From: Solidesulfovibrio magneticus RS-1
GTDB taxonomy: Bacteria; Desulfobacterota; Desulfovibrionia; Desulfovibrionales; Desulfovibrionaceae
NCBI RefSeq assembly: GCF_000010665.1
Contig: NC_012796.1
Coordinates: forward strand, 1,612,001-1,676,000
Direction: 5' to 3'
DNA: 64,000 bases
This document shows, piece after piece, positions 1 through 64,000 of the stretch. The position numbers and the translations under genes are program-made. Position 1 is the stretch's first letter, and the number at the start of each line of letters is the position of its first letter. The notes beneath the pieces were generated by a model. The model was not told the DNA's origin. It was given only the letters and a program-made list of their open reading frames with translations, and did not search any database.

Positions 1-1
1 T

Positions 2-631
2 GGGACTACTCAATCGTATTATGATGCGAATCAGATTTTGGACCGGCAACAACGCGTTGAGAAGATGAATGGAAAAGAGTTCGAGAAGTTTGGCTTATAC
101 TCCATGCTTAAAACAAAGCATGATGTCGAAATCAAGCACAAAGAAAAGCTTCCTCGTTTAGCTATTGTTGCCTTAGAACTTAGCAATTATGGACTGTCCA
201 AGAAGGATATTGCCCACTGCCTGGAACACGACATCGATCCGACCCAGGTCAAAAAAATCCTGGCCTACCTGGACAGTCAAGAGGCGAAGACCTTGGCCGC
301 GTCACTCCAAGCGCAGAATATTATTGCTGGACCGAGTCATATCAAGATAAGCAAATGGTCTAAGCGGATCACTCAAACATTTTCTATTGCAAAGAAACAG
401 CTTATTAAAAAAAGAAGGCAAGAACATAAGAGCTGGAGACAACGTTGGCTTGAACAGATGCGTGATTACGAACCAACAATGACTATCTTGGATAGCTCAA
501 TGCATCCAGAAACAGGAGCCAAAGCATATGTCGCAGCAGACACAGAACCAACAAGCGTGGATCACGGAACAGATCAACAAACAATTGAACCCGGAGCAGA
601 ACAATCCGACCAGTATTTGCCTCGGATGTAA
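2..631 (+). CDS. hypothetical protein, 5' end outside window
   Basis: The frame is open from the window edge, so the true start lies upstream; a TTG at 38 is the first start-like codon inside the window. The visible product is hydrophilic and very basic in its middle part (roughly residues 100-150, many K/R/W), with an Ala/Glu/Gln-rich tail and no membrane segment. I recognise no family. The following gene starts inside its last 100 bases, which suggests co-transcription. It precedes the HsdS-like and VirD4-like genes, so it may belong to a mobile element. Confidence 0.5.
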   Translation, partial: GTTQSYYDANQILDRQQRVEKMNGKEFEKFGLYSMLKTKHDVEIKHKEKLPRLAIVALELSNYGLSKKDIAHCLEHDIDPTQVKKILAYLDSQEAKTLAASLQAQNIIAGPSHIKISKWSKRITQTFSIAKKQLIKKRRQEHKSWRQRWLEQMRDYEPTMTILDSSMHPETGAKAYVAADTEPTSVDHGTDQQTIEPGAEQSDQYLPRM

Positions 632-845
632 CAACGGCTTGCCGTGTACCGGCCAGGGACAGGATTGTCATACTGACAAATGGTACGTCGCTACGCATGT
701 GACATGTCTGGCGCACAAAATGAAGTTTTTGGTATTTTACGAGACAGAGAGTAATGATACGCGCTCTTTTGCGCGCCCGCCTGAACCCACGTTCCTCGTC
801 CCCCATCCGCGATGTTGCGCAATGTACGAACCGCGCCAAGAATAA
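528..845 (+). CDS. small Cys-rich hypothetical protein
   Basis: A 105-residue frame starts at an ATG preceded by AGGAG at good spacing and overlaps the previous gene by about 100 bases in another frame. Residues 30-60 carry several Cys and His (CLGC, then further C, C-H and C), which could bind a metal. The C-terminal part is less convincing, although a Rho-independent terminator follows 30 bases after the stop. No family recognised. It could instead be a chance frame with a fortuitous Shine-Dalgarno. Confidence 0.4.
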   Translation: MSQQTQNQQAWITEQINKQLNPEQNNPTSICLGCNNGLPCTGQGQDCHTDKWYVATHVTCLAHKMKFLVFYETESNDTRSFARPPEPTFLVPHPRCCAMYEPRQE

Positions 846-872
846 CGTAGCCATGGAAGTAGCCAAACATAA

Positions 873-895
873 AGCCCCCATTTGGGGGCTTTTTT
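873..895 (+). terminator. Rho-independent terminator
   Basis: An AGCCCCCA stem, 3-nt loop and complementary GGGGGCT are followed by six T. It ends the left plus-strand genes. The opposing hsdS-like gene stops inside the T tract. Confidence 0.85.
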
Positions 896-1460
896 ATTCC
901 ATTAAACGAATCATTTCAGCACTCAATTCTTGTATTTCCGTGTAAATAGAAGAGATGCGCTTGTGTTTTGCATGAATTTTATCAACTTCTTCATCGGAAG
1001 ACATTTCTACCAAAACATCTCTTAAATCGTTTAAATTGATTGTCATAAGTCGATTTCCACATGACTTTGCCAGCAAGCTTTCTCTAGCCGCTCTCCTCCT
1101 CATGAAATAATAGAGCCAAAGCCCGTCTATGGCTTTGGGACGAATAATGCAAAGACTTTGCCCACAAACAACCCTTTCTTCATTTTGACCAATATAAAGC
1201 CCGGCCTGTCCAAGTGTTTCTCCGGTCCCGCGAAAAGAGAAAAGTACGTCGTTGTTCCGGATCAAATACTTTTTCTGTTTTCCACTTGGGTCAAGTTCGA
1301 CCCAAATATCTCCACTCCCGCCACTTACGATGCCCGAAATTGGTTCAAAATCGGCCTGCGTCACCTCGCGGCACAAAATCCACCCATCTTTTCCGCCAGT
1401 GCGAGTCCTCGGCAACTGGCAGCGGATCACGTCCGCAACCTCGCCCAATTTCGTTTCCAT
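894..1460 (-). CDS. solo HsdS-like half subunit (one target-recognition domain)
   Basis: The 188-residue product reads as one half of a type I restriction specificity subunit: an N-terminal target-recognition domain, the motif RPKAIDGLWLYYFM-like helix region at about 115-125, the MTINLNDLRDV stretch typical of the end of a TRD, and a C-terminal helical spacer (about 155-188). Normal HsdS has two such halves in about 400 residues. No hsdM or hsdR lies beside it, and the neighbour is a divergent VirD4-like ATPase. It may be a specificity module used in trans, a remnant, or a stand-alone HsdS-like protein of a mobile element. I infer DNA binding; nothing shows a partner. Confidence 0.65.
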   Translation of the reverse strand: METKLGEVADVIRCQLPRTRTGGKDGWILCREVTQADFEPISGIVSGGSGDIWVELDPSGKQKKYLIRNNDVLFSFRGTGETLGQAGLYIGQNEERVVCGQSLCIIRPKAIDGLWLYYFMRRRAARESLLAKSCGNRLMTINLNDLRDVLVEMSSDEEVDKIHAKHKRISSIYTEIQELSAEMIRLME

Positions 1461-1544
1461 ACGGGATTCCTAAAATACCAAATAATAAAAATCAATGAAC
1501 ATGTTCTCTAGCCTTGCTTTTAGAGAAATTGTGCCCTAAAACAA

Positions 1545-1572
1545 ATTTCCAGGGCGCATACGCCCTGGAAAT
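1545..1572. repeat. 12-bp perfect inverted repeat upstream of the VirD4-like gene
   Basis: ATTTCCAGGGCG, a 4-nt loop CATA, then CGCCCTGGAAAT. It sits between the divergent hsdS-like and VirD4-like genes, 30 bases before the latter's ATG. There is no T tract, so it is more likely an operator, a 5'-UTR hairpin or a transfer-origin element than a terminator. Confidence 0.6.
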
Positions 1573-1601
1573 CCATTCTTCCCAAAAATACGAGGTCCGT
1601 C

Positions 1602-3491
1602 ATGGCATCTATCGGATTTTGCGCCAAAACCCCTGTTCGGCCCCAGATTGAACCCGCCAAGGATGCTATTATCAAATTTGACTCCGGGATTTCGATTTCT
1701 CGGGAAGAAGCGTGTTACAATACCCTTGTTTTGGGATCGACTGGCACCGGGAAAACGACTTCGGTCATTTTGCCAGCCATTGGAGCTTTGATCGAAAAGG
1801 GTCATTCCGGCCTTATCATTGACATTAAAGGAAACCTTTCCGAGCAAGTGCGGATTTTAGCCACAAAGAGAGGTCGGATTGATGACGTTGTTGAATTCGG
1901 ATCATCAAAAAATGCTTCAAAGGTGGATTTATTAAGCGGACTTTCAATCTCTCAAGTCAGAGAGCTTTTAACTGTTATTGCCACGTTCCAATTCGGAAAC
2001 ATGACATCGAACCTGGACTGGCATACAAAAGGTGTTACGATTGCGACTGAATGCGTAACACTATTAAGATATTTGAATGAAAAGAACAATGAAATTCAAA
2101 CGAACTTAAAAAATTTAGTTGATATTTTGAATGACTGGCCTTTGGCTGCGCGATTGTTCCAGTATTTCAAAAAACATGTTTTAGACACAAATTCTAAAGA
2201 TCAAAAGGATTTCTTGAGCCGTGTTCAATCGGATAATTTCAACCCTCTTGTTTATGACAACAGAAAAAGCTCAAGCAACACTTTTAACGAACAAACTACC
2301 TGGAGACTCGGAGCTGTTCGGAATGGGTTGACCGAATTTTTGCAGAATTCAAGTATTGCCCAGAATTTTGCAACTTCTGGAAGCGGACTCAATCTTGCCG
2401 ATTTGATTTATAAACAAAGAAAGATTGTTCTTTTAAGGTTTGACGGGACTTCTGGGCAAGTAGGAGCATGGCTATCTCGCTATGTTCTGACGGAGTATTA
2501 TCGAGCTGTTTTTGAAAATGGTCTCAAGTTGAACAAAGAAGAGTATACTTTCTTTGTCGGTGACGAATTTCAGGAACTTTCTGATTTTCACCCGAGCAAC
2601 AGGTATAATGATAATTCTTTTGCTGCAAAATCGCGTGAGTATAAAAACGTGACCATTGTCGGCACACAGTCGGTTTCATCTTTGCAAAGTCGTGGAGCGT
2701 CCGGCGCTTCCGTTCTGGAATTTCTAAACAATGTCAATAACCGCATTTTCATGTACTGTGATGACCCCGTTTCACAAGAAGTCGCAAGACGGTACAACGA
2801 AGCGGTATTTCTGAACGAGCTTGAGCCAGGAAGGGCTTTTGTCGTTAAATTTGACGCTCAATCACGTCGCCGGCTTCAATATGTTGAAAATTTACAAATT
2901 TCGCACGATGAATTACAAATGGAATTAGCTGAAGCCCCATCCAATGTCGAGACAGTTATGGAAGAAGCCAAAGAAGCGCCTTCGCTCGAAATGATCTTTG
3001 AAATTCTTGAATCCAAAGACAAAGAAAAACAAGAAGAGGTCAAAAAGGACGAGGGTCCAAGAATTCCGGGAAGAATTCCCGGAAGAATCCCGCATAGAAT
3101 GCGCTTTAACGAAGACGATGATGAAGAAGAAGAACCGAAAAGCAAAATTCCAAACAACATGCAGCAAATCGTTGAACGATTCCCGCATTTTTTCAAAACA
3201 GCTATGAAAGGAGGTCGAATTTCAATTCAAATCCCCAATGGATGGGTTCAGGCATTTGAAAATGCTTTGGATGCCTTTGCACGTACCGGACTTGAGGTTG
3301 ATATTTGCAACATCTTTATTGGTAGCGATGGAAATTTGACTCTCGGAGCAACAAATTCTTGTGGTGTTAATATTTTGGATAGTTTTTTGAAAAATACACA
3401 TAGATTGTGTCCTATTTGTGGGAATGAATTAAAAAACAAGACTAAAGTTTGCGAACAATGCGCCCTAGAATTCAATTTTTATACCCCTTAA
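1602..3491 (+). CDS. VirD4/TraG-like AAA+ ATPase with C-terminal zinc ribbon
   Basis: The 629-residue protein carries Walker A GSTGTGKT (about 45-52), a Walker B-type GLIIDIKG stretch (about 70-77) and a GDEFQELSDF motif (about 319-328), as in coupling ATPases of conjugation systems and relatives such as TraD/TraG. The membrane anchor of a classical coupling protein is missing. A Lys/Glu-rich linker with Arg-Ile-Pro-Gly repeats (about 465-515) leads to a small C-terminal domain that ends in CPIC and CEQC pairs (about 603-618), a zinc ribbon. GAGG precedes the ATG. No relaxase or mating-pore gene is visible, so a role in conjugation is only inferred; DNA translocation in defence is an alternative. 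Confidence 0.7.
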   Translation: MASIGFCAKTPVRPQIEPAKDAIIKFDSGISISREEACYNTLVLGSTGTGKTTSVILPAIGALIEKGHSGLIIDIKGNLSEQVRILATKRGRIDDVVEFGSSKNASKVDLLSGLSISQVRELLTVIATFQFGNMTSNLDWHTKGVTIATECVTLLRYLNEKNNEIQTNLKNLVDILNDWPLAARLFQYFKKHVLDTNSKDQKDFLSRVQSDNFNPLVYDNRKSSSNTFNEQTTWRLGAVRNGLTEFLQNSSIAQNFATSGSGLNLADLIYKQRKIVLLRFDGTSGQVGAWLSRYVLTEYYRAVFENGLKLNKEEYTFFVGDEFQELSDFHPSNRYNDNSFAAKSREYKNVTIVGTQSVSSLQSRGASGASVLEFLNNVNNRIFMYCDDPVSQEVARRYNEAVFLNELEPGRAFVVKFDAQSRRRLQYVENLQISHDELQMELAEAPSNVETVMEEAKEAPSLEMIFEILESKDKEKQEEVKKDEGPRIPGRIPGRIPHRMRFNEDDDEEEEPKSKIPNNMQQIVERFPHFFKTAMKGGRISIQIPNGWVQAFENALDAFARTGLEVDICNIFIGSDGNLTLGATNSCGVNILDSFLKNTHRLCPICGNELKNKTKVCEQCALEFNFYTP

Positions 3492-3690
3492 AATGAAAAG
3501 GAGGAGAAGGAAGGAGCTATCGAAGCTCCTGAGAGGAGGCGGCGCTGAAAAATCGCGTTGCCGGTGCGGGGGAAAACACCTAACTTTTCGATGCGTCTGA
3601 ACCCCGGAATCTCCACCCAAGGTGGCTCCATTAGGGGGGGCACATCGCTGGCTCCATTATGGCGGTCAATGACATCGAGAGGGGGTGGGA
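3492..3690. other. no intact gene
   Basis: The stretch after the VirD4-like gene contains a short GGAGCT/AGCTCC hairpin (about 3511-3527) without a T tract and no supported coding frame. It probably holds decayed sequence leading into the P-loop fragment that follows. Confidence 0.4.
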
Positions 3691-3843
3691 GTGCCCCCTC
3701 GGCCGCAACTGTGGGTCATCGCAGGGCCAAACGGCTCAGGCAAGAGCACCTTGACGGCAAAGCACAGGCTCCAGGAAGGGGTCGCCTTCAGAATACGGAT
3801 TTTAAAGCACGCCAATGGGAAAAATATCAATTATTACAACTAG
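3691..3843 (+). pseudogene. N-terminal fragment of a zeta-toxin-like P-loop kinase
   Basis: From a GTG preceded by GAGAGGGGGTGGGA the frame reads LWVIAGPNGSGKSTLTAK, the phosphate-binding loop of zeta-toxin/UNAG-kinase-like ATPases. After about 33 residues the sequence stops resembling a kinase and ends at a TAG at residue 51, whereas full-length members have about 180-300 residues. No antitoxin frame is visible. I read it as a truncated remnant. Confidence 0.6.
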
Positions 3844-4021
3844 TTTTTCAGCGCCTGGGCTCAGACTTTGAACGGGAGACAAGTGCCTTGTATCTGACTT
3901 AATTTATTATATATTTTTTAAGTAAACGTACGAAATTTTCCGGATTCTGAGGGGATCCCATGAAGACAAATTTTGAAAGGCTTGGCATTATGGAAAAGCC
4001 ACTGCTAAACATAAACAATTG
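3844..4021. other. AT-rich spacer
   Basis: An AT-rich run around 3901-3920 separates the P-loop fragment from the convergent DUF6602 gene. No gene or clear terminator is seen. Confidence 0.4.
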
Positions 4022-4756
4022 CTACGGTGCACTAGGAGCTTCAAGCCATTTAGCGTAAGCCCGCACATCTATCATAGGAACGGTTGCAATCATTTGAAGT
4101 CTTGCAATCAGCTCAAACAAAAAAGCCGTCGCAGGTTTACCTTGAGGCACAAAAGAAAAATCACCATCCACATCGCTACCGTAAATTCCATGTGCGGCAA
4201 CACATCCAAAATCCAATACAGAATTTTGGTCTTCGGTTTTGAGAACATCAAGCAAAGGCTTTCCAAGCCCAGGTTTCCAATCACTTTCAAATGTTAAAAG
4301 CCCAGCAAGAATATGTTGGGGCGTCTTGGCCGGATATGTTCCTCCTGCATGTGGAATGGGCAAGCTTGTCCGGTGCAACTTCCTGACTGTGGCCGCCTTT
4401 TCCTTGGCATACCCAACTTGAACGGCGTTGATTGATTGCTTGGCCTCAAAAACTGCATAGACACTTTCTGCCGGTATGATGGCCTGACCCTGGAAATTAA
4501 ATATAAATGGCGAATATTGACGATCAAAAACGACAATATCAATTTGATCGCTAAATTGGCCGTTGCAGTCTACAACGTGAGCAGAGGCGGCCTTATAGCG
4601 TTGTGGCAAATAAGAGTTTAGCAGCTCAAGCCAGACACATTCACTAGCATCGCCTTTTGTGCCTGGATGATTGAACGATTGTCGGGCAATCCTCAAGCGG
4701 TTTTCAATATCATCATGCAACCCGGCCAGAATTGTGCTTAAAGACCAAGTGCTCAT
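4022..4756 (-). CDS. DUF6602 putative nuclease
   Basis: The 244-residue product has the DUF6602 pattern: a GxxxExxWLELLNxYLP segment (about 35-51), QIDIVVFD (71-78), then AESVYAVFEAKQ (96-107). The spacing of D73, D78, E104 and K106 resembles a PD-(D/E)xK nuclease core, so cleavage of nucleic acid is a reasonable inference but not shown. Its ATG overlaps the stop of the upstream nucleotidyltransferase (ATGA), so the two are translationally coupled. Lying next to a restriction-modification operon, the pair looks like a two-gene defence module with the nucleotidyltransferase as sensor or modifier and this protein as effector. Confidence 0.7.
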   Translation of the reverse strand: MSTWSLSTILAGLHDDIENRLRIARQSFNHPGTKGDASECVWLELLNSYLPQRYKAASAHVVDCNGQFSDQIDIVVFDRQYSPFIFNFQGQAIIPAESVYAVFEAKQSINAVQVGYAKEKAATVRKLHRTSLPIPHAGGTYPAKTPQHILAGLLTFESDWKPGLGKPLLDVLKTEDQNSVLDFGCVAAHGIYGSDVDGDFSFVPQGKPATAFLFELIARLQMIATVPMIDVRAYAKWLEAPSAP

Positions 4757-5511
4757 ATTACGATTTGCCCCCAGTTTGAAGCCGTCAAAGCTTGTTCGGC
4801 CTTCGATTTTATTATCCTTTTCTCGGTATCTGTCAGATCGTCTGACACAATGTTATTTGTGTTGGCGGGGTCAACAACGCGTGCGGACATAAAACTTTCT
4901 TTTATATAATCGAGCACATGCAGGACATTAGCAGACAAGCCCATGTTTTTTCCTGCCAGGGCATTTATCACAGTCATTTCTAGGTAAAACGATGGAAAAT
5001 CTAGCGCGTTTTGATTGCGCCAAAGTTTGAGCACCCTAGTTTCTTGAGTCCTACCACACGAAGCGACGTAATTGATATGTGTGTGTATATTGGTCTTCGT
5101 CCACGTGTCGGCTTTCCTGCGATACAAGCTATGATCTAATCCACTTGGGTCTTGTAGGCGTCCAGGCACAAGATCAACGCTATATCCATTGACTTTCACA
5201 TTAATGGAAACATTCTGTTTTCTTGGAGAATGCCCGTTCTGGCTCAACGCGTTAAACAAAGTATTATAAATTTCTTTAAGAGTGTCCGGGGTATTGCTTA
5301 ACAAAGAAATAAACAAATCAATGTCTGTCCCGCTGTGGTTTGCTGTTCCTTTAGCAAAAGAACCACTCGGCTGAATCCCATTCAGATAAATTCCTGCCCA
5401 TCCGTTAATAATAGGATAGAGTGCGTTTGCCGCTCGTATAACAGGAGAGGTTTGGCTCGTATCGACGGCTTCGCGCGCGAGAATGGAACGAAGGTATTCA
5501 TCAGCGGTCAT
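4753..5511 (-). CDS. OAS/CD-NTase-like nucleotidyltransferase
   Basis: The ATG at 5511 follows AAAGGGG; a GTG nine codons upstream is less well placed. Residues 50-56 read GSFAKGT, followed by D63 and D65 in TDIDLF, then a third acidic residue in SVDLVPGR (about 115). This is the metal-binding triad of nucleotidyltransferase-fold enzymes of the CCA/OAS/CD-NTase superfamily. The later RETRVLKLW-like and FPSFYLEM stretches are typical of a prokaryotic NTase group with an OAS-type helical domain. It overlaps the downstream DUF6602 gene by 4 bp. Synthesis of a cyclic nucleotide, as in CBASS, is possible, but the product cannot be read from sequence; a tRNA- or protein-nucleotidylating role is equally open. 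Confidence 0.75.
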   Translation of the reverse strand: MTADEYLRSILAREAVDTSQTSPVIRAANALYPIINGWAGIYLNGIQPSGSFAKGTANHSGTDIDLFISLLSNTPDTLKEIYNTLFNALSQNGHSPRKQNVSINVKVNGYSVDLVPGRLQDPSGLDHSLYRRKADTWTKTNIHTHINYVASCGRTQETRVLKLWRNQNALDFPSFYLEMTVINALAGKNMGLSANVLHVLDYIKESFMSARVVDPANTNNIVSDDLTDTEKRIIKSKAEQALTASNWGQIVI

Positions 5512-5561
5512 GTGTTTCCCCTTTAATAAAGAATCCACCGCCTTAACTGCCCATGTGAATC

Positions 5562-5587
5562 AAAAGCGCCCGCCGATATTGGGGCGC
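5562..5587 (-). terminator. possible weak terminator after the PaeR7I-type endonuclease gene
   Basis: On the minus strand a GCGCCC/GGGCGC hairpin with a 10-nt loop is followed by TTTTG. It lies between the endonuclease stop and the nucleotidyltransferase start and may only attenuate read-through. Confidence 0.4.
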
Positions 5588-5596
5588 GTGCATCAA

Positions 5597-6337
5597 CTAA
5601 GAAAGCCTAGCTGCCTCCGCCGCTATATGCCCTGCGAGGGATGTTACAAACGTCTTTAAGCTTGTCATAGAAGACATATCGGAGACTTCCCCTGTTTCTG
5701 CGGCACTGCGCGGGGACGTTAGGACGGCTGCCGTCGTGTAAAGCTGCTCCTGCACAAGACGCTGACAAAGAATATCGTAGCGCTTCAGGTAAGAAGCGCC
5801 TTTGAACTCAGGGAAAACAGGGAAGTGGGGTGAACTATCCCTAACGGGAGAACGCGACTCGGGAGCATCTTCAACCAGCATGAGCCAGCCAACAAAGGGA
5901 CGAGGCTGCTTGCCAAAGGCCTCTTCTCTGTAAGCGGTCCATAAATCATGCGCCGTGCCGATGGCTTCTTCGGTCCGATTATTAAAGTTGTTTCCGAAAG
6001 ACGGGCCTACGTGGCTTTTTAGCTCAATGGCCGCGATTAACTCGCCTTTGAAAATAACAAGAAGATCCCATAATTTCGTAGGTCTGAAATAACCAGGCAG
6101 GGTCAACACGGCGCGGCTCTGATGAATCTCAGCATGGGCAAGGCCGTTGGCTCGTACGATGTCGAGAACCAAGGCAATAAAGCCGTCCATGTTCTTGCCG
6201 CCAGTGACACCGGCCCGTTCGCCTTGGTCGGCTTTCCCAGATTCTATCTGCTTTTGGCGCGCGGCAACACGGTTTCCCCAAAAGGCTTGCACAGCCTCGC
6301 AGGCCTTGCGCTCATAGTCAACAAGATCAAGTGCCAT
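5597..6337 (-). CDS. PaeR7I/XhoI-type type II restriction endonuclease
   Basis: The product, 246 residues from the ATG at 6337, closely follows the PaeR7I/XhoI pattern: [18 protein letters not shown] near residue 40, [11 protein letters not shown], then a catalytic ExK in [19 protein letters not shown], then [17 protein letters not shown] and [10 protein letters not shown]. Family members cut CTCGAG; that specificity is inferred from similarity. I prefer 6337 to the ATG at 6373 because GGAGG lies about 10 bases upstream and the length fits PaeR7I. The gene starts inside the end of the methylase gene, so the two are coupled. Confidence 0.9.
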
Positions 6338-8063
6338 TATCCCCGTTCCCTCCAATTGAAGATCGCTCGTCATGACTCAACCCGTACAGCCGGAACGCAG
6401 CCTTGTTACAGGCGTACAGGTCTCTACTTATGGCAGCAGACGCCAACTCGTTTCGTAGCTCATTGCTTACGTTGTTCCAATAGGGAAGGCGAATCCGTCT
6501 TAGATATTGTGCTTGAAACCGTAAAAATCCGCCGCGCATTTTTGTTGAGTATGTCGCCACAAAAAGTTTGGTGACTTCTGACAAAAGAACAGCTTGCAGG
6601 GCGCGAATATCCCATTGCTCGGCTGTCACATAGTACAAGTTATGATGAGGATATAGCTCGCCATCCTCAAAGACAACGTGCGCCTCTCCCTTTATGTCCG
6701 GGATGAGTAGCTTTTTCTGCTTTGCGATTGATGGCGTAATCCTGTCAATGGTGCGATACCACCTTAAAGGATTCTTTTGTGCGACATGACGACCGGCGAT
6801 GACCTCCTTCCTCTCTTCAAGATAGCGCCGCAAACGAGGATAATCTCGAAGATCAACAAGGGGGCCTTTGTCTGTGAACGGGTTGATAACCCCCAGGCCA
6901 TGCCATTTCACTTCACCGGATACAATGTCTTTGGTTGTGACGAGAGGAAGCTTCCTATCCGGCTCCACGTCGAGGGAATTCAAGTTGCCGATGAAAGCCT
7001 TGTCAGCTCCGGTTGCAACCCCGATGCCCACTTTGCAGCCGGTCTCTTCCAAGGTCGGATATTCCAGCTCAAGGCGACGGATGAGAGCGGTTTGATCGGC
7101 AGACTCTAAAAGCCATGGCTCGGACCCGTTCGTGATGCGTGTTAACTCGCGCACTTTTCCGGCCGATTCCTGCGACAGCTTCCGTGCGGTCAGCTCGGCC
7201 GCAAGCGCATTCAAATTGCCACGATCAATTTTAGGACGGTGGGCAACACGTGTAACGCCTGACTTTTCGCGGCAAATAACAGTAATCGCAGGGTAGGCAA
7301 TTACGTCGCTATGAAAGGCCGGTGTATCCACCATGTCAACATATACTTTCAGATTGAACTCTTTGGCAACGAGCTTACGCAATGGGCCGCCGTAACGATT
7401 CTTCATCCAGCGATCAGCACATATGAAGGCCAAGCTCCCTTTTGGAGCAAGCAACGAAAGCGACTTCTCAATGAACGGGATATAAAGATCGGCCCTATCA
7501 TACATCGTATGATAGCGGCTTCGATACTCGAACAACAAGGGGTAGGGAATCAGCTCTTGCCGGACATACGGCGGATTGCCGACAACAAAATCAAAGCGTC
7601 CTTCAGTCGAGGAGAGGAGAAAATCCGTTTGAGTTAGCCACCGACCCACAAGAGCCGTTGCGGACTGAACGGAAAAGCCTTCTTGCTCGATCCGACGAAT
7701 GACGGCCTGACGTGTTGCGGAGAAGGTCACCCGATGCAGCTCAACCGCACGGATGGAATCCCCTAGATCGTCAAGGACGTTGCCAGCACGTCCGGAGGCG
7801 CGCCAAGAGCGGAGAAGCCTTCCAACGATGGGAAGCAAAAAATCGCCCCCCCCAAAGGAAGGTTCCAAAATCCGCTTTTGATAAAGCGGCTGGTCCTCTT
7901 TGTACCCCGCAAGATCAAGGATAAAATCAACGACCTCTTCGCGCGTAAAAATAGCGCCACGGGCCTCGATGCCGCCTTGCGAAGCCAAAGCTTCCACGGC
8001 AGCAGAGACCAAGGGCGTGGGCGTGGCTATGAGCGTGTTTTGAAGAATGGCCGTTACCTCCAC
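6327..8063 (-). CDS. N6-adenine DNA methyltransferase of the XhoI/PaeR7I-type system
   Basis: The 578-residue protein has the gamma-class order of motifs: an AdoMet-binding region [14 protein letters not shown] near residue 65, then the catalytic [11 protein letters not shown] near 160, and a long C-terminal recognition domain. It should methylate adenine in the site cut by the neighbouring endonuclease. The frame opens with GTG at 8063, overlapping the end of the recombinase gene by 10 bases; no strong Shine-Dalgarno is seen, so translation probably depends on coupling. The order recombinase, methylase, endonuclease means the protective enzyme is made before the nuclease. Confidence 0.85.
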
Positions 8064-8605
8064 AATTTTTCGAATCGGGCTGGGTTGGTCGCTGTATATC
8101 TGACCGTGTGTTGAATGTTCCGGTGCCCAAGATAGTCCTGAATCAAGCGCGTGTCTGCGCCTTGATCAGCGAGGGCGAAACCGCAGGCGTGGCGGAGCAT
8201 GTGAGGGTGGGCGGGCAGGGGAAGGCCTGCCACCTCGCCATAGTGCCGGATCGCAAGCCATGCCGTCTTGCGGCTCCAGGCTGTCCGCCTCTCACTCACA
8301 AAAAATGAGTCCGTGTCCGGCTTCATCTTGGCCCGATCTGTGAGCCACGCCTTGATAGCCCGCAGCTCGTCGGCCCGCAACGGTTGGGTGGTGGATAGGC
8401 CCTTCTTGAGCCGGGCGACGTGCAGGACGCGGCTTTCGGTGTCCACCTGGGAAAGAACCAGGCCGCAAGCCTCCGATACCCGCAGGCCATGCCGGAACAT
8501 GAGGAGGAGAAAGCACCGGTCGCGGGCCTCGTTCCGTGTCCCCTTGGTGGCAGCTATGAGCTTATCGACCTCGGCGGAAACGAGGTGTTTTCGTTCTTGC
8601 ATCAT
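8054..8605 (-). CDS. FimB/FimE-like minimal tyrosine recombinase
   Basis: The 183-residue protein is almost only a catalytic domain, like the FimB/FimE switch recombinases. The full active-site set is present: R42 (GLRVSE), K68 ([12 protein letters not shown]), H135 and R138 (HMLRH), H161 (LGHRN) and Y170. The usual N-terminal arm-binding domain of phage integrases is absent. It starts a three-gene operon with the methylase and endonuclease. Its start codon lies inside a half copy of the inverted-repeat motif whose full copy is 70 bases upstream. It may invert a promoter or move the restriction-modification unit. Confidence 0.85.
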
Positions 8606-8700
8606 TTTGTCTAGTGTTGGCGTTTTGGGAACCTAGGAAAATCGCGGCTTTCCGGCCTTCATCGCGGCAGACATTAGACAAAATACAATATTTTGTCTAA
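8604..8700. repeat. likely recombination site for the FimB-like enzyme
   Basis: A perfect 11-bp inverted repeat TTAGACAAAAT (8674-8684) and ATTTTGTCTAA (8690-8700) has a 5-bp spacer, the geometry of a tyrosine-recombinase core. A third copy, ATTTTGTCTA, lies at 8604-8613 over the recombinase start codon. I saw no second complete core in the window. Confidence 0.6.
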
Positions 8701-8785
8701 TGATAAATCCGCCAGAACACTTGCGCGGCAAGCCCATTTGCCACATAAAGACCACCTCTTCTGCAAAACACAAAGAGCGACCAAC

Positions 8786-9595
8786 ATGGAAAACCTAGAT
8801 TCAGAATACAACGACCTACTTAAGAAGTTTGACACTACCATATCAGCTGTGAGCGCCTTATCTCATCACTCGGCTGGTTTTCCCTCCGCATCATCGCGGC
8901 ATTATTGGGCATCAGTTCTTTTTACCCGTCTGAGCGCTTGGGGATTAAGTATATTACAGCTTTTGCCTAGAAGCAGATTTTCAACCATATTTCTTCAAAA
9001 CTGGGACTGTTCTCCAATGACATCATTAGCAAGAAACTTCAGTGAATGTTTCATCGCTTACTTTTATCTAGCAATAGAAGAAACTAGCGAAGAAGAATGG
9101 CAATGCCGCTGGAACATATTCAATCTTCACGACTGCTTAAGAAGAAGAAAAATGTTTGAGCACCTAAAAACCCCATCCGATGAACTGAATGAGTTCGCGG
9201 AACAGGCCAACGAAATCAAACAACACCTTAAAAATAATACTTTTTTTTCAAGAATCTCCAAGGAAAAGCAATCTCGATATCTAAAGGCAAAAGACCTATA
9301 CATGGACTCTCAAGACGCGATTATGAACAGGGCTGGAATTAACTCTGATGCTTTTAGGGCGTTTTACATTTTGTGGTCATGCCATACGCACACTTTCCCC
9401 ATGGGGTTTTATAAAACAGGAGAAAATAATCGTGGAACCGGTCTTGAAAACATATCCGACAAAAGACACATGGTAGTTGCTCTTGATTTTTGCACAGATT
9501 TAGCAAAAAAAGCCGCGAGAAGCCACTTAGTATTGTTCCCTCATGCAGCTAGAGGACTAACATCTGAAAGCAAAAAATCCATATTTGATGAGTAG
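8786..9595 (+). CDS. hypothetical protein, possibly DUF5677-like
   Basis: From the ATG at 8786 the product has 269 residues; a longer frame begins with TTG in the recombination-site palindrome but has no support. It is largely helical, with a conserved-looking RHYWASVLFTRL stretch, a hydrophobic ILQLLP segment, a FSECFIAYFYLA helix and late SCHTHTFP. This is reminiscent of DUF5677-type proteins found in defence islands, but I am not certain. Its base composition is lower in GC than the flanks. It is transcribed divergently from the recombinase operon, and its promoter region would overlap the recombinase site, so site inversion could control it. Confidence 0.5.
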   Translation: MENLDSEYNDLLKKFDTTISAVSALSHHSAGFPSASSRHYWASVLFTRLSAWGLSILQLLPRSRFSTIFLQNWDCSPMTSLARNFSECFIAYFYLAIEETSEEEWQCRWNIFNLHDCLRRRKMFEHLKTPSDELNEFAEQANEIKQHLKNNTFFSRISKEKQSRYLKAKDLYMDSQDAIMNRAGINSDAFRAFYILWSCHTHTFPMGFYKTGENNRGTGLENISDKRHMVVALDFCTDLAKKAARSHLVLFPHAARGLTSESKKSIFDE

Positions 9596-9672
9596 GAGGC
9601 CAAGTTAAGCCTTTCATCCATTGCCGCACTTGAGGACATGCCGCCACCGGTCGCACGCTTCCTCGCCGTCGC

Positions 9673-9907
9673 GGCTCGACACTCCTTTTTCAGCCACAAA
9701 TCGCCTTCAAGCCTGACTGGGTAAAACATGCCAAGGCCGCGCCGTTCATGCGCAACGACCTAATGCTGGCCGTCATGCCCATTGGCGTCATCATCTTCCC
9801 CGACTCGGGGGATACAAGGGCAATCTGGCAGACAAGCTACGCAAGCTCGGAGTTCTAGTCTTCCGGTTCGGGCCCGCCTCTTGTCAGCCAGAAGCGATAA
9901 AGCTATA
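9673..9907 (+). pseudogene. frameshifted remnant of a DUF2493 (SLOG-type) protein
   Basis: One frame reads KHAKAAPFMRNDLMLAV followed by MPIGVIIFPDSG. From about 9811 the continuation, NLADKLRKLGVLVFRFG, is in the next frame. Together they match the C-terminal half of DUF2493 proteins common on plasmids and integrative elements. The N-terminal half is missing. This marks old mobile-element DNA between the defence genes. Confidence 0.6.
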
Positions 9908-9961
9908 AATACCTGCCGATGGCCATGCCCTTGCACTCAACACAATGCCCGGCGAGGTAAG

Positions 9962-11014
9962 ATGAGCAGTTTGGAAGACATCAGAAAAGAATACGAAGAG
10001 CTTGCGAGTTTGCCGTCCGATGCTGACGGAAACGCGAAACGAAAACGAGGCTTTGCTTTCGAAAGACTGTTGAACAAGCTCTTCGCCCTGAACGGACTTG
10101 AACCCCGCACCGGCTTTCGTCCGGCGGGCGAGCAGATCGATGGCTCCTTATACCTCGACGGGCGCATTTACCTCCTTGAGGCGAAATGGCATGCCGACCC
10201 GCTGCCCGCATCGACGCTCTATCAGTTCAAGGGAAAGGTCGACGGCAAGCTCGCCGGAACCATAGGCATCTTTATTTCGATGTCAGGCTATGCCGAAGAT
10301 GCTGTCGATGCGCTCATTCTCGGCAAGGAGCTCAACATCGTCCTGCTCGACCAGCGCGACATGGACGCATCGATCGTGCGGGGAAGCGGCTTCAAGAGCG
10401 TGCTGAAATTCAAGCTTCGGAAGGCCGCCGAGGAAGGTGCGATCTACTTCCCGATGGAAGGAGATCTCGTCACAGCTGATAAGACCAGCGCGGTCGAGAT
10501 CGACCTCCTGCGCTACGATCACGCCACCGGCGGCATCATGGCGACCCAGCCTGCACAGCCTGCGGCAGCGGATCTGCTGATCGTTTGCGAAGGCGACTCC
10601 GATCGCGTGGTAATCGCCACGCTCGCCGAACGCATCCTTGCGGCCGCCGGCTCAAGACGCTCGATCAAGATCATGACCGCGATGGGGAAAATGGCCATTC
10701 CGCGCGTCGCCAACGCCATGTGGAGTACCTTCAATTCGGAATCGAAGGTGTTAATCGTCGTAGATGGCGATAACGACCCAACCGGCACGGCCTCAATGCT
10801 CCGCAACGGTATGGAATTCCCAGACTGGATTGCCGCGATCGCCAATCCATCGATCGAGACCTGGCTCGACCTCGATTTTGAGACATTGCGACGCCGAGGC
10901 GGTAAATCGCGGATCAAGCAATACCGCAAGGCCTCAGAATCCTTGGACATCGATGCGGTTCGTCTGCGGGATACGCAGTTCGCACAATTCTACAACGCGA
11001 TCCTTGGAGCCTGA
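9962..11014 (+). CDS. Mrr-type nuclease fused to a TOPRIM domain
   Basis: From the ATG at 9962 (GAGG 4 bases upstream) the protein has 350 residues; a longer open frame upstream covers the DUF2493 remnant and is not credible. Residues about 30-120 form an Mrr-like restriction fold: RGFAFERLLNKLF, an acidic residue in EQIDG, the YLLEAKW ExK motif and QFKGKVDGK. Residues about 200-300 carry TOPRIM hallmarks: LLIVCEGDSD with the catalytic Glu and VLIVVDGDNDP with a DxD. Such nuclease-TOPRIM combinations recall OLD-family and other defence nucleases, but the order here is reversed and no ATPase is attached. DNA cleavage is inferred. Confidence 0.75.
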   Translation: MSSLEDIRKEYEELASLPSDADGNAKRKRGFAFERLLNKLFALNGLEPRTGFRPAGEQIDGSLYLDGRIYLLEAKWHADPLPASTLYQFKGKVDGKLAGTIGIFISMSGYAEDAVDALILGKELNIVLLDQRDMDASIVRGSGFKSVLKFKLRKAAEEGAIYFPMEGDLVTADKTSAVEIDLLRYDHATGGIMATQPAQPAAADLLIVCEGDSDRVVIATLAERILAAAGSRRSIKIMTAMGKMAIPRVANAMWSTFNSESKVLIVVDGDNDPTGTASMLRNGMEFPDWIAAIANPSIETWLDLDFETLRRRGGKSRIKQYRKASESLDIDAVRLRDTQFAQFYNAILGA

Positions 11015-11266
11015 TCGTTTCCATGCTCCACGCAAAAGCCCACACGCGCCAAAGATGCGCTTTGGTCCCCCCAACACTGGAGCGGAGCGCACTTTTGTCA
11101 TTGATCCGTCGGGATTATTCAGGCCGTTCAATTCTTATCCAAGGGCATCCATCGCGACTACGGATTTAGAAATAATTCAAGAAAATTAATAGTTTGTTTT
11201 TTTGTGCTATAAATGCTTTTTTAGAACGTAGTCTGAACGTAGGAATGCTTGGCTTTGCTCAGAACT

Positions 11267-11390
11267 GCTCAGGTTGAACGTGCCCTTGCTCGGGACGGCT
11301 CAGGTTGAACGTGCCCTTGCTCGGGAATGCTCAGGTTGAGCGTGTCCTTGCTCGGGAATGCTCAGGTTGAACGTGTCCTTGCTCGGGAAT
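11267..11390. repeat. four tandem 31-bp repeats
   Basis: Four units starting GCTCAGGTTG recur at 11267, 11298, 11329 and 11360 with an exact period of 31 and few substitutions. They lie in non-coding DNA on the origin side of the IncQ-like replication genes and could be iterons, a partition site or decoy binding sites. Confidence 0.75.
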
Positions 11391-11667
11391 GCTAAAAAGC
11401 TCCTATTGCCATGATTTTTTGAAAAAATTCTTTAATTACCCATTTCTTGGGAAGTTTTGCATTCGAATCATTTTCTAACAGCAGAAAACCAGCCGGCGGG
11501 GAAGGGGAAAAAACCCAACAGCCCGGACGGCACAATTTTCGACCCGTCTCCAGCCCCTCGCGACTGGCGACGGGGCTGGCGCTTCGCGGCTCATCCCTCG
11601 ATCCATTTCCCCGGAGCGCTTCGCGCGGAACCTCCAAACCAGATGTCTATCCGGCGCGAAGCGCATC

Positions 11668-11887
11668 CGGCCGGATACGGCCGGCCAGGGTGCCATGCTC
11701 GTAATTGCCCGGCCAGGAACGGCCGGGCATGGAGGTCTGGCGGGGCAGGGGCACCCCGCCTGACCGGACTTAGATCGGGTGGTTTTGGGCCTCCCTCCCC
11801 CTTCCCCGATGGCGGATTTCCGGCCGGTCACGGCCGGATCGAATGCCATCCATGATCGTAATTGCCCGGCCAGGAACGGCCGGGCAT
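11668..11887. repeat. duplicated GC-rich hairpin module
   Basis: A 32-bp exact repeat (11699-11730 and 11856-11887) contains a GCCCGGCC/GGCCGGGC stem with the loop AGGAAC. The similarity extends about 30 bp leftward in degraded form. The intervening DNA has no supported gene. It could be a pair of single-strand initiation sites of an IncQ-like origin. Confidence 0.65.
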
Positions 11888-11910
11888 TGTGATGCCAATT
11901 TTTGGTTCGT

Positions 11911-11950
11911 ATCTCTTCCTAGTCATCCTTAGGGATGACTAGGAAGAGAT
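11911..11950. repeat. 18-bp perfect hairpin of the putative origin
   Basis: ATCTCTTCCTAGTCATCC and its exact complement flank the loop TTAG. No T tract follows. Its place next to the iterons suggests a replication-origin hairpin. Confidence 0.75.
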
Positions 11951-12006
11951 AGGCGCAACAGCATTTCTGCAAATTAATTTAAAAATTCTAATAGTTACAG
12001 ACACAC

Positions 12007-12094
12007 CTTGTGACCAAAATCTCACCCCTTGTGACCAAAATCTCCATAGTCCGTGACCGAAATCTCCATAGTCTGTGACCAAACTCTCCATAGT
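12007..12094. repeat. four 22-bp iterons, putative oriV
   Basis: Four contiguous units at 12007, 12029, 12051 and 12073 share TGTGACC-AAATCTC-type sequence with an exact 22-bp period. They lie just beyond the end of repC. IncQ plasmids replicate from iterons of 20-22 bp bound by RepC, so this is the likely binding site of the adjacent protein. Confidence 0.8.
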
Positions 12095-12128
12095 CAGCCC
12101 TGTGAACCATCGAATATTCCGGACCAAT

Positions 12129-13013
12129 TTACCCGCCCTCAATCTGCCCCTGAGCAGTTCCGTCACGGCGCTCGGGACGACCAATAAACACAACGTCATT
12201 TTCAAATCGGACGTTCCAATTGATCCGCTCAAAACAAGGGAGCACATCCTTTACCAATCGAGACAGTCTCTTTCGCACGACTGCTGGACTTTTATCTTCA
12301 TCCCAAACATAATTCATCAACGTAGTAAGCAAAAAGCTCCTTGTTTTGCCAGGATTGATAACTGCACACAGATAGCTATGCAAAAGGCAAGCAGGCTCTG
12401 ATTCAAGCTGGCGAGATTCGTTTATGTCTATTTTTGTATAGTTTCTCTTCCCGAGGATTGCTAAGGCCAGAAAAGGGTTGATTAGAATTTGTATTCTCCC
12501 ATTGTCTTCGTTGGAATACGACAGAATATTAAAACCATATGTTTTTCTCGAATTGGTATCTTTTATATGGAACGCGACTCCTGTCAAATTTTTCAAAGAA
12601 TTCAAAACCATTCCTGGCCATTTCCCGTGCCGTTGTTTGCTTAATACATGAGCCAATTCATAGGCAGAGGTTTCAATAGCGCACGAAATATCCTTTACTG
12701 ATTCATCTTTTAATTTCAAATTCATTCGCAAGAGATGGTATCTTTCTGAAGTCGCCTGCTCTTTAACAAGTGTTCCTCTTCTTTTTTGGCATGACAATAA
12801 TAAAATTGCTTGAAATATCTTGAAATCAAAAACACTTAACTGACAAAATCCTCGAACCTCAATTTCAAGGTGTCCATAGTTTTCTATGAAATGCATCCTT
12901 TTTTCCATTTCATGCTTAGAAACAGATCGAAACAGCCTCCGAAGCAGCAAATGCATGTGATCAATTCTAACCACTGCATTTGCTGCTTTTGAATATGAAG
13001 AAGACCTAGCCAA
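12129..13013 (-). CDS. repC: IncQ-type replication initiator RepC
   Basis: The 294-residue product matches the RepC initiators of IncQ/RSF1010-like plasmids over its length: an early LLRRLFRSV segment, LSVFDFKIFQAIL near residue 65, a central RKTYGFNILSY stretch, INPFLALAI near 175, and a C-terminal HSYLCAVINPGKTR winged-helix region. It would bind the iterons at 12007-12094 and open the origin. The frame starts with TTG, 3 bases after the repA stop, with GAAGGA upstream. Codon use is AT-richer than the core genes, consistent with plasmid origin. Confidence 0.8.
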   Translation of the reverse strand: MARSSSYSKAANAVVRIDHMHLLLRRLFRSVSKHEMEKRMHFIENYGHLEIEVRGFCQLSVFDFKIFQAILLLSCQKRRGTLVKEQATSERYHLLRMNLKLKDESVKDISCAIETSAYELAHVLSKQRHGKWPGMVLNSLKNLTGVAFHIKDTNSRKTYGFNILSYSNEDNGRIQILINPFLALAILGKRNYTKIDINESRQLESEPACLLHSYLCAVINPGKTRSFLLTTLMNYVWDEDKSPAVVRKRLSRLVKDVLPCFERINWNVRFENDVVFIGRPERRDGTAQGQIEGG

Positions 13014-13016
13014 GGG

Positions 13017-13904
13017 CTATTTTCCTTCAATTTTGATGATGTCGGCAGGCATAAGAACGCCATTCTCGTCGCGTTCATACCAGCGTTCAGGGATTGGAGA
13101 GCCATAGTTTTGCTTTGACACGCCAAAACGAACAAAGAATCGCCGGCCATCTTCGCCGATAGCCATTTTTGGCGTCTTCGGACGGGCGAAATTTTCCGCT
13201 TCATCTTTTGACATTGGGGCAAGAAATTGCTGAAATCTGATATTGTCAGATAACACTGACGACCCTCGTGCGGCTTGTTGCATGTCGGAGTTGTTGTTAA
13301 GAGCAGAGCTTTTGTTAATGTGATGCAAAAATATGCACGAACAGTGAAGCTCGTGGCATATTTGTTCCATAACGCTCAAGACCATCGACATAGCTCCGCC
13401 TTCATTCTCATCTAAAAAATGAAAACGTCGTAATGTATCAAAATAAATCAATCGAAGCGGGTCGTCTCCTTCAGATGCAATTTTTCGACACAACGGCTTG
13501 ATGATCTCGATAAATTCGTAAACATCATCGGTTTCATTTTTTTTGGCAGTGAGATTTGGCTCTTTTGCCAAAAGTGAGATCATCCAGAGATTTTTTCTTG
13601 CATAAACTTTGTCTTCTTCGTTAAGCCCCCACGCTTTAGAAATGGATTGAATTCGTTTGCCGAATTCCTCTTCGGGGTCTTCGGCTGCAAAATAAATTAC
13701 TTGACCGCGTTTTTGTCCATCTCGGCCAATTGCAATGCCAAAAGCTTGCTGCATAGCGAAAAATGATTTGCCGCTTGCGCCAGCAGCGATAAGCGAGCCT
13801 ACGAGGCCCAAAGGAAGGCCTTCGACGACGTAATCAAGATCAGAATAATCCGCGTTGATTAAATCGTCAGAACGCGTGATTTTATCGAAATCAATGGGCT
13901 TCAT
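13017..13904 (-). CDS. repA: RepA-type replicative helicase (IncQ-like)
   Basis: The 295-residue AAA_25/RecA-fold ATPase has Walker A GASGKS (42-47), GQVIYFAAEDPEEEF near residue 85, a Walker B LIYFDTLRRF and a FLHHINK sensor stretch near 185. This is the pattern of the hexameric RepA helicase of RSF1010. GGAG precedes the ATG, and the gene lies between an HTH gene (2-bp gap) and repC (3-bp gap), forming an operon. No IncQ RepB primase gene is adjacent; the TOPRIM primase-helicase at 15.2-17.1 kb could supply priming. Confidence 0.8.
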   Translation of the reverse strand: MKPIDFDKITRSDDLINADYSDLDYVVEGLPLGLVGSLIAAGASGKSFFAMQQAFGIAIGRDGQKRGQVIYFAAEDPEEEFGKRIQSISKAWGLNEEDKVYARKNLWMISLLAKEPNLTAKKNETDDVYEFIEIIKPLCRKIASEGDDPLRLIYFDTLRRFHFLDENEGGAMSMVLSVMEQICHELHCSCIFLHHINKSSALNNNSDMQQAARGSSVLSDNIRFQQFLAPMSKDEAENFARPKTPKMAIGEDGRRFFVRFGVSKQNYGSPIPERWYERDENGVLMPADIIKIEGK

Positions 13905-13906
13905 GA

Positions 13907-14299
13907 TTATTCTCCTTCCTTTGCAAGAGCCGCTTTGGCGGCGGCCTGGGCAGCAGAGACGGCGGCCTTGGCGCGAGCTTCGGCTTTCGTGGGCCGGCCA
14001 CTACGGCGTGGAGGCGTAGAGGCCGTGGAAGCGGCAGAAGAGGCCTGGGAGGACTTGCTGGCGGTGTCCTGGGCTTGGGCCGAAGCTTGAGCAGCGGCTT
14101 GACCTTGGGCGGCGGCTTGGGCCGCAACCCAGGCCTGGACGCTTTCGGGCGTCCAGTAGTTGCGCCTGCCGATTTTGATCGGAGTCGGGGCGAGGTCTGG
14201 GCGGTGGCGCTTAACGGCACAAGCAACAGCGTCCGGAGAACTCCCGATTATTACAGCGACTTGCTCTTTTTTTAACAACAAGGGGGCGGGGATGGTCAT
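13907..14299 (-). CDS. AlpA/MerR-like DNA-binding protein with Ala/Gln-rich tail
   Basis: Residues 1-60 form a helix-turn-helix of the excisionase/AlpA type (LLKKEQVAVIIG, then RRNYWTPESVQAWVAA). The rest is low-complexity Ala/Gln/Ser/Lys, with an AT-hook-like RRSGRPTK near residue 100, so the tail probably binds DNA non-specifically. It is first in the operon with repA and repC and likely regulates it, possibly from the large palindrome just upstream (14343-14419). Confidence 0.65.
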   Translation of the reverse strand: MTIPAPLLLKKEQVAVIIGSSPDAVACAVKRHRPDLAPTPIKIGRRNYWTPESVQAWVAAQAAAQGQAAAQASAQAQDTASKSSQASSAASTASTPPRRSGRPTKAEARAKAAVSAAQAAAKAALAKEGE

Positions 14300-14342
14300 G
14301 GTGGCCTCGGGGCGAGGCGCGCAGGGAAACGGGAAAAGGCCC

Positions 14343-14419
14343 GAATCCCGAACGCTATGCCAAAAGACCTAGGCTAACCAGCCTAGTTTGTTGTCTTTTG
14401 GCACAGGGTTCGGAATTCA
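14343..14419. repeat. long interrupted palindrome upstream of the rep operon
   Basis: GAATCCCGAAC and TGCCAAAAGAC on the left pair with GTCTTTTGGCA and GTTCGGAATTC on the right (one mismatch), with a CTAGGCT/AGCCTAG stem in the middle. It may be an operator, a single-strand initiation hairpin or an attenuator. Confidence 0.7.
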
Positions 14420-14540
14420 GGCCTTACTTCGGTGCCGGCGATACGCGCCGCTTTTGACTGGTGGCCTCTGGACTGGCGCTTTTTCCACCCCGGAGGGTTT
14501 CGGCATCTTCGGCCCGGCATGGGGCCTGAATGCAGCGCAA

Positions 14541-14599
14541 TACGCAATCACATGAGATTAATCACGATTCCTCGCAAAATTGGGAGGAGTGATTGCGTA
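14541..14599. repeat. 11-bp inverted repeat with 37-bp spacer
   Basis: TACGCAATCAC (14541-14551) and GTGATTGCGTA (14589-14599) are exact complements. The layout would suit a transfer-origin or resolution site; no relaxase or resolvase is nearby. Confidence 0.55.
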
Positions 14600-14650
14600 C
14601 CCCCGGCGTTTCCTTGCCTCTATCTGTTTCGCCGGGCTTGCCGTTCTTCT

Positions 14651-14676
14651 CCGTTTCCGGCCTTGGCCGGAAACGG
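14651..14676. repeat. 12-bp perfect palindrome
   Basis: CCGTTTCCGGCC, TT, GGCCGGAAACGG. It is the third strong palindrome in a 350-bp non-coding stretch and has no T tract. Confidence 0.6.
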
Positions 14677-14962
14677 TCGTCAATCTTCGAATTCCAGGGC
14701 GCATGTTGCCTTATTTTTTCAGACCTGTCAAGACCGGGCTTGCCCCGGCCATGCTCCACTTGCTCCAATTTTGCTCCACTCAATCAACCAGCCCCGACCC
14801 GTCATGACCGGTCAGGCCCTTTGCAAATGATGGAATTATGGAATTTTTTAAAACTGGGCGGGACCAATGCTAGGCCATGATTGTGATTCGTAATCAGCAG
14901 GCGAAACCGGGCCAGGGCCAACCGATGTCTTTCTCAACTTGGCTGAAGGAAGCGATAGCGGC

Positions 14963-15340
14963 ATGAGCGAAAAGCGCGCCAAGGAAACTACCATTTTGCT
15001 CCGCAACCAGGGCAAAAGCGTCAAGCTGGAACTGTTCCCGGCAACGGCCTGGGGAGGCCCGGCAGGCTGTTACCGCCTGCGCCTTGACGGCTGCTGGCAC
15101 AGCCCCGGCGGCGGCAAGCACGAATTCTTCGCGCCGGCCGGCGTCGCCGGGCTCGTTGTCGCGCTGGTCTGCGGCGCTTCGGTGCAGCCCGAGGAATGCC
15201 CCGGGCTTCGCCGAGGCGACCGGGTACGCGTCCCAAACGGGACAGGCGCTTACGACAAGACCTTTGTGTCCGGCCCGCCGATCCTGGGGCGAGGGGAGGT
15301 GCTGCTTTTTGTGGGCAAATGTTTGTCGAGGGTCCGCTGA
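14963..15340 (+). CDS. hypothetical protein
   Basis: The ATG at 14963 follows a GGAAG-type site; the 125-residue product has a Gly/Pro-rich centre (KLELFPATAWGGPAGCYRLRLDGCW) and no membrane segment. The last 90 bases run antisense through the end of the primase-helicase gene, so the C-terminus is doubtful. I recognise no family. It is the only plus-strand candidate between the two replication modules. Confidence 0.4.
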   Translation: MSEKRAKETTILLRNQGKSVKLELFPATAWGGPAGCYRLRLDGCWHSPGGGKHEFFAPAGVAGLVVALVCGASVQPEECPGLRRGDRVRVPNGTGAYDKTFVSGPPILGRGEVLLFVGKCLSRVR

Positions 15341-17133
15341 ACCGTGCTTTTGGGAATGTCTGTGAGCTTCGCTATCTCTCGTACGCTTTTGCCCTGGTCG
15401 GCGAGACTGAGGATCTTGTCGACATTTTCTGAAAGGGGGTGCGTCGTCCATTGGAACGTGCCGTCCTTGGCGACCAGTCTGGCGACGAAAGGATCGGCTC
15501 CGCTGCCGGCCAAGCCTCTGGCTTTTTGAAGATGCACCTCGAAACGCGCGCCATCGGCTGGAGTGTGGTCTTTGACGGGCAACAGCGCGATCACGGTGTC
15601 CATAACGTCTTCGCGGGACGAGGTGCCGCGTTGGCCGCCGTTTTTGTTGGCATGGTGCACCACGACGACAGCGATGCCGCATCTTCTTAAGGATAAAAGC
15701 CAGGCCTGGACCGGCAGCCAGCTTTCGGCCTCGTTTTCCTTGCCGATCCGGCAAAGCGTCGCCAGATTGTCGAGAATGAGCAATTCCACCCCGGCAAGCG
15801 CAGGGTCAAGGGCCGCTTGGCCTTCCGGCGTGGCGAGGTTTGCCAGGAAATCGGGCTGGCAGTCCGGCGTGATGATCCGCAACTGCTCCGGGACGGGGCC
15901 GCCGTATCCTTTGACGATGCCGGACAGTCGTTCCTGCAGCATCCAGCCTGGCATTTCGCCGTCCACGAAGAGCACATTTCGAGGGCGGGGCGTCTTCCAG
16001 CGCAACACGGCCTGCCCAGCGGCCACGCCATAGGCCAAGGTCAGGGCCAGAAAGGTTTTGCCCAGCCCCCGGGGGGCGTAGAGCAAGGCCAAGCCCTGGC
16101 TCGGCAGAATCGGGTCCAGGATGTGTTCGCGCTTGGGAAAGCCGTAAGCAAGAAAGTCAGACGCGGAGAGCACGACAATCGGGGCCTTGGCTCCGGTTGT
16201 CTGGCCGCCTGCAACTGGAGGCGTAGCGGGGGGCTCGGCCTTGGCCAGGCTGACCTTGACCGCGTCCAGTCCTTCCGAGGCCGCCAGGTCATTGAAGTCC
16301 GTCTTCCCGGCTGGTTCCTTGAAGTCAGGCGCGGCAACCCGGGCTTGGACAGCCAGGGCGGCTGCGACGGCGTGGTCGATGCCGGGGTTTTTCCCGTATC
16401 TGGCGGCCGTCTCGTGGTCGTTGTCTGCACAGATAACCATCGGACGGCCGGGGAAGGCTTGGCGGGCCGTCTCGGCGACGGACCGCAAGTTGTGGCAGGT
16501 GAAACAGACAAGCACGGTCCCCTTGGCGGCTGCGTGGATGGTCGCACCGATCGCATACCCTTCGACAAGGTAAAGCGGGCCGTCATTGCCCTCGATCCGG
16601 AAGAAGCCGCCACGGATTTTCCCGCCGGCAAGGAACCTCTTCTCTCCCTTCGCGGTGATGAACTGCAGGGACATGGGGGTGCCGTTGGCATCACAGATGG
16701 GAACTGCCAGCCGTCCGTCCCTGGTGACGTAAATCTTGTCATGTGGTCTGACGCCCTTGCGAACAAGATAGGGGTGATCGTCTGGGGCGGGGCGGGCCGT
16801 CTTTAAGATGTTTTGGGCTGTGCGGCAGGCGGTAGCGTGCCGTGCATCGTCAGCTTGCTGTCGGGCTCTTCGGGTTTTCTCGATGCGGGCTTGTGCTTCT
16901 TTTGAGAGAGGGGTGGAGGACTTGTCTCTCCAGACGCCTTCCTCGCCGGTTCGGAAATTCCAGCAATGCCCGTAGGCGGGAGAATCGGGATAGAGCAGGT
17001 AGGCACCGTCTGCGCCGCGCTCTTTGCCGGCTGTGCCGCATCGGTGGATCGCGCCGTCAGCAATGATATCGACTGGGCGCAGGCCTGCGCTTTCGAGGAA
17101 CGCCCGGAATTCGCTCCAAAGCTCTGTCGCCAT
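15250..17133 (-). CDS. TOPRIM primase-helicase fusion
   Basis: From the ATG at 17133 (GAGG 9 bases upstream) the product has 627 residues. Residues about 1-120 resemble a primase N-terminal region but show no clear CHC2-type zinc set. A TOPRIM domain follows (GPLYLVEGYAIG with the catalytic Glu, then MVICADNDHE). A RepA-type AAA_25 helicase starts near 340 with Walker A APRGLGKT and Walker B LLILDNLA. The last 60 residues hold a helix-turn-helix (SVREIAKLTDIPKSTVQRTL). This is the replication protein type of satellite phages and plasmids. The preceding alpA-like gene ends just upstream, and the pair forms a unit with the repeats at 17413-17493. Confidence 0.8.
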   Translation of the reverse strand: MATELWSEFRAFLESAGLRPVDIIADGAIHRCGTAGKERGADGAYLLYPDSPAYGHCWNFRTGEEGVWRDKSSTPLSKEAQARIEKTRRARQQADDARHATACRTAQNILKTARPAPDDHPYLVRKGVRPHDKIYVTRDGRLAVPICDANGTPMSLQFITAKGEKRFLAGGKIRGGFFRIEGNDGPLYLVEGYAIGATIHAAAKGTVLVCFTCHNLRSVAETARQAFPGRPMVICADNDHETAARYGKNPGIDHAVAAALAVQARVAAPDFKEPAGKTDFNDLAASEGLDAVKVSLAKAEPPATPPVAGGQTTGAKAPIVVLSASDFLAYGFPKREHILDPILPSQGLALLYAPRGLGKTFLALTLAYGVAAGQAVLRWKTPRPRNVLFVDGEMPGWMLQERLSGIVKGYGGPVPEQLRIITPDCQPDFLANLATPEGQAALDPALAGVELLILDNLATLCRIGKENEAESWLPVQAWLLSLRRCGIAVVVVHHANKNGGQRGTSSREDVMDTVIALLPVKDHTPADGARFEVHLQKARGLAGSGADPFVARLVAKDGTFQWTTHPLSENVDKILSLADQGKSVREIAKLTDIPKSTVQRTLDKHLPTKSSTSPRPRIGGPDTKVLS

Positions 17134-17144
17134 GCTCACGGACC

Positions 17145-17351
17145 TCAACGAACGGATGACGGGGGCATGGCATCTGCGGTGAAGACCTTGCGCGCCTCGC
17201 GGAAGGCGTCGAGGTCTGTCGGATCGTAGACCACCACTTTGCCGAGCTTGTAGTAGCGCGGGCCACGGCCCTTGCAGCGCCAGACTTCGAGGGTTCCGGG
17301 CGAGACGCCCAGGTATTCGGCGGCTTCACGGGTACGAAGGCTTCGAGGCAT
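17145..17351 (-). CDS. AlpA/excisionase-type helix-turn-helix regulator
   Basis: The 68-residue product is a single winged HTH (LRTREAAEYLGVSPGTLEVWR, then GRGPRYYKLGKVVVYDPTDLDAF), the form of AlpA regulators and excisionases. AAGGAG precedes the ATG. It lies between repeat sequences and the primase-helicase gene and probably controls that gene or assists recombination of the element. Confidence 0.8.
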   Translation of the reverse strand: MPRSLRTREAAEYLGVSPGTLEVWRCKGRGPRYYKLGKVVVYDPTDLDAFREARKVFTADAMPPSSVR

Positions 17352-17412
17352 ATGGCATCTCCTTGAAGGCAGTTAAACTGCCCATGGGATGCCCGGGGGA
17401 GGGAAAAGAAGG

Positions 17413-17493
17413 AAGGTCTCCAGCAACGTAAAGGTCTCCAGCGACGTGAGGAAGGTATCCAGCGACGTGAAATAGGGGGTCAAGCGACGTGCA
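17413..17493. repeat. iteron-like repeats upstream of the AlpA-like gene
   Basis: Three copies of AAGGTNTCCAGCRACGTRA (17413, 17431, 17452) and a degenerate fourth (about 17475) recur every 18-23 bp. They could be binding sites for the AlpA-like protein or a second origin. Confidence 0.65.
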
Positions 17494-17540
17494 GCCAAGC
17501 TGACGTCGTTTGAGAGGGAGGGGGAAACGCGCAGGCGATT

Positions 17541-18245
17541 TTATGATGTTCCTTTTAAATCATCGGGCAAGCCACGTCGGAAAGCTTCGAAGCCTGCACT
17601 CCTGGGCAGAGTGTCGTTGTCTGCAGCCCAAAGAACACGCCACATGTTTTTATGCTGCTCTATCGATTTAGGCTTGCCGTTACGAGTACACGTGACGGCT
17701 AAAGATACAGCCTTTTCAACAGTGATGGTCCAGTCGGCTATTGCCCTGTCTTGGCGAGATTGTGTTGCACGGTCAGTCTTTAGTTGCTGAGTTCCTTGTG
17801 AAGACTTATTTGTCTTTTGTTTGAGTGTTTCAAGTTCATTCCTCAGCCTTGATATTTCTTCTTGAGATGAAATGAGTAGCTTTTTGTAATCAACAATGCT
17901 GCTGTCCCATGATGAGATTGGCAGTGTATCGATGATTCTCTTTATCCCGGGCTTGTCCTGCTCGCTGGTCAGGAATGCAACGAGCTCATCTTTTTTGAAT
18001 TTCAGGTCGCGCAATTCATCAGGGGCGTCAAGCCACCGATAATAAATTGTATCGCCTTCTCCAAATGGACCAAGATCGCCCGTTAGATAGACGCATCCGA
18101 TGGGAAGATCTTCTTCGTCTTGTCGTTCAATTACTCGCTTCCCATCTCTGTTATATGCCGGAAGTCCTTTTGCAATAAACAGCGCTTGTTCGAATAAGCT
18201 GACCTCGTACGATTCAAGGGCTTTGACTGGTATCCATCTGCTCAT
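17541..18245 (-). CDS. hypothetical protein with coiled coil
   Basis: I place the start at the ATG at 18245, where GAGAG stands 8 bases upstream; ATGs at 18254 and 18275 are alternatives. The 234-residue product has an N-terminal globular part (MSRWIPVKALESYEVSLF, a LPIGCVYLTGDLGPFG stretch), a coiled coil at about 125-165 (many E/K/L, Gln- and Thr-rich) and a C-terminal part. No family recognised. It is the rightmost accessory gene before the tRNA and may be cargo of the integrated element. Confidence 0.5.
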   Translation of the reverse strand: MSRWIPVKALESYEVSLFEQALFIAKGLPAYNRDGKRVIERQDEEDLPIGCVYLTGDLGPFGEGDTIYYRWLDAPDELRDLKFKKDELVAFLTSEQDKPGIKRIIDTLPISSWDSSIVDYKKLLISSQEEISRLRNELETLKQKTNKSSQGTQQLKTDRATQSRQDRAIADWTITVEKAVSLAVTCTRNGKPKSIEQHKNMWRVLWAADNDTLPRSAGFEAFRRGLPDDLKGTS

Positions 18246-18436
18246 GTCGCACTCTCGCATCTTGAAAATTGACAACGCATAGGGATGTCGGCGCGAACTC
18301 GGCCTTGGAGCGGGCTTGAGGTGACGCTTACTATACTGTTGCTTGAAAATGAACTGGGAGGTGATGGGGGGCGGGGGATCGCAGGCTTTCCAGGGGGTTG
18401 TTCGCTCGTGGTTAGGAATAGGTTAGGAAAAAGAAA

Positions 18437-18468
18437 AAGGGCCTACAGCGTTTTTGCTGTAAGCCCTT
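18437..18468 (-). terminator. terminator of the initiator tRNA gene
   Basis: On the minus strand an AAGGGCTTACAGC / GCTGTAGGCCCTT stem with a loop of five A is followed by TTTCTTTTT. It lies 9 bases beyond the tRNA 3' end. Confidence 0.85.
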
Positions 18469-18476
18469 GGACTTCC

Positions 18477-18553
18477 TGGTTGCGGGGGTGGGATTTGAAC
18501 CCACGGTCTTCGGGTTATGAGCCCGATGAGCTACCGGTCTGCTCCACCCCGCG
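18477..18553 (-). tRNA. initiator tRNA-Met (CAT)
   Basis: The 77-nt gene includes an encoded CCA. The anticodon loop reads CTCATAA on a GGG/CCC stem, the mark of initiator tRNAs, and the first base C faces A at position 72, a mismatch typical of tRNA-fMet. The T loop TTCAAAT is intact. The gene's 3' end faces the accessory region to the left; such ends are common integration sites, but I found no duplicated 3' end inside the window. Confidence 0.95.
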
Positions 18554-18672
18554 TCGTGGAGAAATGTATCTAGGCAAAACGGCGCTCACCGTCAAGCAGA
18601 AATTTTGAAAAACTGGCATTTCTTTGTGCGGTGTTTTGTGATAGACTGAAAAAACAAATGGTTGGCGATAAA

Positions 18673-18942
18673 ATGGAAACACAAGTTCTGGTTGGCGCGG
18701 GCTTGGCCTGCTTCGGGGCTTCCCTGTTTGGCCAAAAACGGGCAAGGTGGCTGGCCCTGGGCGGGGGTGGGCTTGTCACCCTGGCCGCCTGGGCCGAGGC
18801 CGATCCCGTTTTGGGCCTCGGCGGGCTGGCCGCCGCGCTGACCGTCTGGTTCGGCCAACGTGCCGGTTCGCGGCGGGGAGCCCGGGGCCTGGAGCCGCGC
18901 CCCGATACCCCTATGGCGGAGACGTTCCGCAAACTTCCTTGA
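18673..18942 (+). CDS. small membrane protein
   Basis: The 89-residue frame has the third-position GC bias of the core genes. It begins with two hydrophobic segments (about 5-20 and 25-63) and ends in a basic tail rich in Arg. The start is uncertain; an in-frame ATG at 18658 is the alternative, and neither has a strong Shine-Dalgarno. It lies between tRNA-fMet and rpmH. No family recognised; it could be a non-coding frame in GC-rich DNA. Confidence 0.45.
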   Translation: METQVLVGAGLACFGASLFGQKRARWLALGGGGLVTLAAWAEADPVLGLGGLAAALTVWFGQRAGSRRGARGLEPRPDTPMAETFRKLP

Positions 18943-18996
18943 CGAGCGGGGGGAAGACGGCTATTGAAAAACGTTCACCACAATTCTTTGGAGATT

Positions 18997-19533
18997 ATGC
19001 ATGAGCAAGAAGACATACCAGCCGAGCAAGATTCGCAGAAACCGCAGCCACGGCTTTCTGGTGCGTTCCCGGACCAAAAACGGACAGGCCATCCTGCGCC
19101 GTCGTCGGGCCAAGGGCCGCAAGCGCCTGGCCGTCTAGTCTTTCCTCCGGCGCACAGGCTCCGGACGGGTAGGGAATTCGCGGCCTGCTTCGAAGCAGGC
19201 CGCCGTTACCATGGCAAGGCTTTCCTGCTCTTTGTCCTGCCGCGAGCGGAGGCGAACGCGCCCTGGCGGCTTGGCATGGCCATCAGCAAAAAAGTCGGCA
19301 ACGCCGTCGCGCGTAACCGCGTCAAGCGGGTGGTGCGCGAATGTTTTCGTTTGTGCGCCCCCCAGGCCGTGGCCGGCCTGGACGTCGTCGTCGTTGCCAA
19401 GAAATGCCTCGACCCGCGCCGGTTGGACCTGCATCAGGCCATAAGCGATTTGCGCCCGCTCCTTATCAGGATGGCCAAGGACCTCGACCGCCCGGCTCGG
19501 CCGGGAAGCGTGGACCCATGCGACGCGCCGTGA
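18997..19533 (+). CDS. rnpA: RNase P protein component with rpmH nested in its frame
   Basis: The conserved body begins around 19155 ([16 protein letters not shown]) and includes [21 protein letters not shown] and RVVRECFR, the RNA-binding signature of RnpA, which matures tRNA 5' ends with the P RNA. Between 18997 and the body no in-frame ATG, GTG or TTG exists. The ATG at 18997 (four bases before that of rpmH, under the same GGAG) would add about 53 residues and place rpmH entirely inside rnpA, as reported for Thermus. Alternatives are a rare start codon near 19138 or a sequencing error. The end overlaps yidD by 16 bases. Confidence 0.85.
19001..19138 (+). CDS. rpmH: ribosomal protein bL34
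   Basis: The 45-residue protein follows the bL34 pattern: [43 protein letters not shown] stands 7 bases before the ATG. It is the first gene of the conserved rpmH-rnpA-yidD-yidC-khpB cluster. The whole gene lies inside another open frame, that of rnpA, whose only standard start codon is 4 bases upstream. Confidence 0.97.
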
Positions 19534-19772
19534 TCTGGGCTCTCAAATGCTATCAGCTGGCCATCTCGCCGCTTAAGCCCGCGTGTTGCCGGTTTGCGCC
19601 CTCCTGTTCCGCCTACGCCGTCGAAGCCGTGGAGCGCTTCGGCGTGGCTCGCGGCGGTCTGCTCACCCTCTGGCGGCTTCTGCGCTGCCACCCCCTGGCC
19701 CGTGGCGGGTACGATCCCGTGCCTGCCGTATTTCCGCATCTCCTGCGCGCTCCCTGGCGCGCTTCGCCATGA
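19518..19772 (+). CDS. yidD: membrane protein insertion efficiency factor YidD
   Basis: The 84-residue product has the YidD signature: YQLAISPLKPACCRFAPSCSAYAVEAVERFG, with the conserved PxCRFxPSCSxYA cysteine motif, then LLRCHPLARGGYDPVP. It assists YidC in inserting proteins into the inner membrane. The ATG overlaps the end of rnpA by 16 bases, and yidC follows after 35 bases, so the genes are one operon. Confidence 0.93.
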   Translation: MRRAVIWALKCYQLAISPLKPACCRFAPSCSAYAVEAVERFGVARGGLLTLWRLLRCHPLARGGYDPVPAVFPHLLRAPWRASP

Positions 19773-19807
19773 CGGCGCATCCACACTTCGACGGGATATG
19801 AAGGACA

Positions 19808-21406
19808 ATGGAAAACAAACGCGTAATTTTGGCCGTGGCCCTTTCTCTTGCCGTCCTGGTCGGCTGGAATTTCCTCTTCCCCCCCGCAAAGCAGGCGCCC
19901 AAGCCTGACGCCGCCGTCAGCCAGCAGGACGCTCCGGCCCAGTCCAGCCCGGCCGCGCCCGCCGCCAAGGCCGAAACCCTGGCCGCCTTCGCCCCCACCC
20001 CGGGCAAGAGAATCACCATCGACACGCCGCTGTATACCGCCGTCCTCAACTCCACCGGCGGCGTCCTCGAACAGTTCGCCCTCAAGAACTACCGCGAGAC
20101 CATCAAGCCCGATTCGCCCCTGGTCAACCTCATCGACGACAAGGCCAAAGCCAAAGCCCCGCTGGGCATCATCTTAAACGGCTCCCCCACCTGGCAAAAC
20201 GTCGATTGGTCGGCCGAAGGCGGGGATCTCAAGCTCGAAGCCGGCGCGGCCGGAACGGTGGTCCTGGCCGGCCGCATGGGCGACGTGGTCGTCAAACGCG
20301 AACTGACGTTTTCCGGCGACTCCTATATTATTGATGAAAAGTTCTCCCTGTCCAACAATGGCGGCGCGCCCCTGCGCAACCGTCTGTCCCTGACCGTGGC
20401 CGTGGACCGCCTCTCGGCTGCGGACGACTCCTACAACCCCACCCAGGCCGCCTTCTACGGCGCGTCGGGCCTTGACCTCGAAAGCGGCGACAAGAAGCTG
20501 GCCGAGGGCGTGGCTCCGGAAAAGCCCATGGAGTGGGGCGCGGTCATGAGCAACTACTTCCTCGTCGGCATCGTGCCCGAGGCCGCCGATCTGCGTGGCA
20601 AGGCCAAGCTTGAGGACGGCGTGTTCCGCGTGGCCCTGGACAAGGACGGCCTGGAGGTCCCGGCCGGTGGTCGCTCCGATCTCTCCATTGCCTATTTCCT
20701 CGGTCCCAAGGTGCCCAAGTACCTGGAAATGGCCCCGCACAAGCTGGTCGCCTCCATCGACTACGGCTGGTTCGACTTCGTGGCCAAGCCGCTTATCAAG
20801 CTCCTGCACTTCTTTTATGACTATGTCGGCAACTACGGCGTGGCCATCATTTTGCTGACCATCCTCATCAAGCTCATCTTCTGGCCCCTGTCCCAGAAGT
20901 CCTACAAGTCCATGGATCAGATGAAGAAGCTGCAGCCGCTGCTCACCCAGCTTCGCGAGAAGTACAAGGATGACCGGCAGAAGATGAATGAAGAGATGAT
21001 GCAGCTGTACAAGACCTACAAGGTCAATCCGGCCGGCGGCTGTCTGCCCATGATCGTGCAGATCCCCGTCTTTTTCGGGTTGTACCAGGCGCTGCTGCAT
21101 TCCATCGAACTGCGCCACGCCTCGTTCATCACCCATCTGCCCTTCACCAATATGATCTGGCTGGCCGACCTCTCGGCCAAGGACCCATTCTACATCACGC
21201 CGCTGATCATGGGCGCGACCATGTTCCTCCAGCAGAAGATGACCCCGGCTCCGGGCGATCCCACCCAGGCCAAGGTCATGCTTTTTATGCCCGTCATCTT
21301 CACTTTCATGTTCCTCAACTTCCCCTCCGGACTGGTCGTGTACTGGCTGGTCAACAACGTCATTTCCATCGCCCAGCAGGGATGGATGCTCAACAAGAAG
21401 TCCTGA
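19808..21406 (+). CDS. yidC: membrane protein insertase YidC
   Basis: The 532-residue protein has a first membrane segment at about 5-22, a large periplasmic beta domain (about 40-330) typical of Gram-negative YidC, and a C-terminal insertase core of five membrane helices starting near 340 ([17 protein letters not shown]). Signature stretches include [17 protein letters not shown] and [17 protein letters not shown]. It inserts and folds inner-membrane proteins alone or with SecYEG. It lies between yidD and khpB in the conserved order. Confidence 0.97.
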
Positions 21407-21464
21407 CGCCTCGTCAGCGAGCATCCGGCCGCGAACAGATGGAAGCGCAACGCAAGGAGCAACT

Positions 21465-22565
21465 ATGAGCGAATGGAAGACCTACAGCGGCAAATCCGTG
21501 GACGAGGCCATGGAAGAAGCCTGCCGCAGCCTGAGCGCGCCCCGGGAAAAGCTCGAGGTCGAAATCCTCTCCGGCGGCTCGTCGGGCATCTTTGGCCTTG
21601 TCGGCAAGAAAAAGGCCCAGGTCCGGGCCCGGCTGCGCGAAGAGGTCAATCTCCTCTCCGACATGGGCGGCAAGGGCGAGCGCCGGGACAATGACCGCCG
21701 TGACGGCGGCCGGCGGGGCAACCAGCGCCAGGCCGATGCCCCGCGCCAGGACGGGCAGGCCAAGGCCGCGCCCAAGGCCGAACCCAAGCCGGCCCCTAAG
21801 GCCGCGCCCACGCCCGCGCCGGTTGAAGAACGGCCGGCCCCTGTCCAGAGCGCCGCGCCGACTGCACCGGCCGCGCCGAGCGCTCCGGCCCCCAAGGCCG
21901 AAACACCGCCGCCTCCGCCCCGCCAGGCCGCGCCCGCTATGTCGGACCTTTCCGGCGACGACGAACCTTTTGAGGATGACTTCGACGACGCCCGCGACCA
22001 GAGCGAGGCCGATTCCGGCCGGTCCGGCCGCGAATCCCGTCGAGCAGCGCCAGCTGCCGAGCCGCAGCCGCTGACGCCCGAACTCTCGGCCATCGTGCGT
22101 GAGGCCATGGAGCACATGCTCGACGGCATCCTTGGCCAGCGTCCCGAATTCGAGATCTCCGGCCACAGCGAACGCGTTTCCGTGCTGATCTTTGACGAAG
22201 AAAATTCCGGCCTGCTCATTGGCCGCGAAGGCCAGACCCTGGCCGCCATCCAGTACATCGTCAACCGCATCGTCATCCGTCGCCACGGCAGCCCGGTCAA
22301 GGTCCAGATCAACACCGGCGAGTACCGCGAGCGCCAGGACGACAACCTGCGCAAGATGGCCATTTTCCTGGCCGACAAGGCCAAGACCCTGGGCCGTCCC
22401 CAGTCCACCAAGCCCCTGTCCTCCTACCACCGCCGGGTGGTGCATCTGGCCTTGCAGGAAGACGAGGGCATCTCCACCCGTTCCAAGGGCGAAGGGCCGC
22501 TCAAGCGCGTGCTCATCCTGCCACGCGGCGGCCGGGGCGAGTCCCAGTCCAGCCAGCGTTCCTAA
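21465..22565 (+). CDS. khpB: RNA-binding protein KhpB (Jag)
   Basis: The 366-residue product has the Jag N-terminal domain (1-50, EWKTYSGKSVDEAMEEACR), a long Pro/Ala/Lys linker (about 70-190), a KH domain (about 205-285, GLLIGREGQTLAAIQYIVNR) and a C-terminal R3H domain (RRVVH motif at about 325). It binds RNA and in other bacteria works with KhpA in post-transcriptional control. AAGGAG precedes the ATG. The linker is longer than in many homologues. Confidence 0.93.
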   Translation: MSEWKTYSGKSVDEAMEEACRSLSAPREKLEVEILSGGSSGIFGLVGKKKAQVRARLREEVNLLSDMGGKGERRDNDRRDGGRRGNQRQADAPRQDGQAKAAPKAEPKPAPKAAPTPAPVEERPAPVQSAAPTAPAAPSAPAPKAETPPPPPRQAAPAMSDLSGDDEPFEDDFDDARDQSEADSGRSGRESRRAAPAAEPQPLTPELSAIVREAMEHMLDGILGQRPEFEISGHSERVSVLIFDEENSGLLIGREGQTLAAIQYIVNRIVIRRHGSPVKVQINTGEYRERQDDNLRKMAIFLADKAKTLGRPQSTKPLSSYHRRVVHLALQEDEGISTRSKGEGPLKRVLILPRGGRGESQSSQRS

Positions 22566-22974
22566 GCGCGCCGGCGGCGCACCAATCATGTTCGCAAGCG
22601 GCGGGGTATCATGCCCCGCCGTTGTTGTTTGCGGCGGCTGCGCTACTGTTCGGTGAAGGGCGGGGCTTTATCGGACGCCCACCACCCAACAGCGCGAAGC
22701 TTGGTTGTGGACAGGGCGACGGGCAGCAATGTCTTCGGCATTCTCGGGAACCATCTTGCAGGGAGAGGCTTCCAGGCGCGATCAGGGCCGCATTCCCCTC
22801 GACCTTGCAGCGCATTTCCTATACAAGCCCGGTTTCCGCCACGCCCATGACCGGGATGTTGCCTGGATGCGCCGCGCTGGCGGCCCCGGGGCACAGGCCG
22901 CGCCGTATCCGGCGGCCGTCCTGTGCGGTCGGCTGTTTCAGGCCGGGCCGAGGGCAGGGCGGCAAGGAGGAACC
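22566..22974. other. 409-bp gap without supported gene
   Basis: No frame in this GC-rich stretch shows a recognisable protein or a good start. It may carry the promoter of the following transporter gene; no clear -35/-10 pair is visible. Confidence 0.4.
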
Positions 22975-23871
22975 ATGCGCAAGGCTTCGCTTCGGGCCGA
23001 CATCCTGTGTCTTGTCACCGCGCTTATCTGGGGTTTTGCCTTCGTGGCCCAGCGGATGGGCATGGACCATATCGGCCCCATGGCCTTTAACGGCATCCGC
23101 TTTGCTCTGGGGGCCATGGTGCTTGCCCCCTTGGCCATTCGCTCCCTGCGCTATCCGCCGCCGGCCCCATTTTTGCCCGGGGCCAAGGACGGCTTTCCCT
23201 GGCTCGGGGGACTCGCGGCCGGCGGCGTGCTCTTTGCCGGCGCGACCCTGCAGCAGGTGGGGATGCTCTATACCACGGCCGGCAAAGCCGGCTTTATTAC
23301 CGGGCTGTATGTGGTGCTGGTACCGCTTTTGGGTCTCTTCTTCGGCCAGAAGGCGGCTCGGGGCGACGTCATCGGGGCGGTGGCCGCCGCCGTGGGCTTG
23401 TATTTCCTGTCCGTCACCGAGGATTTCACCCTGGCCCCGGGCGACGGCCTGGAACTGATCGGCGCGGTGTTCTGGGCCGGCCATGTGCTGGTCATCGGCT
23501 GGCTTTCCCCGCGCACCCGGGCGCTGCCCCTGGCCTTGGCCCAGTATGGCGTGTGCTCCATCCTGAGCCTGACGGCGGCGGTGATCTTCGAGGACACCAC
23601 TTGGGCCGGCGTTGCCGGCGCGGGCTGGGCCATCCTCTACGGCGGCGTGCTGTCCGTGGGCGTGGCCTACACCCTGCAGGTGGTGGCCCAGCGCGACGCC
23701 AACCCCACCCATGCCGCTGTGCTGCTCAGCTTCGAGACGGTGTTCGCGGCCGTGGGCGGGGCGCTGTTTCTGGACGAGAGTCTGGGCGGGCGCGGGCTTT
23801 TTGGCTGCTGCCTGATGTTCGCCGGCATGTTGGCCGCCCAGCTGTGGCCGCGCAAGCCTGCCTCGGCCTGA
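22975..23871 (+). CDS. EamA-family (DMT) transporter
   Basis: The 298-residue product shows ten hydrophobic segments arranged as two EamA repeats (ALIWGFAFVAQRMGMDHIGP at the start; the second begins near 155 at LELIGAVFWAGHVLVIGW). The family exports or imports small metabolites, often amino acids or their derivatives; the substrate cannot be told. The ATG at 22975 has AAGGAGG upstream; longer frames to the left are not supported. A bidirectional terminator follows directly. Confidence 0.88.
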   Translation: MRKASLRADILCLVTALIWGFAFVAQRMGMDHIGPMAFNGIRFALGAMVLAPLAIRSLRYPPPAPFLPGAKDGFPWLGGLAAGGVLFAGATLQQVGMLYTTAGKAGFITGLYVVLVPLLGLFFGQKAARGDVIGAVAAAVGLYFLSVTEDFTLAPGDGLELIGAVFWAGHVLVIGWLSPRTRALPLALAQYGVCSILSLTAAVIFEDTTWAGVAGAGWAILYGGVLSVGVAYTLQVVAQRDANPTHAAVLLSFETVFAAVGGALFLDESLGGRGLFGCCLMFAGMLAAQLWPRKPASA

Positions 23872-23893
23872 GGGTGAGGCGGACACTCCCCAT

Positions 23894-23927
23894 AAAAAAA
23901 GCCCGGCCGGAGCCGGGCTTTTTTTAT
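23894..23927. terminator. bidirectional Rho-independent terminator
   Basis: A run of seven A, GCCCGGC, loop CGGA, GCCGGGC and seven T. It serves both the EamA gene (plus) and the LysM/TPR gene (minus). Confidence 0.93.
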
Positions 23928-23944
23928 GGGCTAGTGAACGCTGC

Positions 23945-25321
23945 CTACTGGCAGAGTTTTTCCTTCTTGACGCTTTCGAGGAGTTCGCAGTCGCCCAGCG
24001 AACAGGCCTTCTGGTAGTCCTGGCACATGGGGCCGTACTGCTTGAGGCGCAGGTAGGTGAATCCCCGGCCCTTGTAGTAGTCGGCTTCGGTGGGGCCAAG
24101 GCTGATGGCCTTGTTGAAGTCCTCAACGGCCTGCTGGTACTTGTCGGACCGGGCGCGGCTCAATCCCCGCATGGAATAGGCCAGGGCGAAGCTGGGGTTT
24201 TTCTCGATGGCCTTGGTATAGTCGTCGATGGCCTTGGGATACTGGGCCAGGTAGTAGTGGGCGTGGCCCCGGCTGGCGAAGAAATCGGCCCGGTTGGGAT
24301 TGAGCTTGATGGCCTTGTCAAAAAATTCGATGGCCTTTTGGAATTTGTTTTGCTTGCCGAATTCGATACCCTTTTCAAAGGCTGCTTCGGCATCGGCAGA
24401 ATCCCGGCTTTCGGGCAGGGCCGGGGTCGGGTCGGCCGTTTCCGCGGCGCGGGACGGCTTGGCCGGAGCCCGTTCGGGCACGGCCTCGGGTTCGGCCTCG
24501 GGCAGGCCCCGCCCGGGCAATTCGGCTTCGGCCGCCTTGGCCGCCGCCGCCGCCGGGATGGTCAGCTTCTGGCCAGCGTGGAGCTTCTTGCCCATGTCGG
24601 GGTTGAGCCGGGCAAGTTCTTTTACGCTGATGTGGTAGCGCTTGGCCACGGAATCGGGCGTTTCGTTTTTGCGCACGGTGTGGCTGATGGTGGCGTCGTG
24701 GCTTTCAGTGGACTTGGCCGATTTGGCCGAAGGTTTTTCGCCCGGTTCGGGCTTGGCGTGATCGGCCTTGGCCGGCGCGCCGCCCGGCAGTACCAGGACA
24801 TCGCCGATGAGCATCTTGTTCGGCTTAAGATTCTTATTGGCCTTTAAGAGGTCGTCAACGCTGACGCCATGTTTGGCGGCGATGCCGCCCAGGGAGTCGC
24901 CTTTTTTAACGGTGTAGCTGCCGCCGTGGCCGGACGGGGCAGGAGCCGGGGCACCGGTGCTGGAGGTGGCGGATTTTTTCTCTTTCTCCCGGTCCCGGGC
25001 TTCGGCGGCGCGTTCCTTGGGCGAGGTCGGCTCAGCTTTCGCCTTGTCCTTGTGGGCAGGCTCTTTGTCCGGGGCTTTCTTGTCGGCCTTGGCCGGAGCG
25101 GAGCTGCCGGGGATGGTCAGGCTGTCGCCGATGAGCATTTTGTTCGGCTTGAGGTTCTTGTTGGCCTTGAGCAGCTCGTCCACGGAAATGTTATGCTTTT
25201 TGGCGATGGACTGCGGCGTGTCCCCGGCCTGGACGGTATAGGCGTCCGCCTGGGGGGGGAGGCTTGCCACGGCCAGGCCCAGGCAGATAAGGGCGGAAAG
25301 AAAAGCTGAAATTCGAGGCAT
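23945..25321 (-). CDS. secreted LysM and TPR repeat protein
   Basis: The 458-residue product starts with a signal peptide (about 1-27, cleavage after ADA). Three LysM domains follow (about 28-72, 135-179 and 210-252), two of them sharing KHGVSVDDLLKANKNLKPNKM-type sequence, separated by Lys/Ala/Pro-rich linkers. A run of about four TPR units fills residues 310-445 (FEKGIEFGKQNKFQKAIEFF and similar). LysM binds peptidoglycan and TPR binds proteins, so it is probably a periplasmic scaffold. It is a single gene convergent with the transporter. Confidence 0.9.
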   Translation of the reverse strand: MPRISAFLSALICLGLAVASLPPQADAYTVQAGDTPQSIAKKHNISVDELLKANKNLKPNKMLIGDSLTIPGSSAPAKADKKAPDKEPAHKDKAKAEPTSPKERAAEARDREKEKKSATSSTGAPAPAPSGHGGSYTVKKGDSLGGIAAKHGVSVDDLLKANKNLKPNKMLIGDVLVLPGGAPAKADHAKPEPGEKPSAKSAKSTESHDATISHTVRKNETPDSVAKRYHISVKELARLNPDMGKKLHAGQKLTIPAAAAAKAAEAELPGRGLPEAEPEAVPERAPAKPSRAAETADPTPALPESRDSADAEAAFEKGIEFGKQNKFQKAIEFFDKAIKLNPNRADFFASRGHAHYYLAQYPKAIDDYTKAIEKNPSFALAYSMRGLSRARSDKYQQAVEDFNKAISLGPTEADYYKGRGFTYLRLKQYGPMCQDYQKACSLGDCELLESVKKEKLCQ

Positions 25322-25540
25322 GGCACCACCTTGGTACGATCTTACGGGTCATGAGTCATCGAAGGTGAACAAGTTTGAAGTGTTCGTTCTAGACTACCTC
25401 GGCCCAAGGGGCAACGTTTTTCCAAATACGAAAGATTACAGGAAAATGAAAATGTTGTTCATGTTGGCCGGGGCAGTCTTTGATCGGCCGCGCACGTTGT
25501 TCATCGCGGTGACACGCCGCCAGTGGGAGGGGAAATAGGC

Positions 25541-26653
25541 ATGAAGCGCCCGAGTCTGGCCGTGACGCTCGTCACCTACACCTACAACGACCACGCCCTG
25601 GCGGCCGGGCTGCTGGCCGAAGCCGCGTCCTGGGAGGGCGTGCCCCGGGAATGCGTGGTGGTGGACGACGGTTCGGCCGTGCCCTTTGCCGCGCCGGACG
25701 CGGTCCCGGTTCCCCGGGTGGTGCGCCTGTCCCCCAACCAGGGGCCGGCCCGGGCCAAGGCCGCCGGCATCGGCGCGGCCGGGAGCCGGTTCGTGCTGTC
25801 GCTCGACGCCGACATCCGCCTGCCGCCGGACTGGCTGGTCCGCTGCCTGCCCGAAGCGGCCCGGCCCGAGGTCGGCATCGTGGCCACGCCCATCGTCAAC
25901 GACGCTGGAGAGGGTCTTTTGGCCGACTACCAAAGACTGCGCTACAGCCTGGCCAACGGCTTTTCCGGCGACGCCCAGGTCGCGCCGGCCGGCGTATGGC
26001 TCATGCGCCGCGAGGTCTGGCAGCGCCATGGCTTCCACGACTTTGCCGGCCGGCTCCATGAAGACGTGCTTTTCAGCCGTACCCTGCGCGCCGCCGGCCT
26101 GGCCCTGCGCGTCCTGCCCGGCCCACCGGCCCGACAGATCCGGCGGCTGTCCCGCACCACCATGGCCCGGCGCGGCTGGACCTGGCAGGGGCCGGAGTTT
26201 CTGGAGGCGGCCAAGGCCAATCCCATTGATCCGGCCAACGCCCTGCTTGTGGCCGTGGGCCGGCGCATGGAACGCCACCGGGCCGTCAATCCTGCCTTTG
26301 TCTACTATGACTGCCTGTATCTGGCCCACGCCCTGGTCGAAATCCTGACCCGGGCCGGCTACGGCGACGAGGCGGCAGCCCTGCCGGCGGCCCTGGCGGC
26401 GATATTGCCCGAACCCCGTGCCGGCGCGTATCTGCTGGCCGACTTGGCCCGGCTGGGCCATGGGAATGCGCCGGACGAATCGGCCGGACAGGCGTTTCCC
26501 CTGGCCGCCGCCCTGGGCCAGGGACTGGCCTCCCTGCTGCCGCCGGACGCGGGGGCGGCCCTGGCCGCCGCCCTGCCCGAGCTGGCTGCCGAGGACGCCC
26601 GGGAGGATTGGGATTTTTCCTTCTACGACGGCTTGCCGCCCGGGTCGAAATAG
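25541..26653 (+). CDS. family 2 glycosyltransferase
   Basis: From the ATG at 25541 (GGAGGGG upstream; the GTG at 25523 lies in that site) the product has 370 residues. It opens with SLAVTLVTYTYNDHALAAGL, then VVVDDGSAVPF and RFVLSLDADIRLPPDWL, the nucleotide-sugar binding and DxD motifs of a GT-A fold. FHDFAGRLHEDVLFSRTLRAAG near 170 fits the acceptor-side EDxxF motif. The C-terminal 150 residues are Ala/Leu-rich and helical. It has no membrane anchor. Donor and acceptor are unknown. Confidence 0.88.
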   Translation: MKRPSLAVTLVTYTYNDHALAAGLLAEAASWEGVPRECVVVDDGSAVPFAAPDAVPVPRVVRLSPNQGPARAKAAGIGAAGSRFVLSLDADIRLPPDWLVRCLPEAARPEVGIVATPIVNDAGEGLLADYQRLRYSLANGFSGDAQVAPAGVWLMRREVWQRHGFHDFAGRLHEDVLFSRTLRAAGLALRVLPGPPARQIRRLSRTTMARRGWTWQGPEFLEAAKANPIDPANALLVAVGRRMERHRAVNPAFVYYDCLYLAHALVEILTRAGYGDEAAALPAALAAILPEPRAGAYLLADLARLGHGNAPDESAGQAFPLAAALGQGLASLLPPDAGAALAAALPELAAEDAREDWDFSFYDGLPPGSK

Positions 26654-26758
26654 AGCCCGGCCGCAGCCTGGGGCGATGCCGGGCCGGAGCGTTATGGGAA
26701 CGCCCCGGCCCGGACCGTGGGTATAGGCCAAGTCCGCCGACGCGGCCTCGTGTCGGGT

Positions 26759-26787
26759 CCACGAAAAGCGCATAGAGCGTTTCGTGG
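26759..26787. repeat. inverted repeat between the glycosyltransferase and reductase genes
   Basis: CCACGAAA and TTTCGTGG flank an AGCG/AGCG-containing centre. It is not followed by T on either side; possibly a weak terminator or operator. Confidence 0.35.
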
Positions 26788-26850
26788 ACAATGTATTGAA
26801 ACAACCTGTTTTTCTTGAAAATATGATCGTATTTTTTAAGGGATGCTCCG

Positions 26851-27855
26851 CTAGACCGTGATGACCTGCTTGCCGACCATGGTGCCGCTGCGCTGGCGCT
26901 GGTGTGCCTGGCGTACGTTCTCGACGGTGAGGCCCTTGGCGGTCAGGGCCAGGGTGGGGCGCAAACGCCCGGCGTCGAGGAGTCCGGCTATCTGCTGCAA
27001 AATTTCCCCTTGGCGGGCCATGTCCGGGGTGGCGAACATCGAACGGGTGAACATGAATTCCCAGCACAGGCGCACGGCTTTTTGCTTGAATGCCGTGATG
27101 TCCAGCGGCCCGGACGGATCGTCGATGAGGCAGACCGAGCCTTGTGGCGCGATGACCCGGGCCATGGCCGTCCAGTGCTCCTCCATGTGGGTGGTGCAGT
27201 AGATGGCGTCGAAATCGCCCAGCCCGGCCGCCTCGGCCTCGGCCGCCAGATCGCCCCGGCCAAGGACATTTTTTGCCCCGATTTCCAGACACCAGGCGGC
27301 CGATTCCGGCCGGCCGGCCGTGGCCGTGACGTCAAGGCCGGCCCAGGCGGCCAGCTGGATGACCATGGACCCGACTCCGCCGGCCCCGCCGACGACCAGC
27401 AGGCCGCGGCCGGCATTGGCTCCCTCGGCCGCGGTGAAGCCCAGCCGGTCGAACAACCCTTCCCAGGCCGTGAGGCTGGTCAGCGGCAGGGCGGCGGCCT
27501 GCTCCGGGGACAGGCTTGCCGGAGCCGGGGCGACAAGGCGTTCGTCCACGGCCTGATAGTCGGCGTTGCAGCCGTCGCGGGTGATGGAGCCGGCGTAGTA
27601 GACGGTCTGCCCTGGCGTGAAGCGGCCGGCCTTCACGCCCACGGCCTCCACCATGCCCTGGGCGTCCCAGCCCAGGATCCGTTCCTGACCAGGGGCCAGC
27701 CGATCAAAGACCTTGGTGTCCACGGGGTTTACACCCACGGCTTGCAGGCGCACGACAATATCGTGCGCTCGGGGTTCGGGCTCGGGCAGTTCCTTTTCCG
27801 TAAAGGCCTGGGGCGCTTCGGGATCGAAGCCGCCCGTGGCGATGATGGCTTTCAT
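26851..27855 (-). CDS. zinc-type alcohol dehydrogenase-like NADPH:quinone reductase
   Basis: The ATG at 27855 with AGGAG upstream gives 334 residues. The protein is a medium-chain dehydrogenase: an N-terminal GroES-like domain (GVNPVDTKVFDR, ILGWDAQGMVEAVG), and a Rossmann domain with LLVVGGAGGVGSMVIQLAAW near 150 and VTATAGRPES after it. The Cys/His ligands of catalytic or structural zinc are absent, so it belongs with the quinone-oxidoreductase-like members. It probably reduces quinones or enones with NADPH. It is a single gene. Confidence 0.88.
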   Translation of the reverse strand: MKAIIATGGFDPEAPQAFTEKELPEPEPRAHDIVVRLQAVGVNPVDTKVFDRLAPGQERILGWDAQGMVEAVGVKAGRFTPGQTVYYAGSITRDGCNADYQAVDERLVAPAPASLSPEQAAALPLTSLTAWEGLFDRLGFTAAEGANAGRGLLVVGGAGGVGSMVIQLAAWAGLDVTATAGRPESAAWCLEIGAKNVLGRGDLAAEAEAAGLGDFDAIYCTTHMEEHWTAMARVIAPQGSVCLIDDPSGPLDITAFKQKAVRLCWEFMFTRSMFATPDMARQGEILQQIAGLLDAGRLRPTLALTAKGLTVENVRQAHQRQRSGTMVGKQVITV

Positions 27856-28057
27856 GGGTGCTCCTGGGGTTGCGGGCAACAGGGGCGGGCCGACGCTGCG
27901 GCCGCCCCGGGTTTGAGGCCACTGTGGCACGATTGGCCGGGATGGGAAACGGATTTGGGGGCGTCTTCCGAGTCTGCCATGGAATTTCCGGTCCCTCCCT
28001 CTGGGCCGGACGCTGCCGCCCCACGGACCCCGCCGCGACATTTTCGCCGCTGGCGCA

Positions 28058-28087
28058 TTGACTTGCTCCCGGGAAACCGCAATAAGC
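28058..28087 (+). promoter_or_regulatory. possible sigma-70 promoter
   Basis: TTGACT, 18 bp, ATAAGC, 31 bases before the ATG of the membrane protein that precedes cyoA. The -10 element is a weak match. Confidence 0.35.
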
Positions 28088-28117
28088 TCAAGCATATCTC
28101 CATGTCAGGAGGCGAGC

Positions 28118-28747
28118 ATGGGCACAAGCGACGGACGGCTCGGGGCCGTGGCCAATTTTTTCATCAAGCACGCGCTGGCGATTTTCCTGGTCGCCACCCT
28201 GGTCTGCCTGCTGCTGGTCGCTTCGCTGACGAGCGTGCTGAAGCCCCATGTGGTCGGGGCGTGGCTGCTTGTCGGCATCCTCACCTCGCTGCTGTTTTCC
28301 GGCGTGGCCCTGGTGGTGGTGCTGGCCATGGCCGCCGTGGACAAGGCGCGCCACCTGAAACTCATCACCTACCAAGACAAGCAAAGCCTGGCCCTGCGGG
28401 AGCGCTTCGAACTGGAAAAGATCGGCGCGGCCGATCTCTACTCGCCCTATTTTCGGGTCCATGAGGGGAAAAGCTTCGTCAAATGCGAACTCACCGGCCC
28501 GGGTTCCATCTTTCTCCAGGATTCGAGCACGCTGGAGGATTGTTCCTTCCATCTGTGCGACATCGTGGTGGTGGCCGCCGACGAGCGGGTGAACACGGCG
28601 GCCTATTTTCAGCGCTCGACCTTCACCGGCTGCCGCTTCGTCAATCTCGTCATCTACATGACCGAGGCCATGTCCGCCGGAGCCCTTGGCGGGCGCTGCG
28701 GCGTGGAGACCGGCGATTTGTGCGTGCTTGGCCGCAAGGCGGGGTGA
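28118..28747 (+). CDS. membrane protein upstream of the quinol oxidase operon
   Basis: The ATG at 28118 has AGGAGG upstream; the 209-residue product has two membrane helices (about 18-40 and 48-72), followed by a soluble domain with short repeating beta-type units (IFLQDSSTLEDCSFHLCDIVV, RSTFTGCRFVNLVIY), somewhat like a small pentapeptide or beta-helix repeat. No family is recognised with certainty. It lies 60 bases before cyoA and could be transcribed with it, but a role in the oxidase is unproven. Confidence 0.7.
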   Translation: MGTSDGRLGAVANFFIKHALAIFLVATLVCLLLVASLTSVLKPHVVGAWLLVGILTSLLFSGVALVVVLAMAAVDKARHLKLITYQDKQSLALRERFELEKIGAADLYSPYFRVHEGKSFVKCELTGPGSIFLQDSSTLEDCSFHLCDIVVVAADERVNTAAYFQRSTFTGCRFVNLVIYMTEAMSAGALGGRCGVETGDLCVLGRKAG

Positions 28748-28810
28748 CCATGTCCCTGCCGCTGTCCCTGTAGCCCTGATCCTCTTGCACCGCGCAACGT
28801 GGGAGAGACC

Positions 28811-29770
28811 ATGAAACGCAACACCGCTTCCGCCTTCGCCGCCGTCCTGGGGCTGTGCGCCCTGGCCGCCCTTTCGGGATGCAGCGAACTGGCGCTGCTC
28901 GATCCCAAGGGACCCATCGGCGAGGCCGAGCGCCGGCTCATCTTCATCGCCTTCGGGCTCATGCTCATCGTGGTCATCCCGGTCATCGTCATGGCCGTGT
29001 GGTTTCCCCACAAGTACCGGGAGTCCAACACCGAGGCCGAGTATGCGCCCAAGTGGAGCCATTCGGGCAAGATCGAGCTGGTCATGTGGCTGATCCCCAT
29101 GGTCATCGTCATCCTGCTCTCCACGCTGCTGTGGATCGAGACCCATCGCCTGGACCCCTACAAGCCCCTGGCCGCGCCGGACAAGCAACTGCCCGTCGAG
29201 GTGGTGAGCCTCGATTGGAAATGGCTTTTCATCTATCCCCGGCAGGGCGTGGCCGTGGTCAACGAGCTGGTCTTCCCGGCCGGGATGCCCCTGGCCTTTG
29301 ACATCACCTCCGACACGGTCATGACCTCGTTTTTCATCCCGCGCCTGGGCAGCCAGATCTACGCCATGGGCGGCATGCGCACCAAGCTGCATCTGCTGGC
29401 CGACACCGAAGGCGAGTACGTCGGCCAGAACCAGCAGTTCAGCGGCGCGGGCTACCCCGACATGTTCTTCCCGGCCCGGGCCGTCTCCCAGGCGGGGTTC
29501 GACGCCTGGCTGCAAAAGGTCAAAGCCTCGCCCGAGACCCTGAACATGACCCGGTTCGACGAACTGCGCAAACCCGGCGTCGCGGCCGCCCCGGTCTATT
29601 TCTCCAAGATTGAGCCGGGCATCTTCGAGGCCATACTCGGCAAATACGACCCCATGACCAAGCAGGGCTCGCCCCAGCCGGCCGGGCCCGGCGGCTACGG
29701 CGGCCATGGCGGCCATGGCGGACAAGGCGGGCACGGCGGCCAAGCCGGCTCCCAGGGACACGGCCAATAG
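28811..29770 (+). CDS. cyoA: bo-type quinol oxidase subunit II
   Basis: The 319-residue product is a lipoprotein (LAALSGC, Cys24), followed by two membrane helices (about 43-65 and 85-108) and a cupredoxin domain (about 125-260; VSLDWKWLFIYP, PAGMPLAFDITSDTVMTSFFIPRLGSQIYAM). The Cys/His/Met ligands of CuA are missing, which separates quinol oxidases from cytochrome c oxidases. The C-terminus has a Gly/His-rich repeat. It docks quinol and starts the operon cyoABCDE. Confidence 0.93.
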   Translation: MKRNTASAFAAVLGLCALAALSGCSELALLDPKGPIGEAERRLIFIAFGLMLIVVIPVIVMAVWFPHKYRESNTEAEYAPKWSHSGKIELVMWLIPMVIVILLSTLLWIETHRLDPYKPLAAPDKQLPVEVVSLDWKWLFIYPRQGVAVVNELVFPAGMPLAFDITSDTVMTSFFIPRLGSQIYAMGGMRTKLHLLADTEGEYVGQNQQFSGAGYPDMFFPARAVSQAGFDAWLQKVKASPETLNMTRFDELRKPGVAAAPVYFSKIEPGIFEAILGKYDPMTKQGSPQPAGPGGYGGHGGHGGQGGHGGQAGSQGHGQ

Positions 29771-29788
29771 GCCAGGAGGACCAGTCAC

Positions 29789-31774
29789 ATGTTCGGAAAA
29801 CTCACCCTCGCCGCCGTCCCCTACCATGATCCCATCGTCATGGGCGCGGTGGTCGGTTCGCTTTTAGGCGCGCTGGCCGTTCTGGGGCTCATCACCTACC
29901 TGAAGAAATGGCCGTACCTCTGGTGCGAGTGGCTCACCAGCGTGGACCACAAGAAAATCGGCATCATGTACATCATCTTGTCGCTGATCATGCTGCTGCG
30001 CGGTTTTTCTGACGCCATCATGATGCGGGCCCAGCAGGCCATGGCCGTGGGGGCGTCCCCGGGCTTTTTGCCGCCTGACCACTTCAACCAGGTGTTTTCG
30101 GCCCACGGCACCATCATGATCCTGTTCATGGCCATGCCGTTTCTCTCGGGCCTGATGAACATCGTCATCCCCCAGCAGATCGGCGCGCGCGACGTCGCCT
30201 TTCCCTTTCTCAACGCCGTGAGCCTGTGGCTGTCCGTGGCCGGGGCGCTTTTGGTCATGGTCTCCCTTGGCGTGGGCGAATTCTCCAAGGCCGGCTGGTC
30301 GGGCTATACGCCGCTGACCGAACTGGCCTACAGCCCGGACACCGGCGTGGACTACTGGCTGTGGTCCATCCAGATATCCGGCGTCGGCACGCTGTTAACC
30401 GGCATCAACTTCCTGGTGACCATCATCAAGATGCGCGCCCCGGGCATGACGCTCATGCGCATGCCGCTGTTCACCTGGACGGCGCTTCTCACCAACATCC
30501 TGATTATCTTCGCCTTCCCCATGCTCACCGCCGCGCTGTTCATGCTGTCCCTGGACCGCTATCTCGGGATGCACTTTTTCACCAACGATCTTGGCGGCAA
30601 CACGATGATGTACATCAACCTCTTCTGGACCTGGGGCCATCCGGAAGTCTACATCGTCATCCTGCCGGCCTTTGGCATCTACTCCGAAGTGGTGGCCACC
30701 TTCTCCAGAAAGCGCATCTTCGGCTACACCTCCCTGGTCTACGCCACGGCCGTCATCATGTTCCTGTCGTTTGCCGTCTGGGCTCACCATTTCTTCACCA
30801 TGGGCACCAGCGCCAACGTCAACATCTTCTTCGGCATTTCCACCATGGTCATCGCCATCCCCACGGGCGTGAAAGTCTTCAACTGGCTTTTCACCATGTA
30901 CAAGGGCCGGGTGCGCATGACCACGCCCATGCTCTGGACCATCGGCTTTTTGACCACCTTTGTGCTCGGCGGCCTTACCGGCGTGCTCATGTCCATCCCG
31001 CCTGCCGACTACGTGCTGCACAACAGCCTGTTTCTCATCGCCCACTTCCACAACATGCTGATTCCCGGGACGCTTTTCGGGTTCCTGGCCGGTTTCGCCT
31101 ACTGGTTCCCCAAGGCCACGGGCTTCAAACTGGACGAAACCTGGGGCAAGCGCTCGTTTTGGTGCTGGCTCATCGGCTTTTACATGTCCTTCGTGCCGCT
31201 CTACGTGCTGGGCTTCATGGGCATGCCCCGGCGGATGCAGCACTATGACAACCCGGCCTGGCAGCTGCCGCTGATTATCGCCGCCGTGGGTACGCTCATT
31301 ATCGCCGCCGGCATCGGCTGCATGCTCATGCAGTTGTTCGTGAGCTTCATGAAGCGCAAGGCCAACGCCGACACGACCGGCGACCCCTGGGACGGCCGCA
31401 CCCTGGAATGGGCCACGGCCTCGCCCCCGGCCGTGTACAACTTCGCCGTCATCCCCGAGGTGCACGACATCGACGCCTTCTGGGACATGAAGGAGCGCGG
31501 CGTGGCCTACGCCCGCCCCGATCATTACGAGGACATCGTCATGCCGAAAAACTCCTGGCACGGCTTTGTCCTGGGCGTGGTCGCCTTTGTCTTCGGCTTC
31601 GCCGTCATCTGGCACATCTGGTGGCTGGCGGCGGTAACGACCCTGGGCATGATCGCCGTGGTCACGGCCCGGGGCTGCGCCGACGACCTGTTCATGGTCA
31701 TCCCGGCCGAGGAAGTGGCCCGCATCGAGGACGCGCGCGTCCGGCCGGCGCTGCCCGGATCGACCGGCTCATAA
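29789..31774 (+). CDS. cyoB: bo-type quinol oxidase subunit I
   Basis: The 661-residue protein carries the haem-copper core: [21 protein letters not shown] with the His-Tyr crosslink pair, WAHHFFTMG with two CuB histidines, and HFHNMLIPG with the haem ligands near 415. Fifteen membrane segments are expected for a CyoB-type subunit, and the length agrees. It reduces O2 to water and pumps protons across the inner membrane. AGGAGG precedes the ATG. Confidence 0.96.
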
Positions 31775-31814
31775 AGACCCAAGCCAACGGCCCAAAGCCT
31801 TGTTGGAGGAACGC

Positions 31815-32447
31815 ATGACGACAGCGCAAACGGCCCATCTCCCGGGCGCGCCCGGCCACGAGGCCCATGGCGGCAATGGCAGCCATGACATGGGCGAGAT
31901 CCAGGCCTTCGGGTTCTGGCTCTACCTGATGAGCGATCTCATCGTCTTCTCGGCCCTTTTCGCCACCTATGTGGTCATGGCCCACAACTACGCCGGCGGA
32001 CCCACGCCCAAGGACCTCTTCGAGCTGCCGGCCGTGCTCGTGGAAACCATGCTGCTTTTAACCAGCAGCGCGGCCTACGGCCTGGCCATGGTCGCCATGC
32101 ACAAGGGCGACCTGCGCTCCGTGCGCCTGGGGCTTGTGGCCGCTTTTGCCCTGGGGCTGGGGTTTCTGGTCATGGAACTGGCCGAGTTCCACCATTTTAT
32201 CGGGATCGGGGCCGGCCCGGACCGTAGCGGCTTTCTCTCGGCCTTTTTCACCCTGGTCGGCACCCACGGCCTGCACGTGACCTTTGGCCTGCTGTGGATC
32301 GTGGTCATGCTGGCCCAGCTTGCGTCCAAGGGCCTCACCGCCCCGGTCAAGGGGCGGCTTACCCGCCTGGGCATGTTCTGGCATTTTCTCGACATCGTCT
32401 GGATCGGCGTTTTCACCGTCGTCTACCTGCTGGGGGTCGTGCAATGA
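31815..32447 (+). CDS. cyoC: bo-type quinol oxidase subunit III
   Basis: The 210-residue product has five membrane helices after a short His/Gly-rich N-terminus (IQAFGFWLYLMSDLIVFSALFATY; FFTLVGTHGLHVTFGLLWI; FWHFLDIVWIGVFTVVYLLG). TTGGAGGA precedes the ATG. It stabilises the oxidase core. Its stop overlaps the cyoD start (ATGA). Confidence 0.94.
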   Translation: MTTAQTAHLPGAPGHEAHGGNGSHDMGEIQAFGFWLYLMSDLIVFSALFATYVVMAHNYAGGPTPKDLFELPAVLVETMLLLTSSAAYGLAMVAMHKGDLRSVRLGLVAAFALGLGFLVMELAEFHHFIGIGAGPDRSGFLSAFFTLVGTHGLHVTFGLLWIVVMLAQLASKGLTAPVKGRLTRLGMFWHFLDIVWIGVFTVVYLLGVVQ

Positions 32448-32767
32448 GCCACTCGCCAACCGACAACGCCGGCGCGGCCGTGGGCACGGTCAAGTCCTAC
32501 GCCCTGGGATTCGCCGCTTCCGTCGTCTTGACGCTTGTGTCCTTTGGCCTGGTCATGGGCGGGGCCTTGCCGCGCCTGCCGCTGATCCTGGCCCTTTTCG
32601 CCCTGGCCGTGATCCAGCTTTTCGTGCAGCTGCGCTATTTCCTGCACGTGGACCGGTCGTCGGCCATGTACTGGAACCTCATGGCGCTGCTTTTCACCTT
32701 CTTCCTCATGTTCCTGTTCATCGGCGGTTCCATCTGGATCATGTACGGCCTGCACGAGCGGATGTAA
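32444..32767 (+). CDS. cyoD: bo-type quinol oxidase subunit IV
   Basis: The 107-residue protein has three membrane helices and the signature QLFVQLRYFLHVD near 65. It is translationally coupled to cyoC by a 4-bp overlap. Subunit IV assists assembly of the CuB site in E. coli. Confidence 0.93.
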   Translation: MSHSPTDNAGAAVGTVKSYALGFAASVVLTLVSFGLVMGGALPRLPLILALFALAVIQLFVQLRYFLHVDRSSAMYWNLMALLFTFFLMFLFIGGSIWIMYGLHERM

Positions 32768-32778
32768 GCGGAGGCGGG

Positions 32779-33684
32779 GTGGGTTTTCGGGATTTTGTCG
32801 GCGTGGCCAAGCCGTGGCTGACGGCGGCTAATCTGGTCACGGCCGGGGCCGGGTTTTTCCTGGGTTGCGGCGGGGCCGTGGCCTGGGGCACGTTTTTCGC
32901 GGCCCTGGCCGGCATCGGGCTGGTGGTGGCCTCGGGTTGCGTCGCCAACAACGGCATCGACAGCCGCCTGGACCGGGCCATGGCCCGCACGCGCGGCCGG
33001 GCCATGGCCGCCGGCCGGATGCCGCTTTGGGTCGGCCTGGCCTACGCCGCCGTTCTGGGTTTTTTCGGCACGGCCGTGCTGGCCGTTTGGACGACGCCGG
33101 CCACGGTCGCCGTCACCCTGGGCGGCTTCGTGGTCTATGTCGGGGTCTACAGCGCCTGGCTCAAGCGCCGCTCGCCGGCCAGCACCGTGGTCGGCAGCCT
33201 GGCCGGCGCGGCCCCGCCGCTCGCCGCCTATTGCGCTGCCGGGGGAGACTTGGACCTTGGCGCGGTCATGGTGCTGACCCTTTTTTGCCTGTGGCAGGTG
33301 CCCCATTCCTACGCCGTGACCCTGCACCGCTTTGACGACTATGCCGCCGCCGGCCTGCCGGTGCTGCCGGTCAGGCAAGGCTTTGACGCCACGCGCCGCC
33401 ACATCGTCTGGCACATCGCCGCCTTTGTCCTGGCCGCCGTGTTGTTGGGTGTGCTCGGCTACGCCGGCCAGGCCTATCTGGCCGTGGCTACGGTTTCGGG
33501 CGCGTGCTGGCTGGCCGTGGCCCTGCACGGCTACAGTGACGCCTTGGCCCGTGGCTGGGGCCGGCGGGTCTATCTCGCCTCCATCGTGGTGGTCTGCCTG
33601 CTGGCCCTGGCCCTGGCCCTGGACCCGGCCAAGCGCGGTGATGCGGGCGACAGTCTGGCCGACGCCCCGACCGCCCAAAGCTGA
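32779..33684 (+). CDS. cyoE: protohaem IX farnesyltransferase
   Basis: The start is taken as GTG at 32779 with GGAGG upstream; the 301-residue product has about eight to nine membrane segments. The first Asp-rich prenyltransferase motif appears as CVANNGIDSRLDRAMARTRGR (about 55-75), and the second region as HSYAVTLHRFDDYAAAGLPVLPV near 175. The enzyme converts haem B to haem O for the oxidase. It ends the cyoABCDE operon. Confidence 0.92.
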   Translation: MGFRDFVGVAKPWLTAANLVTAGAGFFLGCGGAVAWGTFFAALAGIGLVVASGCVANNGIDSRLDRAMARTRGRAMAAGRMPLWVGLAYAAVLGFFGTAVLAVWTTPATVAVTLGGFVVYVGVYSAWLKRRSPASTVVGSLAGAAPPLAAYCAAGGDLDLGAVMVLTLFCLWQVPHSYAVTLHRFDDYAAAGLPVLPVRQGFDATRRHIVWHIAAFVLAAVLLGVLGYAGQAYLAVATVSGACWLAVALHGYSDALARGWGRRVYLASIVVVCLLALALALDPAKRGDAGDSLADAPTAQS

Positions 33685-33740
33685 TCGCCCCTTGACGGCC
33701 CGCCCGTCCCGGCGCTAGAGAGAAACCGCCTTAATAATCC

Positions 33741-33830
33741 GTTTCGCGTGACTGGCGAGAACAGTGGGACACCACGAGGAAGCGCGAAACCTGCCATAGC
33801 CGCTCGCCTGGGCTGCGTCGTCACCGACGC
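33741..33830 (+). promoter_or_regulatory. ZTP (pfl) riboswitch upstream of glyA
   Basis: The aptamer has a P1 stem GTTTCGCG/CGCGAAAC (33741-33748, 33783-33790) enclosing GTGACTGGCG and ACCACGAGGAAGCG, and is followed by CCGCTCGCCTGGGC, the conserved 3' domain that forms the pseudoknot. These are the hallmark blocks of the ZTP/ZMP-sensing pfl motif. A GCGTCG/CGACGC hairpin follows before the GGAGG of glyA and may be part of the expression platform. ZTP builds up when 10-formyl-THF is scarce, so glyA would be switched on to supply one-carbon units. Confidence 0.88.
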
Positions 33831-33855
33831 CAACCTTCCCGACCAGGAGGAGCCC

Positions 33856-35115
33856 ATGCGCGCGTTCTACGATCTCCTTTCCGCCACCGATCCCGAAGTG
33901 TTCGCCACCCTTGCCGGCGAGGAAAACCGCCAACGCTTGGGCATCGAACTCATTCCGTCCGAGAACTACACCTATCCCGAAGTGCTGGCCGCCCTCGGCA
34001 GCGTGTTTACCAACAAGTACTCCGAAGGCTACCCCGGTCGGCGCTACTACGGCGGCCAGGAGTTCACGGACCAGATCGAGAATCTGGCCCGGCAGCGGGC
34101 TTGCGCGGTCTTTGGCTGCGAGCACGCCAACGTCCAGCCCCTGTCCGGCTCGCCCATGAACCAGGCCGTATACCTCGGTCTGCTGGAGCCGGGCGACACG
34201 ATTCTCGCCATGGACCTGTCCCACGGCGGCCATCTCACCCACGGCGCGCCGGTCTCCCACATGGGGCGGCTTTTCAACTTCGTGCGCTACAAGACCAATC
34301 CCGGCGACGGGGCCATCGACTTCGACGTGGTGCGCGCCCTGGCCCGGGAGCATAAACCCCGGCTCGTGCTGTGCGGCTACACCTCCTACCCCCGCGACCT
34401 CGACTACGCGGCGTTTAAGGCCATCGCCGACGAGGTCGGGGCCTACACCATGTGCGACGCCTCGCACTATGCCGGGCTGGTGGCCGGCGGCGTCATGCGC
34501 AATCCCTTTGACGCGGGCTTCGACGTGGTGACCACCACCTCCCACAAATCCTTGCGCGGTCCGCGCGGCGGCATGATCCTGTGCCGCAAGGCGCTTGGTC
34601 CGGCCATCGACAAGTCGGTGTTCCCGGGCTTGCAGGGCGGGCCGCACATGAACGTCATCGCCGGCATCGCCATCACCCTGGGCAAGGCGCTCGCCCCGGA
34701 GTTCAAGGTTTACGCCGCCCAGGTGCTGGCCAACGCCCGCCGTCTGGGCGCGGAGCTGGCTGGGCGCGGCGTGTCGCTTATCACGGGCGGCACGGACAAC
34801 CACATGCTGGTGGCCAACACCCAGGCGAGCTTCGGCCTGGACGGGCGCACGGCCGAGGAGTTGCTCGACGAGGCCGGGCTGACCACCAACAAGCAGATCA
34901 TCCCGGACGATCCCAACCCGCCGCTTAGGCCCTCGGGCATCCGCCTGGGCACGCCGGCGGCCACCACGCGCGGCATGGGCGAGGCGGAGATGGTCAAGCT
35001 CGCCGGCTGGATCGCCGAGGTTTTGGCCAGCCCGACCGACGCGGCCAAGCGCGCCGCCGTGCGGGCGGAAGTGGCGCAGCTGTGCGGACGGTTTCCGGTG
35101 CCGGGGCTGGAGTAG
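33856..35115 (+). CDS. glyA: serine hydroxymethyltransferase
   Basis: The ATG at 33856 with AGGAGG gives 419 residues, the normal SHMT length. Signature stretches are IELIPSENYTYPEVL, KYSEGYPGRRYYGG, the PLP-lysine segment VVTTTSHKSLRGPRGG near 225, and TNKQIIPDDPNPP. It makes glycine and 5,10-methylene-THF from serine. It is a single gene under the ZTP riboswitch. A longer upstream frame overlaps the riboswitch and is not credible. Confidence 0.97.
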   Translation: MRAFYDLLSATDPEVFATLAGEENRQRLGIELIPSENYTYPEVLAALGSVFTNKYSEGYPGRRYYGGQEFTDQIENLARQRACAVFGCEHANVQPLSGSPMNQAVYLGLLEPGDTILAMDLSHGGHLTHGAPVSHMGRLFNFVRYKTNPGDGAIDFDVVRALAREHKPRLVLCGYTSYPRDLDYAAFKAIADEVGAYTMCDASHYAGLVAGGVMRNPFDAGFDVVTTTSHKSLRGPRGGMILCRKALGPAIDKSVFPGLQGGPHMNVIAGIAITLGKALAPEFKVYAAQVLANARRLGAELAGRGVSLITGGTDNHMLVANTQASFGLDGRTAEELLDEAGLTTNKQIIPDDPNPPLRPSGIRLGTPAATTRGMGEAEMVKLAGWIAEVLASPTDAAKRAAVRAEVAQLCGRFPVPGLE

Positions 35116-35190
35116 GGGAGAGGGCGGAATAACGGCAGCGGGCGAGGCCGGAGGCGGGCCTGCTGATCCCATTTCACAGGGCCTTGGGTA

Positions 35191-35393
35191 GGACAGCCCG
35201 CACCCTGTCCTTTTGCGGGCCGCATCCTGCCCGAATGTGATTCAAAATTCCCTCGTTATCCTGTAGGGTTGGCCAAGAGGTTCTCCAACCCGGTTGTCCA
35301 AATGAAAAAGGGGATAGGTCGAATACGGCCTATCCCCTTGAAATATATGGTCGGGGCGAGGTGATTTGAACACCCGGCATCCTGCTCCCAAAG
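35191..35393. repeat. flank T, copy 1: tRNA-Pro 3' half and downstream DNA
   Basis: The minus strand of 35348-35393 reads as the 3' half of tRNA-Pro(TGG), from the anticodon loop through a T arm with TTCAAAT to CGACCA. The 5' half is absent. A hairpin GGGGATAGG/CCTATCCCC (35308-35339) followed on the minus strand by TTTTTCATTT is its terminator. The whole block is repeated with about 85-90% identity at 54572-54775. Confidence 0.85.
35308..35339 (-). terminator. terminator behind the tRNA-Pro 3' fragment
   Basis: AAGGGGATAGGCC, an 8-nt loop region, then GACCTATCCCC and TTTTTC on the minus strand. A second, diverged copy is at about 54690-54720. Confidence 0.75.
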
Positions 35394-35394
35394 C
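35377..35394. mobile_element. att-like core 1 (T|A)
   Basis: GCATCCTGCTCCCAAAG, the tRNA-Pro anticodon arm on the minus strand, joins flank T on the left to flank A on the right. Homologous cores occur near 43166, 54759 and 59506. Confidence 0.75.
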
Positions 35395-35645
35395 CGCACT
35401 GGCCGTCTGTATCCTTTGAAATGATTGATGATTTCTTGGTGTGGGATAAGCCCCGTCGGACAAAAGCGATCTTCTCCAGGACATTCCCGATTCTCCAAAA
35501 GTTATCCAAATCCAGCGGTTATCCGGGCTGGAGAACCATATTTCCGCGTTATCAGGTAGGAAATATTGGGCCAGAGGAACAGGGACATATGGGACGCATT
35601 TTTCGCATCCTCTGCAGAAAAGGAGCGGGGCTGGGGGCGGTGAGC
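35395..35645. repeat. flank A, copy 1
   Basis: About 250 bp repeated at 43184-43436, including an identical stretch of more than 50 bp around 35471-35526. It contains GTTATCC motifs at about 35501, 35518 and 35548 (GTTATCA), resembling integrase arm sites. Confidence 0.85.
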
Positions 35646-35765
35646 TGGTCGGATCCCCAGGGGACACATGGAACCCAAATTTTATTCTGTGTAAATTGTT
35701 CGCGCGATCCTTGTGACAAAAAGCCTCTGGCAAACGTATAGGAATAAAAGAGCTCCAGGCAATTT

Positions 35766-36332
35766 ATGAACTACGATGACGAAACACAGCTTATCGAAGA
35801 CATCCTTGATGGGGAGGCCGCCGCGTACGCCGTGTTGGTTCGTCGTTACCAGTCGCCGATTCATGGACTCATGTCGCGCATGTGCCGCAATCCCGAAGAT
35901 GCCAGCGACCTGACCCAGGAAGCCTTTGTCGTGGCTTACGAAAAACTCGAAAAGTTCAAGGTTGGGGCGCGGTTTTTCCCCTGGCTTTACACGCTCAGTC
36001 TCAATATTGCGCGCGACCATCTCCGCAAGCAGGGGCGCGTGGAAATACCGGCGTCTGCGTTACATGATGGTTTCATGGAGAACATACAGGATGAAACAGC
36101 GGATGATGCTCTGATCGAAAAGATCGATAGTGAAAAGCTTTTCGCTGCAATGGACGCGCTCGGCCTGGAAACGAGGGAAGTGTTGATCCTGCGCTACCAA
36201 GAGGGCTTGTCCATTCAAGATATCGCGGATGCCCTGAAAATATCGGTGAGCGCCGTCAAAATGCGCATTTCCCGGGGGCTTGAACGATTGCGCGTAATAT
36301 TTGTGGATTCCATCGGTGGGCAAGAAGCATGA
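35766..36332 (+). CDS. ECF RNA polymerase sigma factor
   Basis: The 188-residue product has region 2 (VLVRRYQSPIHGLMSRMCRN, DASDLTQEAFVVAYEKLEKF, FFPWLYTLSLNIARDHLRK) and region 4 with an HTH (VLILRYQEGLSIQDIADAL, ISVSAVKMRISRGLERLR). It should direct RNA polymerase to its own operon. The stop overlaps the next gene by 4 bp. A possible ECF-type promoter, GGAACC near 35670 with a TGTGTAAA about 16 bp on, lies upstream. Confidence 0.92.
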   Translation: MNYDDETQLIEDILDGEAAAYAVLVRRYQSPIHGLMSRMCRNPEDASDLTQEAFVVAYEKLEKFKVGARFFPWLYTLSLNIARDHLRKQGRVEIPASALHDGFMENIQDETADDALIEKIDSEKLFAAMDALGLETREVLILRYQEGLSIQDIADALKISVSAVKMRISRGLERLRVIFVDSIGGQEA

Positions 36333-36988
36333 ACAAGAAAAATGAGGAACAAGCGGCGCGGGACTTACAACGCTTGGCCGGTGCCATTGCTGGCCTGCCG
36401 CGATCGGATCTCCCGGAACGGCTTTTGCCGCAGATCATGGCCCGCATTGGCCCCAAAGAACCATCTCCTTCGCGTCGATGCTGGAGATGGGTGCAGCGGT
36501 GGTTGCGTCGCTCCCGGGGAGTCGCCATTGGTGGCGCGACAGCTTTTGCCGTGGCAATGCTGATTTGGTCGGCAAGCACCTCCATGCGTCATACTTCCCA
36601 ACCCACTTCGCCTACTGGGAAGGAGGTCGCATCGGAATCGACTGGATGGCGACTTGCCGGCAGCGGAGCCGGACAGGCAAAGGAAGTCACTTTTGTGGCG
36701 CGGTTCCCCGGCGCGCAGCAAGTGGCCGTGATCGGCTCCTTTAATGACTGGATGCCTGGGCGTCACGTCATGCACAAGGCCCTGGGAAGTGATGTCTTCT
36801 CACTGACAGTCAACTTGCCTTCCGGGCGGTATGTTTATGCTTTCCTCGTGGACGGCACGCTCCTGGAGACGGATTCCAGCGCTTTGCTTCAGGAAGACGA
36901 CGGGTTTGGCCATACCAACTCTGTCCTTATCATTGAGGATGACAACGGCCGCCAGCAGGCAGGGGAACGTCATGCTCGTCCGCTTTAA
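36329..36988 (+). CDS. membrane protein with CBM48-like domain, candidate anti-sigma factor
   Basis: The 219-residue product has a cytoplasmic N-terminus of about 65 residues, one membrane helix (about 68-84), and an extracytoplasmic domain of the AMPK/CBM48 glycogen-binding type (VTFVARFPGAQQVAVIGSFNDWMPG, GRYVYAFLVDGTLLETD). Position and topology after an ECF sigma gene suggest an anti-sigma factor whose outer domain senses a glycan. No zinc-binding anti-sigma motif is visible, so the inhibitory function is inferred from context. Confidence 0.75.
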   Translation: MNKKNEEQAARDLQRLAGAIAGLPRSDLPERLLPQIMARIGPKEPSPSRRCWRWVQRWLRRSRGVAIGGATAFAVAMLIWSASTSMRHTSQPTSPTGKEVASESTGWRLAGSGAGQAKEVTFVARFPGAQQVAVIGSFNDWMPGRHVMHKALGSDVFSLTVNLPSGRYVYAFLVDGTLLETDSSALLQEDDGFGHTNSVLIIEDDNGRQQAGERHARPL

Positions 36989-37913
36989 TCTTTTGATTGC
37001 GGGAGTTGTCCTTGCCATGACCTGTATCTGGCCCTCTGCGGGCTTATCAGAAGACCGCGTGGGACTCGTTGAAGCGATGGAGGCCGCGAGGACCGCCGGC
37101 CTCTCGCGAGTCGATATCGATCGCGTCTTGGGGTTTGGCTACCGTTTTGGGTTAAGCGAATCTGATACGGCGGTTTTTCTTATGATCGGGGGCAAGGCTT
37201 CGTCCTCAGGAGGCAACACGGCCTTCGTGATGGACAAGATTGAAGAGGGGTTGGCCAAGCATGTCCCGATTTCTCGCATTGAAGAGGCCGTACGGAACCA
37301 GCTTGAGGATTTTGCCTTCGCTCAGTGGCAGCTGGCAAACCGTCCTGGAGTGACAGCAGCTTTGAACGAGCGTTTGGCCCAGACGTTACGCATGGGGCTC
37401 TCACGGGGCGATATTGATATCTGTCTCTCCCACCCCGATCATTCGGCGCAGCAAGTCGTTTTGACTGCGGAATTTATGGCGGCCGTGCGTCAAGCCGGAC
37501 TCCCTCCCGCCCTAGGGAACAGTTTGGTTGCACAAGTGCTTGAAGCCAAAAATTTTCCCTCTGGGCTTTTGGATATAGCAAGGTTCGTTCGCGATGCGAA
37601 GCAGGGTGGCAATCTCGATGCCTTGGTGGCGGAAGATGCTGCCAAGGTGATCACGGGAGATATGAGCGTTGCTCAGGCGCGACGAGCACTGGGCTTGGCT
37701 TCAGCAGACGGGGCATCAATCGCCGGCAGTGGCCAGGGCAAGTCTGCTGGCGCAGGTGTTGGTTCGGGTAAAGGGTATGGGCAGGGGAGTGGGAACGGTG
37801 GCGGAAATAGCTCTGGGGGCGGTTCGAGAGGAAGCGGCTCCGGCGGCAGTGGCGGGGGCGGCGGTGGTTCGGGTAGCGGCGGAGGAAGAGGGGGCGGTGG
37901 TGGCCGAAATTGA
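36972..37913 (+). CDS. exported protein with long Gly-rich tail
   Basis: The ATG at 36972 overlaps the previous gene by 17 bases and has AGGGGAA upstream. The 313-residue product has a signal peptide (about 1-25), a helical middle (about 28-250) with repeated LSRVDIDRVL / LSRGDIDICL units, and a C-terminal tail of about 60 residues that is nearly all Gly and Ser with Arg. It recalls secreted, self-associating surface proteins. No family recognised. It is the third gene of the ECF operon. Confidence 0.7.
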   Translation: MLVRFNLLIAGVVLAMTCIWPSAGLSEDRVGLVEAMEAARTAGLSRVDIDRVLGFGYRFGLSESDTAVFLMIGGKASSSGGNTAFVMDKIEEGLAKHVPISRIEEAVRNQLEDFAFAQWQLANRPGVTAALNERLAQTLRMGLSRGDIDICLSHPDHSAQQVVLTAEFMAAVRQAGLPPALGNSLVAQVLEAKNFPSGLLDIARFVRDAKQGGNLDALVAEDAAKVITGDMSVAQARRALGLASADGASIAGSGQGKSAGAGVGSGKGYGQGSGNGGGNSSGGGSRGSGSGGSGGGGGGSGSGGGRGGGGGRN

Positions 37914-38016
37914 AAGTTAATATGGCAAGTGATTTTCGCGCAAAAAAAATGAAACCTAGGTGACCAAATTCTCGTCTCCCTCGTATATCAATATAAATAG
38001 CGAAAAGGAGGAAGTT

Positions 38017-38277
38017 ATGCTGAGAAAAATGATGATTGTTGTCGCAATGTGTTGTTTTGGATTCATGGCCACAAACGTCTTTGCACAAAATGGTTTCGGC
38101 TTTAATGCAGGTGGTTATCAGGGGCAGCTTGCCGGAGGTGCAGGGGTTGGTGGCAACGGAACCTGCCAGTTGGGCAACGGTACGGGCCTTGAACTTGGCC
38201 TCATGTTTGGTTTTGGGGATGGTACGGAGCCGAGGCCTCAAGATGGAACGGGTTTTGGCGCGCCGACAAACCGATAA
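38017..38277 (+). CDS. small secreted Gly-rich protein
   Basis: AAGGAGG precedes the ATG. The 86-residue product has a signal peptide cleaved after VFAQ (about 22-26) and a mature part rich in Gly, Asn and Phe (GFGFNAGGYQGQLAGG), with one Cys. It sits 100 bases after the Gly-rich exported protein and looks like a second product of the same ECF regulon. Function unknown. Confidence 0.65.
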   Translation: MLRKMMIVVAMCCFGFMATNVFAQNGFGFNAGGYQGQLAGGAGVGGNGTCQLGNGTGLELGLMFGFGDGTEPRPQDGTGFGAPTNR

Positions 38278-38636
38278 TATCTTACTACGAAAGAACTAGC
38301 CCCCGCAGTCGTTATTTCGGCAATCGGATCATGGGCGGCCTGTCTCCGGGTGAGGTGGGCCGCTTTCTCGTTGCCGGGCAAAGTGGCTACTCTGAGACGT
38401 GACAGTTCAGCTATCACCGGGTGGACAATCTGACAAAGTCCACGTCGCTATCGATTGGATGCGGATGCGGTCGAGATATTCAACAGTGCCGCTCATGAGC
38501 TTTGCCTCAAACTGTTCCCGGTTCATCCCAAAGCTACGCCAAGGTTTTCTTGAAAGGTACGCCTCCTCTGACAAGTGCAGCTTTGCCCATGGCTTGGTTT
38601 GAGAGTGTGGCATAGCCCTGTTGTTTTCGTTTTAAG
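38278..38636. other. non-coding stretch with repeat fragments
   Basis: 38283-38310 resembles the end of the histidine-kinase gene and its terminator (59347-59375), and 38316-38380 resembles 54954-55017. These are scraps of module E3-type sequence joined here. A 68-codon minus-strand frame (38407-38613) has no support. Confidence 0.5.
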
Positions 38637-39248
38637 TTATTTTTTGACATAAAGTGCCAACGCTTTTTGTGCCAAAAAGTCTTCCCGAGTCATTCCTTTG
38701 ATTATTTTTCTCTCCTTAAACAATCTCCTGTGTCCTATTTCTTTGACTATCGACCTAATAAACATCTTGAAAACCAAATAAACATCTTCGTCTTCAAATA
38801 ATACGACTGCGCGATGCTTGAGCACAAGAACAAATCTTGTCTTGATTGATTTTGCGAATACGTTCTTTCTGCGAAAAAATGTCTGCGGCTTAACAAGCAA
38901 GTAGTACTGCTCTCTGTTGACTTGAACCTCAATCGAGTTGTGCTCGCTATTTATAAAAGAACTAAACTGAATGTCGTTGTTTAAGTACATCGACATTTTT
39001 TGGATATTTTTCTGGAAAAGCCTAAGCTTTCTTCTTCCAATACTGCATTTAACTTCATAGCTATCTATTGAATCATGCCTTAGGGTCTCATGTAAAATAA
39101 CATCTCTAGGGTCGAAGTCGTACGATCGTTTTATTGTTCTCTTTTTTTTCTCAAACAGTTCTAGCCGTTCATTTTTTATCTTTCTATAGATATAAACATA
39201 AAAACACCCCAAAAGTAGTACTACAAGCAAGCCTTCTAGATTAATCAT
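38637..39248 (-). CDS. membrane-anchored hypothetical protein
   Basis: I prefer the ATG at 39248 (203 residues) because the N-terminus is then a hydrophobic helix (about 4-22, LEGLLVVLLLGCFYVYIY); an ATG at 39284 is the alternative. The rest is basic and beta-rich with no recognised domain. The DNA is much more AT-rich than the neighbours, a sign of foreign origin. It lies between the ECF operon and HigBA. Confidence 0.55.
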   Translation of the reverse strand: MINLEGLLVVLLLGCFYVYIYRKIKNERLELFEKKKRTIKRSYDFDPRDVILHETLRHDSIDSYEVKCSIGRRKLRLFQKNIQKMSMYLNNDIQFSSFINSEHNSIEVQVNREQYYLLVKPQTFFRRKNVFAKSIKTRFVLVLKHRAVVLFEDEDVYLVFKMFIRSIVKEIGHRRLFKERKIIKGMTREDFLAQKALALYVKK

Positions 39249-39284
39249 TGTTTCATCGTGTAATTGTTTGCCTGTTGCGTGCAA

Positions 39285-39923
39285 TATGTATGTCGCTTTC
39301 TGTAGTTATAGACATAAAGTTACATTTTGAACTTCGGCCCTCTCTAGACCGGAAGCGATTCTCTTATACCCGCGATTCGGAAAAAATGTCCACTCTAAAT
39401 GGGGGGAGGCCAGTCGTTTGATAGACTGACCAAGGGCGAACCAGTGGAGTCTGTCATCGAGTAGAGACAAAGCTGCCTCGGCCAATGAGGCCCAGCAACG
39501 CCCCAAAGCTGATACACTGTCAACTATAAGAAATTAGGGCACGGAACCCCGCTTTGCCGGGTCCGGAAAGTTGAGATTTATGGGGGGTGTTGGCTGGATG
39601 ATGTGATCCTCGCCCTTTCTCCATGGCGACAAGGTGCGTTTTCAAAGCACGGAAACAGGCTGGCTTTACCCTCGGTGGCTTGGCGCTGCGGACAGGTTGG
39701 GACGCATGGGACGTGTTCCCGCACCCTTTTGAGAAAGCTACGATTTTGCCAGGCTGCTAGACACCCGGCCCCTGGCGGTTATCCGGAGGTTAGTCATACA
39801 GGGGTGGGGACGGACTTAAAAAAGACTGTCTGGGATTGGGGCACGAGAGTCGGTAGACGGCCACCCAGGTTGGGGGAGCGCCCCCTTGCCAGGTTATAAT
39901 ATAAATATTATATGACGGGTGCC
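39285..39923. other. 639-bp gap without supported gene
   Basis: It contains a partial copy of flank B around 39755-39800 (CCCGGCCCCTGGCGGTTATCC followed by a degraded remainder, shared with 54851-54905 and 59604-59655). No intact gene was found. Confidence 0.45.
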
Positions 39924-40250
39924 ATGAGCGAATGGGACGCGCATTTCATCAATGAGTTGGCAGAGGCCGAGTTTGAGGCCCTCCCTATCGATATCCGGGC
40001 GAAACTGACCCGTGCCTTGGATTTGCTGCGGGCAAAGGGGATTACGGTGTTGGCGATGCCCTTGGCTCGGCATGTGGAAGGGAAGGTTTGGGAGCTTCGG
40101 GCTACGGGACGAGACGGTATCGGGCGAAGCCTCTATGTGGCTGCGTCGGGGCGGCGTCTCCTGATCCTGCGGTCATTTATCAAGAAAACACAAAAAACTC
40201 CGCGCGTGGAAATCGAAATAGCATTGAAGCGGCTTAGTGAGGTCGAGTGA
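39924..40250 (+). CDS. HigB/Gp49-type toxin
   Basis: From the ATG at 39924 (an ATG at 39912 is possible) the product has 108 residues with the RelE/HigB (phage-derived Gp49) pattern: AEFEALPIDIRAKLTRALDLL, LARHVEGKVWELRATGRDGIGRSLYVA, LLILRSFIKKTQKTPRVEIEIAL. Such toxins cut mRNA on the ribosome. The antitoxin gene starts 1 base after the stop, in the toxin-first order of HigBA. Confidence 0.88.
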   Translation: MSEWDAHFINELAEAEFEALPIDIRAKLTRALDLLRAKGITVLAMPLARHVEGKVWELRATGRDGIGRSLYVAASGRRLLILRSFIKKTQKTPRVEIEIALKRLSEVE

Positions 40251-40251
40251 T

Positions 40252-40560
40252 ATGGCTACCGTTCCTTTCAGCAGGGTTCGCGAACGAATGATGGCCGACC
40301 CTGAGTTTCGGAAAGAATACGGCGCGTTGGGCGAAGAGTTCGCCCTCATCGAGGCGATGATCGAGGCGCGCACGCAGGCGAATATGACCCAGGCGGACGT
40401 GGCCAAGGCCATGGGGGTGAGTCAGCCTCGTGTCGCTCGCATCGAATCCGGAAAGAATGTCTCCCTGGAGACGTTGCGGCGTTACGCCAAGGCGACCGGC
40501 GGCAGACTCAAGATCGTCATTGAACCGGGCAAAGCGGAACAGCGCCAACTGCGGAAATGA
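40252..40560 (+). CDS. HigA-type XRE antitoxin
   Basis: The 102-residue product carries an XRE helix-turn-helix (MTQADVAKAMGVSQPRVARIE) at about 47-70 and an N-terminal toxin-binding helix. The pair should autoregulate through this HTH. It forms a two-gene operon with the toxin and lies just before the TOTE gene. Confidence 0.88.
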   Translation: MATVPFSRVRERMMADPEFRKEYGALGEEFALIEAMIEARTQANMTQADVAKAMGVSQPRVARIESGKNVSLETLRRYAKATGGRLKIVIEPGKAEQRQLRK

Positions 40561-40648
40561 TTCAACCGTATTCCCCATGCTTTTTCACAACCCTCCGAGC
40601 TCGGGTGGAGCGTTGGCGAGTTGAAAATGCTTTGGCGGTTTGTATGTC

Positions 40649-43045
40649 ATGATCACAAGTGGTAGCGACTCTTCTCACACGTCCGAACTTGAGGAGTTGC
40701 GAAAGCTACGAGAGGAAAATGCTCGCCTTAGAGAATTGCTTGCGCGTCACAATATCTCATCGGAAGGATCTTCTGCTACTGAAATTGCGCTATCCCCTGT
40801 AGGGCAACGCTCCTTGCCGGTCCCACAAAGTTCTGCAGATAAGATTTCCCTTTTTCGAAAGCTGTTTCGTGGACGAAATGATGTTTATCCACAGCGTTGG
40901 GAGTCCGCCAAGGGGAAGTCAGGATATTCTCCAGTCTGTGAAAATGAATGGCGGCGCGGAGTCTGTCAAAAACCTCGGCTGAAATGCGGGGAATGTAGTC
41001 ATCGTGTGTTGTTGCCCATAACGGATCAAGTGCTCTATGCTCATCTTTCTGGGAAGTGCACCATCGGTGTGTATCCTCTGTTGTCAGATGATACGTGCTA
41101 TTTTTTAGCCGCTGATTTTGATGATGATTCTTGGCAAGAGGACTCCAAAGCTTTCATGCAATCTTGTCAGGAACTCAATGTCCCTGCTTACCTGGAAATA
41201 TCTCGATCCGGGAAAGGGGCGCATGTATGGATTTTCTTCCTCGAAGCAGTTTCGGCGCGTGAGGCACGACAACTTGGCGCGGCTTTGATCAGCCATACCT
41301 GTGATCGCACACGTCAACTTTCCCTTTCAAGCTACGACCGGTTATTTCCCAATCAAGATATCATGCCCAAAGGCGGATTTGGGAATCTGATCGCGTTGCC
41401 ATTGCAGAAAGTGCCTCGTAATGCTGGGCGCAGTGTCTTTGTTGATGAGAACCTTATTCCTTTTGTTGATCAGTGGGCTCTTCTTGCCTCCGTTCGTCAG
41501 ATGTCGGCAGCGGAATTAGAGGCCGCTATTTTACGGGCATGTGGCGGTAGACATCCATTGGATGTCGCGTACACATCTGAGGAAAATGATGTATTGCCAT
41601 GGCAGAGGCCGAATCGGGAGGTTCGCCAGGTTGCCGGTCCACTTCCTAAATCGTTGGCACTGGTGCTCGCGAACCAGATTTTTATTTCCAAGTCTGATCT
41701 GCCGCAGCAACTCGCAAATCGCCTGATACGGTTGGCCGCTTTCCAAAATCCAGAATTTTATAAGGCACAGGCAATGCGCCTTCCTGTGTGGGATAAGCCT
41801 CGTGTCATTGGTTGTGCTGAGAATTTTCCACAGCATATTGGTCTTCCAAGGGGGTGCCTTGAGTCGGTGCTCGATCTATTACAGAAAAATGGCATCGAAC
41901 CTCATTTGCAAGAGGAGCGCATCCAGGGGAGTAAAATATCGGTAAAATTTCTTGGGACGCTGAGAAAAGAGCAGATATTGGCTGTTCGCGCGATGCTTCG
42001 GCATGACATTGGCGTTTTGTGCGCTCCAACGGCTTTCGGTAAAACAATTACGGCTGCGGCGTTGATTGCTCGGCGAAAGCTTCGCACCCTCGTTTTGGTT
42101 CACCGCACGGAATTGTTGAGGCAGTGGTCTGAACGGTTGACGGGATTTCTTAATATCCCAACGGGGGGGATTGGGCTCATTGGAGGAGGAAAGAAAAAGT
42201 TCTCAGGTGAAATTGATATCGCAGTTATGCAATCTCTTGTTCGGCAAGATGGCCTTGGCGAATTGCTCGATAATTATGGCCAGATCATCGTCGACGAGTG
42301 TCATCATATTTCTGCTTTTTCATTTGAAAGCATACTTAAGCAAGCAAAGTCAAAATACATTGTCGGGTTGACCGCCACTCCGATCAGACGCGATGGCCAG
42401 GATCCGATTATTTTTATGCAGTGTGGGCCAATAAGGTACACCGCCGCTCGATCTGAGAATGCACCTTCACGACTTGAAGTATTTCCACGGTTTCTTGCTG
42501 CGCCAGATGTTCAAGAGGGGGTGCCTATTCAAGAAGTTTTTCGGAGATTAGTTAGTGATGGCAAGAGAAATAGATTTATCGTTAAAGATGTTTTGCGTGA
42601 ATACAAAGAAGGTCGAAAGATTCTTGTTCTCACAGAACGGACAGAGCATTTAGCACTGCTGGCCAGTCTTCTTGAAAATCTTGTTGAAAAATTGTATGTT
42701 TTACACGGTAAATTGTCCCGCAAACAGCGAGTGGCTATTTTTTCGGACCTTGAGTCATTAGATGCCTCAACTCCACGAGTAATACTAGCGACTGGCCGTT
42801 TGATTGGCGAAGGTTTCGATCATCCACCTCTTGACACGATGATGTTGGCGATGCCGATTTCCTGGAAGGGGACTTTGCAACAATACGCAGGTCGGCTTCA
42901 CAGGGAGCATGCTGAAAAGCAAGATGTACGCATTTATGATTATATTGAGGACAATTTACCTCAATTATCGCGGATGTGGCGCAAACGACAATCGGGATAT
43001 CAGGCGATGGGCTATCGATTTCGAGACGATCGTAGCTTAGTTTAG
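40649..43045 (+). CDS. TOTE-type primase fused to superfamily 2 helicase
   Basis: The product has about 798 residues (ATG 40649; a TTG at 40640 also fits). An N-terminal coiled coil (about 10-40) is followed by an archaeo-eukaryotic primase domain of the TOTE conflict-system type: LFRGRNDVYPQRWES, four Cys in CENEWRRGVCQKPRLKCGEC that likely bind zinc, LAADFDDDSW with catalytic Asp, RSGKGAHVWIFF. A DEAH-like helicase starts near 445 (Walker A PTAFGKT, IIVDECHH, GLTATPIRRDG, YAGRLHREH). TOTE proteins are linked to defence. No separate effector is fused. Confidence 0.85.
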   Translation: MITSGSDSSHTSELEELRKLREENARLRELLARHNISSEGSSATEIALSPVGQRSLPVPQSSADKISLFRKLFRGRNDVYPQRWESAKGKSGYSPVCENEWRRGVCQKPRLKCGECSHRVLLPITDQVLYAHLSGKCTIGVYPLLSDDTCYFLAADFDDDSWQEDSKAFMQSCQELNVPAYLEISRSGKGAHVWIFFLEAVSAREARQLGAALISHTCDRTRQLSLSSYDRLFPNQDIMPKGGFGNLIALPLQKVPRNAGRSVFVDENLIPFVDQWALLASVRQMSAAELEAAILRACGGRHPLDVAYTSEENDVLPWQRPNREVRQVAGPLPKSLALVLANQIFISKSDLPQQLANRLIRLAAFQNPEFYKAQAMRLPVWDKPRVIGCAENFPQHIGLPRGCLESVLDLLQKNGIEPHLQEERIQGSKISVKFLGTLRKEQILAVRAMLRHDIGVLCAPTAFGKTITAAALIARRKLRTLVLVHRTELLRQWSERLTGFLNIPTGGIGLIGGGKKKFSGEIDIAVMQSLVRQDGLGELLDNYGQIIVDECHHISAFSFESILKQAKSKYIVGLTATPIRRDGQDPIIFMQCGPIRYTAARSENAPSRLEVFPRFLAAPDVQEGVPIQEVFRRLVSDGKRNRFIVKDVLREYKEGRKILVLTERTEHLALLASLLENLVEKLYVLHGKLSRKQRVAIFSDLESLDASTPRVILATGRLIGEGFDHPPLDTMMLAMPISWKGTLQQYAGRLHREHAEKQDVRIYDYIEDNLPQLSRMWRKRQSGYQAMGYRFRDDRSLV

Positions 43046-43077
43046 GCGATTTGACACAGGCTGGAAGTCCAGTGGCC

Positions 43078-43183
43078 TGCATCCTGCTAAATAGGACGGA
43101 GCATCCTGACCTGATGTTTTCGAGAATTCAATATTATTTCATCATGTTAGGTGCTTGCTTGACACGCATCCTGTTCCCAAAGG
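43078..43183. repeat. flank X and core 2 (X|A)
   Basis: About 105 bp shared with 59418-59523; it holds three GCATCCTG repeats, the last being the core GCATCCTGTTCCCAAAGG (43166-43183, one substitution). It is followed by flank A, copy 2 (43184-43436). Confidence 0.8.
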
Positions 43184-43436
43184 CGCGCCAGCCGTTTGCA
43201 ATCTTTGAAATCATTAGAGAATTCGTGCCTGCGGATAAGCCCCCTTGGACAAAATCGATCTTCTCCAGGACATTCCCGATTCTCCAAAAGTTATCCAAAT
43301 CCAGCGGTTATCCAGGTTGGAGAGCTATATTTCAGCGTTATCCGGTAGGAATTGTTGGTCCAGCGGATGAGGGACATGTGGGACGCATTTTTCGTATCAT
43401 CTCCAGAAAAGGAGCAGGGCAGGGGCAGAGGTGATT
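43184..43436. repeat. flank A, copy 2
   Basis: Counterpart of 35395-35645, including the region with repeated GTTATCC motifs (43289, 43306, 43337). Confidence 0.85.
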
Positions 43437-43922
43437 GTTTTGGGGACAAGAGGGACTGTATACTTGCCTCTGCCGTAGCGGTGCAGGCGTATGCCTTGCA
43501 ACCCCCGTTCCCCACGCCTGATCCAATCGGGTGCAGGATTTTATACCGACCATGGGGGCAACGCATGTCGGAAAGATCATATCGGCAGCTCACAACACCC
43601 GCCCAGCTTTGGCTCCGTATGTGCGCCCGCCGATGTCTGTCGGTGTCGGCGACCGCCCCTAATGTCACGAATGCCGACACACCATATGCGCACCCGCCAA
43701 TTGCTGAACCCGTATGCTTGTGGCTCCCATGGTGTCCCGCCGCCAGCTCCGGTGTGTGATCAAGGCCCTGTAGCGGGCTGCTTGGAAAATGATAACTTAC
43801 CAAAATAACGTTAATTTTTTTCAAACCTGTCCGACCTATAGAAGGGTGACACTCTTCGCTTCCAATATTCCCCGCGCTGTGCGCTAAGCCTTTAGGGAAT
43901 CATTCAGAGCTCTGCCGAATAA
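43437..43922. other. no intact gene
   Basis: GC-rich frames here overlap on both strands, but none has a convincing start or recognisable domain. Confidence 0.4.
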
Positions 43923-43990
43923 TACTGGCAGGGATCCATTAGCTTAATTGATTTATCAATTAAACTTGTGGGTTCCTGCCAGTTTTTTTT
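43923..43990 (+). terminator. long hairpin with T tract before the primase gene
   Basis: An outer ACTGGCAGG/CCTGCCAGT stem encloses a second perfect 9-bp palindrome (TTAATTGAT, TT, ATCAATTAA). Eight T follow. It lies upstream of the leader frame, so it may be a terminator or attenuator. Confidence 0.7.
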
Positions 43991-44023
43991 CGGGAGCCCA
44001 TGTAAGCAAAAGGAGCACCCAAG

Positions 44024-44101
44024 ATGAACGATGCTTCTTGCAAGATTTGTTTTGGGTCTCAACAGAAAGGTTATGGAAACAAATCTCGCAAAAATGAATG
44101 A
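44024..44101 (+). CDS. 25-residue leader peptide overlapping the primase start
   Basis: AAGGAG stands 9 bases before this ATG. The peptide begins MNDASCKICFGSQQKG and ends at a TGA that overlaps the primase ATG at 44094. The primase itself begins MNDAST, so the leader looks like a frame-shifted partial duplication of the start region. It may couple translation of the primase. Confidence 0.4.
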   Translation: MNDASCKICFGSQQKGYGNKSRKNE

Positions 44102-45479
44102 CGCATCAACAGGACAAGAAAAGACCATTTACTCTTTGGATGACATCGGAAACGCTGTCATGCTCGCCAGTATATTTCAGAACAGAATTCGCTACTGCGA
44201 AGATTTGCGATCGTGGTTGGTTTGGGATGGTAAGCACTTGGCGAAAAACGACGTGACGCTTTGGCGTCATGCTCGGTTGATCGTGCGCATTCGCTTTCAT
44301 CAAGCCAAATCGAAATATAATTTGGTGACGACGAACGGTATCGTGGTGTCGAAGGAAGATGTCTTAAAATGGGCGATAAAGTCTGCTTCTAAGGCCCGCA
44401 TGCAGGCTATGCTTGACGTCGCATCGATATTGCCCCAGATGGCAACAAAATTGAAGGAGTTGGACAAGGATGAGTATTTGTTCAACTGCCAAAATGGAAC
44501 GATTGATCTTAGGACGGGCGAGCTTCGGAAGCATAACTTAAGTGATATGCTTACGCACATTTCTGATGTGTCGTATCGTCCTGATGCACCCTGTCCGGAG
44601 TGGTTGAAGTTTGTTGAGGATATCACGCTTGGGAACTGGCATCTGCAAGAGTATCTCCAGGAAGTATTGGGATACTGTCTTTGTGGATCTGTGAGTGAGC
44701 AGATCATGTTTGTCCTTGTGGGAAAAGGCGCAAACGGTAAGTCGACCTTCTTGAACGCTTTTATCAACGTTTTGGGGACATACGCGAAAACGACGCCTGC
44801 TCATACGTTTGTAAAGTCGGAAAGCCGTGCACTCCGCAATGACTTGGCACGACTCGTGGGCGCTCGTTTCGTTTCGGCCGTAGAGATCAACTCCGGCAAA
44901 AAGCTTGATGAGGCTCTCGTCAAGGGGCTTTCTGGCGGAGACCGCGTAGCCGCTCGGTTTATCGGGAAAGAGTTCTTCGAGTACACCCCACAGGCCAAGT
45001 TCTTCTTGGCTGTGAACGTGTTCCCTGAAGTAAGTGGTGCAGACGATGGAATCTATCGACGACTGCGCGTCATTCCCTTTGATGCAGCATTCGCACCCCA
45101 CCAGATGGACAAAGACAAGCCGGCTAAACTGAAAAAGGAAGCCGAGGGCATTCTGGCGTGGGCTGTCGAAGGCTTCAAACGCTGGTATGAACGCAAAAGT
45201 TTACTCGAGCCCGAAGTGGTCACGGAAGCATCTATGGCTTTTCGTGAGCAAATGGATGCAGTTAGATCGTTTATCGACGACTATTGCATATTAGATCCCG
45301 GGGCGAGTGTCCAGGTGGGCAGTCTGTACGATGCTTACATCGAGTGGGCAAAGCAAAACGCTCTGGAGCCTATGTCGAAGAAGCAGTTTGGAACCCATGT
45401 TGGCCAAAAAGGTTTTACACAGGGGAAGTCTGGTAAGACTAGGTCGTGGAAAGGATTGAAATTTATAGTGATGCCCTAA
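44094..45479 (+). CDS. D5/P4-family primase-helicase
   Basis: From the ATG at 44094 the product has 461 residues (ATGs at 44073 and 44031 extend it). It has a D5_N-type region (FNCQNGTIDLRTGELR, PEWLKFVEDI) and a superfamily 3 helicase near 210 with Walker A GKGANGKS, then FVSAVEINSG and FFLAVNVFPE, ending in a winged-helix region. These proteins unwind and prime DNA for phages and satellites. The N-terminal primase domain is short or absent, so it may act mainly as a helicase. It is probably the main replication protein of E2. Confidence 0.85.
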   Translation: MNDASTGQEKTIYSLDDIGNAVMLASIFQNRIRYCEDLRSWLVWDGKHLAKNDVTLWRHARLIVRIRFHQAKSKYNLVTTNGIVVSKEDVLKWAIKSASKARMQAMLDVASILPQMATKLKELDKDEYLFNCQNGTIDLRTGELRKHNLSDMLTHISDVSYRPDAPCPEWLKFVEDITLGNWHLQEYLQEVLGYCLCGSVSEQIMFVLVGKGANGKSTFLNAFINVLGTYAKTTPAHTFVKSESRALRNDLARLVGARFVSAVEINSGKKLDEALVKGLSGGDRVAARFIGKEFFEYTPQAKFFLAVNVFPEVSGADDGIYRRLRVIPFDAAFAPHQMDKDKPAKLKKEAEGILAWAVEGFKRWYERKSLLEPEVVTEASMAFREQMDAVRSFIDDYCILDPGASVQVGSLYDAYIEWAKQNALEPMSKKQFGTHVGQKGFTQGKSGKTRSWKGLKFIVMP

Positions 45480-45548
45480 ATGGTGTCAGAGTCTGCTCGG
45501 AAAAAAAATTAACATATGATGTCTAGTTCAAGGCATCGTTAAAAACAA

Positions 45549-45576
45549 GACAACCGGGGTTAATTCCCCGGTTGTC
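45549..45576 (+). terminator. hairpin between primase and next gene
   Basis: GACAACCGGGG, TTAATT, CCCCGGTTGTC, then ACTTTT. It is 16 bases upstream of the next ATG. Confidence 0.7.
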
Positions 45577-45592
45577 ACTTTTGGAGCTTTTT

Positions 45593-46324
45593 ATGTCTAA
45601 AACACTTCTTATGTTTGGTGCTATGGGTGAGAATCAAGAGCTTGTAGCTGATTTAAATCCTGCATACGCTAAAGAGTTTTGGAGGATTATTCATTTGATT
45701 TCGAAAACGTTTAACGTTCGGAGTTTTGACATTTGTGGATCGAAGCTCGTCCAATCGGTTGGGCATGGCGCAATTATTGACCTTGATATTAAAAGCATTG
45801 TTGGCTTAAATTTTGATATGAAATTTTCTGCCGACCAGAAAAAGCTTCGCACACTCAAAACTACGACCGGCAACTTTGATCAAATTATTATACATGATAA
45901 ATCAAAAATGAGCTATTGCATTACGGATAATATCAATCTTGATTGGTTAGGTTGCGTAAATGAATCGAGCGAAAAATGGTTGCCTGAGATTTCGCAAATG
46001 AATGTCATGGGGCATCCGATTATACTCAACGATGCCAAAAATCTTAAAACAAGATTTTTGAAGTGTAAGGAGGTTGATTTGTTGTTGTATGACAACCAGC
46101 TTGAACAGGTGACTGATAGCGAGCAGATTGTCAATCTTTCTGGATTAGCTTTGACTATGATGAGGGGCAAGAATCCGGAAATAATACTTTCGTCGAAGTA
46201 TTTCTTGAAGATTGCAGACGATAGCAATGTCGAATTGACTGTGGCTAAAGAAAATGAGTCTTATTGGTTGATTACGCGTTTTAGTCTCGGGTTGGCAAGA
46301 GGAACTCTTTACGAATTGGTGTAA
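45593..46324 (+). CDS. unrecognised E2 protein, possibly clamp-like
   Basis: The ATG at 45593 has GGAG upstream. The 243-residue product is soluble and beta-rich: IIDLDIKSIVGLNFDMKF, FDQIIIHDKSKMSYCITDN, LLLYDNQLEQV, VELTVAKENESYWLI. The alternation recalls the two-domain fold of phage sliding clamps such as T4 gp45, and the setting beside replication genes agrees, but the resemblance is weak. AT-rich. I do not assign a function. Confidence 0.6.
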   Translation: MSKTLLMFGAMGENQELVADLNPAYAKEFWRIIHLISKTFNVRSFDICGSKLVQSVGHGAIIDLDIKSIVGLNFDMKFSADQKKLRTLKTTTGNFDQIIIHDKSKMSYCITDNINLDWLGCVNESSEKWLPEISQMNVMGHPIILNDAKNLKTRFLKCKEVDLLLYDNQLEQVTDSEQIVNLSGLALTMMRGKNPEIILSSKYFLKIADDSNVELTVAKENESYWLITRFSLGLARGTLYELV

Positions 46325-46338
46325 TTTTTAACAATCAG

Positions 46339-46374
46339 CGCAAAGGGGCGTCATTGACGTCCCTTTGCGTTTTT
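46339..46374 (+). terminator. hairpin terminator after the 45.6-kb gene
   Basis: CGCAAAGGG and CCCTTTGCG enclose a CGTCA/TGACG stem; TTTTT follows, and the next gene's ATG is 10 bases further on. Confidence 0.8.
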
Positions 46375-46384
46375 GAGGTTGATA

Positions 46385-47686
46385 ATGCGTTATATTTATG
46401 TAGTGGACTCGGCGGCGGATGATGAACTCGGAAAAGTGATTTCAAAAATTAGTCCAGAATGTCTGTATTCGCTTATTGGTGGATTGAAGCAAAAGCAATT
46501 CGGAATTGATACTCTTTGTAAAGAAGTGTCCAGAATAAATAAATTTCGTTCTAGGATTGTTATTCCATCAAAAGGCGTGCAGTATATGGATTCTGGCGGT
46601 TATTCTATAATTCAGGGTCAAGTGTCTCCTGGTTCAGTCAGGCGGTTTATTAAATGTTATAATGCTTATGTTGAAAATGAAATAGACAACTATGAGCGTG
46701 TGTTTAGTCTTGATATACCGTTTAGCAAAAAATATAGTGCAATTAACACTGTAGATGCAATTTATGAGTTGAATCGGGAGTCTCTCAGCGACTTGCGTGA
46801 GTTGATGGTCAAGTATCCTGATCTTAGAGATAAAGTGTATTTTGTTTGGCACTTTAAAATGAATTCGCAGTATGGGATTTGGAAGAAATTGTATGATGAA
46901 CTCGATTTAAAAAGTTACATCAAAAATAGAGCGATCGGTGGAATGGTTGGAATGCGAGAAGTGACAAAAAAAAGTTTTAGTCCATTTACCCCCATGGCGT
47001 ATAAGTGTCTCATTGATTTTGTGCAAAATAATGAGACAGAAAAGGAATTCAGTCTTCATTTCTTGGGAATGCATATTAATTACGACAGATTTCAAATAGC
47101 CCTCCTTGAAAAGCTGTTTCAAAATTATTTGGGTGATTATGTGTCGGTTAATATGACCTATGATTCAATTAGTTATGCGCAAACAGCTCGTATGGGAAAT
47201 AGTGGGCCAATATATTTGGATAGTAATGATGCTAACCTGTGGTTCGGGAATGTTAAAGATGTTCCAGAAAGAATTTTGCAGAGCGTTTATGGAGATATAA
47301 CGCCACAGATTCTGGAAGAGATAAGGTTGAGAAGTTGTAAGCAAAAGCTTGTAAATTGCAATTCTTTTGCGCCATTGTTTATAAGTAGCAATATTAATGA
47401 AGACAGGGTGTTTGAACGCATAATCGACAAGTATGAAATTGCAAAAATAATTGTTACGTCAAGTTCTTCGTCTGTCGTTGCTTGTAAACTGCGATCTATC
47501 TTGAGCGAAATTGAAGAAAGCTATAAAAGTATGTTTAATCGTGAATTTTTGAAATCGATTGCAGAAAACATTGAAGCGACGATTGTTTTTGATCGGTGGT
47601 TTCGATGTTCTAGAGATTTGATTCAACTTGACGAGCTCATCAAGAGTTTTAATTCTTGGCATGGATTCGCAGATTTGCTGAAGTGA
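46385..47686 (+). CDS. tRNA-guanine transglycosylase-like protein (TGT/DpdA type)
   Basis: The 433-residue AT-rich gene encodes YMDSGGYSIIQG near 65 (compare the DSGGF motif of TGT active sites), RVFSLDIPFS near 105, IGGMVGMREV near 180 (compare GGLAVGE), and SLHFLGMH near 220. These occur in the order expected for a TGT TIM barrel. Phage and island DpdA proteins of this superfamily insert 7-deazaguanine bases into DNA. No queuosine-precursor genes lie nearby, so the host pathway would have to supply the base. The assignment is by motif only; the C-terminal 130 residues are unassigned. Confidence 0.5.
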   Translation: MRYIYVVDSAADDELGKVISKISPECLYSLIGGLKQKQFGIDTLCKEVSRINKFRSRIVIPSKGVQYMDSGGYSIIQGQVSPGSVRRFIKCYNAYVENEIDNYERVFSLDIPFSKKYSAINTVDAIYELNRESLSDLRELMVKYPDLRDKVYFVWHFKMNSQYGIWKKLYDELDLKSYIKNRAIGGMVGMREVTKKSFSPFTPMAYKCLIDFVQNNETEKEFSLHFLGMHINYDRFQIALLEKLFQNYLGDYVSVNMTYDSISYAQTARMGNSGPIYLDSNDANLWFGNVKDVPERILQSVYGDITPQILEEIRLRSCKQKLVNCNSFAPLFISSNINEDRVFERIIDKYEIAKIIVTSSSSSVVACKLRSILSEIEESYKSMFNREFLKSIAENIEATIVFDRWFRCSRDLIQLDELIKSFNSWHGFADLLK

Positions 47687-48416
47687 TTGATTAAATTTGG
47701 CACGTGCCGATTGATTGTGATTCAACAATTTACAATCAGGAAGGGCTTTGGCCCTTCCTGATTTATAGGTGTGTTGCAATCCTCGGTTTGCAAGTCATTG
47801 AGCGTCACCGCACGGACCGGGCAAAGGGTGTCATCCTCGATCGCATCATCCAGGCCGCCGATACAGTCTGAAGACTTTAACCCTGCACCGAGTTGGCTAT
47901 TAGGATCAGGAAACAGGAAAGCGCTTTCAGTTCCTCCTCTGCTCCAACCACATGACGCTGCCGACCCGTTCTGGCCTACCAAAAAATTTATGTCAAAGAT
48001 CGGCATCAATCTGCACTATCTGGCTCGGCTGGTGCAACGGAATCTGTTTAAGCAATGTGTGAGATTCTTGACTCCATTGACCATCGATAAAAACATCAAA
48101 CAAATGTTTTTTACACGGATACATCTGTTAACTTTGCGAAACAGTAATGAACAAGAAATAAGAAATGATAATAAAAAAATCAAGAATTTAAACGTTCTAG
48201 AAATATTTTTTTATTTCACATGACCTTCGAAATGACCACTGCAAAAGGAGAAATCCAATGCCAAAGTAGAACACTAAAAGAAGCACCTCGAGAACTATAG
48301 AACTACCACGCACATCAAAACTACTTGACAGAAAAAATACTCCTACACACTTACTCAACATACAACAAAATGCGCGAGGTAAATTTGCACTCAAACGAAA
48401 CCCAAAAAGGATAATT
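47687..48416. other. 730-bp gap with terminator and gene scraps
   Basis: A terminator lies at 47736-47766. Beyond it a GC-richer stretch (47770-48060) has short coding-like frames on both strands that end quickly, probably a decayed gene. 48100-48410 is AT-rich with no supported gene. Confidence 0.4.
47736..47766 (+). terminator. terminator after the TGT-like gene
   Basis: TCAGGAAGGGC, TTTG, GCCCTTCCTGA, then TTTAT. Confidence 0.85.
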
Positions 48417-49886
48417 ATGGCCACGAAAAATACGTCAAAGCAGACTTCGGCAGAAAATCTTGTCTCGATTATCCAGACTGTAAGTATGTTCAAATCCAAA
48501 ACAGGAATTATATTCGCCTTGCCCAGCGGAAAACCAGCCATTTACCCTGTAGAAGTCGAATCACAAGAATTCACAACCTGGGTCAATAACACATACTTCA
48601 AGAAGTACCACAAGTTCCCTCCCGGATACGAACTCGCCCCAGCAATTAAATACGTCGTATCGGAGACGCCTTTTATACAAGGCACAAATGAAGTCCATCT
48701 CCGTTTCGGACACAACAAGGGGACAGTCTACATCGATTTAGCAAACGAGAACAACGAAGTCGTTGCGATTTCGGATACTGGCTGGGACATCACAGCTAGC
48801 GCACCTGTTTACTTCAAAAAAGTCTCAACACAACTCGCTATCCCGACACCTGAAAAATATGGCGACTATTTGAAACTGGGAGAATTCATCAATATCGACG
48901 ACGACAGCAAGATGGTCCTTCTGAGCACTCTGTGTTCATTGGCCCACGGAAACTACGTTAGACCATTACTTGGTTTAATCGGACCAGAAGGCAGTGGAAA
49001 AACTTCTGCAGCAAGATTCATTAGAACTATGCTTGATCCAAACACGCCACTTGAAACCAGCGTACATACTACTCGAGACCTGATGCTGACTCTTAACAAT
49101 AATGCCATTCCACTCTTAGACAACATTACGAAGTTTACACAAGCAGAAACAGACTCCCTTTGCAAGGCAACCACAGGAACTGGATCACAAGAAAGAAAAT
49201 ATTACACCAACCACGATCTCTTGTCTTTATACTTCCAGCGCACGACGATCTATACCGCCTTGAAATCTCCAACACAAGCGCCAGACTTCTTGGATAGAGC
49301 TCTGGAGTTCGATTTCAATCGTATACCTCACAGCCAGATGAAGTCCGACTCGGACTTACCCGCCGAGTTCGAGAAGCAGCTCCCCAACATTTTAGGCGGG
49401 TTCTACACTACAATATCTGAAGCAATGAAGCTCTTGCCAACAATAAACCTTCCGAAACATGCTCGATGGTGCGACGCGTTTAAGTTAAGCGCCGCAGCAG
49501 CAGAAGTTATTGGATACGGAGCAAATAACTACGCAGAAACATGTCTCGCCATGATCAACGCAAGAAAACAGAAATTCAGTAAGATTGCCAAGAACAATGA
49601 TTCCGTAGACATGATCAAATCTATTTTACGCGAGAATAACAAGTTTACAGGGACAACTTCGAAACTTTGGCAAAAGTTGACATCGTTGACAAACGCTTAC
49701 GAGGTTCCTCCAAAATGGCTTCAGTCTCCTATCGCATTAGGAAAACACCTTGGCACCATTAAAGCCGATCTTGAAGATTCCGGAATCTACTACGATAAAA
49801 AAGTCTGCAAAGAAAGGGTCTATTGTAAGCCTGGAACTTATACAAGCGTCTCCAGTAGAAGTTTCAGACGATCTTCCGGAGATTAA
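48417..49886 (+). CDS. P-loop ATPase of replication-protein type
   Basis: The 489-residue product has a beta-rich N-terminal part (about 20-150, with AISDTGWDITASAPVYF) and an ATPase domain with Walker A GPEGSGKT near 186 and Walker B AIPLLDNI near 230, then RALEFDFNRIP. It resembles ATPases annotated as helicase or primase-like on phages and islands. A C-terminal winged-helix-like part follows (IKADLEDSGIYYDKKVCKERVYCKPG). The last 15 residues look unlike a natural end, and an acidic frame continues in the +1 frame, so a frameshift near 49830 is possible. Confidence 0.7.
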   Translation: MATKNTSKQTSAENLVSIIQTVSMFKSKTGIIFALPSGKPAIYPVEVESQEFTTWVNNTYFKKYHKFPPGYELAPAIKYVVSETPFIQGTNEVHLRFGHNKGTVYIDLANENNEVVAISDTGWDITASAPVYFKKVSTQLAIPTPEKYGDYLKLGEFINIDDDSKMVLLSTLCSLAHGNYVRPLLGLIGPEGSGKTSAARFIRTMLDPNTPLETSVHTTRDLMLTLNNNAIPLLDNITKFTQAETDSLCKATTGTGSQERKYYTNHDLLSLYFQRTTIYTALKSPTQAPDFLDRALEFDFNRIPHSQMKSDSDLPAEFEKQLPNILGGFYTTISEAMKLLPTINLPKHARWCDAFKLSAAAAEVIGYGANNYAETCLAMINARKQKFSKIAKNNDSVDMIKSILRENNKFTGTTSKLWQKLTSLTNAYEVPPKWLQSPIALGKHLGTIKADLEDSGIYYDKKVCKERVYCKPGTYTSVSSRSFRRSSGD

Positions 49887-50061
49887 CTACGACAATTTGT
49901 TCGGAGAGTCTGATCCAGCGAACACAACCATCGACTTTAAGTCTGAAACAACAATGGACGACGACGATCAGGATGAGTTCCATGGACTTGGCATCAACAC
50001 TTCAGAATCAGAGGAAGTAGTCCCCTATCAAGGAGGTTACAAAAGCGTTTTTTCAGACTAA
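49750..50061 (+). CDS. acidic frame overlapping the ATPase 3' end
   Basis: The frame is open across the last 137 bases of the ATPase gene and beyond. From about 49855 it reads VEVSDDLPEINYDNLFGESD and ends in an Asp/Glu-rich tail with YKSVFSD. This could be the true C-terminus of the ATPase, reached by a +1 shift, or a separate small gene. No good Shine-Dalgarno precedes its ATG. Confidence 0.4.
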   Translation: MAPLKPILKIPESTTIKKSAKKGSIVSLELIQASPVEVSDDLPEINYDNLFGESDPANTTIDFKSETTMDDDDQDEFHGLGINTSESEEVVPYQGGYKSVFSD

Positions 50062-50172
50062 TGGTTCTCACTTCAGACTTTTCAGAAAGGATAGATGATT
50101 GCTATCAGTGTACGTGAAGCATCTTCTTAAATTATCCTTATCTGAAAACAACTAGTCTCCTCATTTAAGCCC

Positions 50173-50209
50173 GGGGCAAGGGGTGGTAGCAACACCTTTT
50201 GCCCCATTT
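50173..50209 (+). terminator. terminator after the ATPase and acidic frame
   Basis: GGGGCAA and GGTG pair with CACC and TTGCCCC around a small loop; ATTTG follows, a poor T tract. Confidence 0.65.
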
Positions 50210-50316
50210 GTTTGAAGTACAATCACCAGCAAAGTTGTTTCAATAGGAAAACTACCATTCATCATGAAGTAAAATAGCCAGGACTTGTATGTTTAAAAAG
50301 CAGAAAAGGGTTTACG

Positions 50317-50512
50317 GGGTGGAAGGTGGAGGGTGGAAGGTGTAAAAGTACTGTTTTTATATGTATTATGTAACACAATAATATATTTATATATTTTAAA
50401 ATTATAAACTATATTAGATAGTTATAAAAATTATAACCTATTGAAATAATATAATAATAATTTACATTATAAAAATTTTCATTCTACACCTTGCACCTTC
50501 CACCTTGCACCC
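50317..50512. repeat. 28-bp inverted repeats around an AT-rich core, candidate origin
   Basis: Left arm (50317-50344) and right arm (50485-50512) are complementary at 25 of 28 positions and consist of GGTGGAAGGTG-type repeats. The 140 bp between are almost only A and T. This looks like initiator-binding repeats beside an unwinding region; a small non-autonomous transposon is the alternative. Confidence 0.55.
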
Positions 50513-51085
50513 GCGTTCCCTTTACGACTTCCATTTTTTACCAAAACTTGTCTATGGCAATGAGTTAATTTCAATCTACAATCTTTAAATACATCCCGCT
50601 TGCAAATACCAAGCAGCTTTTAGACATCTTTTCGATTGTCCAAATACAAGTTACTACTTTTACAACCGTAAGTTTACAACATAGCTTTCCAATTTACTCA
50701 AACGAATATTATTTGCTCAATTTTAATAGAGAAATTACCAATATATATTTTTGAACTTCAAAACTTGATATCAAGCAAAATAATGATAACCATATTTTTC
50801 AGGATTAAAGACATGCATCAGTTCAAGATAATAATTTTCAGACATTGCAGACACAATTGTCATGGGAGCCTTGCTAGGTCTTCGTTCTAGCGTTCAATTC
50901 GAACCATATATACTATATGAGGTCAAAAAATAAATTGTCTCGGGATTTACTTCAAACATCGTTCTCATCGAATGCTTTTGAACTCGAGATTATCTAGCTG
51001 GCATATCGTAAGATAGCCAGTGGAGGAGATGAGACCTTAAACCAGCCGGTAATGCTTACTTGAGTATGAAACCAAGGTGGCGCAT

Positions 51086-51436
51086 ATGGCGAACGAGATT
51101 CATGGCAAATCGAAGTTCTATTTACAACCACCATATGTATGCGATTAGGTGTCGGATGGTTTTGTTCTAGATTTGACTAAACCAAGGGAAGTCCATTTGC
51201 AATCGTTCAACCGTAAGGTTAGTGAGAAAACCGAAGTTGCCAATGGATGGCTGCGCATCTGTAAGGGATGCAGAGAGATGTTGATCCATAAACTTACTGA
51301 AAATATTGTCTTGATGAAAATGCTTGAATTCATTCCAACGAACAATTTGCGCGAAAATTACAACAACTTTTTGTCAAGCCATGACTATACTTCAGAAATA
51401 TATCCCAACTATATCAACATCTCTCGGAAAGCCTGA
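51086..51436 (+). pseudogene. frame interrupted by an in-frame amber codon
   Basis: AAGGTGG precedes the ATG at 51086. The frame reads MANEIHGKSKFYLQPPYVCD, then TAG (51146-51148), then continues in the same frame for 95 codons (GTG at 51149) through TEVANGWLRICKGCREM with a CxxC pair. Either the gene is nonsense-mutated, translation restarts at the GTG, or the UAG is read through. No family recognised. Confidence 0.4.
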
Positions 51437-51832
51437 TGCGGGAAAACCGCCCGTCAGGAATTCATGGACGCTTAGAACGGCGACGTTCTTCTCGATCCAA
51501 GAAGAACACTTTGACCAGTGAGCATTAATTGCTTGCTGGCGGAAGTGTTCTATCTGCAATAACTACCACGAAGGCCTAGGAACTCTAGGCCTTCTTTTTC
51601 ACGCAATAATTTTGAAGACCATGGACAATTCAATGGTATAAAAAACATACCGCCATAAAATCTCATTTACTGCGTTTTTCCCAGATTTCTACAGTCAGTT
51701 CCCACTCCACGGCGAAAACCCCGGAAATCGCCGTATAGGGCCAATGCCAGTTTTTGCCCGGCGAAAAGTCGATTTTCCGCTCATATTGTCGATTCCAATA
51801 GAGAAATATACCAATAAACAAAGGAGATTTTC
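51437..51832. other. gap with terminator, no supported gene
   Basis: The terminator at 51570-51599 lies in this stretch; the rest shows no credible frame. Confidence 0.45.
51570..51599 (+). terminator. Rho-independent terminator
   Basis: GAAGGCCTAG, GAACT, CTAGGCCTTC, then TTTTT. Confidence 0.88.
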
Positions 51833-52210
51833 ATGTCAAAGAAAGCTGGTCAGGCAACAAACGACGGAGAAGGACCTTCTGAAAAGAAGAAGGTCGAACC
51901 CAAATACAATCCTTCCATTCTGCGCGAATGCATCCAAAACAACATGGATGCCATCAGCATCATGGAAAAGCTCGGCATTACCCATCGACAAACTTTGAAG
52001 CACTGCGTGCTGAAGTTGATGAGTGACGACAAGACCTACTATGAGGTCAAAGGATTGTATCTCAAGAACTCAAGTCGCCCCCGGGTGAACAAAAAGATGG
52101 AGCTTAAAATCCATCTGAAAAATCTTGATCTTCGAGAACTTGCCGTGGCTGAAGGAGACGAGTTCACTGTCATGGTCGAAAATGAAATGATCATATTGAC
52201 CAAAGTTTGA
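51833..52210 (+). CDS. small putative DNA-binding protein
   Basis: AAAGGAG precedes the ATG. The 125-residue product has a Lys/Glu-rich N-terminus, a helical middle resembling an HTH (SILRECIQNNMDAISIMEKLGITHRQTL), and a C-terminus (LDLRELAVAEGDEFTVMVENEMIILTK) of the kind seen in AbrB/SpoVT swapped-hairpin regulators. It may be the transcriptional regulator of E2. The assignment is tentative. Confidence 0.6.
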   Translation: MSKKAGQATNDGEGPSEKKKVEPKYNPSILRECIQNNMDAISIMEKLGITHRQTLKHCVLKLMSDDKTYYEVKGLYLKNSSRPRVNKKMELKIHLKNLDLRELAVAEGDEFTVMVENEMIILTKV

Positions 52211-52231
52211 CTACTACAATCTCCATCGATG

Positions 52232-52262
52232 AAAGCCACACCTCAGGGTGTGGCTTTTTATT
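52232..52262 (+). terminator. Rho-independent terminator
   Basis: AAAGCCACACC, TCA, GGGTGTGGCTTTTTATTT, just after the AbrB-like gene. Confidence 0.88.
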
Positions 52263-52484
52263 TATGCGAACATCCTTTCTCTCAAACTTCGCTATATTAT
52301 AGAGAAATTATCCATATAGCCAATGTACGTTTCTACATAAAAACGTACTTTCCCCGGCAAAAACCTGATTCGGCGTTAAAATTTAACCCGTTACAGGCTG
52401 CTTGGGAGCCCTAGTCCTGGGCGCTGGCTTTTTAGAAGTCCGACTTCACCCACCTAAACTGCAATAATTGCATTGGAGCAAAAG

Positions 52485-53042
52485 ATGAAGGTCGAACCCA
52501 TTACTGAACCCAAGTCCATTAAGAGCATCAAGAAAATCCTTTCTGACAACCATCGAGACAAATTACTGTTCATCATGGGCATAAACACTGGACTTCGCGT
52601 GCAGGACTTACTTGCGCTTAAAAAGAAGGACGTCAAAGACGTCCAAGTTGGAGAGCGAGTAATCTTGCGCGAAAAGAAGACCGGCAAGGAAAACGTCTTC
52701 ATCATGAACAAGGAGATCAAGATTGCTCTTGACGAGCATCTAACAACAGCAAAGCTAGAGGACAACCACTACTTATTCAAAAGTAGAAAAGGTTCGAACT
52801 ATCCGCTTTCGACATATGCCGTCACCAAGTACGTCAAAGCATGGGCTGAAGCTGTGAATCTCAAAGGAAACTACGGTGCCCATACCTTGCGCAAAACTTG
52901 GTGCTACCACCAGCGCAAGACTTTCGGTGTCTCCTGGGAAGTTTTGGCGAAGCGGCTGAACCATTCCAGCCCGTCGATTACGCGCCGGTACCTCGGTATC
53001 CAGGAGGAGGAGGTGGAGGAGATACTTCTCCATACAATCTAA
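52485..53042 (+). CDS. minimal tyrosine recombinase
   Basis: From the ATG at 52485 (GGAG upstream) the product has 185 residues, a catalytic domain only. The active-site set is NTGLRVQD (Arg), REKKTGKEN (Lys), HTLRKTWCYH (His and Arg), LNHSS (His) and the Tyr in RRYLGI. It lacks an arm-binding domain and so resembles FimB or Xer-like enzymes in size. It lies 400 bp before the full integrase and may resolve dimers or act on a different site. Confidence 0.82.
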   Translation: MKVEPITEPKSIKSIKKILSDNHRDKLLFIMGINTGLRVQDLLALKKKDVKDVQVGERVILREKKTGKENVFIMNKEIKIALDEHLTTAKLEDNHYLFKSRKGSNYPLSTYAVTKYVKAWAEAVNLKGNYGAHTLRKTWCYHQRKTFGVSWEVLAKRLNHSSPSITRRYLGIQEEEVEEILLHTI

Positions 53043-53188
53043 TTAATACAGGGGCCTAGAAAGCCCCTGTATTGATGCATCACTGTAGCGTACGAGGCTA
53101 AACAACGTCTCAACATGTAATGATGATGACTCTGGTATTAATCAGTTAATATTAAATTATGCGTTCTTAGCTGGAGGGTCAGTCATGG

Positions 53189-53425
53189 ATGGAGGAAATG
53201 GTTAGCTGTCTTGGACCATTCTACGATTTAAAAGATGCTGCAAAATATTGTGGATATAGCGTTTCATATTTCTCAAAAATTGTCAGAAAGAAAAGTATTA
53301 AACGATATGGACCGGCTCAATCGCGGTTTGCTCGTGCTGATTTAGATCAATTAATGGCCAATCCAGAAAGTTTCTCATCTATTCTCGAAATTAAACCGAG
53401 AACTCCAATCGAACTTGAGGTTTAA
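53189..53425 (+). CDS. excisionase/AlpA-like HTH protein
   Basis: The 78-residue product has an HTH of the MerR/excisionase kind (YDLKDAAKYCGYSVSYFSKIVRKKSIKRYGPAQSRFARADLDQLM). It ends 1 base before the integrase start, an arrangement typical of xis-int pairs, and probably controls the direction of recombination. The start could be either Met at residue 1 or 4. Confidence 0.72.
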   Translation: MEEMVSCLGPFYDLKDAAKYCGYSVSYFSKIVRKKSIKRYGPAQSRFARADLDQLMANPESFSSILEIKPRTPIELEV

Positions 53426-53426
53426 G

Positions 53427-54470
53427 ATGTCCGTTCACATGCGAAAGAACAACGGCACCTACTACGTCGCCTATCGGAACGCCGAGGGCAAGCAGACGAC
53501 CAAGACCTTCGGCAAAGGCCGGGAAGGACGCAGGGCTGCCCAGAAATTTGACAAGCAGGTCAAGGACCACGGTTCCGTGCAGCCGCGCACCCCAGAGGCC
53601 ATCTCCGAAGAGGTGGCCGTCACCGGCAAGCTTTATCTCGACCAGCTGGCCCAGATGTACATTAACTCCCGGAAGGTCGAGGGGACGTCGATCCGCACCC
53701 TGAACGAGATCAAATCGTTCTTGAAGCGGCACCTCATCCCCGTCTTCGCACAGCGCCCAGTCGAGGAGATCAAGTACGATGAAATCGTTAAAATTGTGGC
53801 CAAGGCCTACGAGAATCGATCGCCGGTGACTCGAGGGCGGTATCTGTCCTATTTGAAGACGGTTTTCAAATTCGGAGTGGAGCACGACCTTATCGAGAAG
53901 AACCCGCTGCGCCAGTGGCATAAGCCCAGGGAGAAGCCCCGGGATACGAAGCTCACGGTCGATGATCTCCAGCAGATCAAGGCCGCAGCCGAACCCCATT
54001 TGGCCTGGGCCATCGAGGTCGCCTGGAACCTTGGGGTGCGGACCGGGCCATCGGAACTGCTTGCCCTGACCTGGGACGACATCAGCTGGGCCGAGAAGAC
54101 CATCAACGTGTTCGCGACCAAGACCAACACGAGGCGGACCGTCCCGCTCTCCGACGAGTTTCTGGCGCGCCTCCAGGAGAAGAAGGCCACGGCGCAGTGC
54201 GAACGAATCGTGGAGTATCACGGACGGCCGGTGAAGCAGATCAGCCGGGCCATGAGGACGGCATGCCGGCGGGCCGGGATCACCTATCCCGTAGTGCTGT
54301 ACGACGTCCGGCACCTCTTCGCCACGACCCTCCTGAACGAGGGAGGGGACCTCTCGGCGGTGAGCAAGCTTATGGGCCACTCTTCGATTCAGATGACCGC
54401 CAACAACTATTACCACCTGCTCGGCGACGAGAAGCGCCGAACCATAGCTCGGTTACCTCGGCTGGAATAG
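53427..54470 (+). CDS. phage-type tyrosine integrase of module E2
   Basis: The 347-residue product has an N-terminal arm-binding domain (MRKNNGTYYVAYRNAEGKQTTKTF), a core-binding SAM-like domain (about 70-160), and a catalytic domain with Arg in NLGVRTGPSELL, a Lys near TKTNTRRTVPL, YDVRHLFATTLLNEG (here H-L-F with R in DVRH), GHSSIQMT and the Tyr in NYYHLL. It is GC-rich, unlike the rest of E2. It lies 260 bases from the T|B core, so that core is probably its attachment site. Confidence 0.9.
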   Translation: MSVHMRKNNGTYYVAYRNAEGKQTTKTFGKGREGRRAAQKFDKQVKDHGSVQPRTPEAISEEVAVTGKLYLDQLAQMYINSRKVEGTSIRTLNEIKSFLKRHLIPVFAQRPVEEIKYDEIVKIVAKAYENRSPVTRGRYLSYLKTVFKFGVEHDLIEKNPLRQWHKPREKPRDTKLTVDDLQQIKAAAEPHLAWAIEVAWNLGVRTGPSELLALTWDDISWAEKTINVFATKTNTRRTVPLSDEFLARLQEKKATAQCERIVEYHGRPVKQISRAMRTACRRAGITYPVVLYDVRHLFATTLLNEGGDLSAVSKLMGHSSIQMTANNYYHLLGDEKRRTIARLPRLE

Positions 54471-54498
54471 TCGGGCCAGCGATTCGATTGTTTATTGG

Positions 54499-54528
54499 GC
54501 ATCCCAGAAGGGGTGCCCTTTTTTTTGC
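54499..54528 (+). terminator. integrase gene terminator
   Basis: GGGCATCCC, AGAA, GGGGTGCCC, then eight T. Confidence 0.9.
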
Positions 54529-54571
54529 GCAGGGTGCCTACGTTGGGCGTTCCACTGGATTGTCCCATGTG

Positions 54572-54775
54572 GGACAGCCCGCAGCCTGCCCGTTTGTGGG
54601 CCGCATCCTGCCCGAATGTTATCTAAAATTCCCTCGTTATCCTGTATGGTTGGCCGAGAGGTTATCCAACCCGGTTATCCAAAAGATAAAGGGGACAGGC
54701 CGAACACGGCCTATCCCCTTGAAATCTATTGGTCGGGGCGAGGTGATTTGAACACCCGGCATCCTGCTCCCAAAG
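54572..54775. repeat. flank T, copy 2, and core 3 (T|B)
   Basis: Second copy of 35191-35393. 54730-54775 is again the tRNA-Pro(TGG) 3' half on the minus strand without a 5' half, ending in the core (54759-54775). To the right flank B begins. Confidence 0.85.
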
Positions 54776-54916
54776 GAGCAAAGACGAGACATTTATATTG
54801 AAATAATTGGATATTTTTCAGGGGTGGATAACATTTTCTGGCTAAAACGACCCATGCCCGGCCCCTGGCGGTTATCCAGAGGTTAGCCACACGGGAGGTT
54901 GTCCAGGGGCGGTTTA
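54776..54916. repeat. flank B, copy 1
   Basis: About 140 bp repeated at 59524-59672, with GGTTATCC and GGTTGTCC motifs in CCCCTGGCGGTTATCC-type context. Confidence 0.85.
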
Positions 54917-55014
54917 CCCTGAGGCAAAACTGATACAGCCAGGCCCGGACCTCGGCAATCGGATCATGAACGGCTGCCTCCCGGGTGGAGGTGGGCCGCT
55001 TTATCTTTGCCGGG

Positions 55015-55191
55015 TCAATGCCATTTCGTCTTGTCGAAGACGCCGCGCCGGGTAAGCTCGCCTTCCTTGTAGCCGTCGAAGTCGAAGCGGCCGGGCACAC
55101 TGCCGGCGTCATGGCGCTTGTTCCTCAAGACGAAGGCTGCCACCATGGCAAGAACGCCCATGGCAAGGGCTGCGGCGATGATCCATTCCAT
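55015..55191 (-). CDS. 58-residue single-span membrane protein
   Basis: The minus-strand frame begins MEWIIAAALAMGVLAMVAAF, one membrane helix, and ends in a basic/acidic tail (RFDFDGYKEGELTRRGVFDKTKWH). Codon use is like the GC-rich genes. No good Shine-Dalgarno is seen, and no family is recognised. It is divergent from the binding-protein genes. Confidence 0.45.
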   Translation of the reverse strand: MEWIIAAALAMGVLAMVAAFVLRNKRHDAGSVPGRFDFDGYKEGELTRRGVFDKTKWH

Positions 55192-55487
55192 AGGAGTGGC
55201 TGGTAGCAGGTGGGGACCGGCTTGTCATCCTGTTGGGGTATGAGAACCCGGACCGGCGGGGGCAGTCGCGAAGGGGTCATGAGAGAGGGTGGGGAAGAGA
55301 CTTGCGAAGATTTTTTGCCAAGAGCCCTCAAAACGTAGCTTCCCGTATGGAACCCAGTCCCGTACGGAGCCCTTGCGCGAACGCCAAAAAACTGTAATCA
55401 GAAATACTCATGATATAGCCTGATGGTCAGGGAAAAGACGGAGCGCATCCCTTGCCCGGCTTCAACCCTTAAACCGGAAGGCACAGG

Positions 55488-56663
55488 ATGCATCGCAGCG
55501 CACTGCTCGGGATCGGCCTGTTCCTCGCCATGGTCATGCTTCTGATCCCGGTCCTCGCCGGCCCAGCAAAGAGCGGCTCCACGGCCGTTCACCTGGCGGT
55601 CATCGCGGCCACTAGCGGTATGGCCTCGGTGCACAACCAGGCCTCCCTTAGGGGCCTGTATTTGGCTGCGGCCAAGATCAACTCCCGCGGGGGCTGCCTC
55701 GGGAGCCCCCTTGAACTGACGGTTCTGGATAACCAAAGTACGTCCCTGGGCTCCAGGAGAGCCGCTCAGGAAGCCGTGCGTCTGGGGGTCGCCGCAGTGC
55801 TCGGGCCGATCTGGAGCTCCCATTCCCTGGCCGCCGCCCCGGTCCTCCAGGCGGCCGGCATCCCCATGATCACGCCTCTGTCCACCAACACTCGGGTAAC
55901 CCAGGTCGGGGACCACATCTTCCGGACCTGCTTTACGGACGATTTTCAGGGCCGGGTTATGGCCCGATTCGCCCGTGAACGACTAAACGCGGCCACCTGC
56001 GCGGTCCTGGCCAGCGCCGACGAGGACTACAGCCAAGGCTTGGCCAAGGTGTTTGCCGAGGAGTTCATGGCCGCCGGAGGCAAGGTGGTCTATACAGCCG
56101 ATTACCGAGCCAAGTCCCTGGACTTCACCCCCCAGCTAGCCCAGGTTCAAAGGCTCGACCCGAACGTAATCTTCGTGCCCGGCTATGGCCTGGATGTAGG
56201 CCTGATCATACGTCAAGCCCGGTCCTTAGGCATCAATACTGTCTTCCTGGGCGGGGACGCATGGTCGGATTTATACGACCACGACATACAGGGCCTGGAA
56301 GGCAACTACTACTCGACGTTTTGGCACCCGGATTTGCCTGTCTCGGGCAACGCGTCCGTGCGCCAGGATTTCCTTGAGGCCTCCGGGTCGCATCTGCGGG
56401 ACTCCATGGATACGGCCATGGCTTACGATGCTCTGCTGCTTGTGGTCGAAGCCATTGAGCGGGCCGGTTCTACCCAACCCGCTCTAATACGCCAGGCCCT
56501 GGCCGACACCAGCAGCTTCGTGGGCGTCACTGGCTCCATCGCCTTCGACGCGTCCCGCAACCCCGTGGGCCGGGGCGCAGTCATTCTCAAAACCGGTGAA
56601 CAACGGCCGAGTTTCGAAACCGTCTTTGACCTCCAATCTGGAATTTCTCCAAGGCAACCATGA
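55488..56663 (+). CDS. periplasmic branched-chain amino-acid-type binding protein 1
   Basis: The 391-residue product has a signal peptide (about 1-22) and the type I periplasmic binding fold of the LivJ/Peripla_BP_6 family: LRGLYLAAAKINSRGGCLG, AAVLGPIWSSHSLAAAPVLQAAGIPMITPLSTN, FIRTCFTDDFQG-like segment near 145. The ligand is unknown. No ABC permease or ATPase lies nearby; instead a second binding protein and a histidine kinase follow, so it probably works in sensing. Its stop overlaps the next start (ATGATG). Confidence 0.88.
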   Translation: MHRSALLGIGLFLAMVMLLIPVLAGPAKSGSTAVHLAVIAATSGMASVHNQASLRGLYLAAAKINSRGGCLGSPLELTVLDNQSTSLGSRRAAQEAVRLGVAAVLGPIWSSHSLAAAPVLQAAGIPMITPLSTNTRVTQVGDHIFRTCFTDDFQGRVMARFARERLNAATCAVLASADEDYSQGLAKVFAEEFMAAGGKVVYTADYRAKSLDFTPQLAQVQRLDPNVIFVPGYGLDVGLIIRQARSLGINTVFLGGDAWSDLYDHDIQGLEGNYYSTFWHPDLPVSGNASVRQDFLEASGSHLRDSMDTAMAYDALLLVVEAIERAGSTQPALIRQALADTSSFVGVTGSIAFDASRNPVGRGAVILKTGEQRPSFETVFDLQSGISPRQP

Positions 56664-57769
56664 TGCGCGTTTTTCTCACGATTGTCTCGCTCTTGGCTCT
56701 GCTCTGGGCCGGGCCAGGATACGCCGAGTCGTTCAAGGTGGCGGCCATTTTCGCCAAAACCGGACAGGCCGCGAGCCAAAACGCAGACAACCTGCGCGGC
56801 GTGCGGTTGGCGGCAGCTGAAATCAATGCCCGGGGCGGAATCCTGGGCGAGCCCTTGGAGATCTTTGAACTGGACAACCGCAGCACACCCATCGGTGCCA
56901 AGGTGGCCGCCGAGGAGGCCGCCCGGATAGGGGTGCGAGCTATTGTCGGCTGTTCCTGGAGCAGCCATTCCCTGGCCGCCGCCCAGGTGGCCCAGCGTCA
57001 CGGCATACCCATGATCTCTGACATCTCTACCAGCCCGGCACTGACCCAGGTTGGCGATTACATCTTCCGCGTCTGCTACACCGACGCCTTCCAGGGCAAG
57101 GTCATGGCCCGGTTCGCCAGGGAGGACCTGCGCGCCGGGACCGCCGTGGTGCTGGTGGACATCGACGACGACTACAGCCTGGACTTGGCCAAGGAATTTT
57201 CTCGGGAATTCACGTTACGGGGTGGTATTATGGCCCCGGACATACACTATAAGCATGGGCAGCCCAGCTACCGGGAGGTGGTACAGGCTGCCAAGGCCGC
57301 CAAGGCCCAGGTCTGCTTCATCCCCGGACACGACGAATCCGGCACCATCGCCGCCCAGATCGTTCGTGAAGGCGCTACCTGCATCCTGCTAGGTGGCGAC
57401 GGCTGGGACTCACCAGCCTTTTACGCTAAGGGCGGCTCTGAACTCGATGACGGCTACTACTGCACCCACTGGCATCCCCGGAGCGCCACACCCGCCTCCC
57501 TAGATTTAATGGTCCGGCAAGGAGAAGCCGAATTGGTCGCGCCAGTGGTTTTGGCTTACGATGCTCTTATGCTCTTGGCCGACGCCGCAGCCAGGGCGGG
57601 CACCCCGGACCGTGCCGCCATCCGCGACGCCCTGGCCAACACCAGGAACTATCCGGGAGTGACCGGTGCCATCAGCTTTCTCGCCAATGGCGATCCCGCC
57701 AAGAGTGCGGTGATCATGCGCATCCGGAAAGGAAAACAGGCATATTACAGGAACGAAGACCCCAACTGA
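56660..57769 (+). CDS. periplasmic branched-chain amino-acid-type binding protein 2
   Basis: The 369-residue product is a diverged paralogue of the upstream protein: signal peptide (about 1-21), LRGVRLAAAEINARGGILG, AIVGCSWSSHSLAAAQVAQRHGIPMISDISTSP, YTDAFQGKVMARFAREDL. The two genes came from a tandem duplication, judging from the shared segment order. It is 14 bases from the kinase gene. It may bind a related ligand and touch the kinase's outer domain. Confidence 0.88.
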   Translation: MMRVFLTIVSLLALLWAGPGYAESFKVAAIFAKTGQAASQNADNLRGVRLAAAEINARGGILGEPLEIFELDNRSTPIGAKVAAEEAARIGVRAIVGCSWSSHSLAAAQVAQRHGIPMISDISTSPALTQVGDYIFRVCYTDAFQGKVMARFAREDLRAGTAVVLVDIDDDYSLDLAKEFSREFTLRGGIMAPDIHYKHGQPSYREVVQAAKAAKAQVCFIPGHDESGTIAAQIVREGATCILLGGDGWDSPAFYAKGGSELDDGYYCTHWHPRSATPASLDLMVRQGEAELVAPVVLAYDALMLLADAAARAGTPDRAAIRDALANTRNYPGVTGAISFLANGDPAKSAVIMRIRKGKQAYYRNEDPN

Positions 57770-57783
57770 GCGCGCCACCACCC

Positions 57784-59367
57784 ATGGACAACCTGACCCG
57801 CCGAATATTCCTCCCCCTCTTGTTGACCGGCATCATGGTCATTGTTGTTTATGGGATCATCTTAACCAGCTATGAACAGAAACGTCGTGCAGACAATCTG
57901 GAGCAGATACGCTTCCAGCTTCTGACACTGTATGAGCTGCGACGCGAGGACATCGGAAACGAGATATTCGGCGGCAAGCGCTTGGCTCTGGCCGACACCC
58001 TACAAAAGATGCGCTTCGTCCATGACATCGTGACGGTCACTGCCTTCAACCCGGAGGGCAAGGCCCTGGAGGATACCAGCGGCGAGGCCGCTGACTTGAC
58101 TCGAGCCGAGCTCGACCAGCTCGACCAGGTGCCGCAGTTTGTCGAGACCGACTACCGGGACCTTCGGGTGGCCGTCCTGACCACCATGGTGGAGGTCATC
58201 GGCGAACGGGTGGGCTACGTCAGGATCCGCTTCGACCTCAGCAAGCTGCAGCGGGAAGCCCAGAGCTCCTACAATTTCTTCCTGGCCCTATTGCTCACCC
58301 TTTTCGTCATCATGAGCCTGACCCTGCACGTTATCATCAAGCGCATGGTCATACGCCCGGTGACCCGCCTACGGGACGCCATGACCCGGGTTCGCGACGG
58401 CCGCCTGGAAATCTCCTTGGACATTGAGACCAAAGATATCATTGGCGAACTGGCCGCCTCGTTCAACGAGATGACCGCCGCACTCAAGAAGGCTCGGGAG
58501 GACCGCAGCGAGGCCATCGTCCGTCTGGAGGATAGCCTTGTTGCCTTGTCGCGCAAGGCCGAAGAGCTCGCCGAGGCCAATCACCGGCTCATGGAACTCG
58601 ACAAGCTCAAAAGCGATTTCATCTCGTCGGTTTCCCACGAGTTGCGCACCCCCATGACCTCAGTGCTCGGGTTCGCCAAGCTCATCCACCGCGATTTCGC
58701 CAAGCTTGAGCGTTCAGACCGGACCGGCCCAAAAGCTCATGCCCTGGCCCGGCGAATTGACGGCAACATCGCCATCATCATTGAGGAGGGTGACCGCCTT
58801 ACCTCACTGATCAACGACGTTTTGGACTTAGCCAAGATCGAATCCGGCAGCATCCAATGGCGCGACCGGGAGGTGGATGTGGTAAAACTTGGGCACCGGG
58901 CGCTTCGGGCCGTTGAGGGCGTGCTCGACAAAGCCCCCCGGACGCGTTTGATCAGCAGCCTGCCGGATCACATGCCCAAGACCATCATCGACCCCGAACG
59001 CCTGCTCCAGGTGCTCATTAACCTCCTGTCCAATGCCATCAAATTCACCCCCCAGGGGACGGTGGAGTTGAAAGCCCGATGCACGGGCAACGTCCTGCGC
59101 CTAACAGTCGCGGACCAAGGCATCGGCATCCCGCCCCAGGAATTGGAACGCATCTTCGATAACTTCCATCAGGTCCGCCGGGATGACTCCCCGGAGCATA
59201 AGCCCCATGGAGTGGGCCTGGGTCTGGCTATCTGTCGCCGCATCGTGGACCACTACCACGGCCGCATTTGGGCTGAGTCCGACGGCGAGCACGGCAGCAC
59301 TTTCCACGTGGAACTGGCCGTGGCAGACACGACCGCCACTGATAATGTCATACTACGAAATAAGTAG
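57784..59367 (+). CDS. HAMP-containing sensor histidine kinase
   Basis: The 527-residue kinase has one membrane helix at about 10-30, a periplasmic domain (about 31-160), a second helix (about 163-185), HAMP (about 186-240), a coiled coil (about 240-275), HisKA with the phosphorylated His in FISSVSHELRTPMTS near 285, and HATPase_c with LLSNAIKFTPQG, VADQGIGIPP and HGVGLGLAICRRI. No receiver domain is fused, and no response regulator lies in the window, so its partner is elsewhere. It forms an operon with the two binding proteins. Confidence 0.92.
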   Translation: MDNLTRRIFLPLLLTGIMVIVVYGIILTSYEQKRRADNLEQIRFQLLTLYELRREDIGNEIFGGKRLALADTLQKMRFVHDIVTVTAFNPEGKALEDTSGEAADLTRAELDQLDQVPQFVETDYRDLRVAVLTTMVEVIGERVGYVRIRFDLSKLQREAQSSYNFFLALLLTLFVIMSLTLHVIIKRMVIRPVTRLRDAMTRVRDGRLEISLDIETKDIIGELAASFNEMTAALKKAREDRSEAIVRLEDSLVALSRKAEELAEANHRLMELDKLKSDFISSVSHELRTPMTSVLGFAKLIHRDFAKLERSDRTGPKAHALARRIDGNIAIIIEEGDRLTSLINDVLDLAKIESGSIQWRDREVDVVKLGHRALRAVEGVLDKAPRTRLISSLPDHMPKTIIDPERLLQVLINLLSNAIKFTPQGTVELKARCTGNVLRLTVADQGIGIPPQELERIFDNFHQVRRDDSPEHKPHGVGLGLAICRRIVDHYHGRIWAESDGEHGSTFHVELAVADTTATDNVILRNK

Positions 59368-59400
59368 CCCCCGCAGTCTCTGTCTGGCTGTAGGGGCTTT
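59366..59400 (+). terminator. terminator of the kinase operon
   Basis: AGCCCC and GGGGCT close a 20-nt loop; TTTCTGTT follows. The stem starts in the kinase stop codon. A partial copy of its left part lies at 38297-38310. Confidence 0.65.
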
Positions 59401-59417
59401 CTGTTATGCCGCCGAGG

Positions 59418-59523
59418 TGCATCCTGCTACACAGGAAGCTGCATCCTGACCTGATATTTTCAGGCATTCGCCATTATTACATGATGTTAAGCCCTTGCGT
59501 TTGACGCATCCTGCTCCCAAAGG
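59418..59523. repeat. flank X, copy 2, and core 4 (X|B)
   Basis: Repeat of 43078-43183 with three GCATCCTG copies, ending in the core GCATCCTGCTCCCAAAGG (59506-59523). Confidence 0.85.
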
Positions 59524-59672
59524 AGCAAAGACGAGGTTTTTACATTGAAATAATTGGATAAATTTTCAGGGTGGATAACATTTTTCGGCTAAAACGACCC
59601 ATGCCCGGCCCCTGGCGGTTATCCAGAGGTTAGCCACCCGGGAGGTTATCCAGGGGCGGTTTCTCCTGTCTT
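59524..59672. repeat. flank B, copy 2
   Basis: Counterpart of 54776-54916, including the paired GGTTATCC motifs. Confidence 0.85.
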
Positions 59673-59725
59673 TTCATCGGAAAACCGTCGGATTTTGCCT
59701 GGGCGTTTGCCCGCCTGCACCCGGA

Positions 59726-60334
59726 CTATTCCTCGAACTCTGCATCATCCCAGGCCATTTCAATCTTTTCTCGAAGGTATTCTGACGCAGATTCTTTAAA
59801 GTTCACTACAAATTTTTTAGCATTTTCTTTGTCGATATTTTCTGTATTCAAGATGATCTCGAAATACTCATCAAATAACAGCAATATTTCATCTATGCAC
59901 CCTTTGAAATCTTCGTCTTGAGAGACAATCCAAGAATCACCCGTCAGGTGCTCCTTCAGGATATATCCATTTTCCGCGTTGTCTTGAAATTCGAAGCCGA
60001 AATCAAAGCACATTTCTTCGGCCAGGCGGTCGTAGTCGATGGATTTAAAATCCAAAGACTCTTCTACGGATTCGACAACTGATGTGCTGTTGTCTTTAGG
60101 GTCGTATTGATATTTGTCAATTCTCGTCGCGAAGGCTGCCATTGGCAATCCTCGCGTATAGGTTGCCCCCAGGGCGCTGCGATGGCGTTCCATTTTAAAG
60201 TATAAGCACCCGTCTTCTTCGTACTCGGCATAGGCGCGTTGCGCATATTTTGCTTGAGTAAGCCCGTTCGGCTCATCTTTTCCATAGAAGGCTAGGTAGG
60301 CAAGGAAATTGTCTTTTACAGACATAAATGACAC
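59726..60334 (-). CDS. acidic hypothetical protein
   Basis: The 202-residue product (ATG 60334; ATG 60325 is possible) is strongly acidic, with Asp/Glu-rich segments (FDFGFEFQDNAENGY, IDEILLLFDEYFEIIL) and no membrane helix or signal peptide. No family recognised. It lies alone and convergent with the E3 genes; an acidic DNA-mimic or immunity-type role is conceivable but unsupported. Confidence 0.6.
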   Translation of the reverse strand: MSFMSVKDNFLAYLAFYGKDEPNGLTQAKYAQRAYAEYEEDGCLYFKMERHRSALGATYTRGLPMAAFATRIDKYQYDPKDNSTSVVESVEESLDFKSIDYDRLAEEMCFDFGFEFQDNAENGYILKEHLTGDSWIVSQDEDFKGCIDEILLLFDEYFEIILNTENIDKENAKKFVVNFKESASEYLREKIEMAWDDAEFEE

Positions 60335-60584
60335 CCCGTAGGCGAACGACTTTCACCTGAACGGTCATACTGTCCCGGATTTCAGCGTTGTCAGGGTAAA
60401 AAGACTCCGAACCTGCCTGCGCGATTTGCTTGCCGCCCGCCGACCATTCCGATTGACGAACGAAGCTTTCAACCATAACCATTCCGATACATCTGGTTAG
60501 GGTAGCCTCCCGGGGCAATCTGCGCCGGCATCGCCATCGGTGACGCGTCTGGGCGTACCCTCCTAAAACATAAGGTATCGGCTC

Positions 60585-62414
60585 ATGGCTTCGCAAGAGC
60601 AACACGACAAATTTCTTCAGGCCCTTGCCGATCTCGGCGGGAGCGCTGGCAATATACGACTCCGTGAGGCGCTGAACTGGGCTGAGAAGGCCTATGACGA
60701 GGTTCGCGACGAACTCCTGGCCGCCGGCCTTATCATTAAAGGAAGGGGACGTGGCGGGTCTGTCGCACTGGCTGGCGAAGCCCCGGTCGCCCAAGAAGCC
60801 CAGGCCACTTTGGTCGATATGCCGGAGCGTACATCCCCCAAGCCCAAAGGGCGAACTCCTAAGCCTGCTGGCACCGCCAACGGTAAAAGCAACGGGACGG
60901 GTGCAAATCTCGGCTTTGAGGGCGAGCTTTTCAAGGCCGCTGACAAGCTCCGGGGCAATATGGAGCCCTCGGACTACAAGCACGTCGCGCTGGGCCTGAT
61001 CTTCCTCAAGCACATTTCCGATAGCTTTGAAGCCAAGCATGCGGCCCTGACGGCCGAAGACCCATCCTGCGCCGAGGACCCGGACGAGTATCTGGCCGAA
61101 AACATCTTCTGGGTGCCCAAGGAAGCTCGCTGGTCCCATCTCCAGGCCAACGCCAAGCAGCCCGGCATTGGTAAGATCGTCGATGACGCCCTGGTTGCCA
61201 TCGAGGCCAAGAACGAGAGCCTCAAGGGTGTGCTGCCCAAGGATTATGCCCGGCCTGCCCTCAATAAGGTGATGCTCGGGGAGTTGATCGACCTCATCTC
61301 CGGCATCGGCCTTGGGACCGAGCAGGGGCAGTCCAGGGACGTCCTGGGCCGGGTCTACGAATATTTCCTCAGCCAGTTTGCCGGCTCGGAAGGTAAGCGC
61401 GGGGGCGAGTTCTATACGCCCCGGTCCGTGGTCCGGGTGCTGGTCGATATGCTGGAGCCCTTCAAGGGCCGCGTCTACGACCCCTGCTGCGGTTCCGGCG
61501 GTATGTTCGTCCAGTCCAACAAGTTCGTGGCCGAGCACGGCGGCCGCCTCGGCGACATCGCCATTTACGGGCAGGAGTCGAACTACACCACGTGGCGGCT
61601 GTGCAAGATGAACTTGGCTGTCCGGGGCATCGACTCTGACATCCGCTGGAACAGCGAGGGCAGCTTCCACAAGGATGAACTCAAGGACCTGCGGGCCGAC
61701 TTCATCCTGGCCAATCCTCCCTTCAATATTTCCGACTGGGGCGGGGAGCGGTTGCGGGAAGATGTACGCTGGAGTTTCGGCATCCCGCCTGCCGGGAACG
61801 CCAACTTCGCTTGGTTGCAGCATATCTTTCACCATCTTGGTCCGAACGGGACGGCCGGCGTGGTTCTGGCCAACGGCTCCATGTCGTCGAGCCAGTCCGG
61901 TGAAGGTGACATCCGCAAGGCCATGCTCGAAGCCGACGTAGTGGATTGCATGATCGCCCTGCCTGGGCAGCTATTCTATTCGACCCAGATTCCGGCCTGC
62001 CTGTGGTTTCTGGCTCGCGACAAGGCCAACCACGGCTTCAGGGACCGCCGGGGTGAGGTGCTTTTCATCGACGCCCGCAAGCTCGGTCATCTGGTTGACC
62101 GCACCCGTCGGGAGTTCTCGGCCGAGGACATCGCCAAGATAGCTGGCACCTACCACGCATGGCGCGGTGAGAAGGACACGGGTGAATATGAGGACGTGCC
62201 CGGCTTCTGCAAGGCAGCTTCGTTGGAGGAGATCAAGGGCCATGGCTATGTGCTGACGCCGGGGCGCTATGTCGGGGCCGAGGTCGTGGATGATGACGAC
62301 ACGCCCTTTGAGGAGCGATTTGTCGCGCTCAAGGAGAGGCTGGAGGGGCAGTTTGTCGATGCGGAGAGGTTGACTGCGACGATTCGGGTACGGTTAGGGC
62401 TTTTAGATGTCTAG
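60585..62414 (+). CDS. hsdM: type I restriction-modification methyltransferase subunit
   Basis: The 609-residue protein is an HsdM. It has [18 protein letters not shown] near 128, the AdoMet motif [12 protein letters not shown] near 303, and the catalytic [14 protein letters not shown] near 370 for N6-adenine methylation. An extra N-terminal part of about 100 residues reads as a winged HTH ([31 protein letters not shown]) plus a Lys/Pro linker, absent from most HsdM. The hsdS start overlaps its stop by 8 bases. No hsdR is inside the window. Confidence 0.93.
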
Positions 62415-63690
62415 GCATCCAGTAGTTCACACTCCAGTAGAAGCGTCTGAGTGGGCAGTCCGGCGAAGATGGTTTTGCCTCGCTGAGCTTGCTGACGGTA
62501 TTTTTGATTGTCCTCATTCAACGCCAGAGCTTACTGCAGATGGACCATTCCTTGTCAGATCGCAAGACATACGCACTGGTTTCGTAGATATTTCTAAGCT
62601 CGCACATGTTGCAGAAAAAACTTTTCTTGACAGGGTGTCTAAGGCTACTCCTGAGGAGGGGGACATACTCTACAGCAGAGAGGGTACATATTTTGGCATA
62701 GCTGCCGAGATTCCAAAAGGACTTAGAGTTTGCCTGGGGCAGCGCATGGTTCTCATTAGGCCAAAACGGTCAAGGTTGGCTTCTCGTTTTTTAAGATACT
62801 GGCTTAATTCTGGAATATTATCGCGGCATTTGCATGGTTTTCGGGATGGCACTGTCGCAGAACGCCTTAATATGCCGACAATCCGAGCCATCCCTGTTCC
62901 GGATTTTCCCTTGAAAGAACAACAAGCCATCGCCGCCATCCTCGGCTCCCTCGACGACAAAATCGACCTGAACCGCCGCATTAACGAAACCCTTGAAGCC
63001 ATGGCCCGGGCGATCTTCAAGGATTGGTTCGTGGACTTCGGCCCTACGCGAGCCAAGATGGAAGGCCGCGCCCCCTACCTCGCCCAGGAGATTTGGAATT
63101 TGTTCCCGGATGCGCTGGATGACGAGGGGAAGCCAGTGGGGTGGGAATACAGGCCGGTCGGAGATTTCGCTGAATTACGTGGTGGGAAACAGCTTGAGAA
63201 GGAAAAAATTGCTGCGTGTGGTGCCATCCCTGTCTTTGGAGGCGCAGGCATAATGGGCTACACAGATAGTTACAATGCCGATGGATTTGTGATAGCTGTA
63301 GGAAGGGTTGGAGCTTATTGTGGGCAATTTTTCGCACACCGCGGACGTGCCTGGATAAATAACAACGCATCCTTAATTCGTCAACGCGACCAATGTAATG
63401 GTGAATGGCTTTATTGTGCGCTTCGACATGCAGATATCGATGTCATAAAAAAAGGGGCAGCACAGCCTTTTGTTTCAAACACCGACGTGGCGAACTTGCC
63501 TATCATTTGGCCGGGACATGCTACTCTTTCCACATTGAGTAAGATTTTGGTTCCTTTGATGGTGAAAGCCGAACACAATAACGCCGAGATCGACAGCCTC
63601 GCCCAAACCCGCGACTTCCTTCTTCCCAAGCTCATGTCCGGCGAAATCCGCGTCAAGGACGCCGAGAAAGCCGTGGGGGCCGTGCTCTGA
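62407..63690 (+). CDS. hsdS: type I restriction-modification specificity subunit
   Basis: The 427-residue HsdS has two target-recognition domains (about 15-165 and 245-375) separated and followed by conserved helices ([39 protein letters not shown] at about 178-216; [22 protein letters not shown] near 400). The TRD coding stretches (about 62480-62900 and 63170-63560) are clearly AT-richer than the conserved helices, a sign of TRD exchange. The bipartite target cannot be read from sequence. Confidence 0.92.
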
Positions 63691-64000
63691 TGAAGGTCCT
63701 CTTTCTCGACGAGTCCGGCGACCACAACCTGTCCGTGATCGACCCGCAGTACCCCATGTTCGTCCTGGGCGGCGTGATCATGGGAAAATCCTATGCCGAG
63801 GGAGCGCTGGCCCAGGCCTTGGCGGAGTTCAAGCAAGAGATGTTCGGGCGAACGGACATCGTCTTGCACACCGCTGACATCACCAGGAACCGTAACGGAT
63901 TCGAGGAGCTAAAGAATTCATCCTTCCGGGCAAAGTTCTACACCGGCCTGAACGCCTTGCTCCGTCAGCTAGATTTCTCAGTTGTCGCTTGCGCCATCCA
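63690..64000 (+). CDS. DUF3800 protein, cut by window end
   Basis: The ATG overlaps the hsdS stop (ATGA). The visible 103 residues read [16 protein letters not shown], then MFVLGGVIMGKSYAEG and VLHTADI, the DUF3800 pattern with the DESG motif typical of its putative metal-dependent nuclease fold. Such genes are often found inside type I restriction operons between hsdS and hsdR. The 3' end lies beyond the window. Confidence 0.85.
   Translation, partial: MKVLFLDESGDHNLSVIDPQYPMFVLGGVIMGKSYAEGALAQALAEFKQEMFGRTDIVLHTADITRNRNGFEELKNSSFRAKFYTGLNALLRQLDFSVVACAI

Follow-up and report, generated by a model that had tools for sequence, protein, structure and literature searches.

The right-hand part of the window (the whole 64,000-nt stretch of Solidesulfovibrio magneticus RS-1 DNA analysed here) is a tandem array of four integrative elements, E1 to E4, at tRNA-Pro(TGG). 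The four flank combinations at its cores are the junctions of two left-end types (A and B) and two right-end types (T and X). E2 and E4 each carry a module of small recombinase, xis-like gene and integrase, and their T end includes the 3' half of the tRNA. E1 and E3 have left ends of the same kinds and an X right end, which is without the tRNA half. It is probable that E2 and E4 are helpers, and that E1 and E3 are passengers moved by the helper integrase.

Cores, junctions and elements at tRNA-Pro(TGG)

The core was searched with up to three mismatches and was found at 35377, 43166, 54759 and 59506 (J1 to J4), always on the + strand, against a mean of 0.18 expected from shuffled controls. These are the four co-oriented cores described by the sequence-only reading. 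That reading also gave an 18-bp core with one variant; the core stands, but two variants exist, C/T at position 9 in the 43166 copy and a last base C in the 35377 copy. With up to one mismatch, GCATCCTGNTCCCAAAG has five copies in the 5.3-Mb genome, and the control pattern has none. The fifth core (C2:1689747, window-equivalent 77747) lies past the window edge inside the intact tRNA-Pro(TGG), which bears out the suggested derivation of the cores from tRNA-Pro. This tRNA, the bacterial site, lies 18 kb to the right of J4, the last core inside the window. The array is modular, as proposed, and larger than noted, with a fifth core and E4 reaching beyond the window. Its features are as follows.

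35188..35376, + strand: T end left of the array, with a half-site copy GCATCCTG at 35222, a terminator-like repeat and the tRNA-Pro 3' half
35377..35393, + strand: core J1 (T|A), with the 7-nt anticodon loop TCCCAAA at 35386-35392
35394..43165: element E1, with an A left end and an X right end, in which no recombinase was found
35394..35636: left end of E1, type A, containing GTTATCC repeats
43078..43165: right end of E1, type X, with two half-site copies 22 nt apart and neither a GTTATCC repeat nor a tRNA half
43166..43182, + strand: core J2 (X|A), GCATCCTGT variant
43183..54758: element E2, with an A left end and a T right end
44031-45479: D5-type primase/helicase of E2
52473-53042: small tyrosine recombinase of E2
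53189-53425: HTH_17-like, xis-like gene of E2, just below the Pfam cut-off
53415-54470: integrase of E2 (PF00589 and Phage_int_M)
54569..54758: right end of E2, type T, containing half-site copies, GTTATCC repeats, a terminator-like repeat and the tRNA-Pro 3' half
54759..54775, + strand: core J3 (T|B)
54776..59505: element E3, with a B left end and an X right end, in which no recombinase was found
59411..59505: right end of E3, type X
59506..59522, + strand: core J4 (X|B)
59523..64000: first part of element E4, which has a B left end and a T right end and continues to window-equivalent 77746 (L012:13746)
L012:13718-13794: intact tRNA-Pro(TGG), beyond the E4 integrase

The fifth junction joins T to the tRNA-Pro 5' half. 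The pairing of the flanks that had been read from the sequence is upheld by their alignment, with identities of 89% over 161 nt for T (35188 and 54569), 84% over 260 nt for A (35377 and 43166), 91% over 163 nt for B (54759 and 59506) and 79% over 109 nt for X (43078 and 59418); these values are ungapped and count the core wherever the aligned stretch reaches it. At every junction, the left half-site tracks the left flank and the right half-site tracks the right flank, on the two sides of the 7-nt anticodon loop. The T variant of J2 travels with the X flank, and so does CAATCTGC at K2/K3. This segregation places the exchange at the 7-nt loop. Half-sites that follow their flanks are the expectation for a tyrosine-recombinase crossover in the anticodon loop.

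E1 encodes an ECF sigma factor, an AMPK1_CBM/CBM48 protein, a Gp49/HTH toxin-antitoxin-like pair and an AEP-TOTE primase-helicase. It is composite and contains relics of sequence from the X side and the B side (38270-38378 and 39764-39802). E3 encodes a histidine kinase and two periplasmic binding proteins. Recombinase and xis-like queries gave no match in either element, in agreement with the earlier observation that both are without an integrase. E4 contains type I restriction-modification genes, an AEP primase/helicase, a small recombinase, a xis-like gene and an integrase (L012:12491-13537), which is 73% identical to that of E2. The xis-like assignments score below Pfam's cut-off. The integrases match general phage-integrase families, which by itself is compatible with IntI.

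The T end at 35188..35376 is probably what survives of a lost element, namely its right end. To the left of about 35166, the sequence matches the glyA loci of congeners; glyA is preceded by a ZTP riboswitch and is conserved at 97-98% in G008, G012 and G006 and at 84% in G001. No tRNA is present within the 1.5-kb flanks of these congener loci, so that the left array boundary looks like a rearrangement. The glyA side was considered as a source of the ancestral attB, and for the same reason none was obtained from it.

The T and X ends in other arrays and relatives

A second array at tRNA-Arg(TCT) follows the same scheme with a different core, TCTGCTTAGAAG. Its cores are at C2:3398116 (T|A), 3399393 (X|A), 3406093 (X|A), 3430355 (T|A) and 3451536 (T|tRNA), and its left ends are exclusively A-type. 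All 11 genomic matches of a T+A probe are at three island loci, tRNA-Pro(TGG), tRNA-Arg(TCT) and tRNA-Pro(GGG), and this confinement rules out the reading of the flanks as a dispersed repeat. The four genomic matches of an X+B probe are all inside the E1-E4 array. A laxer local comparison adds an A-like fragment 14.5 kb beyond tRNA-Pro, plus relics within E1.

X is a distinct sequence with five alignable full copies, and in all five a half-site copy is 87 nt from the anticodon loop. GTTATCC, with up to one mismatch, occurs three to four times in each of six T ends, four to six times in each of eight left ends, and 0, 1, 0 and 0 times in four X ends. The T and X arms contain a copy of the left half-site of their own core, and this copy differs by target (tRNA-Pro-TGG, Arg-TCT and Pro-GGG). 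In three of the 21 arms (G010, G011 and G013) the own half-site is not the best compared with those of other targets; the remaining 18 have single-arm shuffle values from 0 to 0.029, many of them modest. In a related tRNA-Ala element (L091), no clear half-site copy was seen by eye.

The integrase is distributed by end type. No recombinase match was found in any of six X-ended elements (E1, E3, k1, k2 and those of G001 and G005), while five of eight T-ended elements have a long integrase match. Among the other three, G003 and G011 gave no match and G009 has a 28-residue remnant. The regions left of the G010 and G013 T ends gave no integrase match. For the E2-like integrases of G001 and G005:C122, alignment starts only at about residue 50, and their N-terminal part, presumably the arm-binding one, may therefore be missing. 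The matches listed in a PF00589 search of eight genomes were used solely to place integrases. The integrases of other clusters in the RS-1 genome (C2:96-116 kb, 1064-1130 kb and 3613-3648 kb) are 39-44% identical, and by eye no T or X ends are present in the 900 nt downstream of them.

Relatives were compared for the presence or absence of each module. In S. aerotolerans, an E2-like end, the core and an E4-like element are joined by T|B, and E3 is absent. The E3 empty site in G005:C122 covers 1,179 bp at 90.6% identity across E2 end, core and E4 start, and is precise at the core; E4-like restriction genes are further on, separated from the B end by about 2.6 kb of other DNA. Because T|B exists there without E3, X|B, the E3|E4 junction, more likely arose when E3 inserted, as far as sequence comparison indicates. 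The absence of E3 from S. aerotolerans could possibly represent a loss instead, the comparison leaving the state of E3 unpolarised.

The X end is present in a congener at the same tRNA-Pro. In G001, the passenger of E1 is found between T2|A and X|A junctions; its right 3.3 kb is 95% identical, and the sigma-factor module is missing. A model of X matches four of the 14 genus genomes at E ≤ 0.001, and among 149 family genomes four at E ≤ 0.01, with G113 weak; in both searches some of the matching rows are T ends. For the E3 cargo, the matches listed from the 14 genus genomes (own included) are partial for the kinase, at most about 790 nt, and only short for the binding proteins outside their own copy. 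The terminator before X has a match in G004, among the matches listed.

Proposed movement of passengers and alternative explanations

It is proposed that the helper integrase would move a passenger as a circle with the site X|A or X|B, and that this circle would insert at the left junction of a resident element, T|A, T|B or X|A. The half-site copy of the T and X arms would be an accessory core-type binding site of the integrase, and the GTTATCC repeats would be arm-type sites. Since X is unable to rebuild the tRNA, a passenger would be tolerated only where a T end separates it from the tRNA. The X elements are presumably mobile.

Islands without an integrase are commonly found in stacks at tRNA genes, and the usual description is that they are decayed elements. 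It is possible, although rather unlikely, that E1 and E3 are plain CIMEs, which decayed by deletion of the integrase and the tRNA-bearing end and were stacked later, with X functionless. CIMEs are decayed ICEs or IMEs keeping attL and attR, described for ICESt1-related elements of Streptococcus; in the parts of the reports cited here, CIMEs and tandem accretion are established, and the CIMEs of the S. salivarius composites listed there are in the position distal to the target gene (PMC5704250, PMC7563491). E1 and E3 resemble them as integrase-less cargo between att sites, with a core on each side, which is stacked with elements that bear an integrase and lies distal to the target gene. Besides the absence of recombinase matches noted above, no transfer or conjugation genes were found among their seven and three proteins, respectively, in a Pfam scan that excluded the short E1 frames 37960 and 39603. 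T and X also share the distal half-site region, with model R1 matching some T ends weakly, and some T-ended elements have lost the integrase too. In the X-like arms of G011 and G005 the terminator and the tRNA half come next, and thus X may be a shortened T end. However, the sequence and exact spacing of X are conserved across unrelated cargo, two tRNA specificities and another species. This disfavours independent decay, while one ancestral deletion followed by spread would fit. E1/E3-type passengers also differ from CIMEs, as these are described in the cited parts, in sharing their own conserved right end, which contains neither target-gene sequence nor the repeats of the helper ends.

Growth of the array by homologous recombination between the long shared ends, with no site-specific insertion, is improbable. 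The ends are long enough (as for A above), and the left-end type of an X element equals that of the next element in all five scorable cases. Yet the half-sites segregate with their flanks, so that the exchange is located at the 7-nt loop, and the T|B empty site is exact at the core.

The sequence-only reading, in which the four junctions are attP, attL, attR and attB of E2 inserted in an X|B site, is hardly tenable: E2 excision would formally yield T|A and leave X|B, but attB is tRNA-Pro(TGG), which has its own T junction, the relative's T|B without E3 does not fit an entry of E2 into X|B, and the similar stack at tRNA-Arg has A-type left ends only.

Comparison with known systems and implications

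The array is here set beside other tandem islands. The Dehalococcoides ssrA islands are likewise multiple, in tandem at one RNA gene, with modular cargo and 15 of 31 without an integration module; they differ in using a serine recombinase, and the portion of the report cited (PMC3146451) does not mention a dedicated passenger end. In the cited portion of the Islander study, Desulfovibrio magneticus RS-1 is the genome with the most islands (19), and an integrase and a tDNA fragment are required in each member of a tandem (PMC4383910). E2 and E4, with an integrase and an anticodon-centred att with a tDNA fragment, fit this scheme, and the array as a whole has the intact tRNA-Pro(TGG) and opposite 3' half copies at J1 and J3. 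E1, E3, k1 and k2 differ, having no integrase match and no tDNA fragment at the X end, and they would not be called under the rule as given there. Integron cassette arrays and CALINs, as far as the cited part describes them, contain integrase-less cassettes in the same orientation (PMC11389934), as are the E1/E3-type passengers. The present case differs in that whole islands of 1.3-8 kb are involved, with a tRNA-targeting integrase.

Integron cassettes insert beside a platform site with additional core-like repeats. It is tentatively considered, at rather low probability, that the X elements are dedicated satellite "island cassettes", and that the resident T|A junction is a platform capturing simplified X|A circles. 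If so, the X|A circle would be without one arm-site set and without the tRNA half, and T|A would have both arms and core-like accessory copies. The tRNA locus would then work like an integron for whole islands, and the rule that only T-ended elements touch the tRNA would protect the locus. A switch to a new tRNA target would call for a joint change of core and accessory half-site copy.

Arrays that accrete in tandem and include integrase-less islands are known from CIMEs; what looks new is the dedicated X end, together with a half-site copy that covaries with the target, and no description of the X end was found in the titles and abstract openings of the open-licence papers listed. In two arrays that target different tRNAs, and in more than one species, the passengers have in common a conserved end of their own, so that their status as a maintained satellite class becomes a testable question. 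Because the X end has no adjacent integrase or tDNA fragment, such elements would escape island finders that rely on these features. The target-dependent half-site copy provides a concrete sequence feature for studying the change of tRNA target by integrases.

Cores and elements at tRNA-Pro(TGG)

The four cores in one orientation reported by the sequence-only reading (J1-J4, at 35377, 43166, 54759 and 59506) are real and above chance expectation. At one mismatch or fewer, GCATCCTGNTCCCAAAG matched five sites in the whole genome (three contigs, 5.3 Mb), and the control pattern matched none. The fifth core is outside the window (C2:1612001-1676000), inside the intact tRNA-Pro(TGG) (C2:1689718-1689794, minus strand). 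The flank families proposed with the cores were confirmed, with identity of 79-91% within pairs: A and B are left-end types of elements, and T (with the tRNA 3' half) and X are right-end types. The 7-nt anticodon loop TCCCAAA is unchanged among the cores of this array. The left half-site tracks the left flank (GCATCCTGC; J2 has GCATCCTGT instead), and the right half-site tracks the right flank (GCCGC, GGCGC, GGAGC, or GCAGG, the tRNA's own). This segregation is the pattern expected for tyrosine recombinases exchanging inside the anticodon loop. Islander treats sites centred on the anticodon as one of its main classes (PMC4383910).

Elements of the tRNA-Pro(TGG) array, from the tRNA, right to left
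E4: 18.2 kb; left end B, right end T; nearest the tRNA
E3: 4.7 kb; left end B, right end X; second from the tRNA
E2: 11.6 kb; left end A, right end T; third from the tRNA
E1: 7.8 kb; left end A, right end X; fourth from the tRNA
Leftmost T end: 35188; beyond E1, no element recognised to its left

E2 and E4, designated as helpers, finish with the same module: a small tyrosine recombinase, an HTH_17-like (xis-like) gene whose HTH_17 match falls below Pfam's cut-off, an integrase, and T. Both contain primase/helicase genes, and E4 additionally encodes a type I restriction-modification system. A search with recombinase and xis-like queries found no recombinase in E1 or E3, designated as passengers. 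E1 carries an ECF sigma factor, an AMPK1_CBM/CBM48 protein, a Gp49/HTH pair and an AEP-TOTE primase-helicase, and E3 carries two periplasmic binding proteins and a histidine kinase. X-side and B-side sequences remain within E1 (38270-38378 and 39764-39802); these relics would fit former modules that fused with loss of their cores.

The short recombinase of E2 (window 52473-53042, 189 aa) is one of four catalytic-domain-only tyrosine recombinases upstream of the xis-like gene in T elements of both arrays (L012, L016, L017 and L018 equivalents). Three E2 proteins (45572, 46373 and 48417; window 45572-49886) had no Pfam match, and PADLOC matches of 48417 were weak. At the array's left edge, a ZMP/ZTP riboswitch lies ahead of a second glyA-like gene (window 33738-35115), which we take to be glyA-like from its sequence. 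A fragment resembling the A left end (~76% identity; L013, window-equivalent 92293-92413), ~14.5 kb past tRNA-Pro, is perhaps a relic of another insertion.

Related loci and congeners

A T+A probe gave 11 genomic matches, every one at three tRNA loci. The tRNA-Arg(TCT) gene at C2:3451503-3451579 holds a second array with a different core (loop TTAGAAG) and five junctions in the sequence T|A, X|A, X|A, T|A, T|tRNA.

Elements of the tRNA-Arg(TCT) array
k1: 1.3 kb; right end X; no recombinase match
k2: 6.7 kb; right end X; no recombinase match
k3: 24.2 kb; right end T; module present
k4: 21.2 kb; right end T; module present

Judging from an integrase remnant at 3394568, the leftmost T of the Arg array appears to be the former end of a decayed element. 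The T of J1 probably has the same origin, because the DNA left of ~35166 matches congeners whose glyA loci have no tRNA in the fetched flanks. The third locus, tRNA-Pro(GGG), has two T ends 28.6 kb apart with an integrase between them (61% identical); this island likewise encodes a short second tyrosine recombinase. Three more integrase clusters with two or three related members each (39-44% identical; C2:96-116 kb, 1064-1130 kb and 3613-3648 kb) are likely other tandem islands.

Absence of E3 at the core was observed in Solidesulfovibrio aerotolerans (G005:C122), where an E2-like right end is followed by the core, a B end and, at a greater distance, restriction genes resembling those of E4. 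When the flanks of E3 are joined, they align with this contig over 1,179 bp at 90.6% and across the junction. Within E3 itself, the match is limited to the first 139 bp, the B end that E3 shares with E4. Between the B end and the restriction genes the contig has about 2.6 kb of other DNA, and no additional core was found in it. At tRNA-Pro(TGG) in G001, a passenger matches E1 at the left end (92%) and over the right 3.3 kb (95%) but has no sigma-factor module; in G011 this module precedes an X-like end (86% over 2.6 kb). Among the matches listed, the terminator preceding E3's X recurs in G004 after a small glycine-rich protein gene of E1's kind, suggesting past recombination of cargo and X end. 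The tRNA-proximal end completes the gene in all 11 congener loci read at tRNA-Pro(TGG), with seven T and four T2 (another arm type, named here) as sorted by eye. In G007:C4 (~17.5-17.9 kb of L183+L084), a T|A junction has decayed and its core is mutated, illustrating how a junction fades.

X ends and half-site copies

Five full copies of X (~110 nt) were aligned. Each has two half-site copies 22 nt apart, the second being degenerate in the Arg array, then a conserved body and, directly after it, the core. The terminator and the tRNA 3' half of T are absent. GTTATCC (up to one mismatch) occurs 3-4 times per T end (n=6), 4-6 times per left end (n=8) and 0, 1, 0 and 0 times in X ends (n=4), against shuffled means of 0.31-0.62. 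A model built on sequence only detected X at E <= 0.001 in 4 of 14 genus genomes: the own genome (four copies), G001, G005 and G011. In G005 the right part of X is replaced by other sequence with, by eye, a transposase-like frame. The X body of G011 is followed by a terminator and tRNA half from another end type, and at the G005 junction left of the passenger an X-like arm likewise runs into a terminator and tRNA half.

In each of 21 T or X arms, the sequence outside the tRNA and core was searched for the best match to the half-site, taken as the 9 nt that flank the anticodon loop on its left. The own half-site matched better than those of other tRNA targets in 18 arms, with shuffle values from 0 to 0.029; the other three (G010, G011 and G013; 0.2 to 0.35) gave ties. 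These arms are related by descent and do not represent 21 independent events; the independent content is the joint change of copy and core across four half-site classes.

Own half-site scores in the own genome (out of 9; half-sites pooled by class)
Pro-TGG T arms: 9, 9, 9
Pro-TGG X arms: 9, 9
Arg T arms: 9, 8, 9
Arg X arms: 8, 8
Pro-GGG T arms: 9, 9

The best foreign half-site scored 7 or less in each of these classes. The copy lies 87 nt from the loop in all five X ends. It is also visible by eye at tRNA-Pro(GGG) in three further species (G004, G005 and G007), and no clear copy was seen at the tRNA-Ala element L091.

Proposed movement of passengers

As a whole, the array is probably best explained as a tandem stack of integrative elements, in which helpers move passengers. 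In the most likely mechanism, a resident T element would provide the integrase that also acts on passengers, with the repeats as putative binding sites. The left junction of the resident element would be the site where a mobile passenger circle carrying X|A or X|B recombines, a reaction that conserves the flank types. In all five scorable cases (E1-E2, E3-E4, k1-k2, k2-k3 and G001), a passenger and its next neighbour toward the tRNA have the same left-end type. This matching fits insertion at a cognate helper; homologous recombination between ends and inheritance of the end type also fit it. A passenger adjoining the tRNA would break the tRNA gene, since X supplies no 3' half, and selection alone would yield the gene-completing tRNA-proximal ends.

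Two observations count against movement by helpers. T ends without an intact integrase are found in G003, G009 and G011, plus regions at G010 and G013. E2-like integrases in G001:C16 (~108.4-109.3 kb) and G005:C122:130-1023 are ~93% identical and align only from ~residue 50, consistent with a lost N-terminal part. In G001, the sequence immediately preceding the integrase matches another part of k3.

Tandem tRNA islands (PMC4383910) and CIMEs with accretion (PMC5704250, PMC7563491) are established, and 15 of 31 Dehalococcoides ssrA islands are without integration modules (PMC3146451). No description of a dedicated X end or a covarying half-site copy was found in the open-licence literature searched. 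What these arrays would add is an apparently dedicated end, X, common to two tRNA specificities, and a half-site copy that covaries with the core.
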